From: Tubulanus polymorphus
Lineage: Eukaryota; Nemertea; Palaeonemertea; Tubulaniformes; Tubulanidae
DNA length: 64,000 nt
Assembly: GCF_964204645.1 (NCBI RefSeq)
Contig: NC_134030.1
Location: forward strand, 2,767,855 to 2,831,854
Direction: 5' to 3'
Position numbers and translations under genes: made by a program. Every line of letters starts with the position of its first letter. Positions within the stretch are counted from its first letter, which is position 1. Of the stretch, positions 1-64,000 are shown in pieces. The notes beneath the pieces are model-generated. The model searched no databases and had not been told where the DNA came from. It was given only the letters and a program-made list of their open reading frames with translations.

Positions 1-1061
1 ATTTCACTGAGAAAAAATCCGTCAACTTTCTAATAAATTCCTGAGACGTCAATCTATGACGTGTTGTGTAGTCTGCGACTGTGGCATCTCTCTTAGCTTG
101 CAGACGACAAGAGCGTGCCGAGAGAGCGTGCCGTCCGTGCCGACGTCTTCCTTCACTCACTTGCCGCTATAGTTACCAATTTCTCATTAAAGTGGAAAGC
201 AACCAACACAAAATTAATATTTCAAACTTCTAAGATGTATACGAACGTCTGAAGCCCGCGCGTTGACGGTGAAATAGGTAAATATGACCGACGAGTAATA
301 TTGTATCTAAAATGAGAATCGTCGGCAACAGGTGAAGTAAAGTAATTTCGAGATTACTTTTTGGAGGCAGGAAATAAACTTTTGTGTCGCCGGTAGATCA
401 AAGAATAACCCATATATATATACGTATGGGAGAGGTTATGGGAGACGTCTTAGAGGCAGAGAGTTAGAAAGGGGAGTGAGAGGATGAGGGTCTGGGATAC
501 AGAATGAGATGAAGGGGATCTGAGAGGGACCGGGAAAGAGGGTCAATGAATGGGATATAGGGAGTGAGGTGATAGGGTAGAATCGGGGACGGAGAAAGAA
601 GAGAGGGAAGAGTTTGTGGTAGAGAGAAGATGTAGAAGGGAGATTTGGAATGGAGAGAGAGAGAGAGGGAGATATCGATGTTTGTCTGTATCAGCGTGAA
701 ACCATCTGAAATTCCAATATCCATTAATAACTCACTTTACAATTATTGCTCATTATCGAACACGATCCCATTCCGCGGAGCCCGCTGACGTCATTTAAAC
801 ACTCGGCTGATATTATAACAATGGATAGATAATTTCCTCCAAGCGGCGTCGAATGAGAATTACCCCTCCACGGGAGGTAGGTTATACCGAGTCTCAGCGA
901 TGATTATTTCACTCGTTTGTGGTTCGCCGGTCCAATTGATTTATGATGATAATTGCATTAAATTGTTTTTATGATACTCGCTCGCCGTCTGAATAGCGCA
1001 TCGCGTGCAACAGATAAACGCGATTTATGGCTATTTGTCGGGAAAATCAGGCCTAGAACAA

Positions 1062-1236
1062 TCCTCGCTTGCCAGAGTTTCTTGGACAGACAGGTTGCCT
1101 TCAGCGGCCACCAGTCTATGTATTAAGCCAATCAGCAGCGTTTTTCACTGGAAGATTTGCTTTATAGCTACAACGTATCTAATTGGCTAGATTCTCTATA
1201 GACTGGTGGCCGTAATAAAACCTTGGCAAGTGAGGA
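1062..1236. repeat. Imperfect inverted repeat (MITE-like)
   Basis: The outer arms match in inverted orientation (TCCTCGCTTGCCA against TGGCAAGTGAGGA). A second arm pair inside matches perfectly over 15 bases (CGGCCACCAGTCTAT near 1094, complement near 1200), followed by a third short pair (AGCCAAT with ATTGGCT). Length and structure fit a non-autonomous DNA transposon. No target-site duplication was confirmed. Confidence 0.5.
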
Positions 1237-1708
1237 CAGTCTAGAATCGATACGCCAAACGTACTTAGGCAGAATGGGAGAAAACACGATATTTTATACA
1301 CAAAGAAAACAAAGTTTTGATCGATCAGAATTGTCGTATGTCGTTTGTCGTTTGGTTAATGATCAACGATTTGTCTTAGCATTTTGTCGTTCAGGCGGAA
1401 ATCACCGAACAGCCTCAGAGCTTTAAGAGAAAGATCCAATTCAAATTCAATATCTTAACCAGCTATTTCTAGACTCATAGTTCAAACGAATGTTAAATGT
1501 GAATGAGGGGATATCATGTGAGCTTTCGGCATTTAAACTTTCACAGAGCAGGCTGCCCCACATTTTACAGGTGATACACGTATAAAATTAATGTCTTGAT
1601 GTAAAACCTCAACAAACTTCGGAGTAGAATTGCATGAATACGATCCTCATCCGTAACATATACGGGATTAATAACCATTGATAAAACACTATACCCGCGT
1701 GTTATGGC

Positions 1709-1932
1709 GAAAATTCCACAACAATAACGAAATACAATGAAAATGTTTCCTTGAGCTAGTAGTTTATTTGACTTTCGACTATAGTAATTTTCAGGAATAC
1801 TAGGTTACGTCATGGACGTATAGAATAGTTTATACGTCCATGGTTACGTAGACTGCAGACTATTCGAAACAAATAAACTACCAGCTGCGATCAAGGACTT
1901 CATATTGTTTCGTTTTTTATCATGGGATTCTC
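1709..1932. repeat. Degenerate fold-back element of the hammerhead-like family
   Basis: The left arm (from an AAATTCCACAACAATAACGA motif through TAGTAGTTTATTTGACTTTCGACTA) recurs as an imperfect complement on the right, ending in ATGGGATTCTC. The same organisation (ends with TCCCACA...TGTGGGA, internal GTTTCGACTATAG) is seen at 19376, 59887 and elsewhere. On the minus strand CTGAAAATTACTATAGTCGAAAG is a decayed version of the CTGANGA-stem-GAAA core. A separate small palindrome around GGACGTATA/TATACGTCC lies in the loop. Confidence 0.45.
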
Positions 1933-3554
1933 TATAGAATACATGTGGGATTGAATAATCAGATTCGCGACGGAATCTGTTTAAAAAGGTGGAAAAACTG
2001 AATTATTGGAAATGTATACAATTAAATTACAATTGCGATTCTACCTGAAGACACACGCGTATGAGGGGATAATAGATGAAACTGAATTCAATTCCGTGTC
2101 TGAATATCAAGAACACAACTATTGACGATACAAGAAACTCTAGATCGAGACACAGTGAAGCCTGGGAGAGATAGAGAGAGAGAGCTTAGCAACGTCACGC
2201 GGAGAAAAGAACATCAGGAACACCTGACAATTCTCAGGTTTAGAATAAAACAACTTTTAACAATATAGATTGAAATTTTCACTGAAATACCGTTCCACGG
2301 ACGAGTCTGACGATGAAACCTGTCTAATACAGGCCACAAACCACAAAACCATAACCTTTCAGGAATATTAGTAAATTGAATTTGAATATCTATGGTGCCA
2401 GAAATCTGGGAATTTGTACGAAGAAAAACATAATCGTATGGGCGTCTAGACGTAAGTCTGATTCAAACGACGCGTTTTCAGAAATTCACCGCAAATTTAT
2501 TTCAATCGTTGAAAAGGTTTCACGACTACTTTGCATTTTTCAAATTGAATTTTGGCCGAGAGAAAATGTGGAGAGTTTCTCGCGGAATGTCTTAAAAAGC
2601 CAATCTATATTCAACGAACAATGTTGGAAATTGTGCTGAGCCTTTTAGACTCGGGTGCCGCAGCCTCTAGAAATGGACCGTCGAGTCCGCGATAAAGCCC
2701 ATTACTACATCATGTGTGATTAGAGTCAAAATCACCTGAAATTAACCGCGCTGTCGCAAGCCATTCGTTTCAACGTAAAATTGCGGCTTAAGCCGGTGAA
2801 AAAAACATCAATAACCCATCAGAAGAAGTAACCACCCTGCACCGCCGCCGCCGCCTCAGACATCTCTATTCAAAAACGACAAGGAAGTAAGTGGTCAAAC
2901 TTCGACGGTTTAGCAACACCTACTAAAACACTTAATTCAGTAATTGACATAATATCAATCATCACTGTAAGGATAACAATAGCAAAACTCTATAGATATT
3001 CAAACTTGACTCCAATGGACTTGCAGAGAAGGCATCTGCATGCAGCTTTTAGGTTACTCCGTGATATAGAATGTAAATTGGGTAAGAAATCTCTTTGTTC
3101 TAAGAGTGTAAGATGGAACGTCACAAATCTCATTTAGCGCAGTCTAGTTGTATCAGACGCCAATATCTATTCGCAAAGTACCTTTTTCGGTGTGAAATCC
3201 CGAACCGTTTGATGATGGTTTTGTTTTATGTATCGTGTTAGCGGTTTTGGCGGAGTTACAATAATAACTGATCATTCCTGAGGGGGAATCGTTTTCGCGA
3301 AGCCGCAATTGCGATGTCTGGACAGTAGAACCTTCAGCCGACCCGATGGACACGAGAGCTTATTAGTTTTTCGTCAGTGACGTCTCACCTGATCAACTGA
3401 AAGAAGTTGTGGCTAATCTAATCCGTGTCACTGACAATAATCTAGATTCGGACCCTTGAGAGACGTATTCACGTCAGTCAACGCGAGACTGTACGAGAAA
3501 ACAGGAGATGACGTTACCGTTACTGTCAGGATCAAGGTCGACATCATTTTATCA

Positions 3555-4084
<530 letters not shown>

Positions 4085-5639
4085 GAATATCAATGATTAC
4101 TCCAAGAAGGGTACAAGTCCTCTATTGCATTTCTGAACCTATTAGAAGAGATACCAAGTCTGATTGGGTAATTATTCGCTAAAATATGCATATTCAAATC
4201 ACCTTGAAACGTGTACAAAAATACGAGAATGAAACGCGTGATTAGAAGAAGCTTCGCATTAAACAACTCGATTATTTTAAGGATAAGTCGCGCTGTCGAT
4301 CAGAGATCTGAGAGAGATGATACGCTAGTTGATAAAACAACTATTCGATATCGTCGAATATCATCTATAATGACTAGATTATAACTGCGAGCTAATCTCA
4401 GATTTCAAATCAATACAAGCTATGACTATATTGAATGTTTATGATCGTTTCATTCAGATTTTGTACCCTTCTCACTATCCAAACTGGGTATGTGTCGCCA
4501 TTCTCCTATTTGGACATTTATGTAACTTGTCATATCCGGGACCTGGGCTCGACAATCATATCATGACCTCAAAATCAATAAATAAAAATAGTAAATCGAT
4601 CTTAACTGGACCCAATGATTCACCGACTGAAAAAATCGCTTATTTCGTATTCTGATAAGAATCGCTGTTGTCAGATTCGGTGCTAATCGATTTTGAAGAA
4701 CCAGCCTAGCGGTTTTTATACGCAGTTTCTTTCGACGCGGCAAAAACTTCGTGTTTGTTGATTTTTTTTATTGTTGTTGTAAAAACGACAAGATCTGCTG
4801 GCCATCGGTTGTCAAACGCATTAATCGAAAAGTGATCTCCCGCGCCACCGATCGTGTCAGCTCGAATTTTTTATATCCGAACCTCGTGATACAGGACATC
4901 GTCCACGCGTTCATTCTCTGCATCTTAATCAATCACTTCCTTCCTACTATAACTCGTCGTCGTCGCCGGCGTCGTCTTCATTTTCCGTTAATATTCAGGT
5001 TTTTTTTCTGGACCTGTCATCTTAATGGCGATGATATCATCGATTCAGTGTAACGTCCGTTAGTTCGGCGCGCGAGGAGAGACGCCTTCACGAGCAGGTG
5101 TTACCTACTGATTGACTGGATGTATAAGTTTCTTCTCTCTCGACCGCCGCTGGTTCTGGTTCAGTCTGTTTTTCTTGCCGACAATTTCTGAAGGATCTTT
5201 GTGCGTCTCGCCAGTCGGAATGATTTGATATAGCTAGTCGCTTGTTTGGTGATATTTCATCGGCGGTTTTTCTGATGAAGTTAACTCGCTATACTAATCA
5301 ACTGCCTGCGGTATAGACTCACGGAGACAGGACCATCCCTTTATTCAAAAAGGGTCAGGTAGAGCTTTACCCGTGAGGAAATTTAGTTCATACCGAGTAA
5401 TTGACTTTGCGTGTACGCTTCCATTTCACAGACGGCTTGCGGGATTATGGGCTTATCATCGTATACGCTTATCCCAATTCCTCTTAACATCACGAGACAA
5501 GCTCGATGTCTAAAGATTACATTTTTTCCGACACGGCGGACAATCACGTCCGAAGAACTATCCTTTTGTCGCAGAAATTCTCATCGTTCCAAAACACGTA
5601 CCCTGATTAACGCTAACAAAATGCTCTCTCGCAACGTTT

Positions 5640-6700
5640 TCGTTTTTTAACGCCGTGGTTACAAAAACCGTTTTTATACATCGCTAACTTCTATGAGTCG
5701 ATGTGCTGTATACGTCATCGATATCGGCTCCAAAAAAAAATAATGTTGACGTTTACTTTACTTCATATCAAAATCAATTATGCTTTTATTTTCTACGGAA
5801 GGAATTTTTGTTTTTTTTATAGTGAATTTTGCATCGAGTCACAAGAAAAACATCAAAGACGCCGAATTCTGAAGTTACATAGCCTTAAGATCTTACTTAA
5901 CTATTCAAAGCCTTGGAAAAGGCTAATTACTATTTCCATAACTTTTCCAGCATTTTCCAGGATTCGTTCGAACCCGTGTATGTAAATATACCGAAACAAA
6001 AATATCTCCGCCGACGGTTTAGAATTATCGAAGAGAATATGATAGAATATGACGGAAGATATATCGATCACCAGACAATAATTGATATATCACAGATACT
6101 CAAATCACACTCGGCAATGAGTACTTATCATCTGAAGCAGTTTCATAATTGGTACCTCAGAAAACTTAATTGTCAGCGACGAGTGAGCCGTTTACGCGCC
6201 GAAATGCGTATCGGGAGTATATATTCGAAACTCGATAAGCGGCAGGAGTTTTACATCGTATCGGAAACCTATCAGCGTAACACACATCGGAAAACGATGT
6301 TCTGTTATGATTATTATTAACTCTAAGAGCGAAAAAACCCTTACACAAAATCTATCACTATAGCTTAATGTGTATACGAGTTGTCGACAGGACGACCGGT
6401 ATTTATTACCGGTCTGTTTGTCGGTTTAATCAATTTCGTATGAATGAAAAGGGATATCTCAAGATTAAGAAATTGATCATTTTTTGACGCCGTAATAAAA
6501 ACCGTTACAAAAATGTTTTTATGCATCGCTATCTAACTATGCGTTATTTAACGGGTTCTGTGTGAGTCACTGCGCTCAACGTCATCAATATCGGAGTTTC
6601 AAATTAACAATTGTGAATATTAGTGTTTATTTAGTATCATGAGTCTTATTTTCTATCAAAAATATTTCCATGTCTTTTGATAATGAATTCTAAGGAGATT
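5640..6700 (+). repeat. Diverged local tandem duplication
   Basis: The segment starting near 5640 (a T run, ACGCCGT, then ACAAAAACCG, TTTTTATACATCGCTA, then CGTCATCGATATCGG) is echoed from about 6480 (T run, ACGCCGT, AAAAACCGTTACAAAAATG, CATCGCTATC, then CGTCATCAATATCGG) and continues to match loosely for another ~100 bases. Offset is roughly 850 bp. It is old, with many substitutions and indels. Confidence 0.5.
5913..6320 (+). CDS. Unassigned ORF, 135 codons, doubtful
   Basis: I do not recognise this protein. It is basic and Tyr/Arg-rich with no signal peptide, membrane segment or known motif that I can see. A polypyrimidine stretch and AG just before GATTCG (about 5960) would allow it to be a terminal exon rather than an ORF starting at the first Met, but no upstream exon could be tied to it. 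It lies inside the diverged local duplication and could be chance or an old mobile-element fragment. Confidence 0.12.
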   Translation: MEKANYYFHNFSSIFQDSFEPVYVNIPKQKYLRRRFRIIEENMIEYDGRYIDHQTIIDISQILKSHSAMSTYHLKQFHNWYLRKLNCQRRVSRLRAEMRIGSIYSKLDKRQEFYIVSETYQRNTHRKTMFCYDYY

Positions 6701-7195
6701 GTTTGATTGATTGTGCACTACGTCATCAAATGTTGCCTACATCTTCGTAAATGCGTCAATATTCTGTATGTCGAAAGTCCTATCATAACATAATAAAAGC
6801 TCCAAACTGATATCCTCGATCCCCGCGGTAACTATGCCGTCTGCCCCTCGTGTGAGTTTGTGATGAATAGATTTGATAGTGCTCAAACGAGCGTAGCGTA
6901 AATTTCTAATGTAAAAATGGAAGTTTAACTCGGAAAACTGGGAATTCGTTCATAACCGCTGCGCAATAGAGAGTGGAGTGAACCATGAACTATAAAAACA
7001 CTGATAAATCACGGCACTGACGCCTGATTGAAACCCAACACAACTTCTATACCGGTGTACTACAAGTCTGTGACGTTACAGCGCGTCATAATGGCCGTCA
7101 AGTGAAAGTCTCTAACTGAAAGTCACCGTTGACGGTGTGAACGGTGTGAATAAAAAGGTTTGTGATGGCGTCTGTGAATAAAAAAGTCAACAGGG

Positions 7196-7262
7196 CATCG
7201 GGGATCGCATAGCGAGGCAGGGTCTCTAGATGCCATCAGGTTCGAATCCCGGCCGAGCGGGA
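7196..7262 (+). repeat. tRNA-derived SINE head
   Basis: A box-A-like TAGCGAGGCAGG is followed at tRNA spacing by a box-B match (GGTTCGAATCC). Acceptor-stem pairing is absent, so this is a SINE promoter region and not a tRNA gene. The 18-base string GTCTCTAGATGCCATCAG recurs exactly near 39321, so at least two copies share the body. Confidence 0.5.
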
Positions 7263-7349
7263 AGGACGCTTTGGTTTTGTACCGTGTTCGCAATTCGGTT
7301 TGGACCCGAAACTCGAAACATCTTCGAAGGGATTAGAAAGAAATCAGGA

Positions 7350-7465
7350 CCAAGTTCTGCAGTTGTGAGTTAGAATTTAACTCATTAGATTATCAATTCA
7401 TCGAGACTTAACTAATTCCAACTCAAGAGTTAACTCTAACTCATCATAACTGTGGAACTGGATCT
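7350..7465. repeat. Palindromic MITE with (G)GACCNAGTTC ends
   Basis: Terminal arms AGGACCAAGTTCTGCAGTT and AACTGTGGAACTGGATCT pair as inverted repeats, with internal GAGTTAGA/TCTAACTC arms. A closely similar copy lies at 29579-29694. The GGACCCAGTT-type ends resemble those of the larger GGGCCCAGTT family elsewhere in the window. Confidence 0.6.
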
Positions 7466-8053
7466 GAGGCAGAATTCTCATCGAACCAGTATCTATCAGA
7501 GTTAGAACTACTGCCAAAACTCCGAGAAAAAACTTTGTAAATACCCCGTAAATTGCTGCTGCTGTTTTTTCTAATTGGAGCCGATTTAACGACGCAAACT
7601 GCAATGATGCCCATTCACGATTCGCAGTCGTCGTTCATCACGTATTGGTTCGATTACACGTCGTTAACGCAGTTTTTACATAAACAAAATTGTTCGCGTT
7701 ACTTGACATTCGTAAAACGAATTAAATTGACTACTCGATTTCTATCGCGCTTCACGCAATAAAAAAATGTATCATCATCAACACCAACAGCGGCGGCGGC
7801 GGCGGCGGAGTATGTGTGTATAGCCAGACCGACTTCACAGCTCTCATGTGTCATCATTAGTAAAATGAATTAACATCACACTTGATCGCATCGTGAAATC
7901 CCGACGCATAAAAACTACCATCCAGTTTGAATATAAAAACAGACATGTAACGTATATAAACTTCCCATCGCGTGCTCGGGTATAAAAACCTGCCATACGC
8001 TTTAACCATAATTAGCCGGGTAAATGTGTATAGTTGGTTTCGGTTAAAACTTT

Positions 8054-8181
8054 GGGGCCAGTTGCTCAAAAGTTGGTTAGAGTTAACCAGTGGATAGTTG
8101 CATAGTGACAATTAAAACTTCATTGTTACTATGGTATTTATCTGCTGGTTATCTTTAACCAACTTTTGAGCAACCGGCCCC
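8054..8181. repeat. Palindromic MITE, GGGGCCAGTTGCTCAAAAGTTGG ends (intact copy)
   Basis: The ends (GGGGCCAGTTGCTCAAAAG and its complement CTTTTGAGCAACCGGCCCC) form inverted repeats that extend through TTGGTTA...TAACCAA nearly to the centre. Other copies lie at 35096-35224 and 51369-51496; decayed ones at 38539-38606, 52799-52910 and 63677-63773. No protein is encoded, so mobilisation would depend on a transposase elsewhere. Confidence 0.8.
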
Positions 8182-8794
8182 TGATAAACAACAAATCAGA
8201 GGTTTCACCTTTGGATGAACCACAGGACTCTAAAACGAAACGTCCAGAGTCCAGCGCAGGTTGTAAGGATTTAAACACATACACATAGTTTACCCACGGC
8301 CTTATAGGTGGCGTGAATCAGGGTATTTGCTCCATAATCTATAATATCGAAAATTCATGAATATATAGTTTTAATGATTTTTTGACAATATTGATCTCCT
8401 CTCAGTGGGGGAAATCGAGAATATGTTAACCCAAAATCTCTAATCGACGAACATCAAGAGGACAACATTCTCCGTAAAACGATAATGTCAAAGGTGAAAT
8501 TAATTTTTCCTTACCCCCCCCCCCCTTCACAGGTAGATTAGTTGGCGGAAAAAATATCCACGGTGCAACAGCACGAGATAGAGATTTACTATTTCTCGTA
8601 ATTTATCAATAATTGAAGGAGTCAATGCGGTCGCCAGGCAGCCTTCGATGACATCCACGCTGACAACGATTTGTAATTAACTCAACAAGTCTTTTTTTTC
8701 CAGTTTAGCTTTCAATGCACGAACTGAGACAGACGAGTCGTTTGATGTTCGTTTCAAGACGAAATGATCGGATTCGATCGAGAAAGAGCGCGGT

Positions 8795-8961
8795 GGTGGT
8801 GAGCGGTAGTGGTGGCGGGGGTGGCGGTGAGCGGTGGTGGTGGCGGTGATGGCGGTGGTGGTGGTGAGCGGTGGTGGTGGTGGTGATGGCAGTGGTGGTA
8901 GGGGTGAGCGGTGGTGGCGGCGGTGGTGATGGCGGTGGTGGTGAGCGGTGGTGGTGGTGGG
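8795..8961 (+). repeat. GGT-rich minisatellite
   Basis: Imperfect copies of a unit close to GGTGAGCGGTGGTGGTGG fill the interval, alternating GGT and GGC triplets with GAGC or GATGGC interruptions. A separate short GGC run lies at about 7788-7808. Confidence 0.85.
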
Positions 8962-10379
8962 TCTGTTAAATACTGCTAGAAGGCGTCGTCGTGTCGAACA
9001 CAGCCGTCAGATTCAACAAAAATCACCTTATTCATTAAACAACGATTTATCTTGGGATACGATTTTCACAAAGCCCAGAAAGTGATTTTTCCACACAGAG
9101 ATCTGCAACGTTCTACGACCCTATAGTGTATACCCATTTCTGGTTCTTCGTGAGGATGTCATTAAACTTTTCTATAGTTGACGTAAAAAGCATTTATAAT
9201 GGTACTTTTAGTTTCCACGGACCTTATCATGTATGGAAGAGGCCAATAGGAGTGATTATCATGAACAGATTGGATGACAACAACAATCTGAACAGAATTT
9301 ACAAATCCAATAGTACAGCGCAACCGCGCTGTATCCGGGGCGGCTTCGAAGAAACGTGGAGCCCCGGCTGGAGAAAGAGGACAAAAATTGAATCAATTTC
9401 CTCGACGACAAAACCAATCTGGTGCTGAATCAATTCGATGAGATTGGTAGAAATACCTGATATCATTTACTGGACACCGTCACTGACGGCGTCTCCGCGA
9501 TAAAAATATTCCAAATATACTATCGAAACTGTGAACAAATAGCCAATAAATGTCAGCTGGTATTACTGATATAAACAACCTATGGGAATGTGGTATGCAC
9601 GCGCAGTCCATCTGGTTAACGTAGCAAGCGGAATGATGGAAAAAATCGTGCGTCAATATTGTGTAACCGGTCGAGTTCAAAGCGTCGCTGATATTTCTGA
9701 TAGTTTCTCCAAAATATCTATTCTCCAGCTATATTTTTGCCAGACGATATCTAGAGCTCGACAAGACAGCCGAAAGAGACCTGCAATATCTTAAACTTGA
9801 CTGAAAGAGACCCGCGATCGGTGGAGTAGAATGTGTAAGATTTATCGAAAGTTGATGTAATAAATCCGGTTGTTTTTAACTCAACATTTCCTTTGATTTA
9901 ATCCCATATTTCCCATTCTTCGTATCATTCATACAAAACCGCAGTTATAGAAATCTCTCTCGGGAAACGATTAGTTCTGAAGCGTTGATTTTTAGTTTTA
10001 CGAGTTTTAACACGACGCCAGACATTCTCGAAAAACAAATGCGACTAAATGTTTTAGTTGAATTTAACTCGTCGCAAGAGGGATCAGTTTAATGACCTCC
10101 ATAAATCGGCAAATCAAGCGCCGAGACGCTGTATGTCAGTAACCTTTGAAGAAACACTCGCGTGTTGTAACGATAAAATAAAATCCCACTCAAAGAAAGA
10201 AAAAAAGAGTCGCAAAGTTTCTTTCAGTTCATATCTTATTCGACGTTTCGGCTTATAATCTGAATTGTTATCTTAAGGAGTACTGTCGATATTCTTGCTA
10301 CAAAAAAAATGAGATCTGAATGTCATGATGCGGTTTGAGCTAGAAGGCGTCAATAATCTAGGGAGATAGCAGACGAACA

Positions 10380-10441
10380 ATGTCGCCACCGGGATTCGAA
10401 CCCTGGATTGGCGAAACCAGACCCTCTCGGCCACTGCGTCA
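10380..10441 (-). repeat. tRNA-derived SINE head (minus strand)
   Basis: Read on the minus strand, GTGGCCGAGAGG matches box A of Ser/Leu-type tRNAs and GGTTCGAATCC is a perfect box B. The sequence between is too short for a class II tRNA, and the 5' end does not pair with the 3' GGTGGCGAC, so it is best read as a tRNA-derived SINE or tRNA pseudogene. Confidence 0.5.
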
Positions 10442-11020
10442 CTCTTCTTGTAAGCTTTCTTGTTAATATCTGAGATCTTGAAAACTTGTAGAGCGAGCAG
10501 AGAGCTGCTGCAATACGAGATGCTCGTACATCGTGTTGTTTATGGCTAATGAAAATGAATGAGGCCGAATTGTCAACAGGATAGATAGTACAAATCAGCG
10601 GGTAGTGAGTGCGCGGTATAGTAGTAACTACTGTAGTGACTAATATAGACTGATAGCGTCATCTCATCCTCCCTCGATCTCTCTCAGTATAAAACAGTGT
10701 GACGGTAAATCCTCACTAAATGCTCAGATAGAAAAAAACAGACAGGTCGCAGCAATTAATCAATTAGAAAGGTTGACGGTTGATATTTGTCACGATCGAA
10801 AGTCCGCTTAAAACCCGATTAGATGAATCGAGCAGTGCAGTCGAGGTCATTGAGTCGTTGTTGACTATAACACTGTTTTACAGATCTCCTCCATTCTTCC
10901 ATCTGAGGATGATAACACATTTTTCCCTGTCGCCGTAACAAAATAATGTCCATCAAATTAAAGAAAGCATCCCTGCAAACTGTACTGCATGCTACACCTC
11001 CTCATCCCCATTTTTATCAA

Positions 11021-11169
11021 TGAAATCCTTTTTTCATATTTTCAAATAGGGATTGTCCCTGTTATTCATTTTGTTGGAAGATTTTGTCTGATTTTTTTCA
11101 GACAAAAATCTTCCAACAAAATGAATAACAGGGACAATCCCTATTTGAAAATATGAAAAAAGGATTTCA
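11021..11169. repeat. Near-perfect 149-bp hairpin palindrome
   Basis: The left arm (11021-11091) and right arm (11098-11169) are reverse complements apart from one inserted T, with a loop of about six T. Such perfection implies a young fold-back or a recent inverted duplication. It lies ~60 bp beyond the stop codon of the first receptor gene, close to the start of the receptor duplication unit. Confidence 0.9.
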
Positions 11170-12605
11170 CAATCTAATCCCGGTTCTTGAAGGAACATTT
11201 ATCCGTTAGATTTTGTTTCTTACAGATTCTATTTAACAATTCGTAAATAATTTAATGAATTCTTTCCTGAAAACTTTCAATGTTCCGATGTAAATAAAGA
11301 AATTCACGCAGAAAACGAAATGTCGTAATGTTTGCAGAAATTGGTCTAAACCAAACCATAAAGTTTTGAGAAAGAATCGATTATGATGATCTGTTAAAGT
11401 GTATGTTAAAGTGGATAGGAGCCACATATGATAATTTCTATAAAGCAATGGTCCAATGACGTACGTAAAGTTGTAGATGCAATGAACTACAGCATACGGG
11501 AAAACAAATAAACTATACACAATAACTGTAACTAGAAGAGTTTTACTGGCTGAAGATTGATGACGATCTGTTCTCTTCGCTCTCATCTCAGATCTCTTAT
11601 TGCGTAATGAAGCAGTTAACACTGATAATATTACAATCATTACAGAAGGAAATATATCTTGTAAAATTGTTTTTCCAGCAGCTATTGCTTGTGCCTGGGA
11701 CAGATGCGAATAAGAGATTGACTGTTCACACTTAAAATTGGTAAATGTTTCGTTGTATCTGCGAAATTTACTGAGATAAACACGACTGTGCATGATCGCT
11801 GAATCCAAGTTCATAAGATACGCCCAGAAGATGACGAAACCTACTGTAATTTTACGCCGAGTGACGGTGAAATGTTTCATGTGAAAGAAAGGAAAACGAA
11901 TAGAAACAAATCTCTCGATAGCGATCACTATAACCGTGTAGTTTGATACAGATATTGCCTGGTTATAAAATAGGTTTGAAAATATACACGCAGGAAACAC
12001 TCGTCTGGGCAGATAATAGAAATAGTAATAGAAATAGTAAAGTGATGGACATAGTTTACTGTGTTTAGCAAATGTCACATAACCACTGCGACATTCTCTA
12101 TAAAATCTTAGATAAACTACAAAGATTTTCAAATTGATAGGGAATTGCCGTAACCGAAACAAGACGACAAGTTGATCTGAAAACGCGAGAGTTATGAGAT
12201 AGGGGAACGTGTGACGAACTGACTGATATCTGCGACATTTTATCAGTAAAATTATTGTCAGAAAGTTAAACACACTACCTGGTGGAAGCAGGAAGATACA
12301 TTTGAATAACCAGTTATATCTGACTATGAAGTCAGTAAATCTCTTGAAAGCTATGATATAATCCGGTGTCTTCACAGTAGTCCAGTATATTCTACGAGTT
12401 GTGTTGACGATAGCGGTAAAATTGTCCATGACAAGAACAGAACAGTTTGACGCGACAATCAGTGTAGTAACTGCTTCTCTCACATTGTGGGTTACAGCCG
12501 CGGTACCACGATTTCAAAATACTTCCATCAAACTCCTGCTACAGAACACACTATAATCATCTGAAGATTTCACACGCTTTGTTGAAATTACTACTCACAA
12601 GATTT
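11167..12605. repeat. Tandem duplication unit 1 (partner at about 13200-14640)
   Basis: Homology between the units starts just downstream of the receptor stop codons (AATCTAATCCCGG against AATTTAATCCGGG) and runs through the coding region into the 5' flank, where TTGTGGGTTACAGCCGCGGT and the following ~110 bases match almost exactly. The ~600-bp spacer between units is unique and contains several TTTGGCCCG-type words with a TTGGCCCGGGCCAA palindrome near 13017. Confidence 0.85.
11233..12483 (-). CDS. Rhodopsin-like G-protein-coupled receptor, tandem copy 1
   Basis: This single-exon ORF of 416 residues reads as a class A receptor, most like peptide (FMRFamide-receptor-like) receptors; the ligand is unknown. 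The N-terminus has three N-glycosylation sequons (NCS, NFT, NTT). TM1 is at about 62-82 with a GSVFN motif and TM2 at about 92-109 with LAFSD. Cys166 is exactly 25 residues before Arg191 of an ERF motif (standing for DRY) and can pair with Cys252 in loop 2. TM5 is near 277-292, TM6 near 315-333, and TM7 has NFFIY in place of NPxxY. Extracellular loop 1 is unusually long and Tyr-rich. An in-frame Met at residue 19 is an alternative start. Copy 2 lies about 0.8 kb away on the same strand. Confidence 0.85.
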   Translation of the reverse strand: MREAVTTLIVASNCSVLVMDNFTAIVNTTRRIYWTTVKTPDYIIAFKRFTDFIVRYNWLFKCIFLLPPGSVFNFLTIILLIKCRRYQSVRHTFPYLITLAFSDQLVVLFRLRQFPINLKIFVVYLRFYRECRSGYVTFAKHSKLCPSLYYFYYYFYYLPRRVFPACIFSNLFYNQAISVSNYTVIVIAIERFVSIRFPFFHMKHFTVTRRKITVGFVIFWAYLMNLDSAIMHSRVYLSKFRRYNETFTNFKCEQSISYSHLSQAQAIAAGKTILQDIFPSVMIVILSVLTASLRNKRSEMRAKRTDRHQSSASKTLLVTVIVYSLFVFPYAVVHCIYNFTYVIGPLLYRNYHMWLLSTLTYTLTDHHNRFFLKTLWFGLDQFLQTLRHFVFCVNFFIYIGTLKVFRKEFIKLFTNC

Positions 12606-13246
12606 GCTATGCTGTAGAACACCAACTGAAATTAGGTATGTAGGCATGTAAACATATTGTTACACTTTCAAATCATGGAGTTTCTTCCCCTCATGAACCC
12701 CTTTCAATGAAGACTTATTGGATATCCTTCAATAAAGTGAAGAATGGATTAAAAATCAATGATTTTGGTCAAAGAGTCATTTTTGGTCCTAATATGACTT
12801 CTGAAATAGACATTAGTTTATCTAGTTTTCATTAACGTAGTCAGATTCTGGGTGCTCGAATCCGTACGGGACACCGCTTTACAAGCATTCAGACGCTTAT
12901 GTTTGTAACTTATGTTGTAATTATATATCATTCATACTGCATATATACAGTCATGGTGATATAAATATTACAAATAAATCTACGGTCATCATGAACGAAG
13001 ATCAAACGGACACGATTTGGCCCGGGCCAAATTGGCGCGGATCAGACACGAACCAAATTTGGCCCGTGCCGAATTTAGAGAGCGCGTTCACACGTAAACC
13101 ACTAACGATATGAATACCGATATGACCGATATTAGACCCGCAATATCGCGCCCTTAATTCGGAACCCCTCGAGGAATAGATTAAAAATCTACGGACCACA
13201 ATTTAATCCGGGTTCTTTAAAAGAGACGTTTATCCGTCAGATTTTT

Positions 13247-14518
13247 TTAATTTCTTACAGATTTTATTTTACGACGAAAACAATCAGTGAATAGTTTAAT
13301 AAATTCTTTCCGGAAAACTTTCAATGTTCCGATGTAGATAAAGAAATTCACGCAGAAAACTAAGTGTCGAAATGTTTCCAGGAACAATGCTAAGTAGAGC
13401 CATATATAAGTGAGAAAGAATCGTAAATGAGGTCTTGATCGGTCATAGATGTTTATACCATAATTTCTCTTAAGCTCTTCGCGTAAGGCGGTCATTACAT
13501 AGTGAATGCTTTTAACTACAGCTTGCGGTAAAACTAGTAAAATATACACAATAACTACAATGAGAAGAGTTTTACTGGCTGAAGATTGATGACGATCTGT
13601 TCTCTTCACTCTCATCTCAGATCTCTTATTGCGTAATGCAGCAGTTAACACTGATAATATTACAATCATTACAGAAGGAAATATATCTTGTAAAATTGTT
13701 TTCCCAGCTGTCATTGCTCGCGTCTGGGTCATGCTTGTAGCGATTAACGGATCACACCGAAAAAGGTCGTATGTTTCGTTGTACATGTATTTACGACGAA
13801 TTTTAACGAAATTAACACGACTGTGCAAGATCGCTGAATCCAAGTTCATAAGATACGCCCAAAAGATGACGGAACCTACAGCAGCTTTACGCCGAGTGGC
13901 GGTGAAATGTTTCATGTGAAAGAAAGGAAAACGAATAGAAACAAATCTCTCGATAGCGATCACTATAACTATGTAGTTTGATACAGATATTGCCTGGTTA
14001 TAAAATAGGTTTGAAAATATACACGCAGGAAACACTCGTCTGGGCAGATAATAGAAATAGTAATAGAAATAGTAAAGTGATGGACATAGTTTACTGTGTT
14101 TAGCGAATGTCAGATAACCACTGCGACACTCACTATAAAATCTTAGATAAACTACAAAGATTTTCAAATTGATAGGGAATCGCCGTAACTCAAACAAGAC
14201 GACAAGTTGATCTGAAAACGCGAGAGTTACGAGATAGGGGAACGTGTAACGAACTGACTGATATCTGCGACATTTTATCAGTAAAATTATTGTCAGAAAG
14301 TTAAACACACTTCCCGGCGGAAGCAGGATGATACATTTGAATATGGTGTTATATCTGACTATGAAGTCAGTAAATCTCTTGAAAGCTATGATATAATCCG
14401 GTGTCTTCACAGTAGTCCAGTATATTCTACGAGTTGTGTTGACGATAGCGGTAAAATTGTCCATGACAAGAACAGAACAGTTTGACGCGACAATCTGTGT
14501 AGAAACTCCTTCTCTCAC
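13247..14518 (-). CDS. Rhodopsin-like G-protein-coupled receptor, tandem copy 2
   Basis: This single-exon ORF of 423 residues is the paralogue of the upstream-coordinate copy and shares its ERF and NFFIY motifs, loop-1/loop-2 cysteines and long Tyr-rich first extracellular loop. By hand count the first 235 aligned residues differ at only 18 positions. The second extracellular loop (between TM4 and TM5) and the third (between TM6 and TM7) are almost unrelated in sequence and slightly different in length. The C-terminus carries a short extra basic tail (RRKIKS). No stop, frameshift or lost key residue is visible, so both copies look functional. Orphan receptor; ligand unknown. Confidence 0.85.
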   Translation of the reverse strand: MREGVSTQIVASNCSVLVMDNFTAIVNTTRRIYWTTVKTPDYIIAFKRFTDFIVRYNTIFKCIILLPPGSVFNFLTIILLIKCRRYQSVRYTFPYLVTLAFSDQLVVLFELRRFPINLKIFVVYLRFYSECRSGYLTFAKHSKLCPSLYYFYYYFYYLPRRVFPACIFSNLFYNQAISVSNYIVIVIAIERFVSIRFPFFHMKHFTATRRKAAVGSVIFWAYLMNLDSAILHSRVNFVKIRRKYMYNETYDLFRCDPLIATSMTQTRAMTAGKTILQDIFPSVMIVILSVLTAALRNKRSEMRVKRTDRHQSSASKTLLIVVIVYILLVLPQAVVKSIHYVMTALREELKRNYGINIYDRSRPHLRFFLTYIWLYLALFLETFRHLVFCVNFFIYIGTLKVFRKEFIKLFTDCFRRKIKSVRN

Positions 14519-15896
14519 ATTGTGGGTTACAGCCGCGGTACCACGATTTCAAAATACTTCCATCAAACTCCTGCTACAGAACACACTATAATCATTTGAA
14601 CATTTCATACGCTCTGTTGAAATAACTACTCACACGATTCGCGATCTGAGAGTTTACTAAAAATCCATCTGAAATAATCTAAGTTTCCATATGAAAATTC
14701 GCAGTAGTTTTAGACTCGAGTTTAATTACAGCCCACTGTACAACCACAAAGTTCAAAGTTGTAAAAATGTTTTACAATATATTTAAATGATTCAATTGCA
14801 TCTCCGCAATGACTAATAGATTTTACACCCCAGCGCCTCACCCCCTTACACCTCCCCGCTTAGAGTCGAATTCAAACTGTGTATCTGGGGACTGAGTGTC
14901 TACTCAAATTACCACTTCCCCTTTCTCCTGAATATGACTTAAGTTAACCCCCCTCGCCCAAAACACACTCTGTAGCTCCACAGTTAGGTCCACACCTGGA
15001 CCGAAGAAATGTCACCGCTTTTTTAACGCATTCGATGTTGCTGCGGTCTCTTTCCAAATCACCACGGCCCGGTGCTCTTAGTCCGTCTATGTTTGTAAAT
15101 TGATACCGAATGGTGAATTACACGTAGTGCCCGTAGGGGGCGATAGTAAGCCTGGGAAAGCATTCATACCCCAGTACGGATGACCCCATAATCCCTGCCG
15201 TTGTGCCATCTTTAGTCGAGCAGTCGCTTGTTTCTTCCATTTAGTTCTAGAAATATTCACAACAATACCACACGTTAAGTTGAGGCAAATGAATAATCGG
15301 ACACATGCTGAGCAGGGATGAAACTTAAAGTGACTGTCGATTTGAAGATGTTTATAAAATATTTGGCCCCTGATAAATATTTTGTGGAAATGTTTAAGGC
15401 TATTGCTGGTGAAGTCAGTCTAGTGGTCTTGTAGTATACACGTTGATAATAGAAGTAAGTAGCTATTACTCGTATGTGTGGTGAGTAATCTATTATTTGG
15501 ATTAACTGATTTATACCAATCAACCTGGAATAAATGCGGACATGTTTCCCACAGGTAGCAATCACGAATTTTATTGATGCGAAGAGAATGAACGAACAGA
15601 GACAGACTGATGACAATACAACAGGTTCCATCAACGCTTGATGACGGTTTAAGAGACAATGGCGGCCCTCCCCTCCCCCTCCCTCCCTCCCTCCCCATCA
15701 GGATTAGTTCAGAGATATTTCTCATGTGTCAGTTTGATAATACCGGGAGAGTTGAAGGCCATTCTGTTACTCGGCTTGATCTTTACGTTTTGGGAGCGTC
15801 TACCCCGAAAATGTCATCAGATTTTCAGACCCCTTTTACTGTACCCCCTTTGGCCTGCACCATGTTTGTACCGAGAAATACACGCTCACTTTGAGT

Positions 15897-16445
15897 TAAT
15901 GTCGATTTATTAATGGATGAGACCTGTTTTTTTTCTTGGATATTTTGCTTACTTTTTGGGATACATACCTCATTTATGTCTTAACAGAATGCCAAAAATC
16001 GCGGACATCAACTGAATATCCGATATATTTCCAGTTCTGTACCAATTAGATGGATTGGCAAAAAGACTCCTTAAGTCCAGTTGAATGAGAGAGAAAATCC
16101 TCCATTTTGTGAAATTTCTTGAATTTTTACATTGTCACCATGCCTACGAAATGAAGTTATTTTTCTTGTGGGGTCTCAACAACTAAATCAGGGTGGCGTA
16201 GGCATGGTAACAATGTTCAAATCCAACAAATTTGGCAAAATGGAGGATTTTCTCTCTCATTCAACTGGACTTAAGGAGTCTTTTTGCCAATCCATCTAAT
16301 TGGTACAGAACTGGAAATATATCGGATATTCAGTTGTTGTCCGCGATTTTTGGCATTCTGTTAAGACATAAATGAGGTATGTACCCCAAAAAGTAAGCAA
16401 AATATCCCAGAAAAACAGGTCTCATCAATTAATAAATAGACATTA
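15897..16445. repeat. ~550-bp fold-back element
   Basis: Arms of about 250 bases are near-perfect reverse complements. The outer ends read TAATGTCGATTTATTAAT on the left and ATTAATAAATAGACATTA on the right; the inner arms end at CATGCCTACG and CGTAGGCATG, around a ~50-base unpaired centre. No ORF of substance is present. It could be a long-TIR MITE or fold-back transposon; a transcript across it would make a long double-stranded RNA. Confidence 0.85.
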
Positions 16446-17536
16446 GTCACCGTGACTGTGTACTTTCTCTTTTATATTTCTGCACACACATTCACTATGT
16501 ATAAAATGATGATTCCATGTCTTGTTCTTATGAAATAAACCTGTACAATATTCTAGACATTTGGTAAATGCGAAATATCAGCTAAACGGAAACAATTCAA
16601 CTTGTCGACGATAGTTTCATTTTGAAACCACCCATCTCTAAATGCGTTACATGAAATATTTCGCTTTTAAACCGTTGAGAGAAATGCGTAAACAAATTCT
16701 AAATACGATCTTTGAATCAAGAATTCCCCGAAGAGTCTAAAGTATAATTGCAGTTTTTACAGCCATTTGAGAATATTGCGCGCTAATAATAATAATCGTT
16801 ACATTTTGATATTAGAGAAATATGATCCATATATCTTTCACATTAGATCTTTTATATACATATGATTCGCTATGAAGAGGTAAAAAAAAATAGCCTAGAA
16901 ACTCCCAGTTACCAGTCAATTACACTAATTGGGACCCTCAGGGGCAGTGACTGTGTACACAGTAATAAGAAAAGAGTCTGGAGTCTGGTTTATTTCTTGT
17001 ATCCAACACAACGCACATTTCTAGTTGAGCTTTGAAATGTCATTATTGATATTCAACTATAAACGTCAACCTGTAAAACTTATATTCGTGTAGATTGGAT
17101 TTACTTAAAGGTCCTCGGGGTAATACCGATATCAGGTGCCAGTTCCGTGTTTGTAGTTGCTGTTTAACGTTGAACAATATTTCAAAGATGAAAGTGGCAA
17201 ATACGTAACTCGAAAGACTGAAATTATCAAAATATGTCTTGTTGAAGGCGAATTTCAACGTTTTTGAGTCACTTGGGTTGGTGCAATATCTGGGCGCTTC
17301 AGGTACCATTTTCAGAAACTAAAATATTATTTTCCTTCCTAACAAAAAAGATGCTCTACACGATGCCACTGCTAAAACTGAATACTGACAGGAAAAATCG
17401 GATTTCTGTGAAAAAAGAACTAAAAAACATGCTTTTGGACGGACGGCTCCAAATCGACAGACCTCTCTTTAACCAAGCTGTCCAAAACATTGATAACTGG
17501 TAGTTCATAATCAACGTTTAACTGGAGGTGTTTAAA

Positions 17537-17662
17537 ATGGATTTTGCTGACATATTTATTTCCGAGGAGAGTTGGTTGGATTTGAATTTGAATACGGATG
17601 AAACTGCATCGTTGAATGCCACGGACTTTACTAACTTTGATTTAACAACTGTGTATCGTTAA
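17537..17662 (+). CDS. Short acidic ORF, 41 residues, doubtful
   Basis: The peptide starts MDFADIFISEES, is rich in Asp, Thr and Asn and has an NAT glycosylation sequon, so it resembles a receptor N-terminus. The frame stops with TAA. A second ORF 9 bases on (17671-17856) is basic and Ser/Arg-rich and resembles a receptor C-terminal tail, but no membrane segments lie between. A collapsed receptor remnant is possible; chance is equally possible. Confidence 0.12.
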   Translation: MDFADIFISEESWLDLNLNTDETASLNATDFTNFDLTTVYR

Positions 17663-18141
17663 ACAGTGTTATGAACGACAGAGCTGTCCATCACTCACTA
17701 TTAGTGCAGCGACCCTGGCGGATCTTCAGCTGCCACAGTAGCGCTCGTCCGGGGAAACCCGTTCCATCTCGCGGTAGTATGAGACGCGTAGTACGCAACG
17801 CCAGTCAGTCATCCAGGGGAAGTGATAGCGATAATCGAAAATATGTTTCCTGGTGAATACAAGCGGAAGGTTTTACATCATTCTGCATCCCTTTCCTCAT
17901 ATGAGCCTCCTATATATGTACCTTTAAACACATTATATTTCAGCGCCGAGGCGCGGCTTTCATGAAAGAGTCGAAGATGAGTAACTGGTAATCAGTAGCG
18001 AGTAATTTCTCTCCGGGGATATATTCAACACAAAAGAATATCTAAATTGGCTCATATGCCCGTATGAAAGAGTCGCTTTATGCACCAGCTAATCGAATAA
18101 CACACAAACCAATTACATGCCCTAGTATATAGGAAGGTTGG

Positions 18142-18276
18142 ATGCGCGGCGGTGGTGCTAGTCATCGAGAGGGCCACTATAAAACATGGATATTAATCGT
18201 AGCCGTACTTTTTGCGTATATTTTATTCCTCCGGATAATATTCACCCAGTCCTGGCAGTGGTTGTTTCCACAGTGA
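18142..18276 (+). CDS. Short ORF with one membrane segment, 44 residues, doubtful
   Basis: The ORF begins MRGGGASHREGHYK and then has a strongly hydrophobic run (WILIVAVLFAYILFL) bounded by charged residues, as in a type II membrane anchor. It ends at the edge of a dispersed repeat, so it may be a first exon or chance. No splice donor is evident at its end. No homologue is recognised. Confidence 0.15.
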   Translation: MRGGGASHREGHYKTWILIVAVLFAYILFLRIIFTQSWQWLFPQ

Positions 18277-19375
18277 TCTCTGTCGTTCTACGATCCTAGT
18301 GTAGGCCTACCCAGCAGACACTAAGGGTTCATGGTGAACCCGGACAGTGAATACAGTCGATTCAATTAAGTCTCATTATTGAAGTTGTCTTTATATATTT
18401 TTGGGTCCCGATTCGTATTTTTGTTCCAGTTCTATTTTTGCCAATTTATGTCCCACATTCAATTTACTCAGTGTAATCACGATGTTAAAGTCGATGGCCT
18501 AGGTCATCGTTTGGTTAAGTTTTATCAACATAATGCTCGTTTCAACTAACGGACGACTGATGCTGTTTTGCGCGGATCTCGTATTCCTTTTTCATTTATG
18601 TTTTTAGCCTTTTAGTGAATCGCGGATTCCATACTGACGACTGATGTTACGACGATCCGATTAGTTTCCCATTTTTTTTTGTTGTTATCAACGAGAATGT
18701 CGACACGCGACTGAAACGTTAGATCAGTTTCATCCGGCGACGTTCTGGCATTTTCTCCTCGGAGCCTCTTTATTTTTTGGTGGAACGCGTTCTTTCGACG
18801 CGTTCCAAAAAGGTCTCTCTCGATGGCGCAACTCGATCGCGATCGATCACGAAAAAAGTTCGTCGTCTACACATAAACAGAATGCAGCTGTATTTTCGTT
18901 AGGATTCAGAACCCAGACAGGAATTCGCATTCAGATTTAATCTAGATTTATTGATCTGTAAAGATATTAACTTTGCTTTCAGTAACCCAAATTGTCAGTA
19001 TCTACGTATATCATTAATAATGGTGACAAGACAATAATTTAACTCAGTGGTCGCTGTAGGATATCTTTATAGGTATCTGCGTGAACTGGTGCATCGGCGT
19101 CAGTTGAACAAAAAAAAAAACGTAGCCTTCAATAAATCCCGAAAACATTCATCAGTAGATACGTAACGCCGCAATATAGTGCTTTATACATTTACAGAAA
19201 ATTGCGTGCAGTCGCTGTGTCTCAGGTGGTGGAGTATTCGATTGACAGTCAGATAGACGACAACAACTTCTACTGCTCTTAGCGTTCTTTACTAAAAAAA
19301 AATTCATTTTCTTTTTACTTCTTACAGCGTTAACAACCAGACCCGAGTTCCCCCAGGTTGGAGACCACGTGTAGT

Positions 19376-19542
19376 ATGAGGAGAGAATCCCACAATGATA
19401 ATAAAAAGTCCGAAAATGAAACTTCGAGATAGTAGTTTATTTCAACGTTTCGACTATATCCTAATAGTCATCTTCAGGAATAATGATTATTCGAAGTTTC
19501 ATTTTCGGACTTTTTATTATCATTGTGGGATTCTCTCCTCAT
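19376..19542. repeat. Fold-back element with hammerhead-like core (minus strand)
   Basis: Arms of about 50 bases (ATGAGGAGAGAATCCCACAA at the left end, complement at the right) match almost perfectly. Between them the minus strand reads CTGAAGA (19471-19477), one U, a 6-bp stem II (GACTAT/ATAGTC) and GAAA (19448-19451), then CGTTG. A copy of CACGTGTAGTATGA lies at the left end and another ~36 bp beyond the right arm, a possible target-site duplication with a one-sided tail. Confidence 0.7.
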
Positions 19543-21400
19543 CGCGTCAACACAGATATAGTGTTCTACCAATCGTGATCACGTGTAGTATGATCCAGAT
19601 TTTGCGGTAGGACCCGCGCGTTATCCATACGGGCACAGATAAAATAACAATCTATTTCGTTCACTGCTAAATGGGATTTTCTTCCTAGTTGGTACTATAA
19701 ATGAAAAAAAAAAAACGTTTGGGTATAAGGTGGCGTCTAGCGGCCGTTTAGATAGTACACGATGTTCATCGACTAAAATATAGAAGCGTTTATAGAAGAT
19801 TCTAGGTGATAAATAACGCAGACAAGAGCACCACGACCTGTCACATACACTCATCACTGGATCAATTATAATTGACTTTAAATACCTGCTACGGTCTCGG
19901 TAGTAATCACTGAACGATTGCGTCGAGTTTCGTTAACTCCGTAGGGTTCGCTACCGGTGCTGATTACTCTCACCCCGCACAGCTGCTCTAAGTACTAATT
20001 ACTAACTAATCACATTTCGTCGCAATATTTTTGTTCCTCACTAATTAGTCCGGGTTTCTTTCCTCATTTCTTAACTTTCGAACATTTTCTGATATATCGG
20101 TTTTTGAAAGCATTCTTGACATATACATTTCAGTATAGAATATCGTTCACTCAGACTTGGGAAATAGAAAAAACCCACAATATACAAATTCATGAAAGTC
20201 TATGAATATATTACCAGGCGATGGTCCAAAGAGAAGCCGAAATATCGCGTCTTTTTGATGCTTAACAAATACATTCTGTTCTTTATGTTTTAGATTCGCA
20301 TCCAGTAGTTTTAAATGTTATTATCTAAATTGTCCACGTCTAAGAGTTTGGGCTTATCTGCAATATTCCTTAAGAAGATGACTACTAGGATAAACTCGAA
20401 AAGTCGACTAAAGGAAATTTCTTCGGGTGATGATTTTCTATATTGCGACAGCTGTGTCTGGAATGAACTTATATATATATAGAATTGTCTCGTTGTCGTC
20501 CATAAAGCCGTCTATATACATCTGTTCATAGCGACGACATCTTGGGAAAAAAAACGGTATAACTGAAACAGTAGAACATATAGATACATCAACAAGAACC
20601 TTCGTGTCGGATGTCACCGGCAATAGTCACGCACATTCGAATGAAGTGTCTGGTTGTTGGTCGGGTAGACTAGGATCGTAGAGCGACGTATATAGAGCCA
20701 CTTCAAGGACTGGATGAAGTAAAGACTATTTTATCATTCACAGTAACTGTGATAAACGGGTGTCTTTGAATGAAATGGCGGGTATCGCCATGGAATCAGT
20801 TGTTAGGAAAATTACGAAGAAAGCATAATTCGTAAAAGATGAGAAATTGGAAACGGTTGGACTCACATTTTACCGCGAACTTTTCTTCAATGCCGAACAA
20901 CTATTGACTTTATGTTTGCTGAAGTAAGTGAAGGTAAACATGGACATTTTTTCGTAGCTTAGAAACAAAGAAATTCGACAACGAAGGATGAACTATTCAG
21001 CGAGTGGCGCGCGTGTAGGGATTGGACGCGTTGGGTATATCGAGTTTTATTTGTCTAATAACGATGGCATTTCAACTAGGAATTCGTTTTGTCGAGAAAA
21101 GATTAATTACTGAGTCATCGATTATTACGACGAAATACGGAAATTCCATAACACGCCAAATAAAAAGTCACGCATGAAGCGAGCGGTGTTTCAGGATGGG
21201 ACTGAATAACACAACCGAGTACTTAATGAAGAACGTACTGACTGTGACAGTGCAGATCGGTCTCAATCCCGTCAACAGGGAACCTCTATGTACCCTTAAA
21301 GAGATAGGGGTGCTGGAGACCTGGCGTGGTATATATTAACCTTTTCACTTCGACAACACTAAATACGAGCGTTTCAAATAGTTTTCAAATTATTTTCCTA

Positions 21401-22438
21401 ATGTTTCGACTTCGAGGTATGAAACTCGTCAGGTTTCTCATAGTTTTAAACGTTTTAGTTTTCATCGCTATTTCGATCATTTCGTGGAGGTTCGACTTTT
21501 TACTGAACGCCCGATCACCTGCAGGTCCAGCGGTCGATAGACGGGTATTATACCGCCGACTGAACGACCAGTTCGCGGCCGTACGAGAACCGTCATCTTT
21601 AACTTACAATTATTTCGCACAGCGGTACGATAAACCCGAGTCGTTCAAACCCCAATTTCGTCCGGAATTAGGACCAGAACCTTCCGAAGATTTCGTAGTG
21701 CCCAACGTGATGCACTACGCGTGGTTTCACCCGACTAAATTATACTTCAGATTTCATCATTACATGAGCGTGTTGAGCGCTTACAGAATCAATAAACCGG
21801 ACACGATTTATTTCTGGTATCATAAACTACCGGAAGGTTTGTGGTGGAAACGCACGATCAAGGATATTCCCGTAATCAAAACGATGTACCGCGACGCGCC
21901 ATCGCAGATATTCGGACGAGAAATTACGGCACCGGAACACGGCTCGGACGTCGTACGCCTAGAAGCCGTTCTAGAATACGGCGGCATTTACACGGATTTG
22001 GACGTGATCGTTTTAAAATCGTTCGATCCGTTAAGACGTTACGACACCAGTATGGGAATGGAATACGAAGACGGACTCGGTAACGGAGTGATCGTCGCTA
22101 AACCGAACGCGACGTTCGTGAGAATCATGTACGAGTCGTACAGAGATTTTAACGGTAGCGATTGGTCGTGGCATTCCGTACGACTACCGTACCGCCTAGC
22201 GACATTCTACCCGGAACTCGTGCACGTCGAACCGACCTCGATCAACCAGCCGAACTGCTGGTCGACCGGACTGATTTACGATATCGGTTCGCGATTCGAC
22301 TGGAGTCGAAATTATTGTCTACATCTGTGGTATCGATTCTACGACAAAGACCACACCCCGGAGACTGTTCAGACCCTAGACAGCACACTCGGACAAGTGT
22401 TCAGATATATTTATTATGGAAATAAATCGTTTATATGA
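21401..22438 (+). CDS. DXD-motif glycosyltransferase (GT32, A4GALT/A4GNT-like), type II membrane protein
   Basis: The enzyme should move a sugar from a nucleotide-sugar donor in the Golgi lumen; the acceptor is unknown. The open frame extends upstream only from a GTG at 21326, so the ATG at 21401 (345 residues) is the likely start, with another Met six codons on. A short basic tail is followed by a signal-anchor (LIVLNVLVFIAISII), a stem, then the catalytic domain. That domain has HGSDVVRLEAVLEYGG leading into IYTDLDV, whose D-L-D is the metal- and donor-binding DXD motif. It is intronless, as often seen in expanded invertebrate families of this type. AATAAA signals lie at 22446 and 22734. 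Family placement is firm, specificity is not. Confidence 0.85.
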   Translation: MFRLRGMKLVRFLIVLNVLVFIAISIISWRFDFLLNARSPAGPAVDRRVLYRRLNDQFAAVREPSSLTYNYFAQRYDKPESFKPQFRPELGPEPSEDFVVPNVMHYAWFHPTKLYFRFHHYMSVLSAYRINKPDTIYFWYHKLPEGLWWKRTIKDIPVIKTMYRDAPSQIFGREITAPEHGSDVVRLEAVLEYGGIYTDLDVIVLKSFDPLRRYDTSMGMEYEDGLGNGVIVAKPNATFVRIMYESYRDFNGSDWSWHSVRLPYRLATFYPELVHVEPTSINQPNCWSTGLIYDIGSRFDWSRNYCLHLWYRFYDKDHTPETVQTLDSTLGQVFRYIYYGNKSFI

Positions 22439-23542
22439 AAACTTCAATAAACGAAACACCAAGCAAATTAATCGTCAATATCTGTACGTAAAATAATATC
22501 GGCAATCCAATATCGCGCCAGCGGTTTTCATCTCCCTTTTTTTCTTTCGCATACGCACAGCAGCATCTTGAAAGTGAAATACATGTAATCAATTTCACAT
22601 CAAGCGAACATAGTTCGAAATGATCTATATTTTCTGCCCTTTCGAAGAAACAAAAAACTTTTCATTTTCATATTACATGTTGTAATAATATGTTCTTGTA
22701 TTACTGTATTGCGACAGTTGCGATTCGGATATAAATAAAAGTCGCACTATTTTCTTGTATCTCCGGATCGTTTAGATTGAAATACGACAATTTTCCGTTT
22801 TGTCTCGCATTAAAGAAAAAGACAATAATGAACAGGAGTAAAATAGCCCGATTCGTCGATACACGCGACGTGTAGCAGTAAGCGATTTGCCCGAAAAGCC
22901 GTATGTTTTTCGTTCGGAATGCTGATTAAAGCTTTTAGAGGAAGGGAATTTCATTCCCGTGGAATCTTTTCCGACGGCGCGCTGCGAATTCAACAAAGCT
23001 TAAAGCAACTAAGAGGAAACAAATCCCCGCAATTGAATTCCTGGTAAACGGCGAACGAAAATGGAGAAAATGTTCTGTTTATTATGGTGGCATTAAGAGG
23101 AATTCTGCGCGCATTGTTGACGAGTTCAATGGAATTCGGTTGAATCCTTTACGACAGAAATATCGAATTTAATATCGGAAATTGAGTCGAAAAGTGATTT
23201 GTGAATTTATCACGAAATCCGCGGGCGCCGGATTCGATTTCATTTCGCGTAAGGAGTTTCGGGGATAGTTTGCGATATACTACGCGACGACGGCGAATGA
23301 AAACAATTAGCAAAGAGACGGGGTAAATTCTACTGCTGTTAACCCCCCCCCCCATCCCCAGCAGTACCGGATACAAGGTACGGAACAGCTTACCGCACAC
23401 ACCATGCGCACGATCGAAGAATGCGCCGAGAATCAAGATTACAAATAAATATTGCATCCGAATGTGACATGAAAAGTGATGGATTGCGGGTAAAAAAAAC
23501 TCGAGTAACTAAATAAATATTCACTGATCTTAGAAATCAGAA

Positions 23543-24205
23543 GGGGAGGTAGAGAGAGAGGGGAGGGAGTTGGGGAGAGGGGAGGGAGTTGGAGAGAGGG
23601 GAGGGAGTTGGGGAGAGGGGAGGGAGTTGGGGAGAGAGGGGAGAGGTAGAGAGAGAGGGGAGGGAGTTGGGGAGAGGTAGTCGGGGAGACGTAGAGAGAG
23701 AGGGAGCGGGAGTTGGGAGAGGAGAGGAAGTTGGGGAGAGGGGAGGGAGTTGGGGAGATGGAGTCGGGGAGACGTAGAGAGAGAGGGGAGGGAGTTGGGG
23801 AGAGGGGAGGGAGTTGGGGAGACGTAGAGAGAGAGGGGAGGGAGTTGGGGAGAGGGGAGGGAGTTGGGGAGAGAGAGTCGGGGAGACGTAGAGAGAGAGG
23901 GGAGGGAGTTGGGGAGAGGGAGTCGGGGAGACGTAGAGAGAGAGGGGAGGGAGTTGGGGAGAGGGGAGGGAGTTGGGGAGAGGAAGTTGGGGAAAGGAAG
24001 AGGGCGCGGGAGTTGGGGAGAGGGGAGGGAGTTGGGGAGAGGAAGTTGGGGAAAGGAAGAGGGAGCGGGAGTTGGGGAGAGGGGAGGGAGTTGAGGAGAG
24101 GGGAGGGAGTTGGGGAGAGGGGAGGGAGTTGGGGAGAGGGAGTCGGGAAAGGAAGAGGGAGCGGGAGTTGGGGAGAGGGGAGGGAGTTGGGGAGAGGGAG
24201 AGAAA
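23543..24205 (+). repeat. G-rich polypurine minisatellite (GGGAGTTGGGGAGAGG unit)
   Basis: About 660 bases of imperfect 19-20-base units dominated by GGAGTTGGGGAGAGGGGA, interspersed with longer blocks containing GACGTAGAGAGAGA. The plus strand is almost all purine. Dense G-runs make G-quadruplex or triplex formation plausible. Open frames on both strands through it are repeat artefacts. Confidence 0.9.
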
Positions 24206-24628
24206 TAAGATCTAATTAAGTGGTGGGCGAGGCACGTCTTGTTCACTTCCTCAATCCCAACGAAAATAACAGTTATTTCCGCTGTACAGTTTCGAGTTTT
24301 TGTAAGTCGAGACCGAACAAAAAAAATCCATTTGCAAAATACAATAATTCTGATAGAAATAAACTTAAATAAAGCTCGTATTCATCGGGAAATTTCATTA
24401 GAATAACGACCCGACAAAGTACCGCGTGTCTTTTATATATCGAACGCGATTAATTAAGATAATCACGAAATTTGATCTCTCGTCAACTACAAAATTTGCG
24501 CAATGCAATAGTAGTTAATCAGAACCCGAAGCATTTATCACAGCGGATCAAAATTAATCCGTTAAGTAATTGAGAAAATTGCGAAAAGGATTTCAACAGA
24601 GATGATGAGACCGGCCGAGATGTGGCAG

Positions 24629-25024
24629 GCCGGCGGCTGATGAGAGCCGTGGTGCAGCCCGCCGATAAGATGGCAGAGAGCCATGAAGCAGTTCGCCGAT
24701 AAGATGAGTGACCAAGAGCCATGGAGCAGCCCACCGATAAGATGAGCGACCAAGAGCTGTGGAGCAGCCCGCTGATGAGTGACCAAGAGCTATGGAGCAG
24801 CCCACCGATAAGATGAGCGACCAAGAGCTATGGAGCAGCCCGCTGATGAGTGACCAAGAGCCATGGAGCAGCCCACCGATAAGATGAGCGACCAAGAGCT
24901 ATGGAGCAGCCCACTGATGAGTGACCAAGAGCTATGGAGCAGCCCACCGATAAGACGAGCGACCAAGAGCTATGGAGCAGCCCGCTGATGAGTGACCAAG
25001 AGCTATGGAGCAGCCCGCTGATAA
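24629..25024 (+). repeat. Tandem satellite with 71-bp higher-order unit
   Basis: The word GATGAGTGACCAAGAGC occurs at 24774, 24845, 24916 and 24987, exactly 71 bases apart. Each 71-base unit is two related subunits of about 33 and 38 bases, the longer with GATAAGATGAGCGACCAAGA. Earlier copies (from about 24629) are more diverged. Confidence 0.9.
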
Positions 25025-25901
25025 GAGTCATATTGAGCAGGCAGTCGATGACGACATATGGAACTGATTCTGGTCAGGTATATCGGGATCGAATTCATCA
25101 ATGTTTAATAAATTTGACCAATCATTTCGTTCAATCAGTGTCGATTGAGAGAGAGAGACCCAGAGTAATCGACCGATAGAGAGAGAGACTAGTATATAGT
25201 ACTAGTCATCAATCAGTCATTAAACAGTCAGACTCGATTCGATTTTCTCATGCAATCACGTACCATATCGTAAATCTTTCTCCTCGCTCGCTCTCTCTTT
25301 CCCCATTCGTAAATAAAAAAATATTCCGGTAATGATTGGCGTTTTAAAAATGTACGCGCAGTCGTCGAATAAACAATATCGTAATAAGGTAATATCGATT
25401 ACCGACACACGTGGAATTCCCTTCATAATGATTGATAATTAATATATAGGGTGAAGATTGGTAATTAAGATATTATTAAGTTTTGTGTCGTCGTATTAAT
25501 TAGTATCTGTAGATGATAATGAAATATGAGAATGTCAATGATATCTGATATCAACTAATAATTGATTCGAGGTTACCGGAATAACCCCGACTATTTCAAT
25601 GCCTCGAACTGTATTCTGCACAGGTACAGGATGGATTTTTCATCATCAAGAAGAATTTCGCGTAATCAGTGAATGATTGGGGGTTGGGAAGATGCGACCA
25701 GTCACTAAGCTTCTTTCAAGGACAAGTTACCTCAATGACTCGAATAAGATGATGGTTTAGTGTTAGAGTAGGCTATAATGTTGGTAACTTTTCGTCCCTG
25801 GAGATATCACCAACCCTTCAACGAGTCACGGGCAACACATCGACCACTAGTCCCGTACAATATAACGCAAATTTTCGAACATGGTAGAAGCTACAATTCG
25901 T

Positions 25902-25970
25902 TGGCGTAGTGGTTAGAGCGCTGGCTTCGACGCCAGAGGTTCCTGGATCGAGTCTCGAATCTCGGATTCT
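25902..25970 (+). repeat. tRNA-derived SINE head or tRNA pseudogene
   Basis: TGGCGTAGTGGTTAGAGCG matches a D-arm/box A, CTGGC...GCCAG forms an anticodon-like stem with a six-base loop instead of seven, and GGATCGAGTCT is a two-mismatch box B. No acceptor stem pairs, so a functional tRNA is unlikely. Confidence 0.45.
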
Positions 25971-26083
25971 TGCTATATTTTGTTAAAATGGAATACTAAA
26001 TAAAGTGAAATAGCCTGTGAGTTTTGGAATATGTGAAATTCCAGTTTTATATCTTGATTGTAAAGCTAATTCACGAAAGCCGA

Positions 26084-26277
26084 GGCTAACAAATAAAAAC
26101 CCAGAGTTAGGTCTGTAAAACAGTATAGTTTCTTGACAGATTCGAAGCTTTAACTAAGCCCAACAAAAACACAATAATGAATTCTGATGACGATGGGCTG
26201 GGGCTTAGTTAAAACTTCGAAACTATGAAGAAAATATACTGTTTTACAAACCTAACTGTGGATTTTTATTTGTTAAC
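26084..26277. repeat. Fold-back element, weak hammerhead-like core
   Basis: The left arm (GCTAACAAATAAAAACCCAG, then GTAAAACAGTATA) matches the right arm (TATACTGTTTTAC ... TTTTTATTTGTTAAC) in inverted orientation. An inner pair (TTAACTAAGCCC, GGGCTTAGTTAA) lies around CTGATGACGAT. CTGATGA and GAAAC are present on the plus strand, but a clean stem II between them is not. Confidence 0.5.
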
Positions 26278-26689
26278 TCTACACTGAGATAGATATCAGT
26301 TAATTGCAGAAAGCCCAGGCGATGACGGGTTTTGAAATTCCAACATTAAATTTTGATGGGAAAGTTACAAAGTTCGTAAAAGCCGAGACGTTGACAGGTG
26401 ACTGAATCATCACACATAAGCGCGATACATAGCGGTTAATTATCAAACGAGACAGAGCCAGAGGGGAATAGATAGAGAGAGAGTGAGAGGGGGACAAACA
26501 CAACTCTCACCGGCAATCAATTTACCAGACGACACCAGTCAAAACTAATCTCGGGTACGATAGAACCAGATACTCCGGAAATTATCAGTAGCTAAATGTA
26601 GAGATGTAAACCTATCTATTTCATCACCAAATCATCGGATGGTGCGCAATAAAAAATCACCATCATCAATATATGTATTACGTAGCATA

Positions 26690-26760
26690 TATAAAAATAT
26701 ATATAAAAAAGCCACAAGCTTTCGCTTCTAGTGCAGTGAGCTTCATCAGGAGAGTTGTGT
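26690..26760 (-). repeat. Hammerhead-like core (minus strand)
   Basis: The minus strand reads CTCCTGATGA (core 26743-26749), one A, a short stem II (GCT...AGC with an 11-base middle), then GAAA (26720-26723) and GCTTGTGG. The flanks are AT-rich, and no long pairing arms are evident, unlike the other copies. Confidence 0.45.
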
Positions 26761-27429
26761 TGGAGTCGTGTTAGTTATAATCATAATGGTCAGGTAAATT
26801 ATAAACATTATCATTATTATCATGTTCACCTGGTTTTGAATCAGCACACGTGAAGATGGGTAGTTTAACTTGATTTCATTAGAAAAAAGTACGAGCTTTT
26901 GACTTGTACATTCATTCCGGGAAAATGCAAAGTTCAATTTGAAACAACTTTAACTATTATCATTCACGCATCAGCATTGATTACATCGATGTCTTTTTAC
27001 ATATAAACTATTCCTGAATAGTAAAGAATTGATTATTATATATAAGAACGATCGATGTCTATAGATTCGACTATATACGGTAAACTGTATATTGACAAAC
27101 GGCTTAATAATCCATCGCATTTCAGATGTGACCAAAACTGTATCCTCTTATCACCTTCTTACCATGATTAGAACGAACAGCGTAAGAATGTGTTACCGTA
27201 CAGTCGTTTAATCCGCTTGTCGTGACCATTCCTCTCTCCGGGGATAGACTACGGTGTACGTGAGAATCTACAGGGGATTTCAAACTGACCACAGTACCAG
27301 TCAAACAGAGATAACCAAAGCACACCAGACTGTCCGGTAACTCTTTAATTCTAGTAGTTTACGCATGAAATGAGAGTTATTTTACATTAAAAATAGTATA
27401 TACCGATATAGTTTGGTGAACGAGAAATT

Positions 27430-27940
27430 ATTCTGATTTAGAAAAACATTTTAGATCTTTAAAATGTAGTAAAATATAAATCGATATAGTCGTAGTCGTG
27501 GTCGTATAGTGAGGTTTGATGCGTGGGCACGCTCGAAAGTGTTTGAGATAGAGACTTGCACCCTCTGAGAGAGATGAAGCCCGATTGACATCGCGACAAA
27601 CAGCAAGATTGGCCACAGAGAATAAGAACGAACTAGGAGAATATTCATTGGACCTTGTCGAACCCGATGTCATCGGGATTTCCTCGAGTGAAGCGAGAAA
27701 ACCGATTGCATCCGGACCGCATCCGGACCCCGCGCGAATCGGAAAGGATTGACTACGGTTGGAAGCCTGATGGCCATCGCGACCAACAGAGAAATTCACC
27801 AGTGATGGGAGGGATTCGAACAACCTGATGACATCGAAACATTTACCGAGTGTCAGTGTTATACCGCACCGCAAACCAGCCACTTCCAGGACTGGACGAA
27901 TTTCAAGCATCAGAATCAAGTACGAGGTGCACCAAAACAT
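27430..27940 (-). repeat. Internal duplication with a long but unrecognised ORF
   Basis: A 170-codon frame on the minus strand covers two diverged copies of a ~190-base segment (CATCGCGACCAACAGAGA near 27776, CATCGCGACAAACAGCAAGA near 27588). The peptide copies share VGRDGHQASNRSQ / VCRDVNRASSLSE. One end carries CCACTTCCAGGACTGGACGA, related to dispersed copies at 18250 and 20680. A mobile-element fragment is more likely than a host gene. Confidence 0.35.
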
Positions 27941-29578
27941 TCATACAGCAGCCTAGCATTTGAATTCTTTTTCTTCAGGAAATAAACTGTTTCTACAAAT
28001 CTACTATGGGTTTTTATTCGTCGAGGGCAGTTTTATTGGATCTAACAATAATTCACAAAAAGGGCATTTTTTTAAAACTTCCGTGGGGGGGGGGGTCACT
28101 AGTTATATACGACCCTACAGTCTTCATTTATAGATATATCAGTAGGAATACGTGCAGTATAGGCAAGCTGTACTTTAATACTAGTGTTTTTATCTGCGGT
28201 GGAAAAAAAACCCGAATCTCAATGATTTCCGTATTTTAACTAACTACGATACACGCGCAGTATCCATCACACCGGAAACTCCACTCTCTTTACTTCAACA
28301 TCCATTATTTAAATCAGTCAGTTACACTGTGACATCGTTACAATTTCCGGCGGCAGTTCTGTTTTACGCAGAAACATGCGAATAGAACATGTATAGGTCG
28401 GAAAAAAACTCTCGAGTCGGGGAAAATGTTCACCCAAGACTACGTCCCTCTACGATCCGGTGTACATCAATGATCTGAGGTACGTCAGACACTATAGAAC
28501 TAAACTCTCGAATTCCTTATTTTTACTATATTATAGGATATAGAAGATTTTGGAATAGCGATCTGAGCTCAACTTTTGATCGATTGATGGAGGACCTCAT
28601 TTCCTTGACAAGAGCCGGGATCTTCAGTTGAACAATAATTGTTCAGGACACACTGTATAACATGATGTTTACTATGTACCCATCTGAGGTACATCACAGA
28701 CACTAAGGTTCTCGGTGAAGGAAAATGTTGGGTCCTGTTTTTCTTGCTACGAAGTCTGGTTTATAAGTCGTTAACTCGTTTGCAGGAGGCACACAATTTA
28801 CACAGTTTACAATTGTTCCCAGTTTACCGCGCTATAACGCTATCTACTCCCTGAGTGAAATTGTGACGACGAGACTCGTGTTGTGTTCCGGAATTTTCCA
28901 GGATTCGCCGAAATTTGTCAAATCCTCCGAGTTTAAGCCGATTGTCAAAGCAAATTTGCAGATGACAAGAGAAATTCCATGGTTTTGAATCTTACAATCA
29001 TTTCATAATTCATGAATAACAGACTGATGAAGTAATGGGTGGTCAACAGCGTATCTAAATTTCTCAAGTCTCCAAGTTTTTGCCAAATTCCATGACTAAT
29101 TTTCTAGATTTTCTTTTTTTTTGATTCACCGAATTTTCCAGGTCAATGTCCGAGCTGTGAAGCCGTATGGTATCTTTACGGTAGATATTTTTAGAAATGT
29201 ATTAAACCTCTATAGCCGATATTCCACACGTACATAAAACCGATACACATTTTTTCCGCGTAAATGAGCGTTTTATAAAACCGATAAAACGCGCTAAAAT
29301 TATTAAGTTTCATTGTCAATTCATATTCGTTTATTTCAATCATGCAAAAACAAGGAAAAACATGCGAACATAAAATAACGAAGATCTATAATATAAAAGC
29401 ACGAACATGCGAACAAAAATTCAACAGCAAAAATGCACAAGGGTAAAAGAATTAAAACAATACTGTATCAAACAAACGAAATGAGAGTGAAACCTTGTCA
29501 TAATAAACAGAGCAAAGTAATTTATCAATCGAGATATAATAAACTATACCGGTTTTGATATCGGAATTTCTGATGCCC

Positions 29579-29694
29579 AGGACCCAGTTCCACAGTTGTG
29601 TGAGTTAGAGTTAACTCTGAGTTAAAGTTAGTTCATTTTCAATGAGTTAACTCAGAGTCAAATCTTAACTCAGAACTGCAGAACTGGACCCTGA
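29579..29694. repeat. Palindromic MITE, second copy of the 7350 family
   Basis: Arms CAGGACCCAGTTCCACAGTT and AACTGCAGAACTGGACCCTG are inverted repeats, and the interior alternates GAGTTAACTC-type palindromes. The termini are close to the GGGCCCAGTT ends of elements at 36512 and 45219. Confidence 0.65.
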
Positions 29695-30112
29695 AGTTTG
29701 TTGAAACGAGGTTCCACTCAGCAATACACATAATTTTTGTATTGTAAAAAAATTCATAAGGAGAATTGACACAGAAAATAAATGCGGCATAAAAGATCTA
29801 TAGATAACAAAAAATATTCCCTTTACAATGAATGAAAACATTACAATATGACGAGTGAACGTATAATATTTTCAATCAAATGTTTTTACATTCTCAAGAC
29901 CAACTTTATCGACCGTTTTTTGAAAGTTAACCCAAATACGGTATCAAAACATGGTAACTACAAAATTGATCGTATATTGTTCAATTATTCAGAATGAATA
30001 GTTATAAATCTGAAAATTGGTCGCGGTAAAATTAGTTTCAAGGATTAATACAAGATTCCCTGATATTTCCACCTGACCATCGACCAAAAATTCCCAGATT
30101 GAATTATATCAA

Positions 30113-30290
30113 ATTCTCAGTAGGGACTGTTTCTTCGAAAGAGGTTCCTCGTGCCACTCTTCATCAGCAAGGACAACAAGACATCGAAAATTCAAATTTC
30201 CAAACTTTTCTCTGCTTATTTAAGAAAGGAGTCAGAATTCCCTGATTTTCCCTGCAGGGAAAATTTAATCCAAAATTCCCTGATCAGTAA
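30113..30290. repeat. ~180-bp dispersed repeat (partner at 43580-43755, opposite orientation)
   Basis: Both contain TCCCTGCAGGGAAAA next to a run of AATTCCCTGA-like words, and both carry GAGGTTCCTCGTGCCACT or its complement. The two copies are reverse complements of each other and about 13 kb apart; the second is in intron 11 of EPC. Related TTCCCTGATTTTC fragments occur in AMPD introns. Confidence 0.6.
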
Positions 30291-32305
30291 GAAGAACCCT
30301 AATCGATAAACCTGGGTCTTGATTTAATTTCATGCCCTTGTTTTACTTACCCCGTATATAAATAATCAAAATATCCTTAGGTTAGATTTGAGAATTTGTC
30401 TCGATGAAAGCTGTAGCACGGCGCGGTGCGTGCAGCGTGTCGTCGTCGAGCTCCTACAACGGGACAAACTAATAACTGTAAAGAGCACAGCAGAGACACA
30501 CTGTTCATAACCACCAATGAGGAGATAGACTGTGCTGCAGTCGACACACACACACACACCAACAGTCATACCATATTGTTTTATATATCAATATTTATGA
30601 TTTTAATTCCAGCCGAAGCAGTCATATCTATGACCGATAACAATTCCATACCAAACCATAAATAATAAGCGAATGGTTACCCGGTATAACCGTACTGTTA
30701 ACCTCGCTTAACTCTTCGATATCTGAATTCATATTTCAGAAGTCAAACAGGCATCAATCTTCAGCCCTAAACCTTCCCTTCAGATAGGCCTATTCATCGT
30801 TGTAGAGTGAAGGTGAGATGATCGGTTTTTTTTTTAGTTCATTGATAGAATATACATAAAGTCTGGTCTTCGTAGTTTATTTATTTTTCAATTGAAAATA
30901 GAAGATAATATGGAATATCTGAGGGGGGGGGTAGCACCCACGAGCCAGATTGATACCTGTAGGTAGAAAATACGATTCCTAAATAGAGAAATATTAGTCG
31001 AACTAGTTAAACGACGTCTTTTATGAAAAGATAATAGGATATGTCAAGCTATTACCAACAATATCAGAGAATGTCAAAAAAGCAAATAATTTCACACAAA
31101 AAAATCAGAAAATAATTGCTGAAAAAGAACATTCAATCTAAACAGGTATCTCATAGTTTGTCAGTGTATTTCTGTTGAAAAGGAATGCATTTTTAAAAAC
31201 ATCTTGCGAGGAGGGGAATGCACTGGTGCAATAGTGTGTTAACTGCTTGAGAGCAGACGACAGCATTAAATACATGAGAACATGAAGATTCAATTAGTTC
31301 ATTCACTAATGGAACGAATCCCATTATCTGAGAATGCCACTCATATAAAACATAATTCACATGACCTGTAATCATTATTCATTACATACACAATTTCCTT
31401 CCGTAATCTCCTCAATATTTGGGTTTACCCAGAAAACCTAACTCTTTAGCTCTTGAGCAAGGGGGACTGTTCGGATTCCCATCAGAGTATTTGGAGGAAA
31501 AAGGGTAGAAATACATACACAGGGCATCATCATTCAATCCTTTTTGCAGGTTTATCTAAGGCAGGTTTTGATTGGTCTTTACCAATTCTAGAATTCTCTC
31601 TCAGAATACTGTCTACCTATTCTGCAATAGCATAATCTATAATAAACCTAGATAGGTCAGAAGAGTAATGTAATCTGGAATTGCTATTCCTAAACCGGAA
31701 TGTTTAATGGAAACCTGCCTCCTTATCTGTAGGCTCCTCCTTAAAAGATATTCTGGTGCATGTATCATTCAATATTGAATAACCTGCTGTATAAAGTATT
31801 GACATTGCGTGTGTTGAACAAACCCTAGTTCAATTCTCCCTCCATTACAACTTCAGATTTTAGTTCAATGTTTGGCGCAGCACTGTACATTCACAGACCA
31901 GCTCTATAAACGCACATGACAAATTATCAAGTCTATTCTTACACTTAACTCCCATTTATTCAACACTAAATAAAATACATCAAATATCACATACACATCA
32001 GGGTTTGTAACAGTCCCACTGAAGCTAATGATAATACTTTCAGGATTTTCATTAATCCAAAGTCAGTATTTTTTCCTGAAAGACAAGTTCATAATTTTCG
32101 AAATGGATGATGAAGTTTTAACTGGAAAGACACAATAGACAGAAATTTCAGAATGTCATGCGATAACTTTGAGCCCAAAAAGTAAATATTCATCAGCACT
32201 TTCAGCATTTAACCTGAAAATTGTGTAAAATTTTACCAAAAGGTACGCACTTTTCAGAATTTGCTGGACTCAATTCAAACCCTGTTGTATTTTAAACGCT
32301 CTTAC

Positions 32306-33191
32306 CTACTGAAGATACTTCTTAACTAATTTCAAAAGTTCAGGAAATCGAGAGTTCATAAAATGCCCTCTGTTGTCGAATTTATGCAAATCCGCTTTCA
32401 AATTAATCGACGCCTCTTCCTGCTCGGACCACGGCAAAAAATGATCGTCAGTCGATCCGAACTGAGCGATGTCACGGCAGTTTTCCCGCATCTGGTCCCA
32501 CAGCCACGGTCGCGTGAAGTATCCACTCTCGCGTTCCGTCGGGTCGCCTAGATCGGTTAGATACGCAGACACAAGAATTACGCCATACACTTTATATTTC
32601 TCGATGTATCTCATCGCGGCGACCGCTCCGGAGCTATGACCGATAATTATAGTATCCTTGTCGCATTTCAATGTATCGCGCATGTACGGTATCCAGATAC
32701 TCTCACGAGCGGTTACTGGATCCGGCATGTTGTGAAGTAGACATTCCACTTCAATCGCTGATAATTTCTGCTTAAGCCATCCATACCTAAAAACACAAAC
32801 AGTTTATCAACTTTTTATGCAAATTGATACATAGGCTGCAAGGTCGCCACTTTCAACCCATTTACAAATTCCCCGAGTTTTTCACTTGATAACCCAAAAT
32901 TAATTAGGGACAAAATCATTAGGGACACCAAGGTACACCTTCAGTTGTTCCTGAAGTGGAAATAAGAGTAAAACAACTGACTCATATGGCAGGATCCCCT
33001 ATTTGCGGGGTACTCCCCAATGATAACATCCTAAAGAGGCTAATAGAGCCTCTGGTAGTAAACTTCTTGCATTAGACATAATAAATTCAACATAACAGTT
33101 GATGATATCCGAAATTAAAAACTCACCAGTTACAATCTTCAACATCACCACATCCATTACCGGGTACTATTACAACCTTTCTTTTTGACAT
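32306..33191 (-). CDS. RBBP9: RBBP9-like serine hydrolase, 2 exons
   Basis: Exons are 33127-33191 and 32306-32786, joined in phase 2 at a Trp codon, giving 181 residues (human 186). The fold is a small alpha/beta hydrolase of the RBBP9/YdeN type. The start MSKRKVVIVPGNGCGD, the nucleophile motif IIGHSSGA (Ser73), GSTDD (Asp136) and RGHF (His163) supply a complete catalytic triad equivalent to human Ser75, Asp138 and His165. The LxCxE motif that gave the family its retinoblastoma-binding name is LKCDK here, lacking the Glu. A TTTATT (AATAAA on this strand) near 31954 could end the message. The gene is head to head with EPC. Confidence 0.95.
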
Positions 33192-34179
33192 CTCGACGAT
33201 GATTTAATATACGTCACTGGCTTGAGAATGTGACTGGCCAGAGAGTAAACAAGCATGAACTAAAAGCAAAAAGAATTGATAAGTCTAGCGATTTCACAAG
33301 ACAGACATTCTATTGGTCTTTGAGATTGTTGTTACCGGTACACCGGCGGTAGCTTCTAGCTACTACAAGGTACCAGAAACTTGGCCTATACTTATTTCAC
33401 TGATTATTGTCATGCTAATAATATAACAATATCAAAGTCACTGATATCTATTTTACCTTGCTAATAACAGTTATCGCCTGATAGCAAATGTATTCTATTA
33501 CAAATTCGGACTTTTCGTTCGGGAATATCAAAATTTTTTGGGTAGGCTTGTCAAGGAAGGACGTGGAGCCCGTGAACCTGTCACGCCAAAGGGTGGCTCC
33601 GAGAATTTATTCAGTAGCGGAACGAGAACCAAATTATTCCTCGCATGCCAGAGTTTTGTACGATTCAATTAAATTCAAAATTTATTGAGTCCGCTCAATT
33701 ACAGAGATTACATGGGACAGACAGCAATAAAAGAACACAAAAGAAACTGACAACAAACCATTTACCGAATAAACCTCACCTTGCTTGGGCGGGCTGAACC
33801 TCGAGAGAAAATTAGTGAAAGAATGTCCGCTCGACTAGATTTTGATCCTTACTTAGTTAAATAGAAAAATTTTTCGGATTTCTTATGTTGAGTTATAAAA
33901 AAAGGGGGAAATCGATCAAAACAAAGATAAATGTATCGAGGTATTTAATTAATTTAATGGATAACTCGACGTATCAAATTTAAATTTTCCTAGTTAAAAT
34001 GGTGCCCACTTAATAAAATGAAGTGTGGAAATTCAACGTTCAGTTAAACAAGCAAACAAACAAAACAAACAAGGTCATGGAATAACAATGAAATATATTT
34101 TTTAATTTTTGTAAATAATGCCACATGTTCTACACAGCTAATCAAAATATCACGTGACTAATTAAGATGCGCGCGCAAT

Positions 34180-34526
34180 GTAAACGTTTATGTTTCTCGC
34201 GCTGGGGATTATGGGGCGGTGTTGCGCGCTATGCATTGTGGGGCAAGGCTATTTGGCGACGATCAGCGGCCGCCATGATGGATGCGAAATTCCGTAGAAA
34301 AAATCTCGCATTTGCCGACGTATTACTCGAAATGTAGCGGGGATTTTACGATGTTGGCGACGATTTATCGAAATCGGAATCAAACTACGTATTACTGACT
34401 GGTTTACGGCTAGAAGTAGCCGCTATAAAGCGCTTAGATTGGCGCGTGTTTATTAGTTACGTGGCGTATTGAGAGGCGTTGTCTCCTCATTAGCATATTT
34501 GGAGGTCACACGAGCTCGCCGAGAAG
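34180..34526 (+). promoter_or_regulatory. Likely EPC promoter and 5' UTR
   Basis: The ~350 bases before the EPC start are richer in CpG than their surroundings and contain GCGCGC words, GGGATTATGGGGCGG, TGCATTGTGGGGC and GCGGCCGCCATGATGG (34266-34281), the last resembling a YY1 site. No TATA box is placed convincingly. RBBP9 starts 1.3 kb away on the other strand. The transcription start cannot be fixed from sequence. Confidence 0.45.
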
Positions 34527-37500
34527 ATGAGCAAGCTATCTTTCAGGGCGCGAGCCCTCGATAGCAATAAACCGATGCCGATTTACAAGTCGGCAGAGAT
34601 CCCGGACCTGCCCGATTTTGCAGCCATAAATCGTGCAGTACCTCAAATGCCTACCGGGATGGAGAAAGAGGAAGAAACGGTGGGTTTTCTTTGTGTTGAA
34701 TTGGCAGGTGCGCGTCGCCGCCATCTTTGATCGCCGCGACGCCATTTTCTGAGCGATCGATTGCGGGCCTAATGCACCGATTTCAGTCCGTTGTTTCGGC
34801 TTCCCGGGGTATTTTTCGAATAGATTTTTAATTATATTCGCGTGGAGCCGAAAATGAACCCCCTTTAATTGTGCGTGGCGGTAAAAACCATCGCGTCACG
34901 TGACTAGTGTCCCGGTGACGTCATCGTAAAGTCCACACCGATGACGTCATTCCAGCAACCTTTGACCTAAAAAATACCAGCGCGAAAACAAAAACATTAG
35001 CACGTGGCTCAGTACAACAACAGTTCACTGTACCTCAGCTAAACATCCAGCGATAGACAGGGTCCTAATATTCAATAAAAGATATCTGAAAGACTGGGGC
35101 CAGTTGCTCAAAAGTTGGTTAAAGATAACCAGCCGTTAAATATCATAGTAACAATGAAATTTCAATTGTCACCATATCAACTATCCACTGGTTAACTCTA
35201 ACCAACTTTTCAGCAACCGGCCCCTGACCTTTACCCATCAACAGTAGTTGATTGTCAACTCGGTGTTGTCAGTCATGATTTTGGCGTTCTCCGATTCGTT
35301 TCTTTTCGGAGAAGCTGTAAAACACAATGATCGTCCTAACTGAACTATGACAGCTATGTCACAGTTTGACTGTGACACTGTTTTACTGTGTAATCAATTC
35401 AAGTTTAACCTCAATTAGTAATTAATATGCCATTATTGAATACACCACCAATCTTCCTGCTAGATAGTTCGCGTGCATGGCAAAATTACGTTGGTTAACG
35501 ATTAAATTTTAACTAGGATTTAGGCCAAAAAAAATTGATACCTTGTTTCTCCGCTCTGCTGAGCCTAAATGTTGACCCGGCCGCCTGCCTATCTACCCTA
35601 TACATTACTTTTTTTTAAATCGTGATCAATTTCACCATAACAGACCCGGCCGCTATAGAAATGAACTGTTTATAAATTTTATCATATTTTACAAAAATGA
35701 CCCGGCCGCTGCGGAGAAACAAGGTATCATTTTTGTTTAGCCTTATAGCTTCCCGCATCAGAAATTAGGCAAATCGCACGCCTCAATAAACTCTGATTGA
35801 TGTTTCAAGGTTCATCATCGTAACGTATTCATCATTCATAGAATCTGAAAAATTATGGAAAGATTATTATTGAAAAATGCAATCCTCGGTCGACACAGAT
35901 GAAAGTAGTCTGAATAAAGCACAAGTATTATTCATCATGCTTAAAATTTGAGAAAATTATGGAATCTGTGAAAAAATTGTTGACCAAACGCGCACTGGCG
36001 CCACCTGGTAGATCGCAATCATCGACTGCCGCTACTGGAACATATTCGAAAAACCCTCATTAATGATTATTTAAATCTTTTTTCAGGAACATCATCTTCA
36101 GCGAGCGTTATCAGCGCAGCAGGTATATGGAACTGCTGAGGCATTGGTTATACCGATACCCGAAATAGCTGAAACGTCGCGAGTCTCCTCTGATCTGTAT
36201 GCCGATGATTTCAAACAGCCTAAACAATTCATACATGTCCAGGGTAATTATCCATTTCCGGAAATCTCAATAAAAGAATTGTTGAACGATCAATCTTTGG
36301 TCTTTTTGGAGACTTAAAAATGATATTGCGCTTCTGGGTCCTTAGATCCAGGATCAGATATTATTAAAATCATCGAAAGTGGATAAGGTCAGATCTCTCT
36401 AAAGGGCCAGTTCTATAGTCATGACCAGACTAAGACCAACTTAATCGTATAGTCAATCTAACAACTTAAGACCAGTTCTAAGATTTAAAACCTCTTTGGG
36501 GCTTTAGTCCTGGGCCAGTTGCATAGTCATGGCTTAGATTTAAGACTGGTCTAAGACCAACTAAGTTCTAGACTCGATCTAACAACTTAAGATCAGTCTT
36601 AAGATTTAAGACTTAAGTCACAACTGTGCAACTGGGCCCTGACTATCGCTCTGGAATGTATAGGTAGTAAATCAGGTAAACGGTCAAATTCCAATGGCAC
36701 CGGACCTTCTTAAATTGAGACTTGTCACGTCACCTGGTGGAGTGTTCCAGAAGATTCTAAAAAAAATGTTAATTCGATTATTCTAAACGTATTTCAGCGT
36801 TCGGAATGGAACAGGAAATTCCCGATTACGACATGGACAGCGAGGACGAAGTTTGGGTCGGCAAACAATCGAAAAAGATGGAAATCAAAGCGCTGCAGTT
36901 CGAAGAGATGATGGACCGTTTAGAGAAGGGTAGCGGTCAGCAGGTCGTTACGCTACAGGAGGCGAAACTCTTACTCAAACAAGACGATGATTTGATAATC
37001 GCCGTCTACGATTACTGGTTAAACAAACGTCTGCGTACGCAACAACCTCTGATTCCATCGGTTAAAACTGAAAAACGCGACGGTTCGACGACGAATAATC
37101 CGTACGTCGCTTTCCGACGACGAACGGAGAAAATGCAGACTAGAAAGGTAGGTTTTAAACCGATCGTCGTCTCGATAACAAACAGGGTCCTGACAATTCC
37201 TCGATCCCTTGAAAACTCCTTCAAAACTAAAAATGCTTTTGAAAGTGCTTGTAACTCCTCTTACGCTGTTACGGAATTAGAAACAGAATTTAGCTTTTGT
37301 CAATGATAGATATTTGCTCATACGGTTTACTCAGATAAATAGTACGGGATCAATCATTTATTACGTAAGCATAAAATTTGAATTTTTCAATCCCCCTCTG
37401 TACGCAAAATTGGCCATTTTTTCATATACATTAAGCATTACAGTACACAATTACACTGACCCCTCCCCTAATGCGTACGTAATAAATGAATGACCCCTTT

Positions 37501-40500
37501 AGATATTTGCTCATACGGTTTACTCAGATAAATAGTACTGATTCAGGAGGAGTGGACAGCAATTGGGATATAAAAGTGATGAAGACACTTTCTTGAATAA
37601 TGAAATTTTCTTACTTTGAAATTCACTGAAAATTCCTAATCCGGGAACTACAGATATATGGGGACCCTGTTTAAATCAATCCTGAGGTGAATTATCAGGT
37701 GTGACAGATTAACGGATGTATTCTCAGTTTGAAGTGAAGATATTGAATAATCCCCCTACGATGATATCTGACAGTTCGAAGATTTATCTAGATCCCATAT
37801 TCCGGGCCTCATGAATTGTTACTTGTAGTTTCTCTGAAGTTAACTCTCTAAAACTGTCAAACTATGATGAATTAAAAGATTTGATTAGCAAAGAACGACT
37901 CTTAAACGAATGAGGATTCATTAATGACTGAAGATAACTCTCTAAAACTGTCAAACTGTGATGAATTAAAAGATATGTTAAGCGATGAATGAAAACAAGG
38001 ATTCATTAATGACGAGTTGGTTGAACTGTTCTCAGTTTGTTGCTTGAATATTTATTTCAGAATCGTAAAAACGATGAAGTGTCGTACGAGAAAATGCTCA
38101 AATTACGTCGAGATCTGAGTCGCGCTGTGTACGTATCTAAAACCTCTCACTCATCCCGACCATCGCGCGTCCTCGTTTTAGCTTAAACCGTTGTTAGCTC
38201 GAAATTGATACAAAATGAAAGAAAAGCCTAATTTTATGTCGGGACAAGACTTTCGTTCCCTTCTCTGGTTTGAGGTTAAGAAACTGTCGGGTCGGTATAA
38301 ACTCCGAGGGTTGATGTTGAATTTGATCCATAGATTTTCCGCTGGGTCACTGAGTGCTGTATCTTATGTGTACGATTCTTATAATGCGCCGTTTTTAAAC
38401 AGATTTCGTTTTAATTTACAGCACGTTACTGGAAATGATCAAACGCAGAGAAAAATCAAAGAAAGAATTGTTACAATTAACAATAGAGGTGTTTGATACC
38501 AGGTACGCAAATAAATGCAGCCCCTAAAATACAGACTCTAGGCAAAATTGTTCAAAAGTTGATTCGAGTTAACCAGTGAATAGTAGTTGACTAAGTAACA
38601 TTGAAAACCTCTGTCGTAAGGCTAAACAAAAATGATACCTTGTTTCTCCGCAGCGGCCGGGTCATTTTAGTAAAATATGATAAAATTTATAAACAGTTCA
38701 TTTCTATAGCGGCCGGGTCTGTTGTGGTAAAATTGATCACGATTTTAAAAAAAGTAATGTATGGGGTAGATAGGCGGCCGGCCGGGTCAACATTTAAGCT
38801 GAGCAGAGCGGAGAAACAAGGTATCAATTTTTTTTAGCCTAAGCACAGCATATTATTTATTTGGTGGTTAACTTTGAAGCAACCTAATCTTGGAAGCTCT
38901 TAACAGGGTTCCTGCAAATCAGGAAATACCAGGAAATCTGAGGATTCTTGGTCTTAAACCTTCTGTAATTTCATGCATGAATGTTATGAAATGCGCCCAT
39001 GTATTATGTTAATCATATTCACAGGTATCAACAGAAAGATTGGGATGGAAAATTGTTACAAGAAGCGTTGGCAAAACGTGATAAAATGCCTTCATTTCTA
39101 CAAGCGATTCAAACTCAATACGCGCTCAGTCGAGAATGGACCAGCAGGGTACGTTATCAATTCATCAGTCGTATAATTGCATCTTCCATTGGCAGGGATT
39201 CGAACCTGTTGATGGTATGAACATCGCCTGATGAGCCCTGATAACATGCATAAGTGCAGTGCCTAGTTCGGCTCCTTCAAAAAGGGGTGTGGCTAATCAA
39301 TCATGGGTTAGTGACTGGCGGAGTCTCTAGATGCCATCAGCAGTGTTCACGACATGGTTTAGAGGGGCGGCCACTCCTTTTCGTTTTTACATCCATCCCT
39401 CTCAAAATTAGCCACCCCTAATAAAATTAATATCTGCTGCCACTACCAGATATAGATCACACCAAAATTAAGCTAAAGTTTCTGCATTTTTGGACGTGGC
39501 TTAAAAACCTTGCTACTTAAACAGAAACGATGTCATATACACTTTACAATGGATGCAGCCTCTTTAAGATTATTTATACGGAGCAAACTAATCGGATTTG
39601 AATCCCTGTTGATGGAGGAAAGTAGAATTAGCGGGTCCACAGAATTCCGGTCGCGATATAGAATTACAAATGAAATTTTTTTCGTGTATTGATTTTTGCA
39701 GGAAGATACGACCAGTTATACGCATAGGAAAAAACGTGAATACAAAAAACGTAAACATAAACACACGACGCAATCGGTTTCATCGACAACTCAATTACCT
39801 CAGTATCAGGAGGTCGATGTGCTTCATACTGACGTCTATAGTTCAGATGATGAACCGTTATCACCTGTAAGTTACTATTCGTTATACCTCGTGAAAGCTG
39901 CAACCCTCAGCGGTCACTCCTGGAACTCTCGGGGAATCAGAAAAATCGATAAAAAAATCAGGCATTTGAATAAGATACCATTCGTTATCTCCAGGGAAAG
40001 CTGCAGCCCTCAGCGGTCACTCCTGGAACTCGCGGGGAATCAGAAAAATCGATAAAAAAAATCAGGCATTTGAATAAGATACCATTCGTTATCTCCAGGG
40101 AAAGCTGCAACCCTCAGCGAGTGCTCAAGAGAGGCCACTCTCCTGGATCACTTGCGGGAATCCGAAAAATCTAGAAAAAAATCTGGCATTTGAATAAGAT
40201 ACCATTCGTTATCTCCAGTGAAAGCTGCAGCCCTCAGCTCAGACTGGTCACTCTCCTGGAACACTTAAGGGAATCTAGAGAAAAATTAGGGATTTGAATG
40301 AGTTACCATTCGTTACACTTCGCGATAGCCACAGGGTCCCTAAGACTTCTTGATTGCTAATCTTAAAAAACTCTTTCAAAACAGAAAATGTTTTTAAAGC
40401 TGCTTGAAACTCCTTTGATTTGAGCAAAATGCCCAAAACTCTTTCAATTTTGAGAAATAGGCAGTTAGAAATGTTTGTCTAGTTTGCGCAGTAAACTGTG

Positions 40501-43500
40501 TCTAAATCGGTACAGTTCAGGCGCTTACCAAATGAGAGACCAAGTTAAGGAAGTGATAGAATGAAAATTTGGTTTCAAAACTACCGAATTGCCGGTTTAC
40601 CGAGATAAACAATGCTGATTTAGGAGGAGTCTGCAGTAATTATGATATTCAAATGATACAGACGCTTCCTAGAAAAATTTTCTCCTTTAAAACTCTTAAT
40701 ATGCAGGACTGTCTGATCTGTAGGGCCCTTAGCCACAACCCATGAAGGCGAGGTGAATTCTTATTTGATGTATATGTTTTGTAGGCGATGTCTCCATCAG
40801 ACCACGAGGATGAGAATGATCCCGATGGTATCTATGCATTTAAACGTAAAAAGGGATGTAGTTATCTTGCTGTAAGTAGTCAAATTTATTCTAACTCTAT
40901 CGATCTGTAGCCTGCACCTGCGCAAGTTTCGATTGGTCTCGACTGATTCTGGAATTCTCTTTAATACACTCAGAATCAGTGATTCGACCTATAACTGATA
41001 GCATGTAAACTCAATAAAGCGACCGGTAGATAGTTCATAATCCGGAATACACTCTACCTATTCTGGAATATTGTAATCTGTGAACCGATAGAAGCGGCTC
41101 CTAGAATATATTCAATTGGAACCTGTCTAATTAATAAAATTAGTTAAATCTCGAAACTTTCAGATTAAGATAAACTTTGGTAGAAGTGACTCGTAGAGAA
41201 ATTGTAATCGCGAATGAATTAAATGAAAACTTGCTATAATATTGTGATATGAGATCCAGTAATGATTTGTGTTTATATTTTTCAGCCTGTAACGGGTCGA
41301 CAGGGTAATTGGCCGTGGTATAGTCGAGACAGCGGAGGACTAGGAGATAAACGTTATAGATTTACACTAGCGTCTCTACCGGGGTCACGTTGTATAGGTT
41401 ACGCTCGACGGAGGGTCGGACGAGGTGGGAGGTAAGCGAGGCATCGTGAATTTCATTTCTTTCATTCGTCGTTTCACTCGAGAGCAAAATGCTTGATCCC
41501 TGACCCAAGACTTACGCCAGGTTTTGGTCGAGCAAAATTGCTTGATCCCTGACCCAAGACTTACGCCAGGTTTTGGTCGAGCAAAATTGCTTGATCCCTG
41601 ACCCAAGACTTACGCCAGGTTTTGGTCGAGCAAAATTGCTTGATCCCTGACCCAAGACTTACGCCAGGTTTTGGTCGAGCAAAATTGCTTGATCCCTGAC
41701 CCAAGACTTACGCCAGGTTTTGGTCGAGCTATTCAATAGAGTTTTCTTAGCTTCTTTCTTAATCACTGTGACTGATCATCATTAGAGTGACTAATTTTCT
41801 GGCACAAGTGTCTCGCACCATAGTTTATCATAGCCACCTGGCATGCTTTGGTTCCCACAGTACCGCGGAATCAGGAATAACAAGAATTTCATACTAATCC
41901 GTGATGGTTTGGCAATATTTAGGAAATTAGTTTTACACGCCATATGTGGACAACTTATTATGGCATTTTTTCTTGAAAATCTCTTGATCAACCAGTTGCC
42001 ACTAAAATGTAGACATCGGTGGAGTATGTCGGTGAAGGACCAATTTCCATTTGGCAAAATTGAAAAATCACCCATGAAATGATTGGGAATTTTTATGTGT
42101 GAAATACTTAGGAATTTAGAATTCATGTATATGGTGGAAACCTTCGACATATAGTTTCGTTTGCCGGATTAAACGCGAGTGTGACTTAGGGAAAACACCC
42201 AAGAAATAGTTAGGAATTTTGATACGTGAAATAGTAGTTCAGAATTTAGAATTCATGTATATGGTGGAAACCGTGGACGCTTAGTTTGGGTTTCGTTTGC
42301 CAGATTTAATGCGAGTGTGACTTCGGGAAAACACCCATGAAATAGTTAGGAATTTTGTTATGTGAAATAGTAGTTCAGAATTTAGAATTCATGTAACTGG
42401 TGGAAACCTTCGACATGTAGTTTCATTTGCCGGATTAAACGCGAGTGTGTCTTTGGGAAGATTGAAAAATCACCCATGAAATAAAAAGAATTTTGATGTG
42501 TGAAATTCTTGGAAATTTTGAAGTTATGTTAGTAACGGATGGGAACCGCGGACACGTAGTTCAATAAGCCGGATTATAAACGAGAGTGTGATTGATTGTG
42601 TTTGTATTTGTAGGATAATCATTGATCGACAGTCAACACCGTGGGATGATGAATTACACGATCTCGATTTATATAATAATTGTAAATATTCTACGGGTGA
42701 ATCAACTGAATTATCAAACTACCTCAAAGACAACAAATGGTACGTATTAAACCCCTAACTAACCCCCAACGAGCTCTCGATCCTTAGATTGAATACCAGG
42801 TGGCCGCCGACCTGGAAAACCTGGAAAATTCAGGGAATCAGAAAGAAACAGGGACAACACAGGAAATTTGACCGATTTTACATTAAGAACTTGGAAATTT
42901 TGGATAATGCTAAATTGTCGACCACATGTTTCTTTATCAATGTTCAGTGATTCAATGAAAAATGAATGAATTTTAAACCCGGGAATCTGTCTTATTCATT
43001 CAGAAGATTTGGTGTAATCAATTAGGGAAACTCATCGAATTTGTGAATGGCCAGATAGTGGCCACCGTGGATTAGCTATTTATTAAAAATGATGTGTTTG
43101 ATTCAGGTTACACTATAGACCACGGACACCGCCGGACGACCTAGACGACGATCTGACCGTACGACCGCTATCGCCACCTATAACACCGGATTACAGCGTG
43201 TTCGAGCAGTATCGTACGCATCAGGAACAGCTATACGAGATGAAACGCGAGCAGGAGGATCAAATATTACGTTACGAAACGTCGGACATCGATTCGTCGA
43301 TCGATTTAGAACATTCGTTCTCGTCTCAACCGACGTCGAGATTCACGTTAGATTCCGCGTCTGCTCAGTTCGCTGCGTCTGCCGTTATTAATCAGCAGTT
43401 ACTGCTGCAGACGACATCCGTTACTACGACTACGACTACAACAGCTGCGTCTTCGTCATCTCTTTTATCGTCTTCGTTCTCTTCGTCGTCGACTCCTTCA

Positions 43501-44569
43501 TTGTCTCTCGGTGCTAATACTATCATAAGCGGAGCTCTGCTTTCGAATGGAACGGATTTAGATTGTGAGTACTGAATGTTTGACAGGGTTTTTTGCTGAA
43601 ATCCGGGGTTTTTTTCCCTGCAGGGAAAATCAGGGAATTCTTTTCTTGAAATGTCAGGGAATTAAAATTTTTGGTGTCTTGTTTGTCTTGCTGGTGACGA
43701 GTAGTGGCACAACGAGGAACCTCTTGATTAGAAACGGCCCTCACTGAGGATATCTTAGAATCAAGTTGGGGAAATTGGGGTGAATGGTCAGGGGAATATC
43801 TGTGAATTTTGGGTGTCCTGGTTTGAAAAAAACGGTCAAATTCGCTTAGATTGTTACTCAACTAGTTCTGAGTCTCAATTTGTATTTCAAATTTAGGTTG
43901 TTATTTGGATGAAATATAGGGATTTGTCCAGTTTGGGTGAAGATCGTCAAAATAACCAGATATTTGAAATATTGTTTGTGTTTATTGAGTTTTATCTGTT
44001 GTAGGTAATAAAAACAGTGCATTTTCTACGTCGCCGGCGGCAACCGTTCTACAATTAAACTATCCACCGCCTTCCACCGGTGCCAACAATAACAACACAC
44101 TGATATCATCATCGTCATCGTCGTCATCGCAACAACAGTCATCATCATCATCAGTGTTATCATCAACGTCATCTTCACTCAAATTAGCAGTATCTACGCC
44201 ATCAACGCATGTGTAAGTAATCCTGGGCCTAGTTTCATAGACTGAGTATCAAAGTTATCCCTGGGGGTAAATCCTCAATCTGGGTGACAACCACCATAGT
44301 AACAATGAGAAACCATAGTTATAAATGACGGACTTCAAAATATTCCTAGGGACTATTTTTCTTCATCATCTATGAAACCTAGCACTGGATCGATTTCCAT
44401 GGCTGTGAGTTTGAGTAAACTCTTGAGTTAAAACCAGTAAGTACTTCAGCTCGAATGGACTTAGAGTTGTCTAATCGATTGTATATTTTTCAGTGACCCG
44501 TTATTGGAGTCGACTGCCGCGATGGTCAGCATCATGAAAGACAGTCCCGTGCCGATGGAGGTCACGTGA
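34527..44569 (+). CDS. EPC1: Enhancer of polycomb homologue (EPC1/EPC2), 13 exons, 732 residues
   Basis: Scaffold subunit of the NuA4/TIP60 histone acetyltransferase complex, in the nucleus. Exons: 34527-34679, 36087-36243, 36798-37147, 38061-38128, 38422-38502, 39025-39148, 39702-39866, 40785-40871, 41286-41431, 42614-42739, 43107-43564, 44005-44212, 44494-44569; all phases close. The start MSKLSFRARALD and the EPcA region (IPDYDMDSEDEVW, PYVAFRRRTEKMQTRK) match vertebrate EPC1 strongly. Exon 7 has a basic KKREYKKRKHKH stretch, exons 8-9 have DEDENDPDG and TGRQGNWPW, exon 11 has DSASAQFAAS (568-577), and the end is MEVT as in human. Exons 11-12 encode Ser/Thr/Asn/Gln runs. AATAAA lies at 44666. 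One gene seems to represent the vertebrate EPC1/EPC2 pair. Confidence 0.96.
34717..34950 (+). promoter_or_regulatory. Cluster of palindromic transcription-factor sites in EPC intron 1
   Basis: Starting 38 bases after the first exon are a perfect YY1 match (GCCGCCATCTT, 34717-34727), a fully palindromic E-box (GTCACGTGAC, 34895-34904) of the USF/MITF/TFE type, and two perfect CRE palindromes (TGACGTCA at 34916-34923 and 34942-34949, 26 bases apart). Further GCACGTGGC is near 34999. The density of perfect sites suggests a functional intronic or downstream-promoter element. Confidence 0.55.
35096..35224. repeat. Palindromic MITE, GGGGCCAGTTGCTC family, EPC intron 1
   Basis: Full-length relative of the element at 8054, with the same GGGGCCAGTTGCTCAAAAG end and CAGCAACCGGCCCC right end. 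It lies in intron 1 of EPC. A decayed half copy is at 38539-38606 in intron 5. Confidence 0.8.
35521..35745 (+). repeat. 225-bp MITE with TGATACCTTGTTTCTCCGC ends, EPC intron 1
   Basis: The ends (AATTGATACCTTGTTTCTCC on the left, GGAGAAACAAGGTATCA on the right) are inverted repeats, and ACCCGGCCGC occurs three times inside. A reverse-oriented copy lies at 38617-38842. Flanking bases suggest a TA or TTA target, not proven. Confidence 0.8.
36409..36643. repeat. One complete and one partial MITE, GGGCCAGTTG(C/A) type, EPC intron 2
   Basis: The complete element (about 36512-36643) has arms CTGGGCCAGTTGCATAGT and its counterpart TGTGCAACTGGGCCC. The interior is filled with inverted TTAAGA/TCTTAA words. 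The preceding partial copy (36409-36495) begins AGGGCCAGTTCTATAGTCAT and shares the interior CTAACAACTTAAGACCAGT but lacks a matching right end. Confidence 0.6.
38617..38842 (-). repeat. 226-bp MITE, reverse copy of 35521, EPC intron 5
   Basis: The sequence is the reverse complement of the intron 1 copy with modest divergence: same termini, same three GGCCGGGTC words and the same internal GTATGGGGTAGATAGGCGGC. The two copies flank EPC exons 2-5. Confidence 0.8.
39880..40330 (+). repeat. Tandem repeat, ~103-120 bp unit, EPC intron 7
   Basis: Four copies start with AAAGCTGCA at 39894, 39997, 40101 and 40221 (spacings 103, 104, 120). Each contains CCCTCAGC, a GGTCACTC(T)CCTGGA block and CATTTGAATAAGATACCATT. 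The first copy begins about 15 bases after the exon 7 splice donor. Confidence 0.85.
41481..41730 (+). repeat. Minisatellite, 49-bp unit, five near-identical copies, EPC intron 9
   Basis: GCTTGATCCCTGACCCAAGA occurs at 41491, 41540, 41589, 41638 and 41687, exactly 49 bases apart, and the units are almost identical, implying recent expansion or homogenisation. The array begins ~50 bases after the exon 9 donor. Confidence 0.95.
42060..42560 (+). repeat. Tandem repeat, ~130-bp unit, EPC intron 9
   Basis: Four diverged copies carry CACCCA(T/A)GAAAT, GAATTTAGAATTCATGTA, GGTGGAAACC and GCCGGATTAAACGCGAGTGTG in the same order, before the exon 10 acceptor. Together with the 49-bp array most of this intron is tandem repeat. 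Confidence 0.8.
44222..44390. repeat. Palindromic MITE, GGGCCTAGTTTCATAGA ends, EPC intron 12
   Basis: The left end TGGGCCTAGTTTCATAGA is complemented by TCTATGAAACCTAGCAC at the right. It belongs with the outer element at 45108, which has GTTTCATAGATG and CTATGAAACCGTGGCCC. Confidence 0.6.
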
Positions 44570-45107
44570 CCGACCTTAACGATGCACATACACTCGGGAT
44601 AATAATCAATATAATCAACACTAGGTACTGCTGCTGCTGCTGCTAGTGGTCATCACTTCTGAAAAAATAAAAACACAAGAGAGTGGAAATATACTGCGGG
44701 ACAGTAGAAATCTGATCGGATAGTTTGATGGAGTAGGGAATGTGGTGTTGAAACAGACGCTACAATCTAGTCGCGCAGGTTACTGAGGTACAGGCGGAAT
44801 GAAAATAGTTCTCTCAGGTACTGATAGGCGGCGCTCGCAGATAAGCTAGTTCTATATATGTACATGTGTGTGAGTGAGTATTGAAACATTCAGTCGTCCT
44901 ACTACGACGACGAGGGTCTTGTTGTTAATTTATATCATACCGGCAATTGTTGTACCATACTAGGTAGGGCTCGTGTTACATTTAATGTACTGCAATATTG
45001 AACACCTCAGCGGCGCGAGAGATTTAGTCAGTACCAACGCAGGCAGTCGATATACGCAGTGGTCTCGTTAGCTAGGAATATCCAGGCCCGCTGTAATATA
45101 CAGACAG

Positions 45108-45403
45108 GGCAGAGTTTCATAGATGCGGGTGGCAATTCTTATCCTAATCCTGTCAAAATTATCCGTGGCAACATTTTGAAATTTGTCAATTGTTGTTACC
45201 ATGGGTGGTTGATACCCAGGGCCCAGTTTCACAAAAAAGTTAAACTCAAATTTTTGGTGTAATCGCCATTGGTTACTTCATGTTTTCGATGAGGACAACA
45301 ATTTAAACTTAACCGTTTCAGGCTTAAACTTTTTTTGTGAAACCGGGCCCTGGTTGGGGATTTATAAGTATTTGTGATGCCCAGTCTATGAAACCGTGGC
45401 CCG
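45108..45403. repeat. Nested MITEs: inner element 45219-45351 inside an outer element
   Basis: The outer ends are CAGGGCAGAGTTTCATAGAT and CTATGAAACCGTGGCCCGG. Between them lies a second complete palindromic element with CAGGGCCCAGTTTCACAAAA and TTGTGAAACCGGGCCCTG ends. Both belong to a GGGCCCAGTTTCA-type group. No clean target-site duplication was visible around the inner element. Confidence 0.75.
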
Positions 45404-46654
45404 GGAACTTAAGATTCTCTACAGATATTTGTACGAAGCCTACCGATGAGAACTGACTGATGATCAGCGCTTGGAGGTGTTCAGCACCGTTCAATAAACA
45501 ACATTTTCATAAATGTGTAAAAAAAAATTCGAATCTTAATTTCGTTGATAAACGTGAATCAGTCATACGACGCACCGTGCGCTTGTAAAATAAATAAGTG
45601 TCTCGTCTATCAACATAATCTGCTGGTCGGTTACTTTACTTATTATGGGGTATTCGCAGTGCTACTGTGGCAATCGAGGATTCCACTTATGGCAGGCGAG
45701 GATCCGCCAGGTGTCGCTAGTGGATCGTCGGTCGTCCGCGTTCTTCTATATTTCAATCAAATCTAAATGAACTTTTCTCTTAAATGAATCAATTATTTAC
45801 GAAAATTAAACCGATATCCGAGTAGAAGATTGAAAGTATTATATATTTGGTGGGTGCTGTGATAATATATTGATTCGGGAGTCTAAAAATCCAGTTCAAA
45901 GTTCATTGTAAGTTAACCAAGTTTGACACCGGACGACCTACTGCTGGTCACGCCATCTGGCGGGTTAGCTGGTTTTGCGTGTACCCCATTGTAATTTAAA
46001 CTATTAATATCGGTAATTCAATGTCAGTGTGTTGTATCAATTGTGTATTTGAAATATTAGAATGTACATACGGTAAACAACATATGAACATCCCCCCCCC
46101 CCCGAACTCATTATAGTGGAACCTTCGTTACAACTACTTTAGAGATCACATCCGTAGTTGAAGCTTAGCTTTAAGATCAGTCTGAGCTCATTATGGTCGT
46201 ATATATACGACAGTAAAACCTGCTTAATTCGGATCAATTTTATCAGGATTTGATTTAACCCATTCAGGACTATCACTATATTTAAGGGAAACTCCACATT
46301 CATCACAATACAGAATCAGCTCATTTCCAGTTAATTTGACAAGTTTGTATTACTAGTGCTTGTTATTTTGTAGCGAATAGTCATGGCTTTCATATGATAT
46401 GATATAAGATTTGATGAGCTTCGAAAAATTTCTGTCAATTTTTGGAGTTTGTGCAACTTAGCCCAGCAGACCAGATAATTGGTTCGCTAAAGCTGATAGT
46501 TCGAAGGTTCCACTATTTGACACTAGTGTGAATTGTGGTCAAATATATTTGAAATAATGTCATTGTCGTTGATCACTTTGTTAAGTATTCGTCCAGTAGT
46601 AAATATATATATACATATATTTATAACATCAGTCAAACATCTTCAGGGTTCACA

Positions 46655-46707
46655 CACACGCGGTGGTCAGGTCCAGTTCGGTCCAGTCCGGTCCGGTCCG
46701 GTCCGTA
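46655..46707 (+). repeat. GGTCC/CGGTC pentamer array
   Basis: A short run of CGGTC pentamers with two variant units (GGTCCAGTTC, GGTCCAGTCC) at its left. Too short for more to be said. Confidence 0.85.
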
Positions 46708-48766
46708 TATTCGTGGTCTATCAATTGTTAATATCGTTTCAGAATTCGAAAGAAAAAAAAAATGTCTTCCAATAATATGAGTGATAAATATAAACAACAC
46801 GAAAAACATCCTGAATCGATGCATTATTACATTGTATTATTAACTATTGTCCATTGAATGCTAAAAATGATCATCTTGAGCAGCATTGAATCTGCAGTCT
46901 GGAACTACCCACTCAGACTCGAGACATTTACGATTATTGTAGCGTGCAATCTGCGTAATTGCTATTTGAAAGTTAGCTGTCCAATGTCGCGTGATTATAG
47001 ATTGTTTCAGATTATAAATGTCTCTACTGAAGTGTGGGCCATCAGCATATGAAAGTTTGGTGATAAAACGTCTAATGTCTGGAGTTTGTGGTTCATTTTC
47101 AATGAAAAATGCCTCTGGTGAAATCCTGAACACACACGAAGTGTGGACAATCAGAAAATGGAAGTGCATTGAATGTCTGAGGCGTGGTCCAGGCAGTTAA
47201 TTCATACCTGCTTTTAGGATAAGGCCAAATTTTGTGCACATATTTGGTCAAATGACTACGTATTTTATAAAATGAATTTCAGCATGCATTGTAGTATCTG
47301 TAATAAATTGAATCGTTTTTTGTAAGGCAGCTATAACGAACTTCATATCATCCTCAATAACAACTCTTTACCTGTGCTAGTTTCATTAACGATAAGATAA
47401 AGGAGGTTATAGACAATCGGCGGTATTAAAAAAATGCAGAAAAAAAGAACGGAAAATTGTATTGTCGTCGTTAGCTCACGTTATCAATGCATGCATAGAA
47501 CTGATGTTGTAAGAAGGTGTTTCATTAATTAACTATAACGTAGAAAGCACAAACACAAGTCGTATATCGTACCTGAATTATTACCAATTTCCTGATTAAC
47601 TGTTCTAAATTATGATAATTAATGGATTTTGTTTTGAATCTCTTTGCGGCGATGATGCTATTTTGACCTGTTTCTGAGGCGTGTATATGTTAATGCATGG
47701 AATGTAACGTTTTCTTTTTCTCCAGGTCGTTAAACCCTGTAGGTGGGGATGGATCCGGCTTAAGTTCCTCGGAGTACTGCTAAGTCCAGTATCACGGCAT
47801 CGCACAGCGCGATGCAGGCAATTTTTGAAAACCTTTTCGCCTCTAGATGCACCTGAGCATTTGTGGGCACGCCGAATTAAACTTTCCACATTTCCGAAAA
47901 TGAGCTATGTTCATCCACGAGTACCTCTTAGGCAGTTATGGCAGTTGGTTGGATCCGCCCCTAGTTAGGTGTCTTCAGTGGGTCCCGATGTCTATACAGT
48001 CCTTTCTGAAAAACCATGGTTTATTTTAAGCAGGGATTCGGACGATTCTTTCGGGATTGTGAATTCAGTTCTTATTTTATAGTATAGATTCGAGTTTGAT
48101 TTATCGAGGTTAAGCTGTGCAAAGTATAAAGTAAAAGTGACTGACACAAAATTTTGATGTACGTGGAATGTTTTAATGCGGATCTATTGAACCTGATTGC
48201 TCGTAGATTGAACTTGCTGTAATTATTTTCAGTCTTCATTGAACACTGTGTGCGTGCGTGTGTATAATACTGTGGCATCTGAGCAGGAGTAGATATATCG
48301 GTCGCGTTATAAAAATGAATGTATCTTTCGGTTCTGTGAAATGATTACTAGTTTTACTGTGATATAAATTGTGCTCGGCACAAACAAAAAACCACCAAAA
48401 TAAATGAATAAATTTTATAAATAAAACGTTCTGTTTATAGTTTTTTGCTTTTCTTGTACGAGGAGATCGAATTTACGGACCAGTGAGTAATTTTTGATTT
48501 AGAAGAAAATACGGTGAATTCATGTTTTATTTATAAGGAGACTGTATTTATCCAATATCTGTATGTTAACACGGTCGCGGTAGCAGTTTTGTTGTCTAGA
48601 AGCGACTGGTGTCGGGTTTTAAGATAAGAAAAGATGATATACCTTTGTTCTGACTAGAATTGATAGAATAAGGATGTCTGAAATACATCATACACAGAAA
48701 AATACCATATACAGTAAAGACACTAAATAATTTAGAATAGATCATCAGGTGCTGCCACTATGAATA

Positions 48767-48860
48767 ACATTGACGGTGAATATTTGAACTAACCCATCAG
48801 TGGCATAATCTTACTGCGGCATGCGAGTAATATGTTAGTTCACATATTCACCGCCAATGT
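48767..48860. repeat. 94-bp imperfect hairpin
   Basis: ACATTGACGGTGAATATTTG and CATATTCACCGCCAATGT pair as inverted repeats, continued by AACTAAC/GTTAGTT. MITE-like, with no close relative seen in the window. Confidence 0.7.
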
Positions 48861-48870
48861 AGAATGCTCA

Positions 48871-50230
48871 AATAATTACAAGTTCTTCTAACATTTACTC
48901 TGGTGAATAAAATGTGATTGGTACCGTACAATTTACACGAATGTTAAAACAACTATAAACTTAAATCACTGATATCATTGTTGATTATTTATTGAAAGAA
49001 TGATTATCTAATGTTTTCTAAAGCTGGCCTGCAATTAGGTACAATTATAGCTTGCTAATAAAAATAATGATAATCAATGATAATGAAATAATAGTTTGAT
49101 TTGTTAATCTTAGGCTTTCCTGAGTGAATTTGTAGGTTTTATCTCTAGTTTAATGCTTTTATGTTGAACTGTTTTTGCAATACAGATCATGTGTTTGTTC
49201 ATGAGGAACTCATATATGATATTAAATTCCTTGAGTATTTGGCTTTTAGCAAGGTATAATAATTGCTATAAGAATATAACGACACACATGTTCATCATTC
49301 ACGTTATATCCTCTTCAATTGTTTAGTTTAGTTTAGCTTATAGCAACTTTTTCAATGTTGCGGTTTTCAGTGGTTCATAAAATACCGATTTAATCAAGGT
49401 CCTGTCTAATATAGAGGAGCAGTTCCTTGATAAATGAGGAATATATGAACAGAGTTAATTAGTAAACTGTCCTAGTATACGTCCCATGGTTGGGCTGTTT
49501 TTGAAATAGAACCCAAATGTTAGAAGAACTTGTAATTATTTGAGCACTCACCTGGCATTTTGTATTAATTGTTTTAGAGGTACTCTGGAGAATAAAATCT
49601 GGTTGATACAATTTACACGAATGTAAAACAGTTATAAACTTAAAATTATCAATATCATTGTTGATTTTTTATTGATGATGTTATTTTGATGTTATTTTCA
49701 AAGCTGGAAGAAAAAACGTCAGAATACTTATTTCAAGCGGATTTATTATGTTTGAAAATCTTTGAGTTAAGAAGAGGCAAAGTTTGCAAATTTATATTTT
49801 TCTGATAAAAATAATGTCAATTAAAATGAAATTGAAGATGGATTTGTTAATCTTAAGCTTTTTAGAGTGAATTCGTAGTTTTATCTCTCAAGATTGATGC
49901 TTTTATGTTGAACTGTTTTTTCCTAAACATTTCACGTGTTTGTTCATGAGGAACTTATATGATAAATTCTTTGAGTATAATACCTGTCATTCAGCGGCGT
50001 ATAATAGTTGTCATAGGAATAAAACGACATGTTCATCATCATGTTATAACTCTTCAATTGTTAAAAGTTTAGTTTATAGCAACTTTTTCACCGTTAGATT
50101 TCAGTGGTTCATGTGATAGCGATTTAATTAAGGTCCTATCGTAAAATAGAGTAGAGTTTGATAAATGAGGATGAACATTAGTAAATTGTCCTAGTTTTTA
50201 GTTTATACGTCCATTATGGTTGGTCTATTA
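48871..50230 (+). repeat. ~680-bp tandem duplication with inverted 30-bp boundary
   Basis: The block from about 48900 to 49500 recurs from about 49570 to 50230 with the same order of words (AATTTACACGAATGT, TCATTGTTGATT, TTATGTTGAACTGTTTTT, GTGTTTGTTCATGAGGAACT, TATAGCAACTTTTTCA). The string TGCTCAAATAATTACAAG at 48874 reappears in inverted orientation at about 49528, at the start of the second unit. Confidence 0.75.
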
Positions 50231-50459
50231 TGAAATACAGTCATCGTGGTTGAGGAACTTATCTGGATTTTCTATAATTGTTGTATGAAAATAAATATGA
50301 TTCACGTTAAAACCTTTCAATCGTTTCATGAAGTTTTTAGCAATAATCAAAGGTTGATTCAAATGAAGCCCTTTGGGCTTGGCCCTGTTTGTTTATTTCA
50401 TCGTTGTTTCTACCATGAGTTTTCTTCGAATAAATAATCTTTTCTGTGGTGACTCTTTC

Positions 50460-50675
50460 TCATATTCGAGAAGTTTGAATTGGTCAGTGTGGTCGATTTA
50501 TGAATTTACAATGGTGAATCCTTTTTAGTCTGACACTAAACGCGGTATATCGTTCTCCTGTTCAAGAAGTAGAATTGGTCAGCGATGGTCAAACATAAAT
50601 TTGCAATACGAATCGTCTGACACTAAAAGCGGTATATTGTTCTCATATTCGAGAAGTTTGAATTGGTCAGTGGTA
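50460..50675 (+). repeat. ~93-bp tandem repeat upstream of POLH
   Basis: Three copies of AGAAGT(TTG/AG)AATTGGTCAG are spaced about 93 bases apart with a shared TCTGACACTAAA(C/A)GCGGTATA. The array ends about 210 bases before the POLH start codon, so promoter elements, if present, are between. Confidence 0.7.
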
Positions 50676-50887
50676 GTCAGTGAAATGCTGCCGATCTTTT
50701 ACCGTTGTGCTGGCTTTATTTTTCATTGCCTCGTTATTTTCAAATTTTTTTAAAGCCTCGGGAACAATACATTTTATTGAATTGTTCATTTTGGTACTTA
50801 GCGCAACCGATGATTTTTCAAGGTCGTTGAGCTGATTTGTTTATAAATTTTTTGAATGCTTTTATAGAATAGAATAATATAATTAGT

Positions 50888-53800
50888 ATGGATCGTGTAA
50901 TTGCATTAGTTGATATGGACTGTTTTTATGTTCAAGTTGAACAACGTTTGAATCCTCAATTGAAGGGTAAACCGTGCGCTGTCGTACAGTATAACCCTTG
51001 GAAAGGTGGAGGGTAAGAAAGGTCTTACTCTTTTAAGTCTTAAAAAACTCGAGAGCATAAGAAGGATTAATATATTAGGAAAGCTGTCATTTAAAATATC
51101 AAAAATCTAATCTTTGATACGAGCCTACGTGTAGTATCCCAGTATCTACATGACATACTAGAGGATGCAAGTTACTACACACACAGCCATCTCAAACTTC
51201 ACAATTGCTCCAGTACAACTACTGTCTGTCACACCTACTCTCCGTAAGCAGTTTGACGCCTTATAGTCAGTGACCTGTTTGTGGTTTAGTTTCACGATCG
51301 GATATTTTCATCCGATTATAAAAAGCCTACCACCAACGATGTGGTAACCAAGTATTTGCCGCCCAGCAGGGACCAGTTGCTCAAAGGTTGGTTAAAGATA
51401 ACCGGCCGTTAGATACCATAGATACAATGAAAATTCAATTGTCACCATATTAACTATCCGCTGGTTAACTCTAACCAACCTTTGAGCAACCGGCTCAGCA
51501 AAAATTAACCAACCTTGCGCTCTCCCCTACCCGTTGTTTTAACTTCAATATCGGATACTGCGACGTATTACTACAGATTACAGATTACAATTTATGAGAA
51601 ACTAGTACTGTAGGGCCTGTCTATTTATTCCTGATGGATCAGTTATTTGTTATTTTCAGTATAATAGCAGTAGGTTATGAAGCACGTGCGTGCGGTGTTA
51701 CTCGCAATATGAGAGGTGATGATGCTAAATCTGTATGTCCCGATATAAATCTCATCGCTGTTCCTCAAGTTCGCGGTAAAGCCGACCTTACAAAGTAATC
51801 AGCGTGAATTCAATTTCAACCTAGGGTTCAGTTTCATAAAGAAGTTACAGCTTAAAACAGTTAGATTTCGGACTGATAGTTTGCGTGTTTTGTGTTTTAG
51901 GTATCGCAACGCTGGAGCTGAAGTGATAGTTGTATTATCGCAGTTCTCGGCGTGCGTTGAAAGAGCAAGCGTTGATGAAGCTTATATCGATATCACGGAC
52001 GAGGCTGAAATACGACTCAAATCTTTATCCGAAAATAACAAATCTCTCACCGGAAATATGCTTCCAAATACACACATCATCGGATATGATGACAAGCAAA
52101 AATGCCCTTCAGCTGGTAAAACTTTTTTAAGGTTATCAAAACAGGCTGTGGAGTGCCCAACTTTTTCCTGCCATTGTGTTTTCCCCACAAATTTAATGTA
52201 ATTTTTGGTGAAAAAGTTGTTTTTTTCTAACAAATGACCATTCACATGAAGTCCAATATATTTTGATGGTTAAAGTGCCAGAAAATGATATCTGGAAGCA
52301 TCATACCCAGAGTCTAAGTAAAACAGATTTCTCTTGCTTCGTGCATTATGAGCTATCTAAAATTTCTACCCTGCGCGTGTAAAATTTGATCCCTCCCCTC
52401 CACCTACTTTTTTCAAAAGGACCACTTGACAGCCTGATAGTAGGCCCTAATTCTATCAGTGAAGTTAGAAATGAATTCGAAGCTTTCATACTTTCAATTT
52501 CAGTTGAAGAAAGTGACGTGAGGCGACTCGGCGTCGAGTCGTGGTTGAGTGAATTAAACACGCACAATGAAGATCGTTATTACGATAAACTATTAACTAC
52601 AGGTGGCGTGATAGTGGAAGAAATGAGACTAGCCGTCTACGAACAAACTGGATTTCGTTGTTCCGCCGGGGTCGCCCCGAATAAGGTACTTCATAAATGT
52701 AAAATCCCACAATTGTTGAAACACTAAAAAATTTAAAATACTAGAAATATTTCCTACCACCTTTCTTCACTCAAAAAAGATACCTCGTACAAAAGCCCTC
52801 AGGCTAGTTTCTCAAAAGTTGGTTCTAGTTGTGGTGGATAGTTTACATATGTAGTGATGAAATTCTGTTAATACCATGAAAAATCATCTTTCAAGCAACT
52901 GACCTTTTCCGAGTTTTAATTGCCGAGGAAGGATATTTCAAACATATTTTTTTGTGGATTTCAATCTGTTTTAGATGCTGGCTAAACTAGTGTGCGGTTT
53001 ACACAAACCAAATAAACAATCTGTACTTCCGCAAATATCAGTCGCAGGACTTTTCAACTCAACTCCAGTCAGAAAAGTGTAAGTAAAGGATTTATGCCGA
53101 CTCGAATGGAACGTGCGAGTTGCTGAGAGTTATCACGGTTCTTTGATTACTATTTCCAGGCGTAATCTCGGTGGTAAACTGGGTCTTAGTATCGTTGAAC
53201 AGCTAGGCTGCGAAACAATGGCGGATCTCACTAGAATATCACAACTGCATCTGGAGAGTGTATTCGGAGAGAAAACTGGGTAAGATTCAAATTACAATCA
53301 AACATCTTTAAAATGCCAGTCCTCACATTCTTCTGAGTAAAAAGGTACCGAATTCAATGGAATACCATTCTTGATTGCGCTGAATATGCAATAATGCCAT
53401 ATTTTCTTGGTAACGATGACTTTGTACTATAAGACATTAGAAAGAAATACCAAATTTAGACTTGTTGCTGAATTTGTTGTATTTGAAGTTGCTGGTTGTA
53501 CGCCGTTAGTCGTGGAATCGATACGGACCCGGTGAACCCGAGACAATTACCGAAATCAATCGGATGCAGTAAAAACTTCCAGGGAAAAGCTCAACTCGAC
53601 ACCAAAACTAAGGTAAGAATTGAAAAAGCATTTCTGGAAATGATTTGAATAACAATACAAAGGAATTATACAGTTTGTGTAACTGATTTGTAGGTGAAAC
53701 ATTGGCTTTTAGAATTAGCGACGGAATTGGAAGAAAGGCTTATCACAGACAGAGAAAAGGTATGACTCGATATAGATAAACTGTCAAGATATTTTCAATT

Positions 53801-55684
53801 CAATGCAGGTAACTTCATCATTTACAATTTTTTGTCGACATTTCAGAATAAAAGGAAAGCTCAAACTATGACTGTGTCGATTCGGAATCGGAATTGCAGT
53901 AAAGTGTTAAGTGTTGTATCGCGATCTTGTTCTATCGTCACGTACGATAAAAGAGTTTTCGCCGATACAGCGTTCATACTTCTAAAAGAGTTTAATACGA
54001 GTCACGATGAACAGTGGTACGTGTCGGGTTCATTCATATTCATATACACTGAAACATTGTTTTTAATATACTATGTAGTAGAAGCCTGTATGCTTTAGAC
54101 GTGAAGAACAAAATAGAAGTCACTATATACAAATTCGAAAGATTTAAACACGATTTTAGAATCAAGAATGACAATCCAAAATTGAAAGACCCACAGTTTC
54201 GGCTCTCTCCCTATCCCTGTCTCAATCCCAGCTATCCCTCTCCCTTTACTTCTCTCCCTGCTATCCCTCTCCCTTTACTTCTCTCCCTGCTATCCCTCTC
54301 CCTCTCTATTGAGACCTCTCTATCTGTCGGGTGTGGTGGTCTCTTAGAGTCTGAAATGTCGTCTTTAAATTTTGGATTCGGAATTCTTATTTGTTTTAGG
54401 CTCTTACAGTTGTATGAAGTGGGTCTTTTAATCGTATCATATAGTGCGCAGATTTTAATCAATCAATTTTACTATTTCAGGGCGCCTGCTTTAACATTAC
54501 TCGGATTATCAGCGGGAAAATTCAAAGATGTAGAAACTTCGACTTCGGGACTCGTCAGTATCAGTAAATTCCTTTCACAGACACCGACAACTCCATCAAC
54601 TCAGACTCAGCCTTCATCATCTCAACAACCGATCAAACGTTCAACTTTAACTTTATCAGAAATGTGGAGTCCCAATCAACAGCGCATCGATCAGAAACAA
54701 GAAAATACAACAGAAATCGATATCAGCGAATCAGAGGAATCTAGTTTCATCGATTGTAGCGAATCGTACGAATCAAAACAACTGAATCAATCAGAATCTA
54801 TCAGATTCGCGACTAGTACTGCGCCTTCACGGATGGATACACGACAAAACGTATTAAATCCTGATGAGTGGTCATCTACAAACACTGTTCATTTAGAGGA
54901 GGCAAATAAACAACAAAATGAGAAAACACAACATAGTTTATCAGCTCAAAGACTGAATGCAGAAAATTCTCGTTCCGGATTAGAAAATTCGTTGAGTAAC
55001 GATTCTACGGGTTTCTTCGGCAGGAAAATGAGAGCTTTGCGAGAAAATTGCGATTCGAACGCGAGCGTGACCAGCGCGCCGGGTAATTACAACGAAAGCA
55101 GCAACGAATCGGGATTCTTCGCTATGAAAATGAGAGAAATCATTTCGAAAACGAATCAGGAATCTTCGAACGATGAAAATTCAGTAGAATCTACGAATTC
55201 CGTTTTTGGCGCCAAGAATACGACAACGACTGATGACGGAAAACTTGATAAAACACAAGATTTGAAAAGTTCGACAAACGTGAAAAGGAAACAGGAGCAA
55301 TCAAATAAAGACCAGATCAGAAATCAACAAACTCCACTTCATATTAATCATGAGGATAATGAATCTAGTGACGTTTTAAACAGAGAACAATCTCTCGAAT
55401 CAACTGAAGAGATTGTCACTGAAAAGTTCGATAGTTCCGATTATATGATTTGTAAAACGTGTCGAAAAAACGTTCTCATCTGGAACATGCCCGAACATAC
55501 GGATTATCACTACGCGATGGAAATTCAAAATCAGCCGACAGTTAGAACGACGGCGTCTGCCACCACCAGTAGCTCGTCGACTGTTAAACGAAAGTCTAAC
55601 GACAGCTCCAGTCGTAAATCAAAGAAAACTAAATTATCGTCGAATAGTTGTATGTCTTTAGATCAGTTTTTTAAACCTAAGTGA
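50888..55684 (+). CDS. POLH: DNA polymerase eta, 10 exons, 814 residues
   Basis: Y-family polymerase that copies past UV-damaged bases at stalled forks. Exons: 50888-51012, 51660-51794, 51901-52115, 52504-52685, 52975-53078, 53160-53279, 53489-53612, 53694-53759, 53847-54016, 54481-55684; all phases close. The catalytic motifs are MDRVIALVDMDCFYVQVEQR (Asp9) and ASVDEAYID (Asp112, Glu113). The helix-hairpin-helix region and little finger follow. The large last exon is disordered and carries two REV1-interacting-type motifs (GFFGRKMR at Phe592-593 and GFFAMKMR at Phe626-627). A UBZ ubiquitin-binding finger follows (Cys738, Cys741, His753, His757, with Asp755 kept), then a C-terminal PIP-like SLDQFFKP. 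Human POLH is 713 residues. The exon 7 acceptor is TTTGAAG, an unusual but frame-consistent choice. AATAAA is at 55918. Confidence 0.96.
51369..51496. repeat. Palindromic MITE, GGGGCCAGTTGCTC family, POLH intron 1
   Basis: Third near-complete copy of the 8054 element, with GGGACCAGTTGCTCAAAGG and CCTTTGAGCAACCGGCTC ends. A decayed relative is at 52799-52910 in intron 4. Confidence 0.75.
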
Positions 55685-55917
55685 TGCAATATTCAATATA
55701 CAATAGAATGTGCTTGCCTCGAATTTCAGTACTGATAAATTCAGAGCAGGAATGGGTCATTATAACAAGGAATTATAGTGAATTTGTCCAGGCCTCGGGA
55801 TAATCTGAGGTAATCGAATTCAGGATAAAAGGAGTCTATACAAATGTAATGTAGTATTCTGTATGAAGGAACTCAGGGACTTTGTTAGGAAATATTTGAA
55901 TGCTGTTTTTGTTACTG

Positions 55918-55923
55918 AATAAA
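55918..55923 (+). terminator. POLH polyadenylation signal
   Basis: First canonical AATAAA after the POLH stop, 234 bases downstream. The convergent AMPD gene would use a TTTATT (AATAAA on the minus strand) near 56223. Confidence 0.55.
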
Positions 55924-56862
55924 AATCTATAAGCGAACATCACGGTCTTACCGCTTCATAGTAATGTGGAATCTACCGTAACTGGTACTGAAAGATTGTT
56001 CAAAACAACACAGATATTCTTACTGTGTTTTGTGCTATTGACATAAAGACAAAATAGTTAAGCAGAGAATGCAGAGAATGTGGGGATCAGAGACATGGTG
56101 AGACAGACTATTGGATAAGGGGTTCATTTGAAGTATCAGGAAAACAGACAATATACCTCATGTGATATACTAAAATCTAAGGAAAACTAATAAAATTAAA
56201 GAAAGGAGTTGAATATTTCAGATTTTATTCGTTAAGACATGGCCAACATTTGAAGTTTTACATCTTTTTCAATATACACAACAATCATTTACATAGATAC
56301 AAACCGTTATTGTATATTTCTATAAATGAATGATATGTAGAACATTCTACGATTATCGAGTTCCGCCTCAGATTCATTAAAAATACCAGATAATTTTAAC
56401 CCGTTTTAAGTATCCATACACTCGGAGATATCGCGTAGTTTGAGTATTTTAAAGCATTTTCGAACTGAAATATTCTTCATATTTACTAATGAAAGATTCA
56501 TCTTCAAGCGTTAAGTGTGTGTATATTGAGGCCTTATAATAAATTACCCCGTAATGCTGACAGATTATTAAGAGAGAAATGAGCTGTTCATGAGCTGTCT
56601 GAATTGATACTCAATATTATGTTATACTTTGAAACGTAATATAGAAATTCTAATAAATGATGATAAAATATTGGCAAACGACAACAAACTGTACAAAGAA
56701 AGCACCGGCTTATTGCAATATTCTAGATATTCTATAATACTACAGTTCGTCGTAAGGTATTTTTAATATATATAATACAACTATAATATACTCTATAGAA
56801 AACATAAATAATACTCAACAACAGGAATTCTATTAACAGTAACAATTTACGTGAGATGCATC

Positions 56863-57156
56863 TTAACCCTTTCAGTGCGTCTACACCGCAGTGCGGTGTA
56901 TAAATCAGTGATGGATTTTGCTAGTACACCGCACTGCGGTGTATTGATGTAATTAGTAATTTGTAATTATCTCTATTGAAAAATGGCAGAAAGTGTCAAA
57001 CGGTGAAATACTAGTAACTAACGATACACCGCACTGCGGTGTATACGCACTATAGTGGCATTCCCATTGTTCAACACACTAGGGTGGAATTTTTCAGAAT
57101 TTTCAAATTTTCTCCAGCACTATAGGGTATTAATTAGTCAGCACTGAAAGGGTTAA
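56863..57156. mobile_element. piggyBac-type MITE, copy 1, downstream of AMPD
   Basis: TTAA flanks CCCTTTCAGTGCG at the left and CACTGAAAGGG plus TTAA at the right, the target site and CCC...GGG ends expected of piggyBac-type elements. Inside are three perfect palindromes of the form TACACCGCA-C/G-TGCGGTGTA (56883-56899, 56925-56943, 57025-57043). No ORF. An inverted copy lies at 60131-60424. Confidence 0.8.
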
Positions 57157-57283
57157 AATAATACCTCGAACCGAGTAACTGATGAGTATTCACCATGAAT
57201 CACATGAATCCTAACATTAAAGACTCCTTTTAATTTGAAGACTGACGGTTAATACATTCTTCATGAAACACAGGAATCTCTAT

Positions 57284-60200
57284 TCACTCTTTTAGTTTCA
57301 TAGACGAGACGATAGCGGTTAATTCCTCGGTTAATGTTTCGTATCTGTAAGCTATTCGTACGTCTGGAACGTTCGTTCTCTGTATGTCGTTACCCGCGAT
57401 ACCTTCATTCGTGTAATTTGGACCGATCCAATGCTGTTTTACCTATCAATTAATGAGACATACCGGTACATTTTTCACCTTCAAAATTAAACACATGTTT
57501 AACATATTTTTCAAAAGATTCTCGAAAGGAGCGGGCACGTAATTCTAAAAGGACATCAAAATTTTCAGTTCCCTCCCATGGATGCTTAGTACTTTATGAA
57601 TGACCTCAAAATTGCGCTTGTTGAAAAATCTTAAATTTAATTGTTCGTTTTTTACCCTCCTTCAATCTCTGTATTACAGCCTGTCATATGCTTTCCGTGA
57701 AATATATTTGAACTTGAACTTCAAGAAGAATAAATTGTCGTACCTCGTGTTCAAATCCACTCATTAAAACACTGTTACGTGCAAGTTCACTCATATCAGT
57801 CGGGGTTAGTTTCCATACTTGAGCGGCTATACTGTACTCTTCCATTAGAGGTTCCTGAAATTACATACATTCATCATCAGTATTTAGTTTTGCTATCAGG
57901 ATCAGGGTGGATTTAGAAGGTAGCACAGATTAGACAAGAAGATACACAATATGATGGTAACGAGAGAAATCCCACAATAACGAAACCAAGATCGAAAAAT
58001 TCTATATCAGAATGATTATATTTGAGGAGCGACGTTTCGGCTAACAACTGTTAGCCATCATCGGGCAGTACACCTGATGATGGCAGTTGTTAGCCGAAAC
58101 GTCGCTCCTCAAATACAATCATTCTGATATAGAATTTTTCAATTTTGGCTTTGTTATTGTGGGATTTCTCTCGGTAGCACAGATGCATGTACTACCTAAA
58201 TACTTTACTTAGAAATTCATTTGTATATTATTGAATATAGATTTATAAGATATAGAATTACTGATGTTGTGTGCAGATCAAAAACTTTAAATCAGTCCTT
58301 GTATAATTTTAATTCACTTACCAAATTAAAGGAAACTTAATAAGTCCCCTTATTAGTGCATTAGTTAACGTTGGCTAATTTATTGGAATTGGTTTTAGTG
58401 TTACTTTAGCAATCAAAAACTTTAAAGCAGTCCTAGAGTAATTAGCTAGAATTAGTTCACTTTGTCTAATTAATTTGAAGTAAATATCTGTGTTACTTTA
58501 AGATTAAAAAGATTTAATTTGGGGGGCAATTGTCCGGGTTGCAGTTGTCCGGGGGCAATTGTCCTGATACCTGTAGAAACAGATATTTACCTTAGTGAAA
58601 TGAAACTGTAACGGATCGTCAGTAGATAGAGATACTAGTAACCCTCGCGCGAGATATTCCGGCAACGGATTACGATGATAGTTGAGAAACAATGAGTTAT
58701 TACTGAGCGGCGACATGGCCATTCCAACTTGAGCGAGATAATATAAATACTGTAAAACTGGCACCTGAAACATACATCGTTTAACGATTAAATTCATACC
58801 GGTCGATTCAAGGAGCGTGTAACGAACACTAGATAAGGATACCTTTCTAAGTAGAAGTCCGTGTGAAATGTTTTCAGCCACCATAAATCCGGTCACTAGA
58901 TGATGCACTGGTCCGGCCTCACCGCAGTGAGGACGTAGATTTAATAGATTCATACCACGTTCCCTGTTAATTAAACACACAAAACCTTTAAAAATCTTCC
59001 AAGAATATATAGAGGTCGCTTACGTGATGTCTCCAACCAGTGCTGGACGCTTGCCACCCATAACAACAACATGATAAGATTATCAGGGGATTTACAACCA
59101 ATATGGCATCGTCAAGCCAAACGATCACATGCTGCAATATCTCAATTGATATGCAGTGACGTTGGAAGTGCAGCGACTACAGCGTCGAAAGCCACGGCAA
59201 TAATTTCCTGAATGATGTTTTTTTTTCATTCTATACCGTGCAGTTAGCTCAGTTGGTTGAGTGGAGGACTGGGAACTGAGAGGTCCCTAGTTCGAAACCA
59301 CCTCTGGGGTTGGCTGTCGAGACACATACATGGACTAAGCTCTGCTAACTTAGTCAGGTTGTGAGCCATAACAACCTATAAAAAGGCCCTGGCCGTCTCT
59401 TAAGACCCACTAGGGTTACACTGTAACTAATTGCAGTTGGGACGTACAACACTTTTAAAAACTTCTAAACGATACTATGTTCTTGACGAAATTGAAGTAA
59501 ATTCGCCGCAGCAATATAGTCAAAACCTGTCAAAAATCGAGAATTGGTCACAGCAATCAAAAATTGCTTCCAACGTGGCTCATATGAAGATAACTTACTT
59601 TCTGAAGTGATTCAATACGGTTAGATTCGCGTACATATAGAATATATAGTAAGCGTACGGTGGATTTTCATCGCTGGTCCAATTCTGCGGCAGAGGACTC
59701 GTTTTCTCGAACGAGGATAATTCAGGTTTTGATTCGTCGTCCACTGAATCCAAACCACTTACCTTCAAATATAGAATTAACATATTAATAGAGTTGTCGC
59801 TATTAAAGTGCAGCTCGAGTGGCCAAATTCTGACCAACCCTTATATTCAATTCGTACACTACGTATATCTGTGGTCGTATTGTGACGATAATATGTAGAA
59901 AATCCCAGACTGAATAATAACGGAAAATAATATAAAGTCTGAAAATGTTTCCTTGAACTGATAGTTTATTCAATGTTTCGACTATAATAATCATTGTCTA
60001 ATAGTCCTCTAATAGTCTTCTAACAGTCATCTTATTTGTATGAAATGACTGTGGGATTTTCTACATATTATCAATGTATACACACTTTGTGAACGGCCTC
60101 CTTTTCGAGGCATCGATATCTAAAACTCTCTTAACCCTTTCAGTGCTGACTAATTAATACCCTATAGTGCTGGAGATGATTTGAAAATTTTAAAAATTTC

Positions 60201-63200
60201 CGCCCTAGTGTGTTGAACAACGGGAATACCACTATAGTGCGTCTACACTGCGGTGCGGTGTATCGTTTGTTACTAGTATTTCACTATGTTTGACACGTGC
60301 TGCCATTTTTCCAGAGAGATAACGACTAATCACTAATTAAATCAATACACCGCAGTGCGGTGTACTAGCAATCACTATCACTGATTTATACACCGCACTG
60401 CGGTGTAGACGCACTGAAAGGGTAAATAACTTACGTGGCGTAGGAATTTGTGTAATTCAGGATGACTGCTCGGGTCGTTCGTCACCTCGAACAACGGTTT
60501 AAACAGATTGTCGATTAATTCTTCGAAGTTTTTGACGATTTTATTGCTTTTATAAACGTCGCTGAAAACACGAAAGAGAACGAAAAATTTTGATCAATCG
60601 CTGCCGTCATTTTTTAAGTCTCATATTTCTAATCGAGGTCGCGAATGAAATTACGTACTAAAGCCTAGGTACTTGAATAAGCCATCTGACATTATCGGAA
60701 TATACGTGATGTTCTATCGCCCATTTCGCCAGTTTGTCCCATTCATCTTTCGATCGTCCATAAATTGACAAACGCAGTTCAGCATTTTGATATTTGCTTT
60801 CTTCGAGATCGTTGAGTACTTCCTGAAAAAGAGCAGCGCATCTTTTTAGAAAACGTCCAAATATCGAACAGTCGAACAGGGTGGCGCCCTGACTATTCCC
60901 TGACATGCTAGTTGTTTTCCCTGACTTGATCCAATCTATTAACGCAGTCAAATATGTAAAACACAGAAATTGATTTTACGCGCGATCTAGAAATCTGAAC
61001 AAATTACCCAGACTTTTCCCTGATTTTCAGCTTTTGTACAAAATTCTTTTTAGAAAAGAAAATTCCCCGACTTTTTTGTTTGATTTTCAGGCAAAACTGG
61101 CTCCAACCTGTTGAATTATCAAACAAAATAGACTCGTACTTACTTTCATTACTTGAGCAAAATATTTGCCACCAACATGATTGTCGGTTTTCATGAACAC
61201 TTCCCTCAGCCTGCTCTCTCCGATCGGGTTGTATTTAGCGTTGAACTTGTCGAACCGATGAAATGTGTTTCTATCCTGTAACGAATTCAGTAAAATGTCA
61301 ACGAATAATGATACATTCAAGTGAACTTGGGGAGCTGCAGGATGTAGCTTAAGTCAAAAGTGTACGAGCGGCGTGTATAGTTAGGTAATAAAGGACGCGT
61401 ACTTCAAGACTGACTTATTAATACGGCACAGATTTTTAATGATGTCGCTGAATGGAAATAGATATAAATCTTACATTTGAAGGTCTTGTTGTTGATTATA
61501 GCATCGAGTTAAGCCTATACAGGACTCGTTTTACATTAAGACTCAATATGCAAAGCATACGCGATGCGAGCAACGATCATCTAAATTTGCTCTGATTTTT
61601 GCCTAACGTACATAATGAAAATTGCTTAATATAGTACGATAACCACACTCAAACGTGGTGAACAGATAATACGATAAAAACCCCAATATTTACAAATTAA
61701 AAGAAATCTAAAAACCTGACGATGATCTCTAGGGCGAGATCGAAACGTCGTGTTTTTACATCTAAGATTGTTTCAATAAATAAATTCTCGAATATAGATT
61801 TCTTTTAATTTGTAAGTAGTGGGCTTTTTATCGTATCTGCTTAATTTATTTTTTCAATATGTTGATACTTACGGCGTGAACGTCTAACATATCAACGCTG
61901 AGATCATACGCGGAAAGATTCATCTCATCAAACACTTGACTCAATGATAACTCTTTACCGGTCTGTTTATCTTTCACTGCCATATCATCGCAGTGAACTT
62001 TCAACATCTTCTTGATGAATCGTAGTAAATGTTTTTGATTCATCGCTGATGACGCGTGAATGTGAGTATCCACCTGAAAGAACATCGCTATAGATACTAT
62101 TGGTCCTCTAGTTTTATAGCTACTCTATACAGAAATCTTCTATTTGAGTAACACAGAACTAACACTGGCAACACTGAACTCTAATTGAGCTATCGACAAA
62201 GATGATACTAAAACTACCGGTATATATCTCACAGATTTGGGGATAGTTTTCTAGATGCAGTAGACTCTGCTTTAGTCAGTCGTAGCTCGAGTGCTGTAGA
62301 TATTTCACTAAGTTTGGAATCAGAGAACTGGGCGGTGTTGGGACTACTGTAAATATTTGACCAGATACTGAGTTCAGAAATAGGGAAATAGAGGACATTT
62401 TTAAACTGAAGAAGGGTGGTAGAAACCACCTTCGAAATATTTCCAGTATTTCTAAATAAACCTTTTAAATTCATTAAATAATTGTGGGATTTTATACTCA
62501 TTGTTTCATCACGGATAATTGTGATCTTACTGATACTGAGGTTTTTCGTGATAGATTTCGATAAAATACATCATCTTTAGCGGTGTGCCAAGTTAACCGG
62601 CACCGATTAAGGCGGAGTCTACTGTACTTAAATCTAATCAATTACTATTCACCTTTCTGATATTGTAGAAGTCTCTGTGTGGAACCTCTTTCTGTGCTGC
62701 TGATTCACGGAGCTCATTCAGTAATTGATGTAACTGAAACTTCGCTGACAGGTAACTTAATCTCCGATAGCAGAATGATTTCCTGTTGAGAAGAATAGAT
62801 ACTAATTCTGAGTTTTCCTGATACAATTCATATAAAGGCACATTGAAAATCATGTATGTGGGGTCCATTGCCTATGAGTCTATGAGTACGTTGCTTTATA
62901 GAGGCAAGGAATATGATGTAGTGAAGTTTTGCTACGTAGGATTTTCCCGATATTCAAGGACAATTCAGTCAGGAATTTCTCAAATTTAGCAGAGATATGA
63001 GGTCTTCAACAGGCCGGCCACTTTTATTTGCCTCGCTCTTTCCCTCGACTATTCCTTGACTTTTCTAAAGAAAAGAAAATTCCGTGACTCTTTCCTTGAT
63101 TTCCAGGTTAGTGCCCCCACCCTGATGGATATAGAGAAGTTTTCAAGGAACCCCGAGTCATCAGTCTAGAAAGAGAAATATTTCTGATTCGACTCACAGA

Positions 63201-63414
63201 GGACCGTCCGTTGTGAAAGCCAGCAGCAAATTCTGATCGATAATAAATGCGTTTCGATCGATGTACGGAAAATCGATCGGATCGTCTGCTGAGAGGGCAG
63301 CACCGTTCTCGTAAATACGATATATTCCATCTTTAATCTTCAGTTTGTAGCCGGCTGATTCCGGTAGATCGCAGTAGAACGGATCGTTCGTCGATGGAGC
63401 ATGTACTGGATGAT
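57284..63414 (-). CDS. AMPD2: AMP deaminase, AMPD2-like, 11 exons, 5' end outside the window
   Basis: Converts AMP to IMP in the purine nucleotide cycle; zinc enzyme of the cytosol. Exons in transcript order: 63198-63414, 62653-62782, 61873-62073, 61144-61275, 60659-60822, 60435-60561, 59599-59762, 58843-58963, 58591-58764, 57744-57854, 57284-57433; phases close throughout and leave 562 residues plus a split first codon. Metal and active-site motifs are [36 protein letters not shown] and [47 protein letters not shown] and [11 protein letters not shown] follow vertebrate AMPD2 more closely than AMPD1 or AMPD3. The first listed exon starts in phase 1, so N-terminal exons lie beyond 64000; none was found at 63415-64000. 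Confidence 0.95.
57961..58173. repeat. Fold-back element with two opposed hammerhead-like cores, AMPD intron
   Basis: Arms of about 95 bases are near-perfect complements with CGAGAGAAATCCCACAATAA at the end. On the plus strand CTGATGA (58074-58080), U, stem II (GGC/GCC) and GAAA (58096-58099) precede CGTCG. On the minus strand the left arm gives CCGATGA, U, a 7-bp stem II (GGCTAAC/GTTAGCC) and GAAACGTCG. A 12-base string GGTAGCACAGAT lies at 57919 and again right after the right arm, a possible target duplication with a ~30-base one-sided tail. Confidence 0.75.
59238..59450 (+). repeat. tRNA-derived SINE, AMPD intron
   Basis: TTAGCTCAGTTGGTTGAGTGG is a D-arm/box A and AGTTCGAAACC a weak box B at tRNA spacing, followed by a ~150-base body (GGTTGGCTGTCGAGACACAT, GTGAGCCATAACAACC, AAAAAGGCCCTGGCCGTCTC). 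Anticodon and acceptor arms do not pair, which excludes a functional tRNA. It is antisense to AMPD. Confidence 0.6.
59887..60072. repeat. Fold-back element, decayed hammerhead-like core, AMPD intron
   Basis: The ends GATAATATGTAGAAAATCCC and its exact complement bracket an interior with GTTTCCTTGAACTGATAGTT and GTTTCGACTATAATAAT. The layout matches the element at 1709. The minus-strand CTGANGA motif has been lost while TAGTCGAAACATTG remains. Confidence 0.6.
60131..60424. mobile_element. piggyBac-type MITE, copy 2 (inverted relative to copy 1), AMPD intron
   Basis: The left TTAACCCTTTCAGTGCTGAC corresponds to the right end of copy 1. The right end reads GCACTGAAAGGGTAAA, where TTAA seems mutated. 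Three TACACCGCA-type palindromes are present, one of them with a substitution. It ends about 10 bases from the splice donor of the AMPD exon at 60435-60561. Confidence 0.8.
61664..61840. repeat. Fold-back element with the best hammerhead-like core, AMPD intron
   Basis: The ends ACGATAAAAA and TTTTTATCGT, then ACAAATTAAAAGAAATCT and its complement, form the arms. The interior plus strand has CTGACGA (61716-61722), one U, a perfect 6-bp stem II (GATCTC/GAGATC), GAAA (61742-61745) and CGTCGTG. It is antisense to AMPD transcription. Confidence 0.75.
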
Positions 63415-64000
63415 CTGTAATCAAATATATTCAATCGTAATTACCACAAAAATCTTTTAATCGAATATTTTATCGCGCAAGTTTTTGCTTAATCAGCGAA
63501 AGCGTTAGTTTAGACAGCCGCATGCTTTCATCAGAGCGTAAAAAAAACAGTTTCAGAACATTATGAAAAATAACGTTTTTTTTGTTAGTTCATTAAAAAC
63601 AAAACGCTAATCGCTAGAAATAAAATGTGAGTTGCTGATGCTAGGTAGATGATTAAACAAGTTAACAAAGATATCCCGGGGCAGTTGCTCAAAAGTTTGT
63701 TAAAGCGACAATAATTACCAGAGTGACAATTTGAAAAGCGTTGTCACTATGGTGTTTTTTCACTTTCAAGCACTGGAACCCTAAAGTCACAGACAATATG
63801 TGTGTCACATCTAATATTTGTGATACATTACAAGTCACCATTATACAGGCTACGCAGCTGTCAATCCGCTGCCTGTAACCATCACTCTCAGACAACACTA
63901 TAACCGTATTTGATGGATGATTTTCTAATCCCAGCGAGGGCGAATCTAGGGTCTGATTTAGGGAATGGTGCACCCCCAAAATAGGGCATATTAAAAGGGC
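63415..64000. other. AMPD intron sequence to window edge
   Basis: No exon is recognised. A decayed copy of the GGGGCCAGTTGCTC MITE is at 63677-63773 (GGGGCAGTTGCTCAAAAGTT with a poor right end). The ORF on the minus strand at 63689-63979 has no family resemblance. Confidence 0.5.

Follow-up and report, generated by a model that had tools for sequence, protein, structure and literature searches.

Fold-back derivatives of Penelope-like elements carrying hammerhead motifs with an extra U in Tubulanus polymorphus

The role of the hammerhead motif in Penelope-like elements (PLEs) and the route by which these elements integrate are not settled in the literature found. Both questions are raised by a stretch of 64,000 nucleotides of Tubulanus polymorphus contig NC_134030.1 (hereafter the window), in which a family of short, non-coding fold-back elements built around hammerhead-ribozyme-like cores had been predicted. 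What are these elements, and how were they inserted? Judged by sequence, they are fold-back derivatives, ~170-250 bp long, of GIY-YIG PLEs with hammerhead motifs, which is a known kind of element.

Cores and fold-back elements in the window

The window was scanned for CTGANGA, 0-1 nt, a stem II of at least 3 bp and GAAA. Only the four cores named in the original prediction were recovered, each with the extra nucleotide that had been reported between CTGANGA and stem II. CGTCG or CGTTG had been noted after three of them, and the scan likewise found GAAACGTYG in three of the four. Dinucleotide shuffles of the window (300) held a mean of 0.26 cores and a maximum of 2, and GAAACGTYG appeared in none. 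The cores at 19.4k, 58.07k and 61.7k belong to real element families, whereas the one at 26.7k is probably a chance match to be dropped. It has a 3-bp stem II and is found neither in the all-member profile list, which reaches down to E 10, nor among the other hits listed. The features are as follows, with family positions numbered from the C of CTGA as 0.

19363..19375, no strand: element A, left target site duplication (TSD) GACCACGTGTAGT, 12/13 match to 19577-19589
19376..19486, minus: element A, untailed arm, PLE family 1 positions -9 to +100, 99.1% to intact PLE L018
19443..19477, minus: element A, hammerhead core CTGAAGA-T-GACTAT..ATAGTC-GAAACGTTG, from the core scan; identical core in L018
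19491..19576, plus: element A, truncated inverted partner arm with 34-nt tail, family 1 positions 49-134, 95.3% to L018
19577..19589, no strand: element A, right TSD, direct-repeat match to 19363..19375
57919..57930, no strand: element B, left TSD GGTAGCACAGAT, 12/12 match to 58173-58184
57931..58071, minus: element B, tailed arm, family 4 positions -6 to 141, 90.6% to family 4
58066..58172, plus: element B, untailed arm, family 4, 91.5% over 58066-58179; end placed by the direct repeat
58074..58104, plus: element B, hammerhead core CTGATGA-T-GGC..GCC-GAAACGTCG, from the core scan
58173..58184, no strand: element B, right TSD, direct-repeat match to 57919..57930
61623..61633, no strand: element D, left TSD TGCTTAATATA, 8/8 (10/11 extended by eye) to 61838-61848
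61636..61715, minus: element D, truncated tailed arm, family 5 positions 73-150, 90% to family 5
61714..61837, plus: element D, untailed arm, family 5, 81.7% over 61714-61836
61716..61750, plus: element D, hammerhead core CTGACGA-T-GATCTC..GAGATC-GAAACGTCG, from the core scan
61838..61848, no strand: element D, right TSD, direct-repeat match to 61623..61633
26719..26749 (26718 in the original prediction), minus: fourth core, not a family member; shuffle rate 0.26 cores per window, not recovered by profile search
1674..1799, minus: decayed fold-back, left arm family-1-like (67%), right arm 1857-1938 (plus); leave-one-out profile E 3e-7
10177..10285, minus: decayed single unit, leave-one-out E 6e-5
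20355..20438, plus: decayed single unit, core GAAGATGACTACTAGGATAAACTCGAAA, leave-one-out E 4e-4; 81% to family 1 over 58 nt
59893..59998, minus: decayed unit of the fold-back at ~59.9-60.07k, leave-one-out E 2e-8; 80% to family 1 over 60 nt
62478..62523, plus: family-1-like unit, 3' end only, 80%, E 3e-5

The inverted arms described around the cores are real (96, 52 and 42 nt at 58k, 19.4k and 61.7k, respectively). TCCCACA and TGTGGGA are not the element ends, as had been proposed, because the elements continue for ~8-17 nt beyond them and a tail of another 31-34 nt is added on one arm. The palindromic stretches beyond TCCCACA differ between copies and thus resembled copied target DNA. Snap-back copying into the target flank was rejected, since direct repeats lie further out and the intact PLE includes the same stretches, which belong to the element.

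Identity to the family references is 82-99% for elements A (family 1), B (family 4) and D (family 5). In each of them only one of the two arms is tailed, and the element is flanked by direct repeats of 8-13 nt. The left TSD of element A adjoins the arm and the right copy lies 34 nt past the arm; when extended, the match is 16/17, and 9 of 3,000 random flank pairs scored as well. The TSD score of element B was equalled by 11 of 3,000 such pairs, and that of element D is weak alone, as ~7% of random flank pairs reach it. The tail of A is predicted to fold through AACAC..GTGTT and that of D into a 6-bp hairpin with ACCAC..GTGGT; an AC hairpin was sought by folding in the tail of B and was absent. 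A separate hammerhead copy, with U4C and a 7-bp stem II, lies on the minus strand in the tailed arm of B, and the stem II of the listed B core is 4 nt shorter than in family 4.

Leave-one-out profile searches of the window recovered the elements at 19.4k (E 2e-16), 58k (1e-6) and, at a borderline value, 61.7k (0.016). They also recovered the decayed members that had been suspected at 1.7k, 10.2k, 20.37k and 60k. A further suspected member at 26,084 matches no family: the inverted repeat at 26,087-26,275 is real, and neither a profile search nor the family references matched it to any element family. Regular expressions for PLE-like motifs gave no match in the six frames of the window.

Parent elements and the hammerhead motif

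The absence of a genomic excess had been named as one ground for refutation, but the cores are in clear excess in the 268-Mb host genome, where one pattern gave 3,528 matches against 1 in the reversed control and another gave 1,475 against 0. The host thus holds thousands of core copies from at least five lineages. Arrays of 69-bp tandem units were also seen elsewhere in this genome. A genome search for a full Penelope-like element with matching ends had been proposed, and such elements were found. L018, an intact PLE, has a single 802-aa ORF with RVT_1 (5.8e-10) and GIY-YIG (1.5e-5) domains; this ORF had no match in the PDB at E 0.01. The core signature lies at 856 (minus), 2105 (plus) and 4962 (plus) of L018, that is, as direct repeats 2,857 bp apart plus an inverted copy. 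A TSD (AAGTAGCGAAAG) and a 34-nt tail bound the element (ends read by eye). At least 59 matches to its ORF occur in the genome; 13 cover residues 1-802 at 99-100% identity, 11 of them without an internal stop. In families 2 and 3 the cores lie next to ORFs with 59% and 68% identity, so that families 1-3 all flank PLE ORFs, while families 4 and 5 (elements B and D) were assigned via leader sequence and architecture.

Of the two arms of element A, one is 99% and the other 95% identical to the repeats of the full-length PLEs. These PLEs reside in the same genome, so the window elements are fold-back PLE derivatives. The original proposal of small, non-coding PLE relatives with minimal hammerheads is borne out by the matching PLEs together with the inverted units, the one-sided tail and the TSDs. 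MITE-like DNA transposons with long terminal inverted repeats and a hammerhead by resemblance only would also be short and non-coding with long inverted arms. This explanation is extremely improbable: the tail is one-sided, the arms are unequal, the duplications vary in length from 11 to 17 nt, and the arms of element A are 95-99% identical to an RT/GIY-YIG element. For families 1-3 it is refuted by the cores that flank PLE ORFs.

The extra base after CUGANGA is U in 178 of 180 core readings and is common to the five lineages. The readings comprise all loci from L010 onward, including places shared by two overlapping loci, and were selected by a fixed length of 19 nt between CTGANGA and GAAA; they therefore show the identity of the base at the extra place, not the frequency of its absence. 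With a variable-length genome pattern, T stood at this place in all but one of the matches listed, and 11 differed in length (by eye). The CUGANGA...GAAA core and the NUH cleavage triplet are present with the extra U. Helices I and II were paired in 88.6% of cells against a shuffled mean of 67.2%, and their covariation score was 0.626 against a shuffled mean of 0.236 and at most 0.187 for slid versions, in 22 rows hand-picked to span the families. Two of the five covariation measures (pairs in which both sides changed, additional pair types) were not above shuffles. This nearly constant extra U (U10), with helix I/II covariation in five lineages, goes beyond the published descriptions found.

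A covariance-model search had been suggested as a check, with a lack of hits counting against the prediction. With E values up to 10 allowed, the Rfam hammerhead models matched nothing in the window, in the leader of an intact PLE or in element D searched alone. RF00008 gave 0 matches over the host genome but also 0 in all 14 control genomes, so that this count carries no information. Eight cores with an extra U from phage-like viral contigs, found with a pattern that demanded this base, were all below the Rfam gathering score. Six of these (two near-identical) have a helix I of 4-5 bp and a helix III of at least ACG/CGU. Two further scans of viral contigs for relatives gave no match and one match without hammerhead context, respectively. 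The Rfam hammerhead models miss the class with the extra U.

The hammerhead likeness may be a by-product of another conserved hairpin, such as a protein-binding leader, that never cleaves itself. The failure to match Rfam agrees with this, as does a helix III that cannot close in the monomer, where GAAAC runs straight into GUC/GUU without a loop and only AC/GU pairs. In element B, moreover, the minus-strand copy is predicted to pair with the core along almost the whole element, and no arm of families 1-3 ends at the cleavage site. On the other side, the core residues and NUH site recur in five lineages, partly because the search pattern requires them, and both helices, which it does not require, are kept with compensatory changes. 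The Anolis PLE hammerhead is described as cleaving only with its protein present (PMC11167929). The by-product explanation is thus rather doubtful, though of the alternatives considered it deserves the most weight.

An idea taken from the Anolis PLE, that the extra U is part of the PLE start codon, was rejected for family 1. The Anolis ORF is described as starting at stem II, whereas in family 1 the frame opened by the ATG in CTGANGATG reaches a stop after 5 codons, and the RT ORF begins immediately beyond the tail. A stop read by eye inside stem II makes this role unlikely in families 3 and 4; families 2 and 5 lie outside the reach of this rejection.

Arm ends, tails and the route of insertion

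Architecture was scored at 107 loci of two contigs, drawn from the listed core matches mostly away from tandem arrays and each required to hold one intact core; nine other regions, L010-L017, L038-L067 and L108-L111 are outside the scored set. Head-to-head fold-backs were found at 52 of the 107, and the remaining 55 were not seen as fold-backs. Direct repeats of 11-17 nt (at most 2 mismatches) occur at 28 of the 52. Both outer ends were resolved in 40 fold-backs, the other 12 being unscorable, with tailed and untailed end positions hand-set from the family references: 38 have one tail, none has two and 2 decayed copies have no tail. This suggests that each insertion used one tailed and one untailed start.

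The fold-backs could also have formed by self-priming, in which the 3' end of one cDNA folds back and primes a copy of that cDNA. Head-to-head inverted repeats with junction palindromes in Adineta vaga Penelope elements were read in this way by their authors (PMC3846280), and the arms of young copies here are very similar. Self-priming predicts equal arms, yet one arm is tailed and the other untailed in 38/40, and many pairs have unequal arms that are separated by filler or overlap slightly (loop values -4 to 148). It is therefore an unlikely route.

In families 1-3, 48 of the 82 arm starts fall within the 12 nt before C3, just outside helix I, and 34 fall elsewhere. The best other 12-nt window holds 8, and positions 28-39 around the cleavage site hold none. 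Of the 11 partner arms in families 4 and 5, one (L120) starts within a base of the cleavage site; these families cannot show arms stopping at the helix I edge, since their references reach only 6-9 nt upstream. Where arm ends can be mapped, the sequences thus suggest that inserted templates were mostly not cleaved at the ribozyme site. A TATA box lies 29-31 nt before TCA in five families (computed for families 1 and 3, by eye for the others). The position of the arm ends at the TATA-predicted start and the one-tail rule go beyond the published descriptions found.

A stop of reverse transcription at the edge of helix I would yield the same arm ends. If the folded hammerhead forced such a stop, the arm 5' ends would mark this fold rather than the RNA start, and they do match the outer end of helix I. 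RNA structure usually halts reverse transcription on its near side, whereas helices I and II would already have been copied at this point. The spacing of TATA box and TCA in five families also argues against a forced stop, as do 9 of the 41 hammerhead-bearing arms of families 1-3, which extend upstream of this edge as read-through RNAs would. A forced stop is about as improbable as self-priming.

The preferred explanation, held at a probability of roughly 70%, is that the elements are leader-only insertions of GIY-YIG PLEs made by two-sided priming and cDNA end joining. We infer that the PLE RNA would begin at the predicted TATA/initiator promoter (TCA), with the first bases of helix I, so that the minimal hammerhead with U10 would lie at the very 5' tip of the transcript. 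Reverse transcription would start inside the leader near the AC-rich stem-loop, at two sites ~31-35 nt apart that delimit the tail. The two 3' ends of a staggered break would prime one cDNA each, one per start site, and both cDNAs would run off at the RNA 5' end or stop earlier. Joined head to head, the two ends would give a fold-back of ~170-250 bp with one tail and an 11-17 bp TSD. The Anolis PLE protein is reported to cleave and extend both strands and to use two adjacent internal RT starts with the tail between them, near an AC-rich stem-loop 111-118 nt into the ORF (PMC11167929).

A broader and more tentative proposal, which may well be wrong, is that in all five lineages the promoter is phased to helix I and the ribozyme acts as a cap-removal switch, with the fold-backs as strong-stop products and U10 as a fixed part of the class. 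If transcription starts at the 5' strand of helix I, cleavage would remove the cap and ~40 nt; uncut RNA might then be used for insertion, and cut RNA might have another fate. Leader-only fold-backs would record a two-sided integration with one start per strand. The sampled copies, which suggest an RNA start, mostly uncleaved inserted templates and one tailed plus one untailed start per insertion, would place the ribozyme at the RNA tip and offer direct, checkable predictions for the integration reaction.

Comparison with known systems

Minimal type I hammerheads of PLEs were reportedly described by Cervera and de la Pena in 2014, and such hammerheads may act as dimers. They resemble the present motif in the core, in helices I and II and in a missing or minimal helix III (PMC6155905, PMC7229834). 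The nearly constant extra U after CUGANGA differs from them, as far as the descriptions in these later papers go. The original prediction rightly noted an extra nucleotide that the classical consensus lacks, but it has a precedent in the plus hammerhead of chrysanthemum chlorotic mottle viroid, where an extra A10 stands in the same place between A9 and stem II (PMC3705267). In that system, a change of A10 to U is reported to raise trans-cleavage 3-4 fold (PMC3705267). It is a viroid ribozyme whose natural extra base is A, whereas the base here is U.

Metazoan non-LTR retrozymes are described as 150-450 bp tandem repeats with canonical hammerheads and circular RNAs (PMC7229834), whereas the window elements are solitary fold-backs. 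The two are alike in being non-coding and RNA-derived with a type I hammerhead; the combination of tandem repeats and a canonical type I hammerhead that defines retrozymes was not found in the window elements.

The closest likeness is to endonuclease-containing PLEs (Penelope/Poseidon; Adineta vaga Pen families, Anolis PAc). These are described with a single RT + GIY-YIG ORF, direct repeats, an inverted copy, an optional one-sided tail of 30-40 bp, TSDs, an AC-rich stem-loop as RT start and a hammerhead motif in the repeat (PMC3846280, PMC11167929). Unlike them, 52/107 of the loci sampled here are fold-backs, and many of these are leader-only and end at the predicted transcription start.

Hammerhead cores and the parent element

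Both strands of the window were scanned for CTGANGA followed by at most one extra base, a stem II of three or more pairs, and GAAA. The scan returned just the four cores named in the original prediction, every one with one extra base, while 300 dinucleotide shuffles of the window gave a mean of 0.26 cores and a maximum of two. GAAACGTYG was present in three of the four cores and in none of the 300 shuffles. The covariance match expected from hammerhead models did not materialize, as Rfam returned none at either of two thresholds. Leave-one-out profile searches placed seven window loci in one related set (E 2e-16 to 0.016). Three of the four cores can be assigned to element families, and the core at 26.7k falls outside. 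This core is best taken as a chance occurrence because it is absent from the profile-search set and 0.26 cores are expected by chance. The fold-backs are compared below with families 1–5, which are lineages of Penelope-like elements (PLEs) and fold-backs, and with the intact PLE L018.

Short non-coding fold-backs in the window
Element A, 19.4k: arms match the L018 leader at 99.1% (one arm) and 95.3% (other arm)
Element B, 58k: family 4, 91%
Element D, 61.7k: family 5, 82–90%

The predicted genomic excess of cores was found in 267,791,593 bases on 77 contigs, where the window is C6:2767855-2831854. CGAAACGTYGAATAAAYT had 1,475 matches versus 0 in the reversed control, and the pattern CCTGANGAN{9,26}GAAACGTYG had 3,528 versus 1. 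Core matches spaced 2,857 bp led to L018, which supplies the full PLE that had been sought: it holds an 802-aa ORF with RVT_1 (5.8e-10) and GIY-YIG (1.5e-5) domains behind the leader shared with element A. Its layout comprises two direct repeats and an inverted copy at the head, and its ends carry a 34-nt tail and the 12-nt duplication AAGTAGCGAAAG (both read by eye). The ORF has at least 59 genome matches, a lower bound since the best candidates alone were scored; 13 cover residues 1–802 at 99–100% identity, and 11 of these are stop-free. Family 3 cores flank ORFs 68% identical to that of L018, and family 2 cores flank 59% ones.

Fold-back arms, tails and the predicted RNA start

Head-to-head fold-backs were present at 52 of the 107 sampled host loci; the other 55 were not seen as fold-backs. 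Both outer ends were scorable for tails (31–35 extra nt at the outer end of one arm) in 40 fold-backs and 12 were unscorable; 38 had one tail, none had two, and two, both decayed, had none. Direct repeats of 11–17 nt adjoin 28 of the 52, and the junctions show filler or short overlaps between arms, as judged by eye. Elements A, B and D each combine one tailed and one untailed arm with direct repeats outside, identical at 12/13 positions in A (16/17 on extension), 12/12 in B and 8/8 or 10/11 in D, the last being weak taken alone. Tail hairpins are AACAC/GTGTT in A and ACCAC/GTGGT in D; the tail of B has no such hairpin and lacks a stretch kept by other family 4 copies. Reverse transcription of an Anolis PLE is reported to begin within an AC-rich stem-loop (PMC11167929).

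Arm positions were counted from the C of CTGANGA (C3). In families 1–3, whose references extend at least 144 nt upstream, 48 of 82 arm starts lie within 12 nt upstream of C3. No other 12-nt window holds more than 8, and none of the 82 falls at 28–39, around the cleavage site. Partner arms are a fairer test because sampling had demanded one intact core. Their starts in these families (n = 41) comprise 18 in the 12 nt before C3, 9 at 0–31, none at 32–36, 11 beyond 36 and 3 upstream. The references of families 4 and 5 include hardly any upstream sequence; there, 3 of 11 partner arms begin within those 12 nt and 1 of 11 at the cleavage site.

Families 1, 2 and 3 carry in their leaders a TCA (A at -7) preceded at 29–31 nt by a TATA box, a spacing computed in families 1 and 3 and read by eye in family 2, whose TATATG lies outside the script's pattern. 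By eye, TATA lies 31 nt before the same TCA in 15 of 18 family 4 matches, and the distance from TATATACCCC to a following TCA (A at -4) is 29 nt in many of the family 5 matches listed; both patterns demanded a TATA and thus show spacing, not frequency. This spacing and the clustering of arm starts at the helix I edge suggest that arms tend to begin at the predicted transcription start. On the simplest reading, each such arm would be a cDNA run to the 5' end of uncut RNA.

The Anolis PLE protein reportedly cuts and extends both strands, using two adjacent internal reverse-transcription starts with the tail as the stretch between them; ribozyme mutants left insertion in vitro unchanged (PMC11167929). 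With two-sided priming, each target strand would prime from one start, the cDNAs would run off at the RNA's 5' end, and their two ends would then be joined. This would account for arms of unequal length, the one-tail rule and the duplications, as well as for filler or short overlaps at the junctions. Self-priming, which has been proposed in rotifer Penelope elements (PMC3846280), does not predict the one-tail rule.

Tandem arrays and other inverted repeats

Tandem arrays and inverted repeats
69-bp arrays: contigs C1 31.20–31.40 Mb, C2 30.70–31.66 Mb and C3; loci L020, L027, L028
Window 15930-16415: inverted repeat, 219 nt, 95% complementary, 48-nt loop; probably a fold-back element
Window 11021-11169: perfect inverted repeat, 65 nt, 19-nt spacer; possible MITE or small-RNA hairpin
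Window 8054-8181, 35089-35231, 51373-51493: three inverted repeats with CCAGTTGCTCAAA..GGTTGGTTA; judged by eye, they seem related and look like another fold-back family
Window 60227-60424, 56874-57051: inverted pairs, repeats around ACACCGCAGTGCGGTGTA palindromes
Window 26087-26275: inverted repeat, 75 nt, CTGATGACGATGGGC in loop region; possibly another PLE lineage

The 69-bp unit consists of a family-1-like hammerhead and about 33 nt, and its arrays may represent a tiny self-cleaving satellite. One stretch of the unit has 908 exact matches genome-wide; among the matches listed, those on C1, and those on C2 with one exception, are no more than 1.2 Mb from the contig end. The L028 array sits within a unit ending TTGTGGGA, followed by an ACAC..GTGT stretch. 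At the centre of the 15930-16415 repeat there is a match to a plant miRNA precursor, with a score under the cut-off. The flanks of 26087-26275 are palindromic, as in PLE fold-backs, and it has no match among PLE families 1–5. A family-1-like leader at about 88% to L018 recurs at eight sampled loci (L068, L069, L071, L089, L098, L101, L102, L037), where it extends upstream with an identical internal gap; this gapped leader suggests a separate non-fold-back subfamily.

The hammerhead motif and its extra U

In all five lineages CUGANGA is followed by one extra base and an 18-nt stem-loop II, then by GAAAC and GUY; helix III is a loopless AC/GU. Of 180 core readings, 178 had U as the extra base and 2 had A; the readings represent 60 distinct ones, with some places counted twice, and the search set their length. 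Across 22 chosen rows, 88.6% of helix I and II cells pair versus a shuffled mean of 67.2%. Covariation scored 0.626, compared with 0.236 for shuffled rows and no more than 0.187 for slid versions; because the rows are related, shuffling is a soft control, and sliding preserves relatedness. Pairs changed on both sides (8/10) were not above shuffles when taken alone (reached by 114/500), and further pair types in these rows (14) were below the shuffled mean of 16.6.

Eight viral-contig matches carry this extra U as well; six of them, including two near-identical ones, have a helix I of 4–5 bp and a helix III of at least ACG/CGU, which indicates that the extra U also occurs in fuller predicted hammerheads. 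In the phage-like IMG/VR contigs L002, L003, L004, L005, L007 and L008, the extra U follows CUGAUGA; Rfam missed these hammerheads at gathering score.

In the literature covered, no report was found of leader-only fold-backs, an RNA start at helix I, the one-tail rule or a constant hammerhead extra U in PLEs, and earlier descriptions are possible. Hammerheads, inverted repeats, tails and duplications are already known of PLEs, and minimal type I motifs without helix III have been reported in them (PMC6155905, PMC7229834). The CChMVd viroid hammerhead has an extra base at the same place, but it is A there and U here; changing that A to U reportedly raised trans-cleavage 3–4 fold (PMC3705267).
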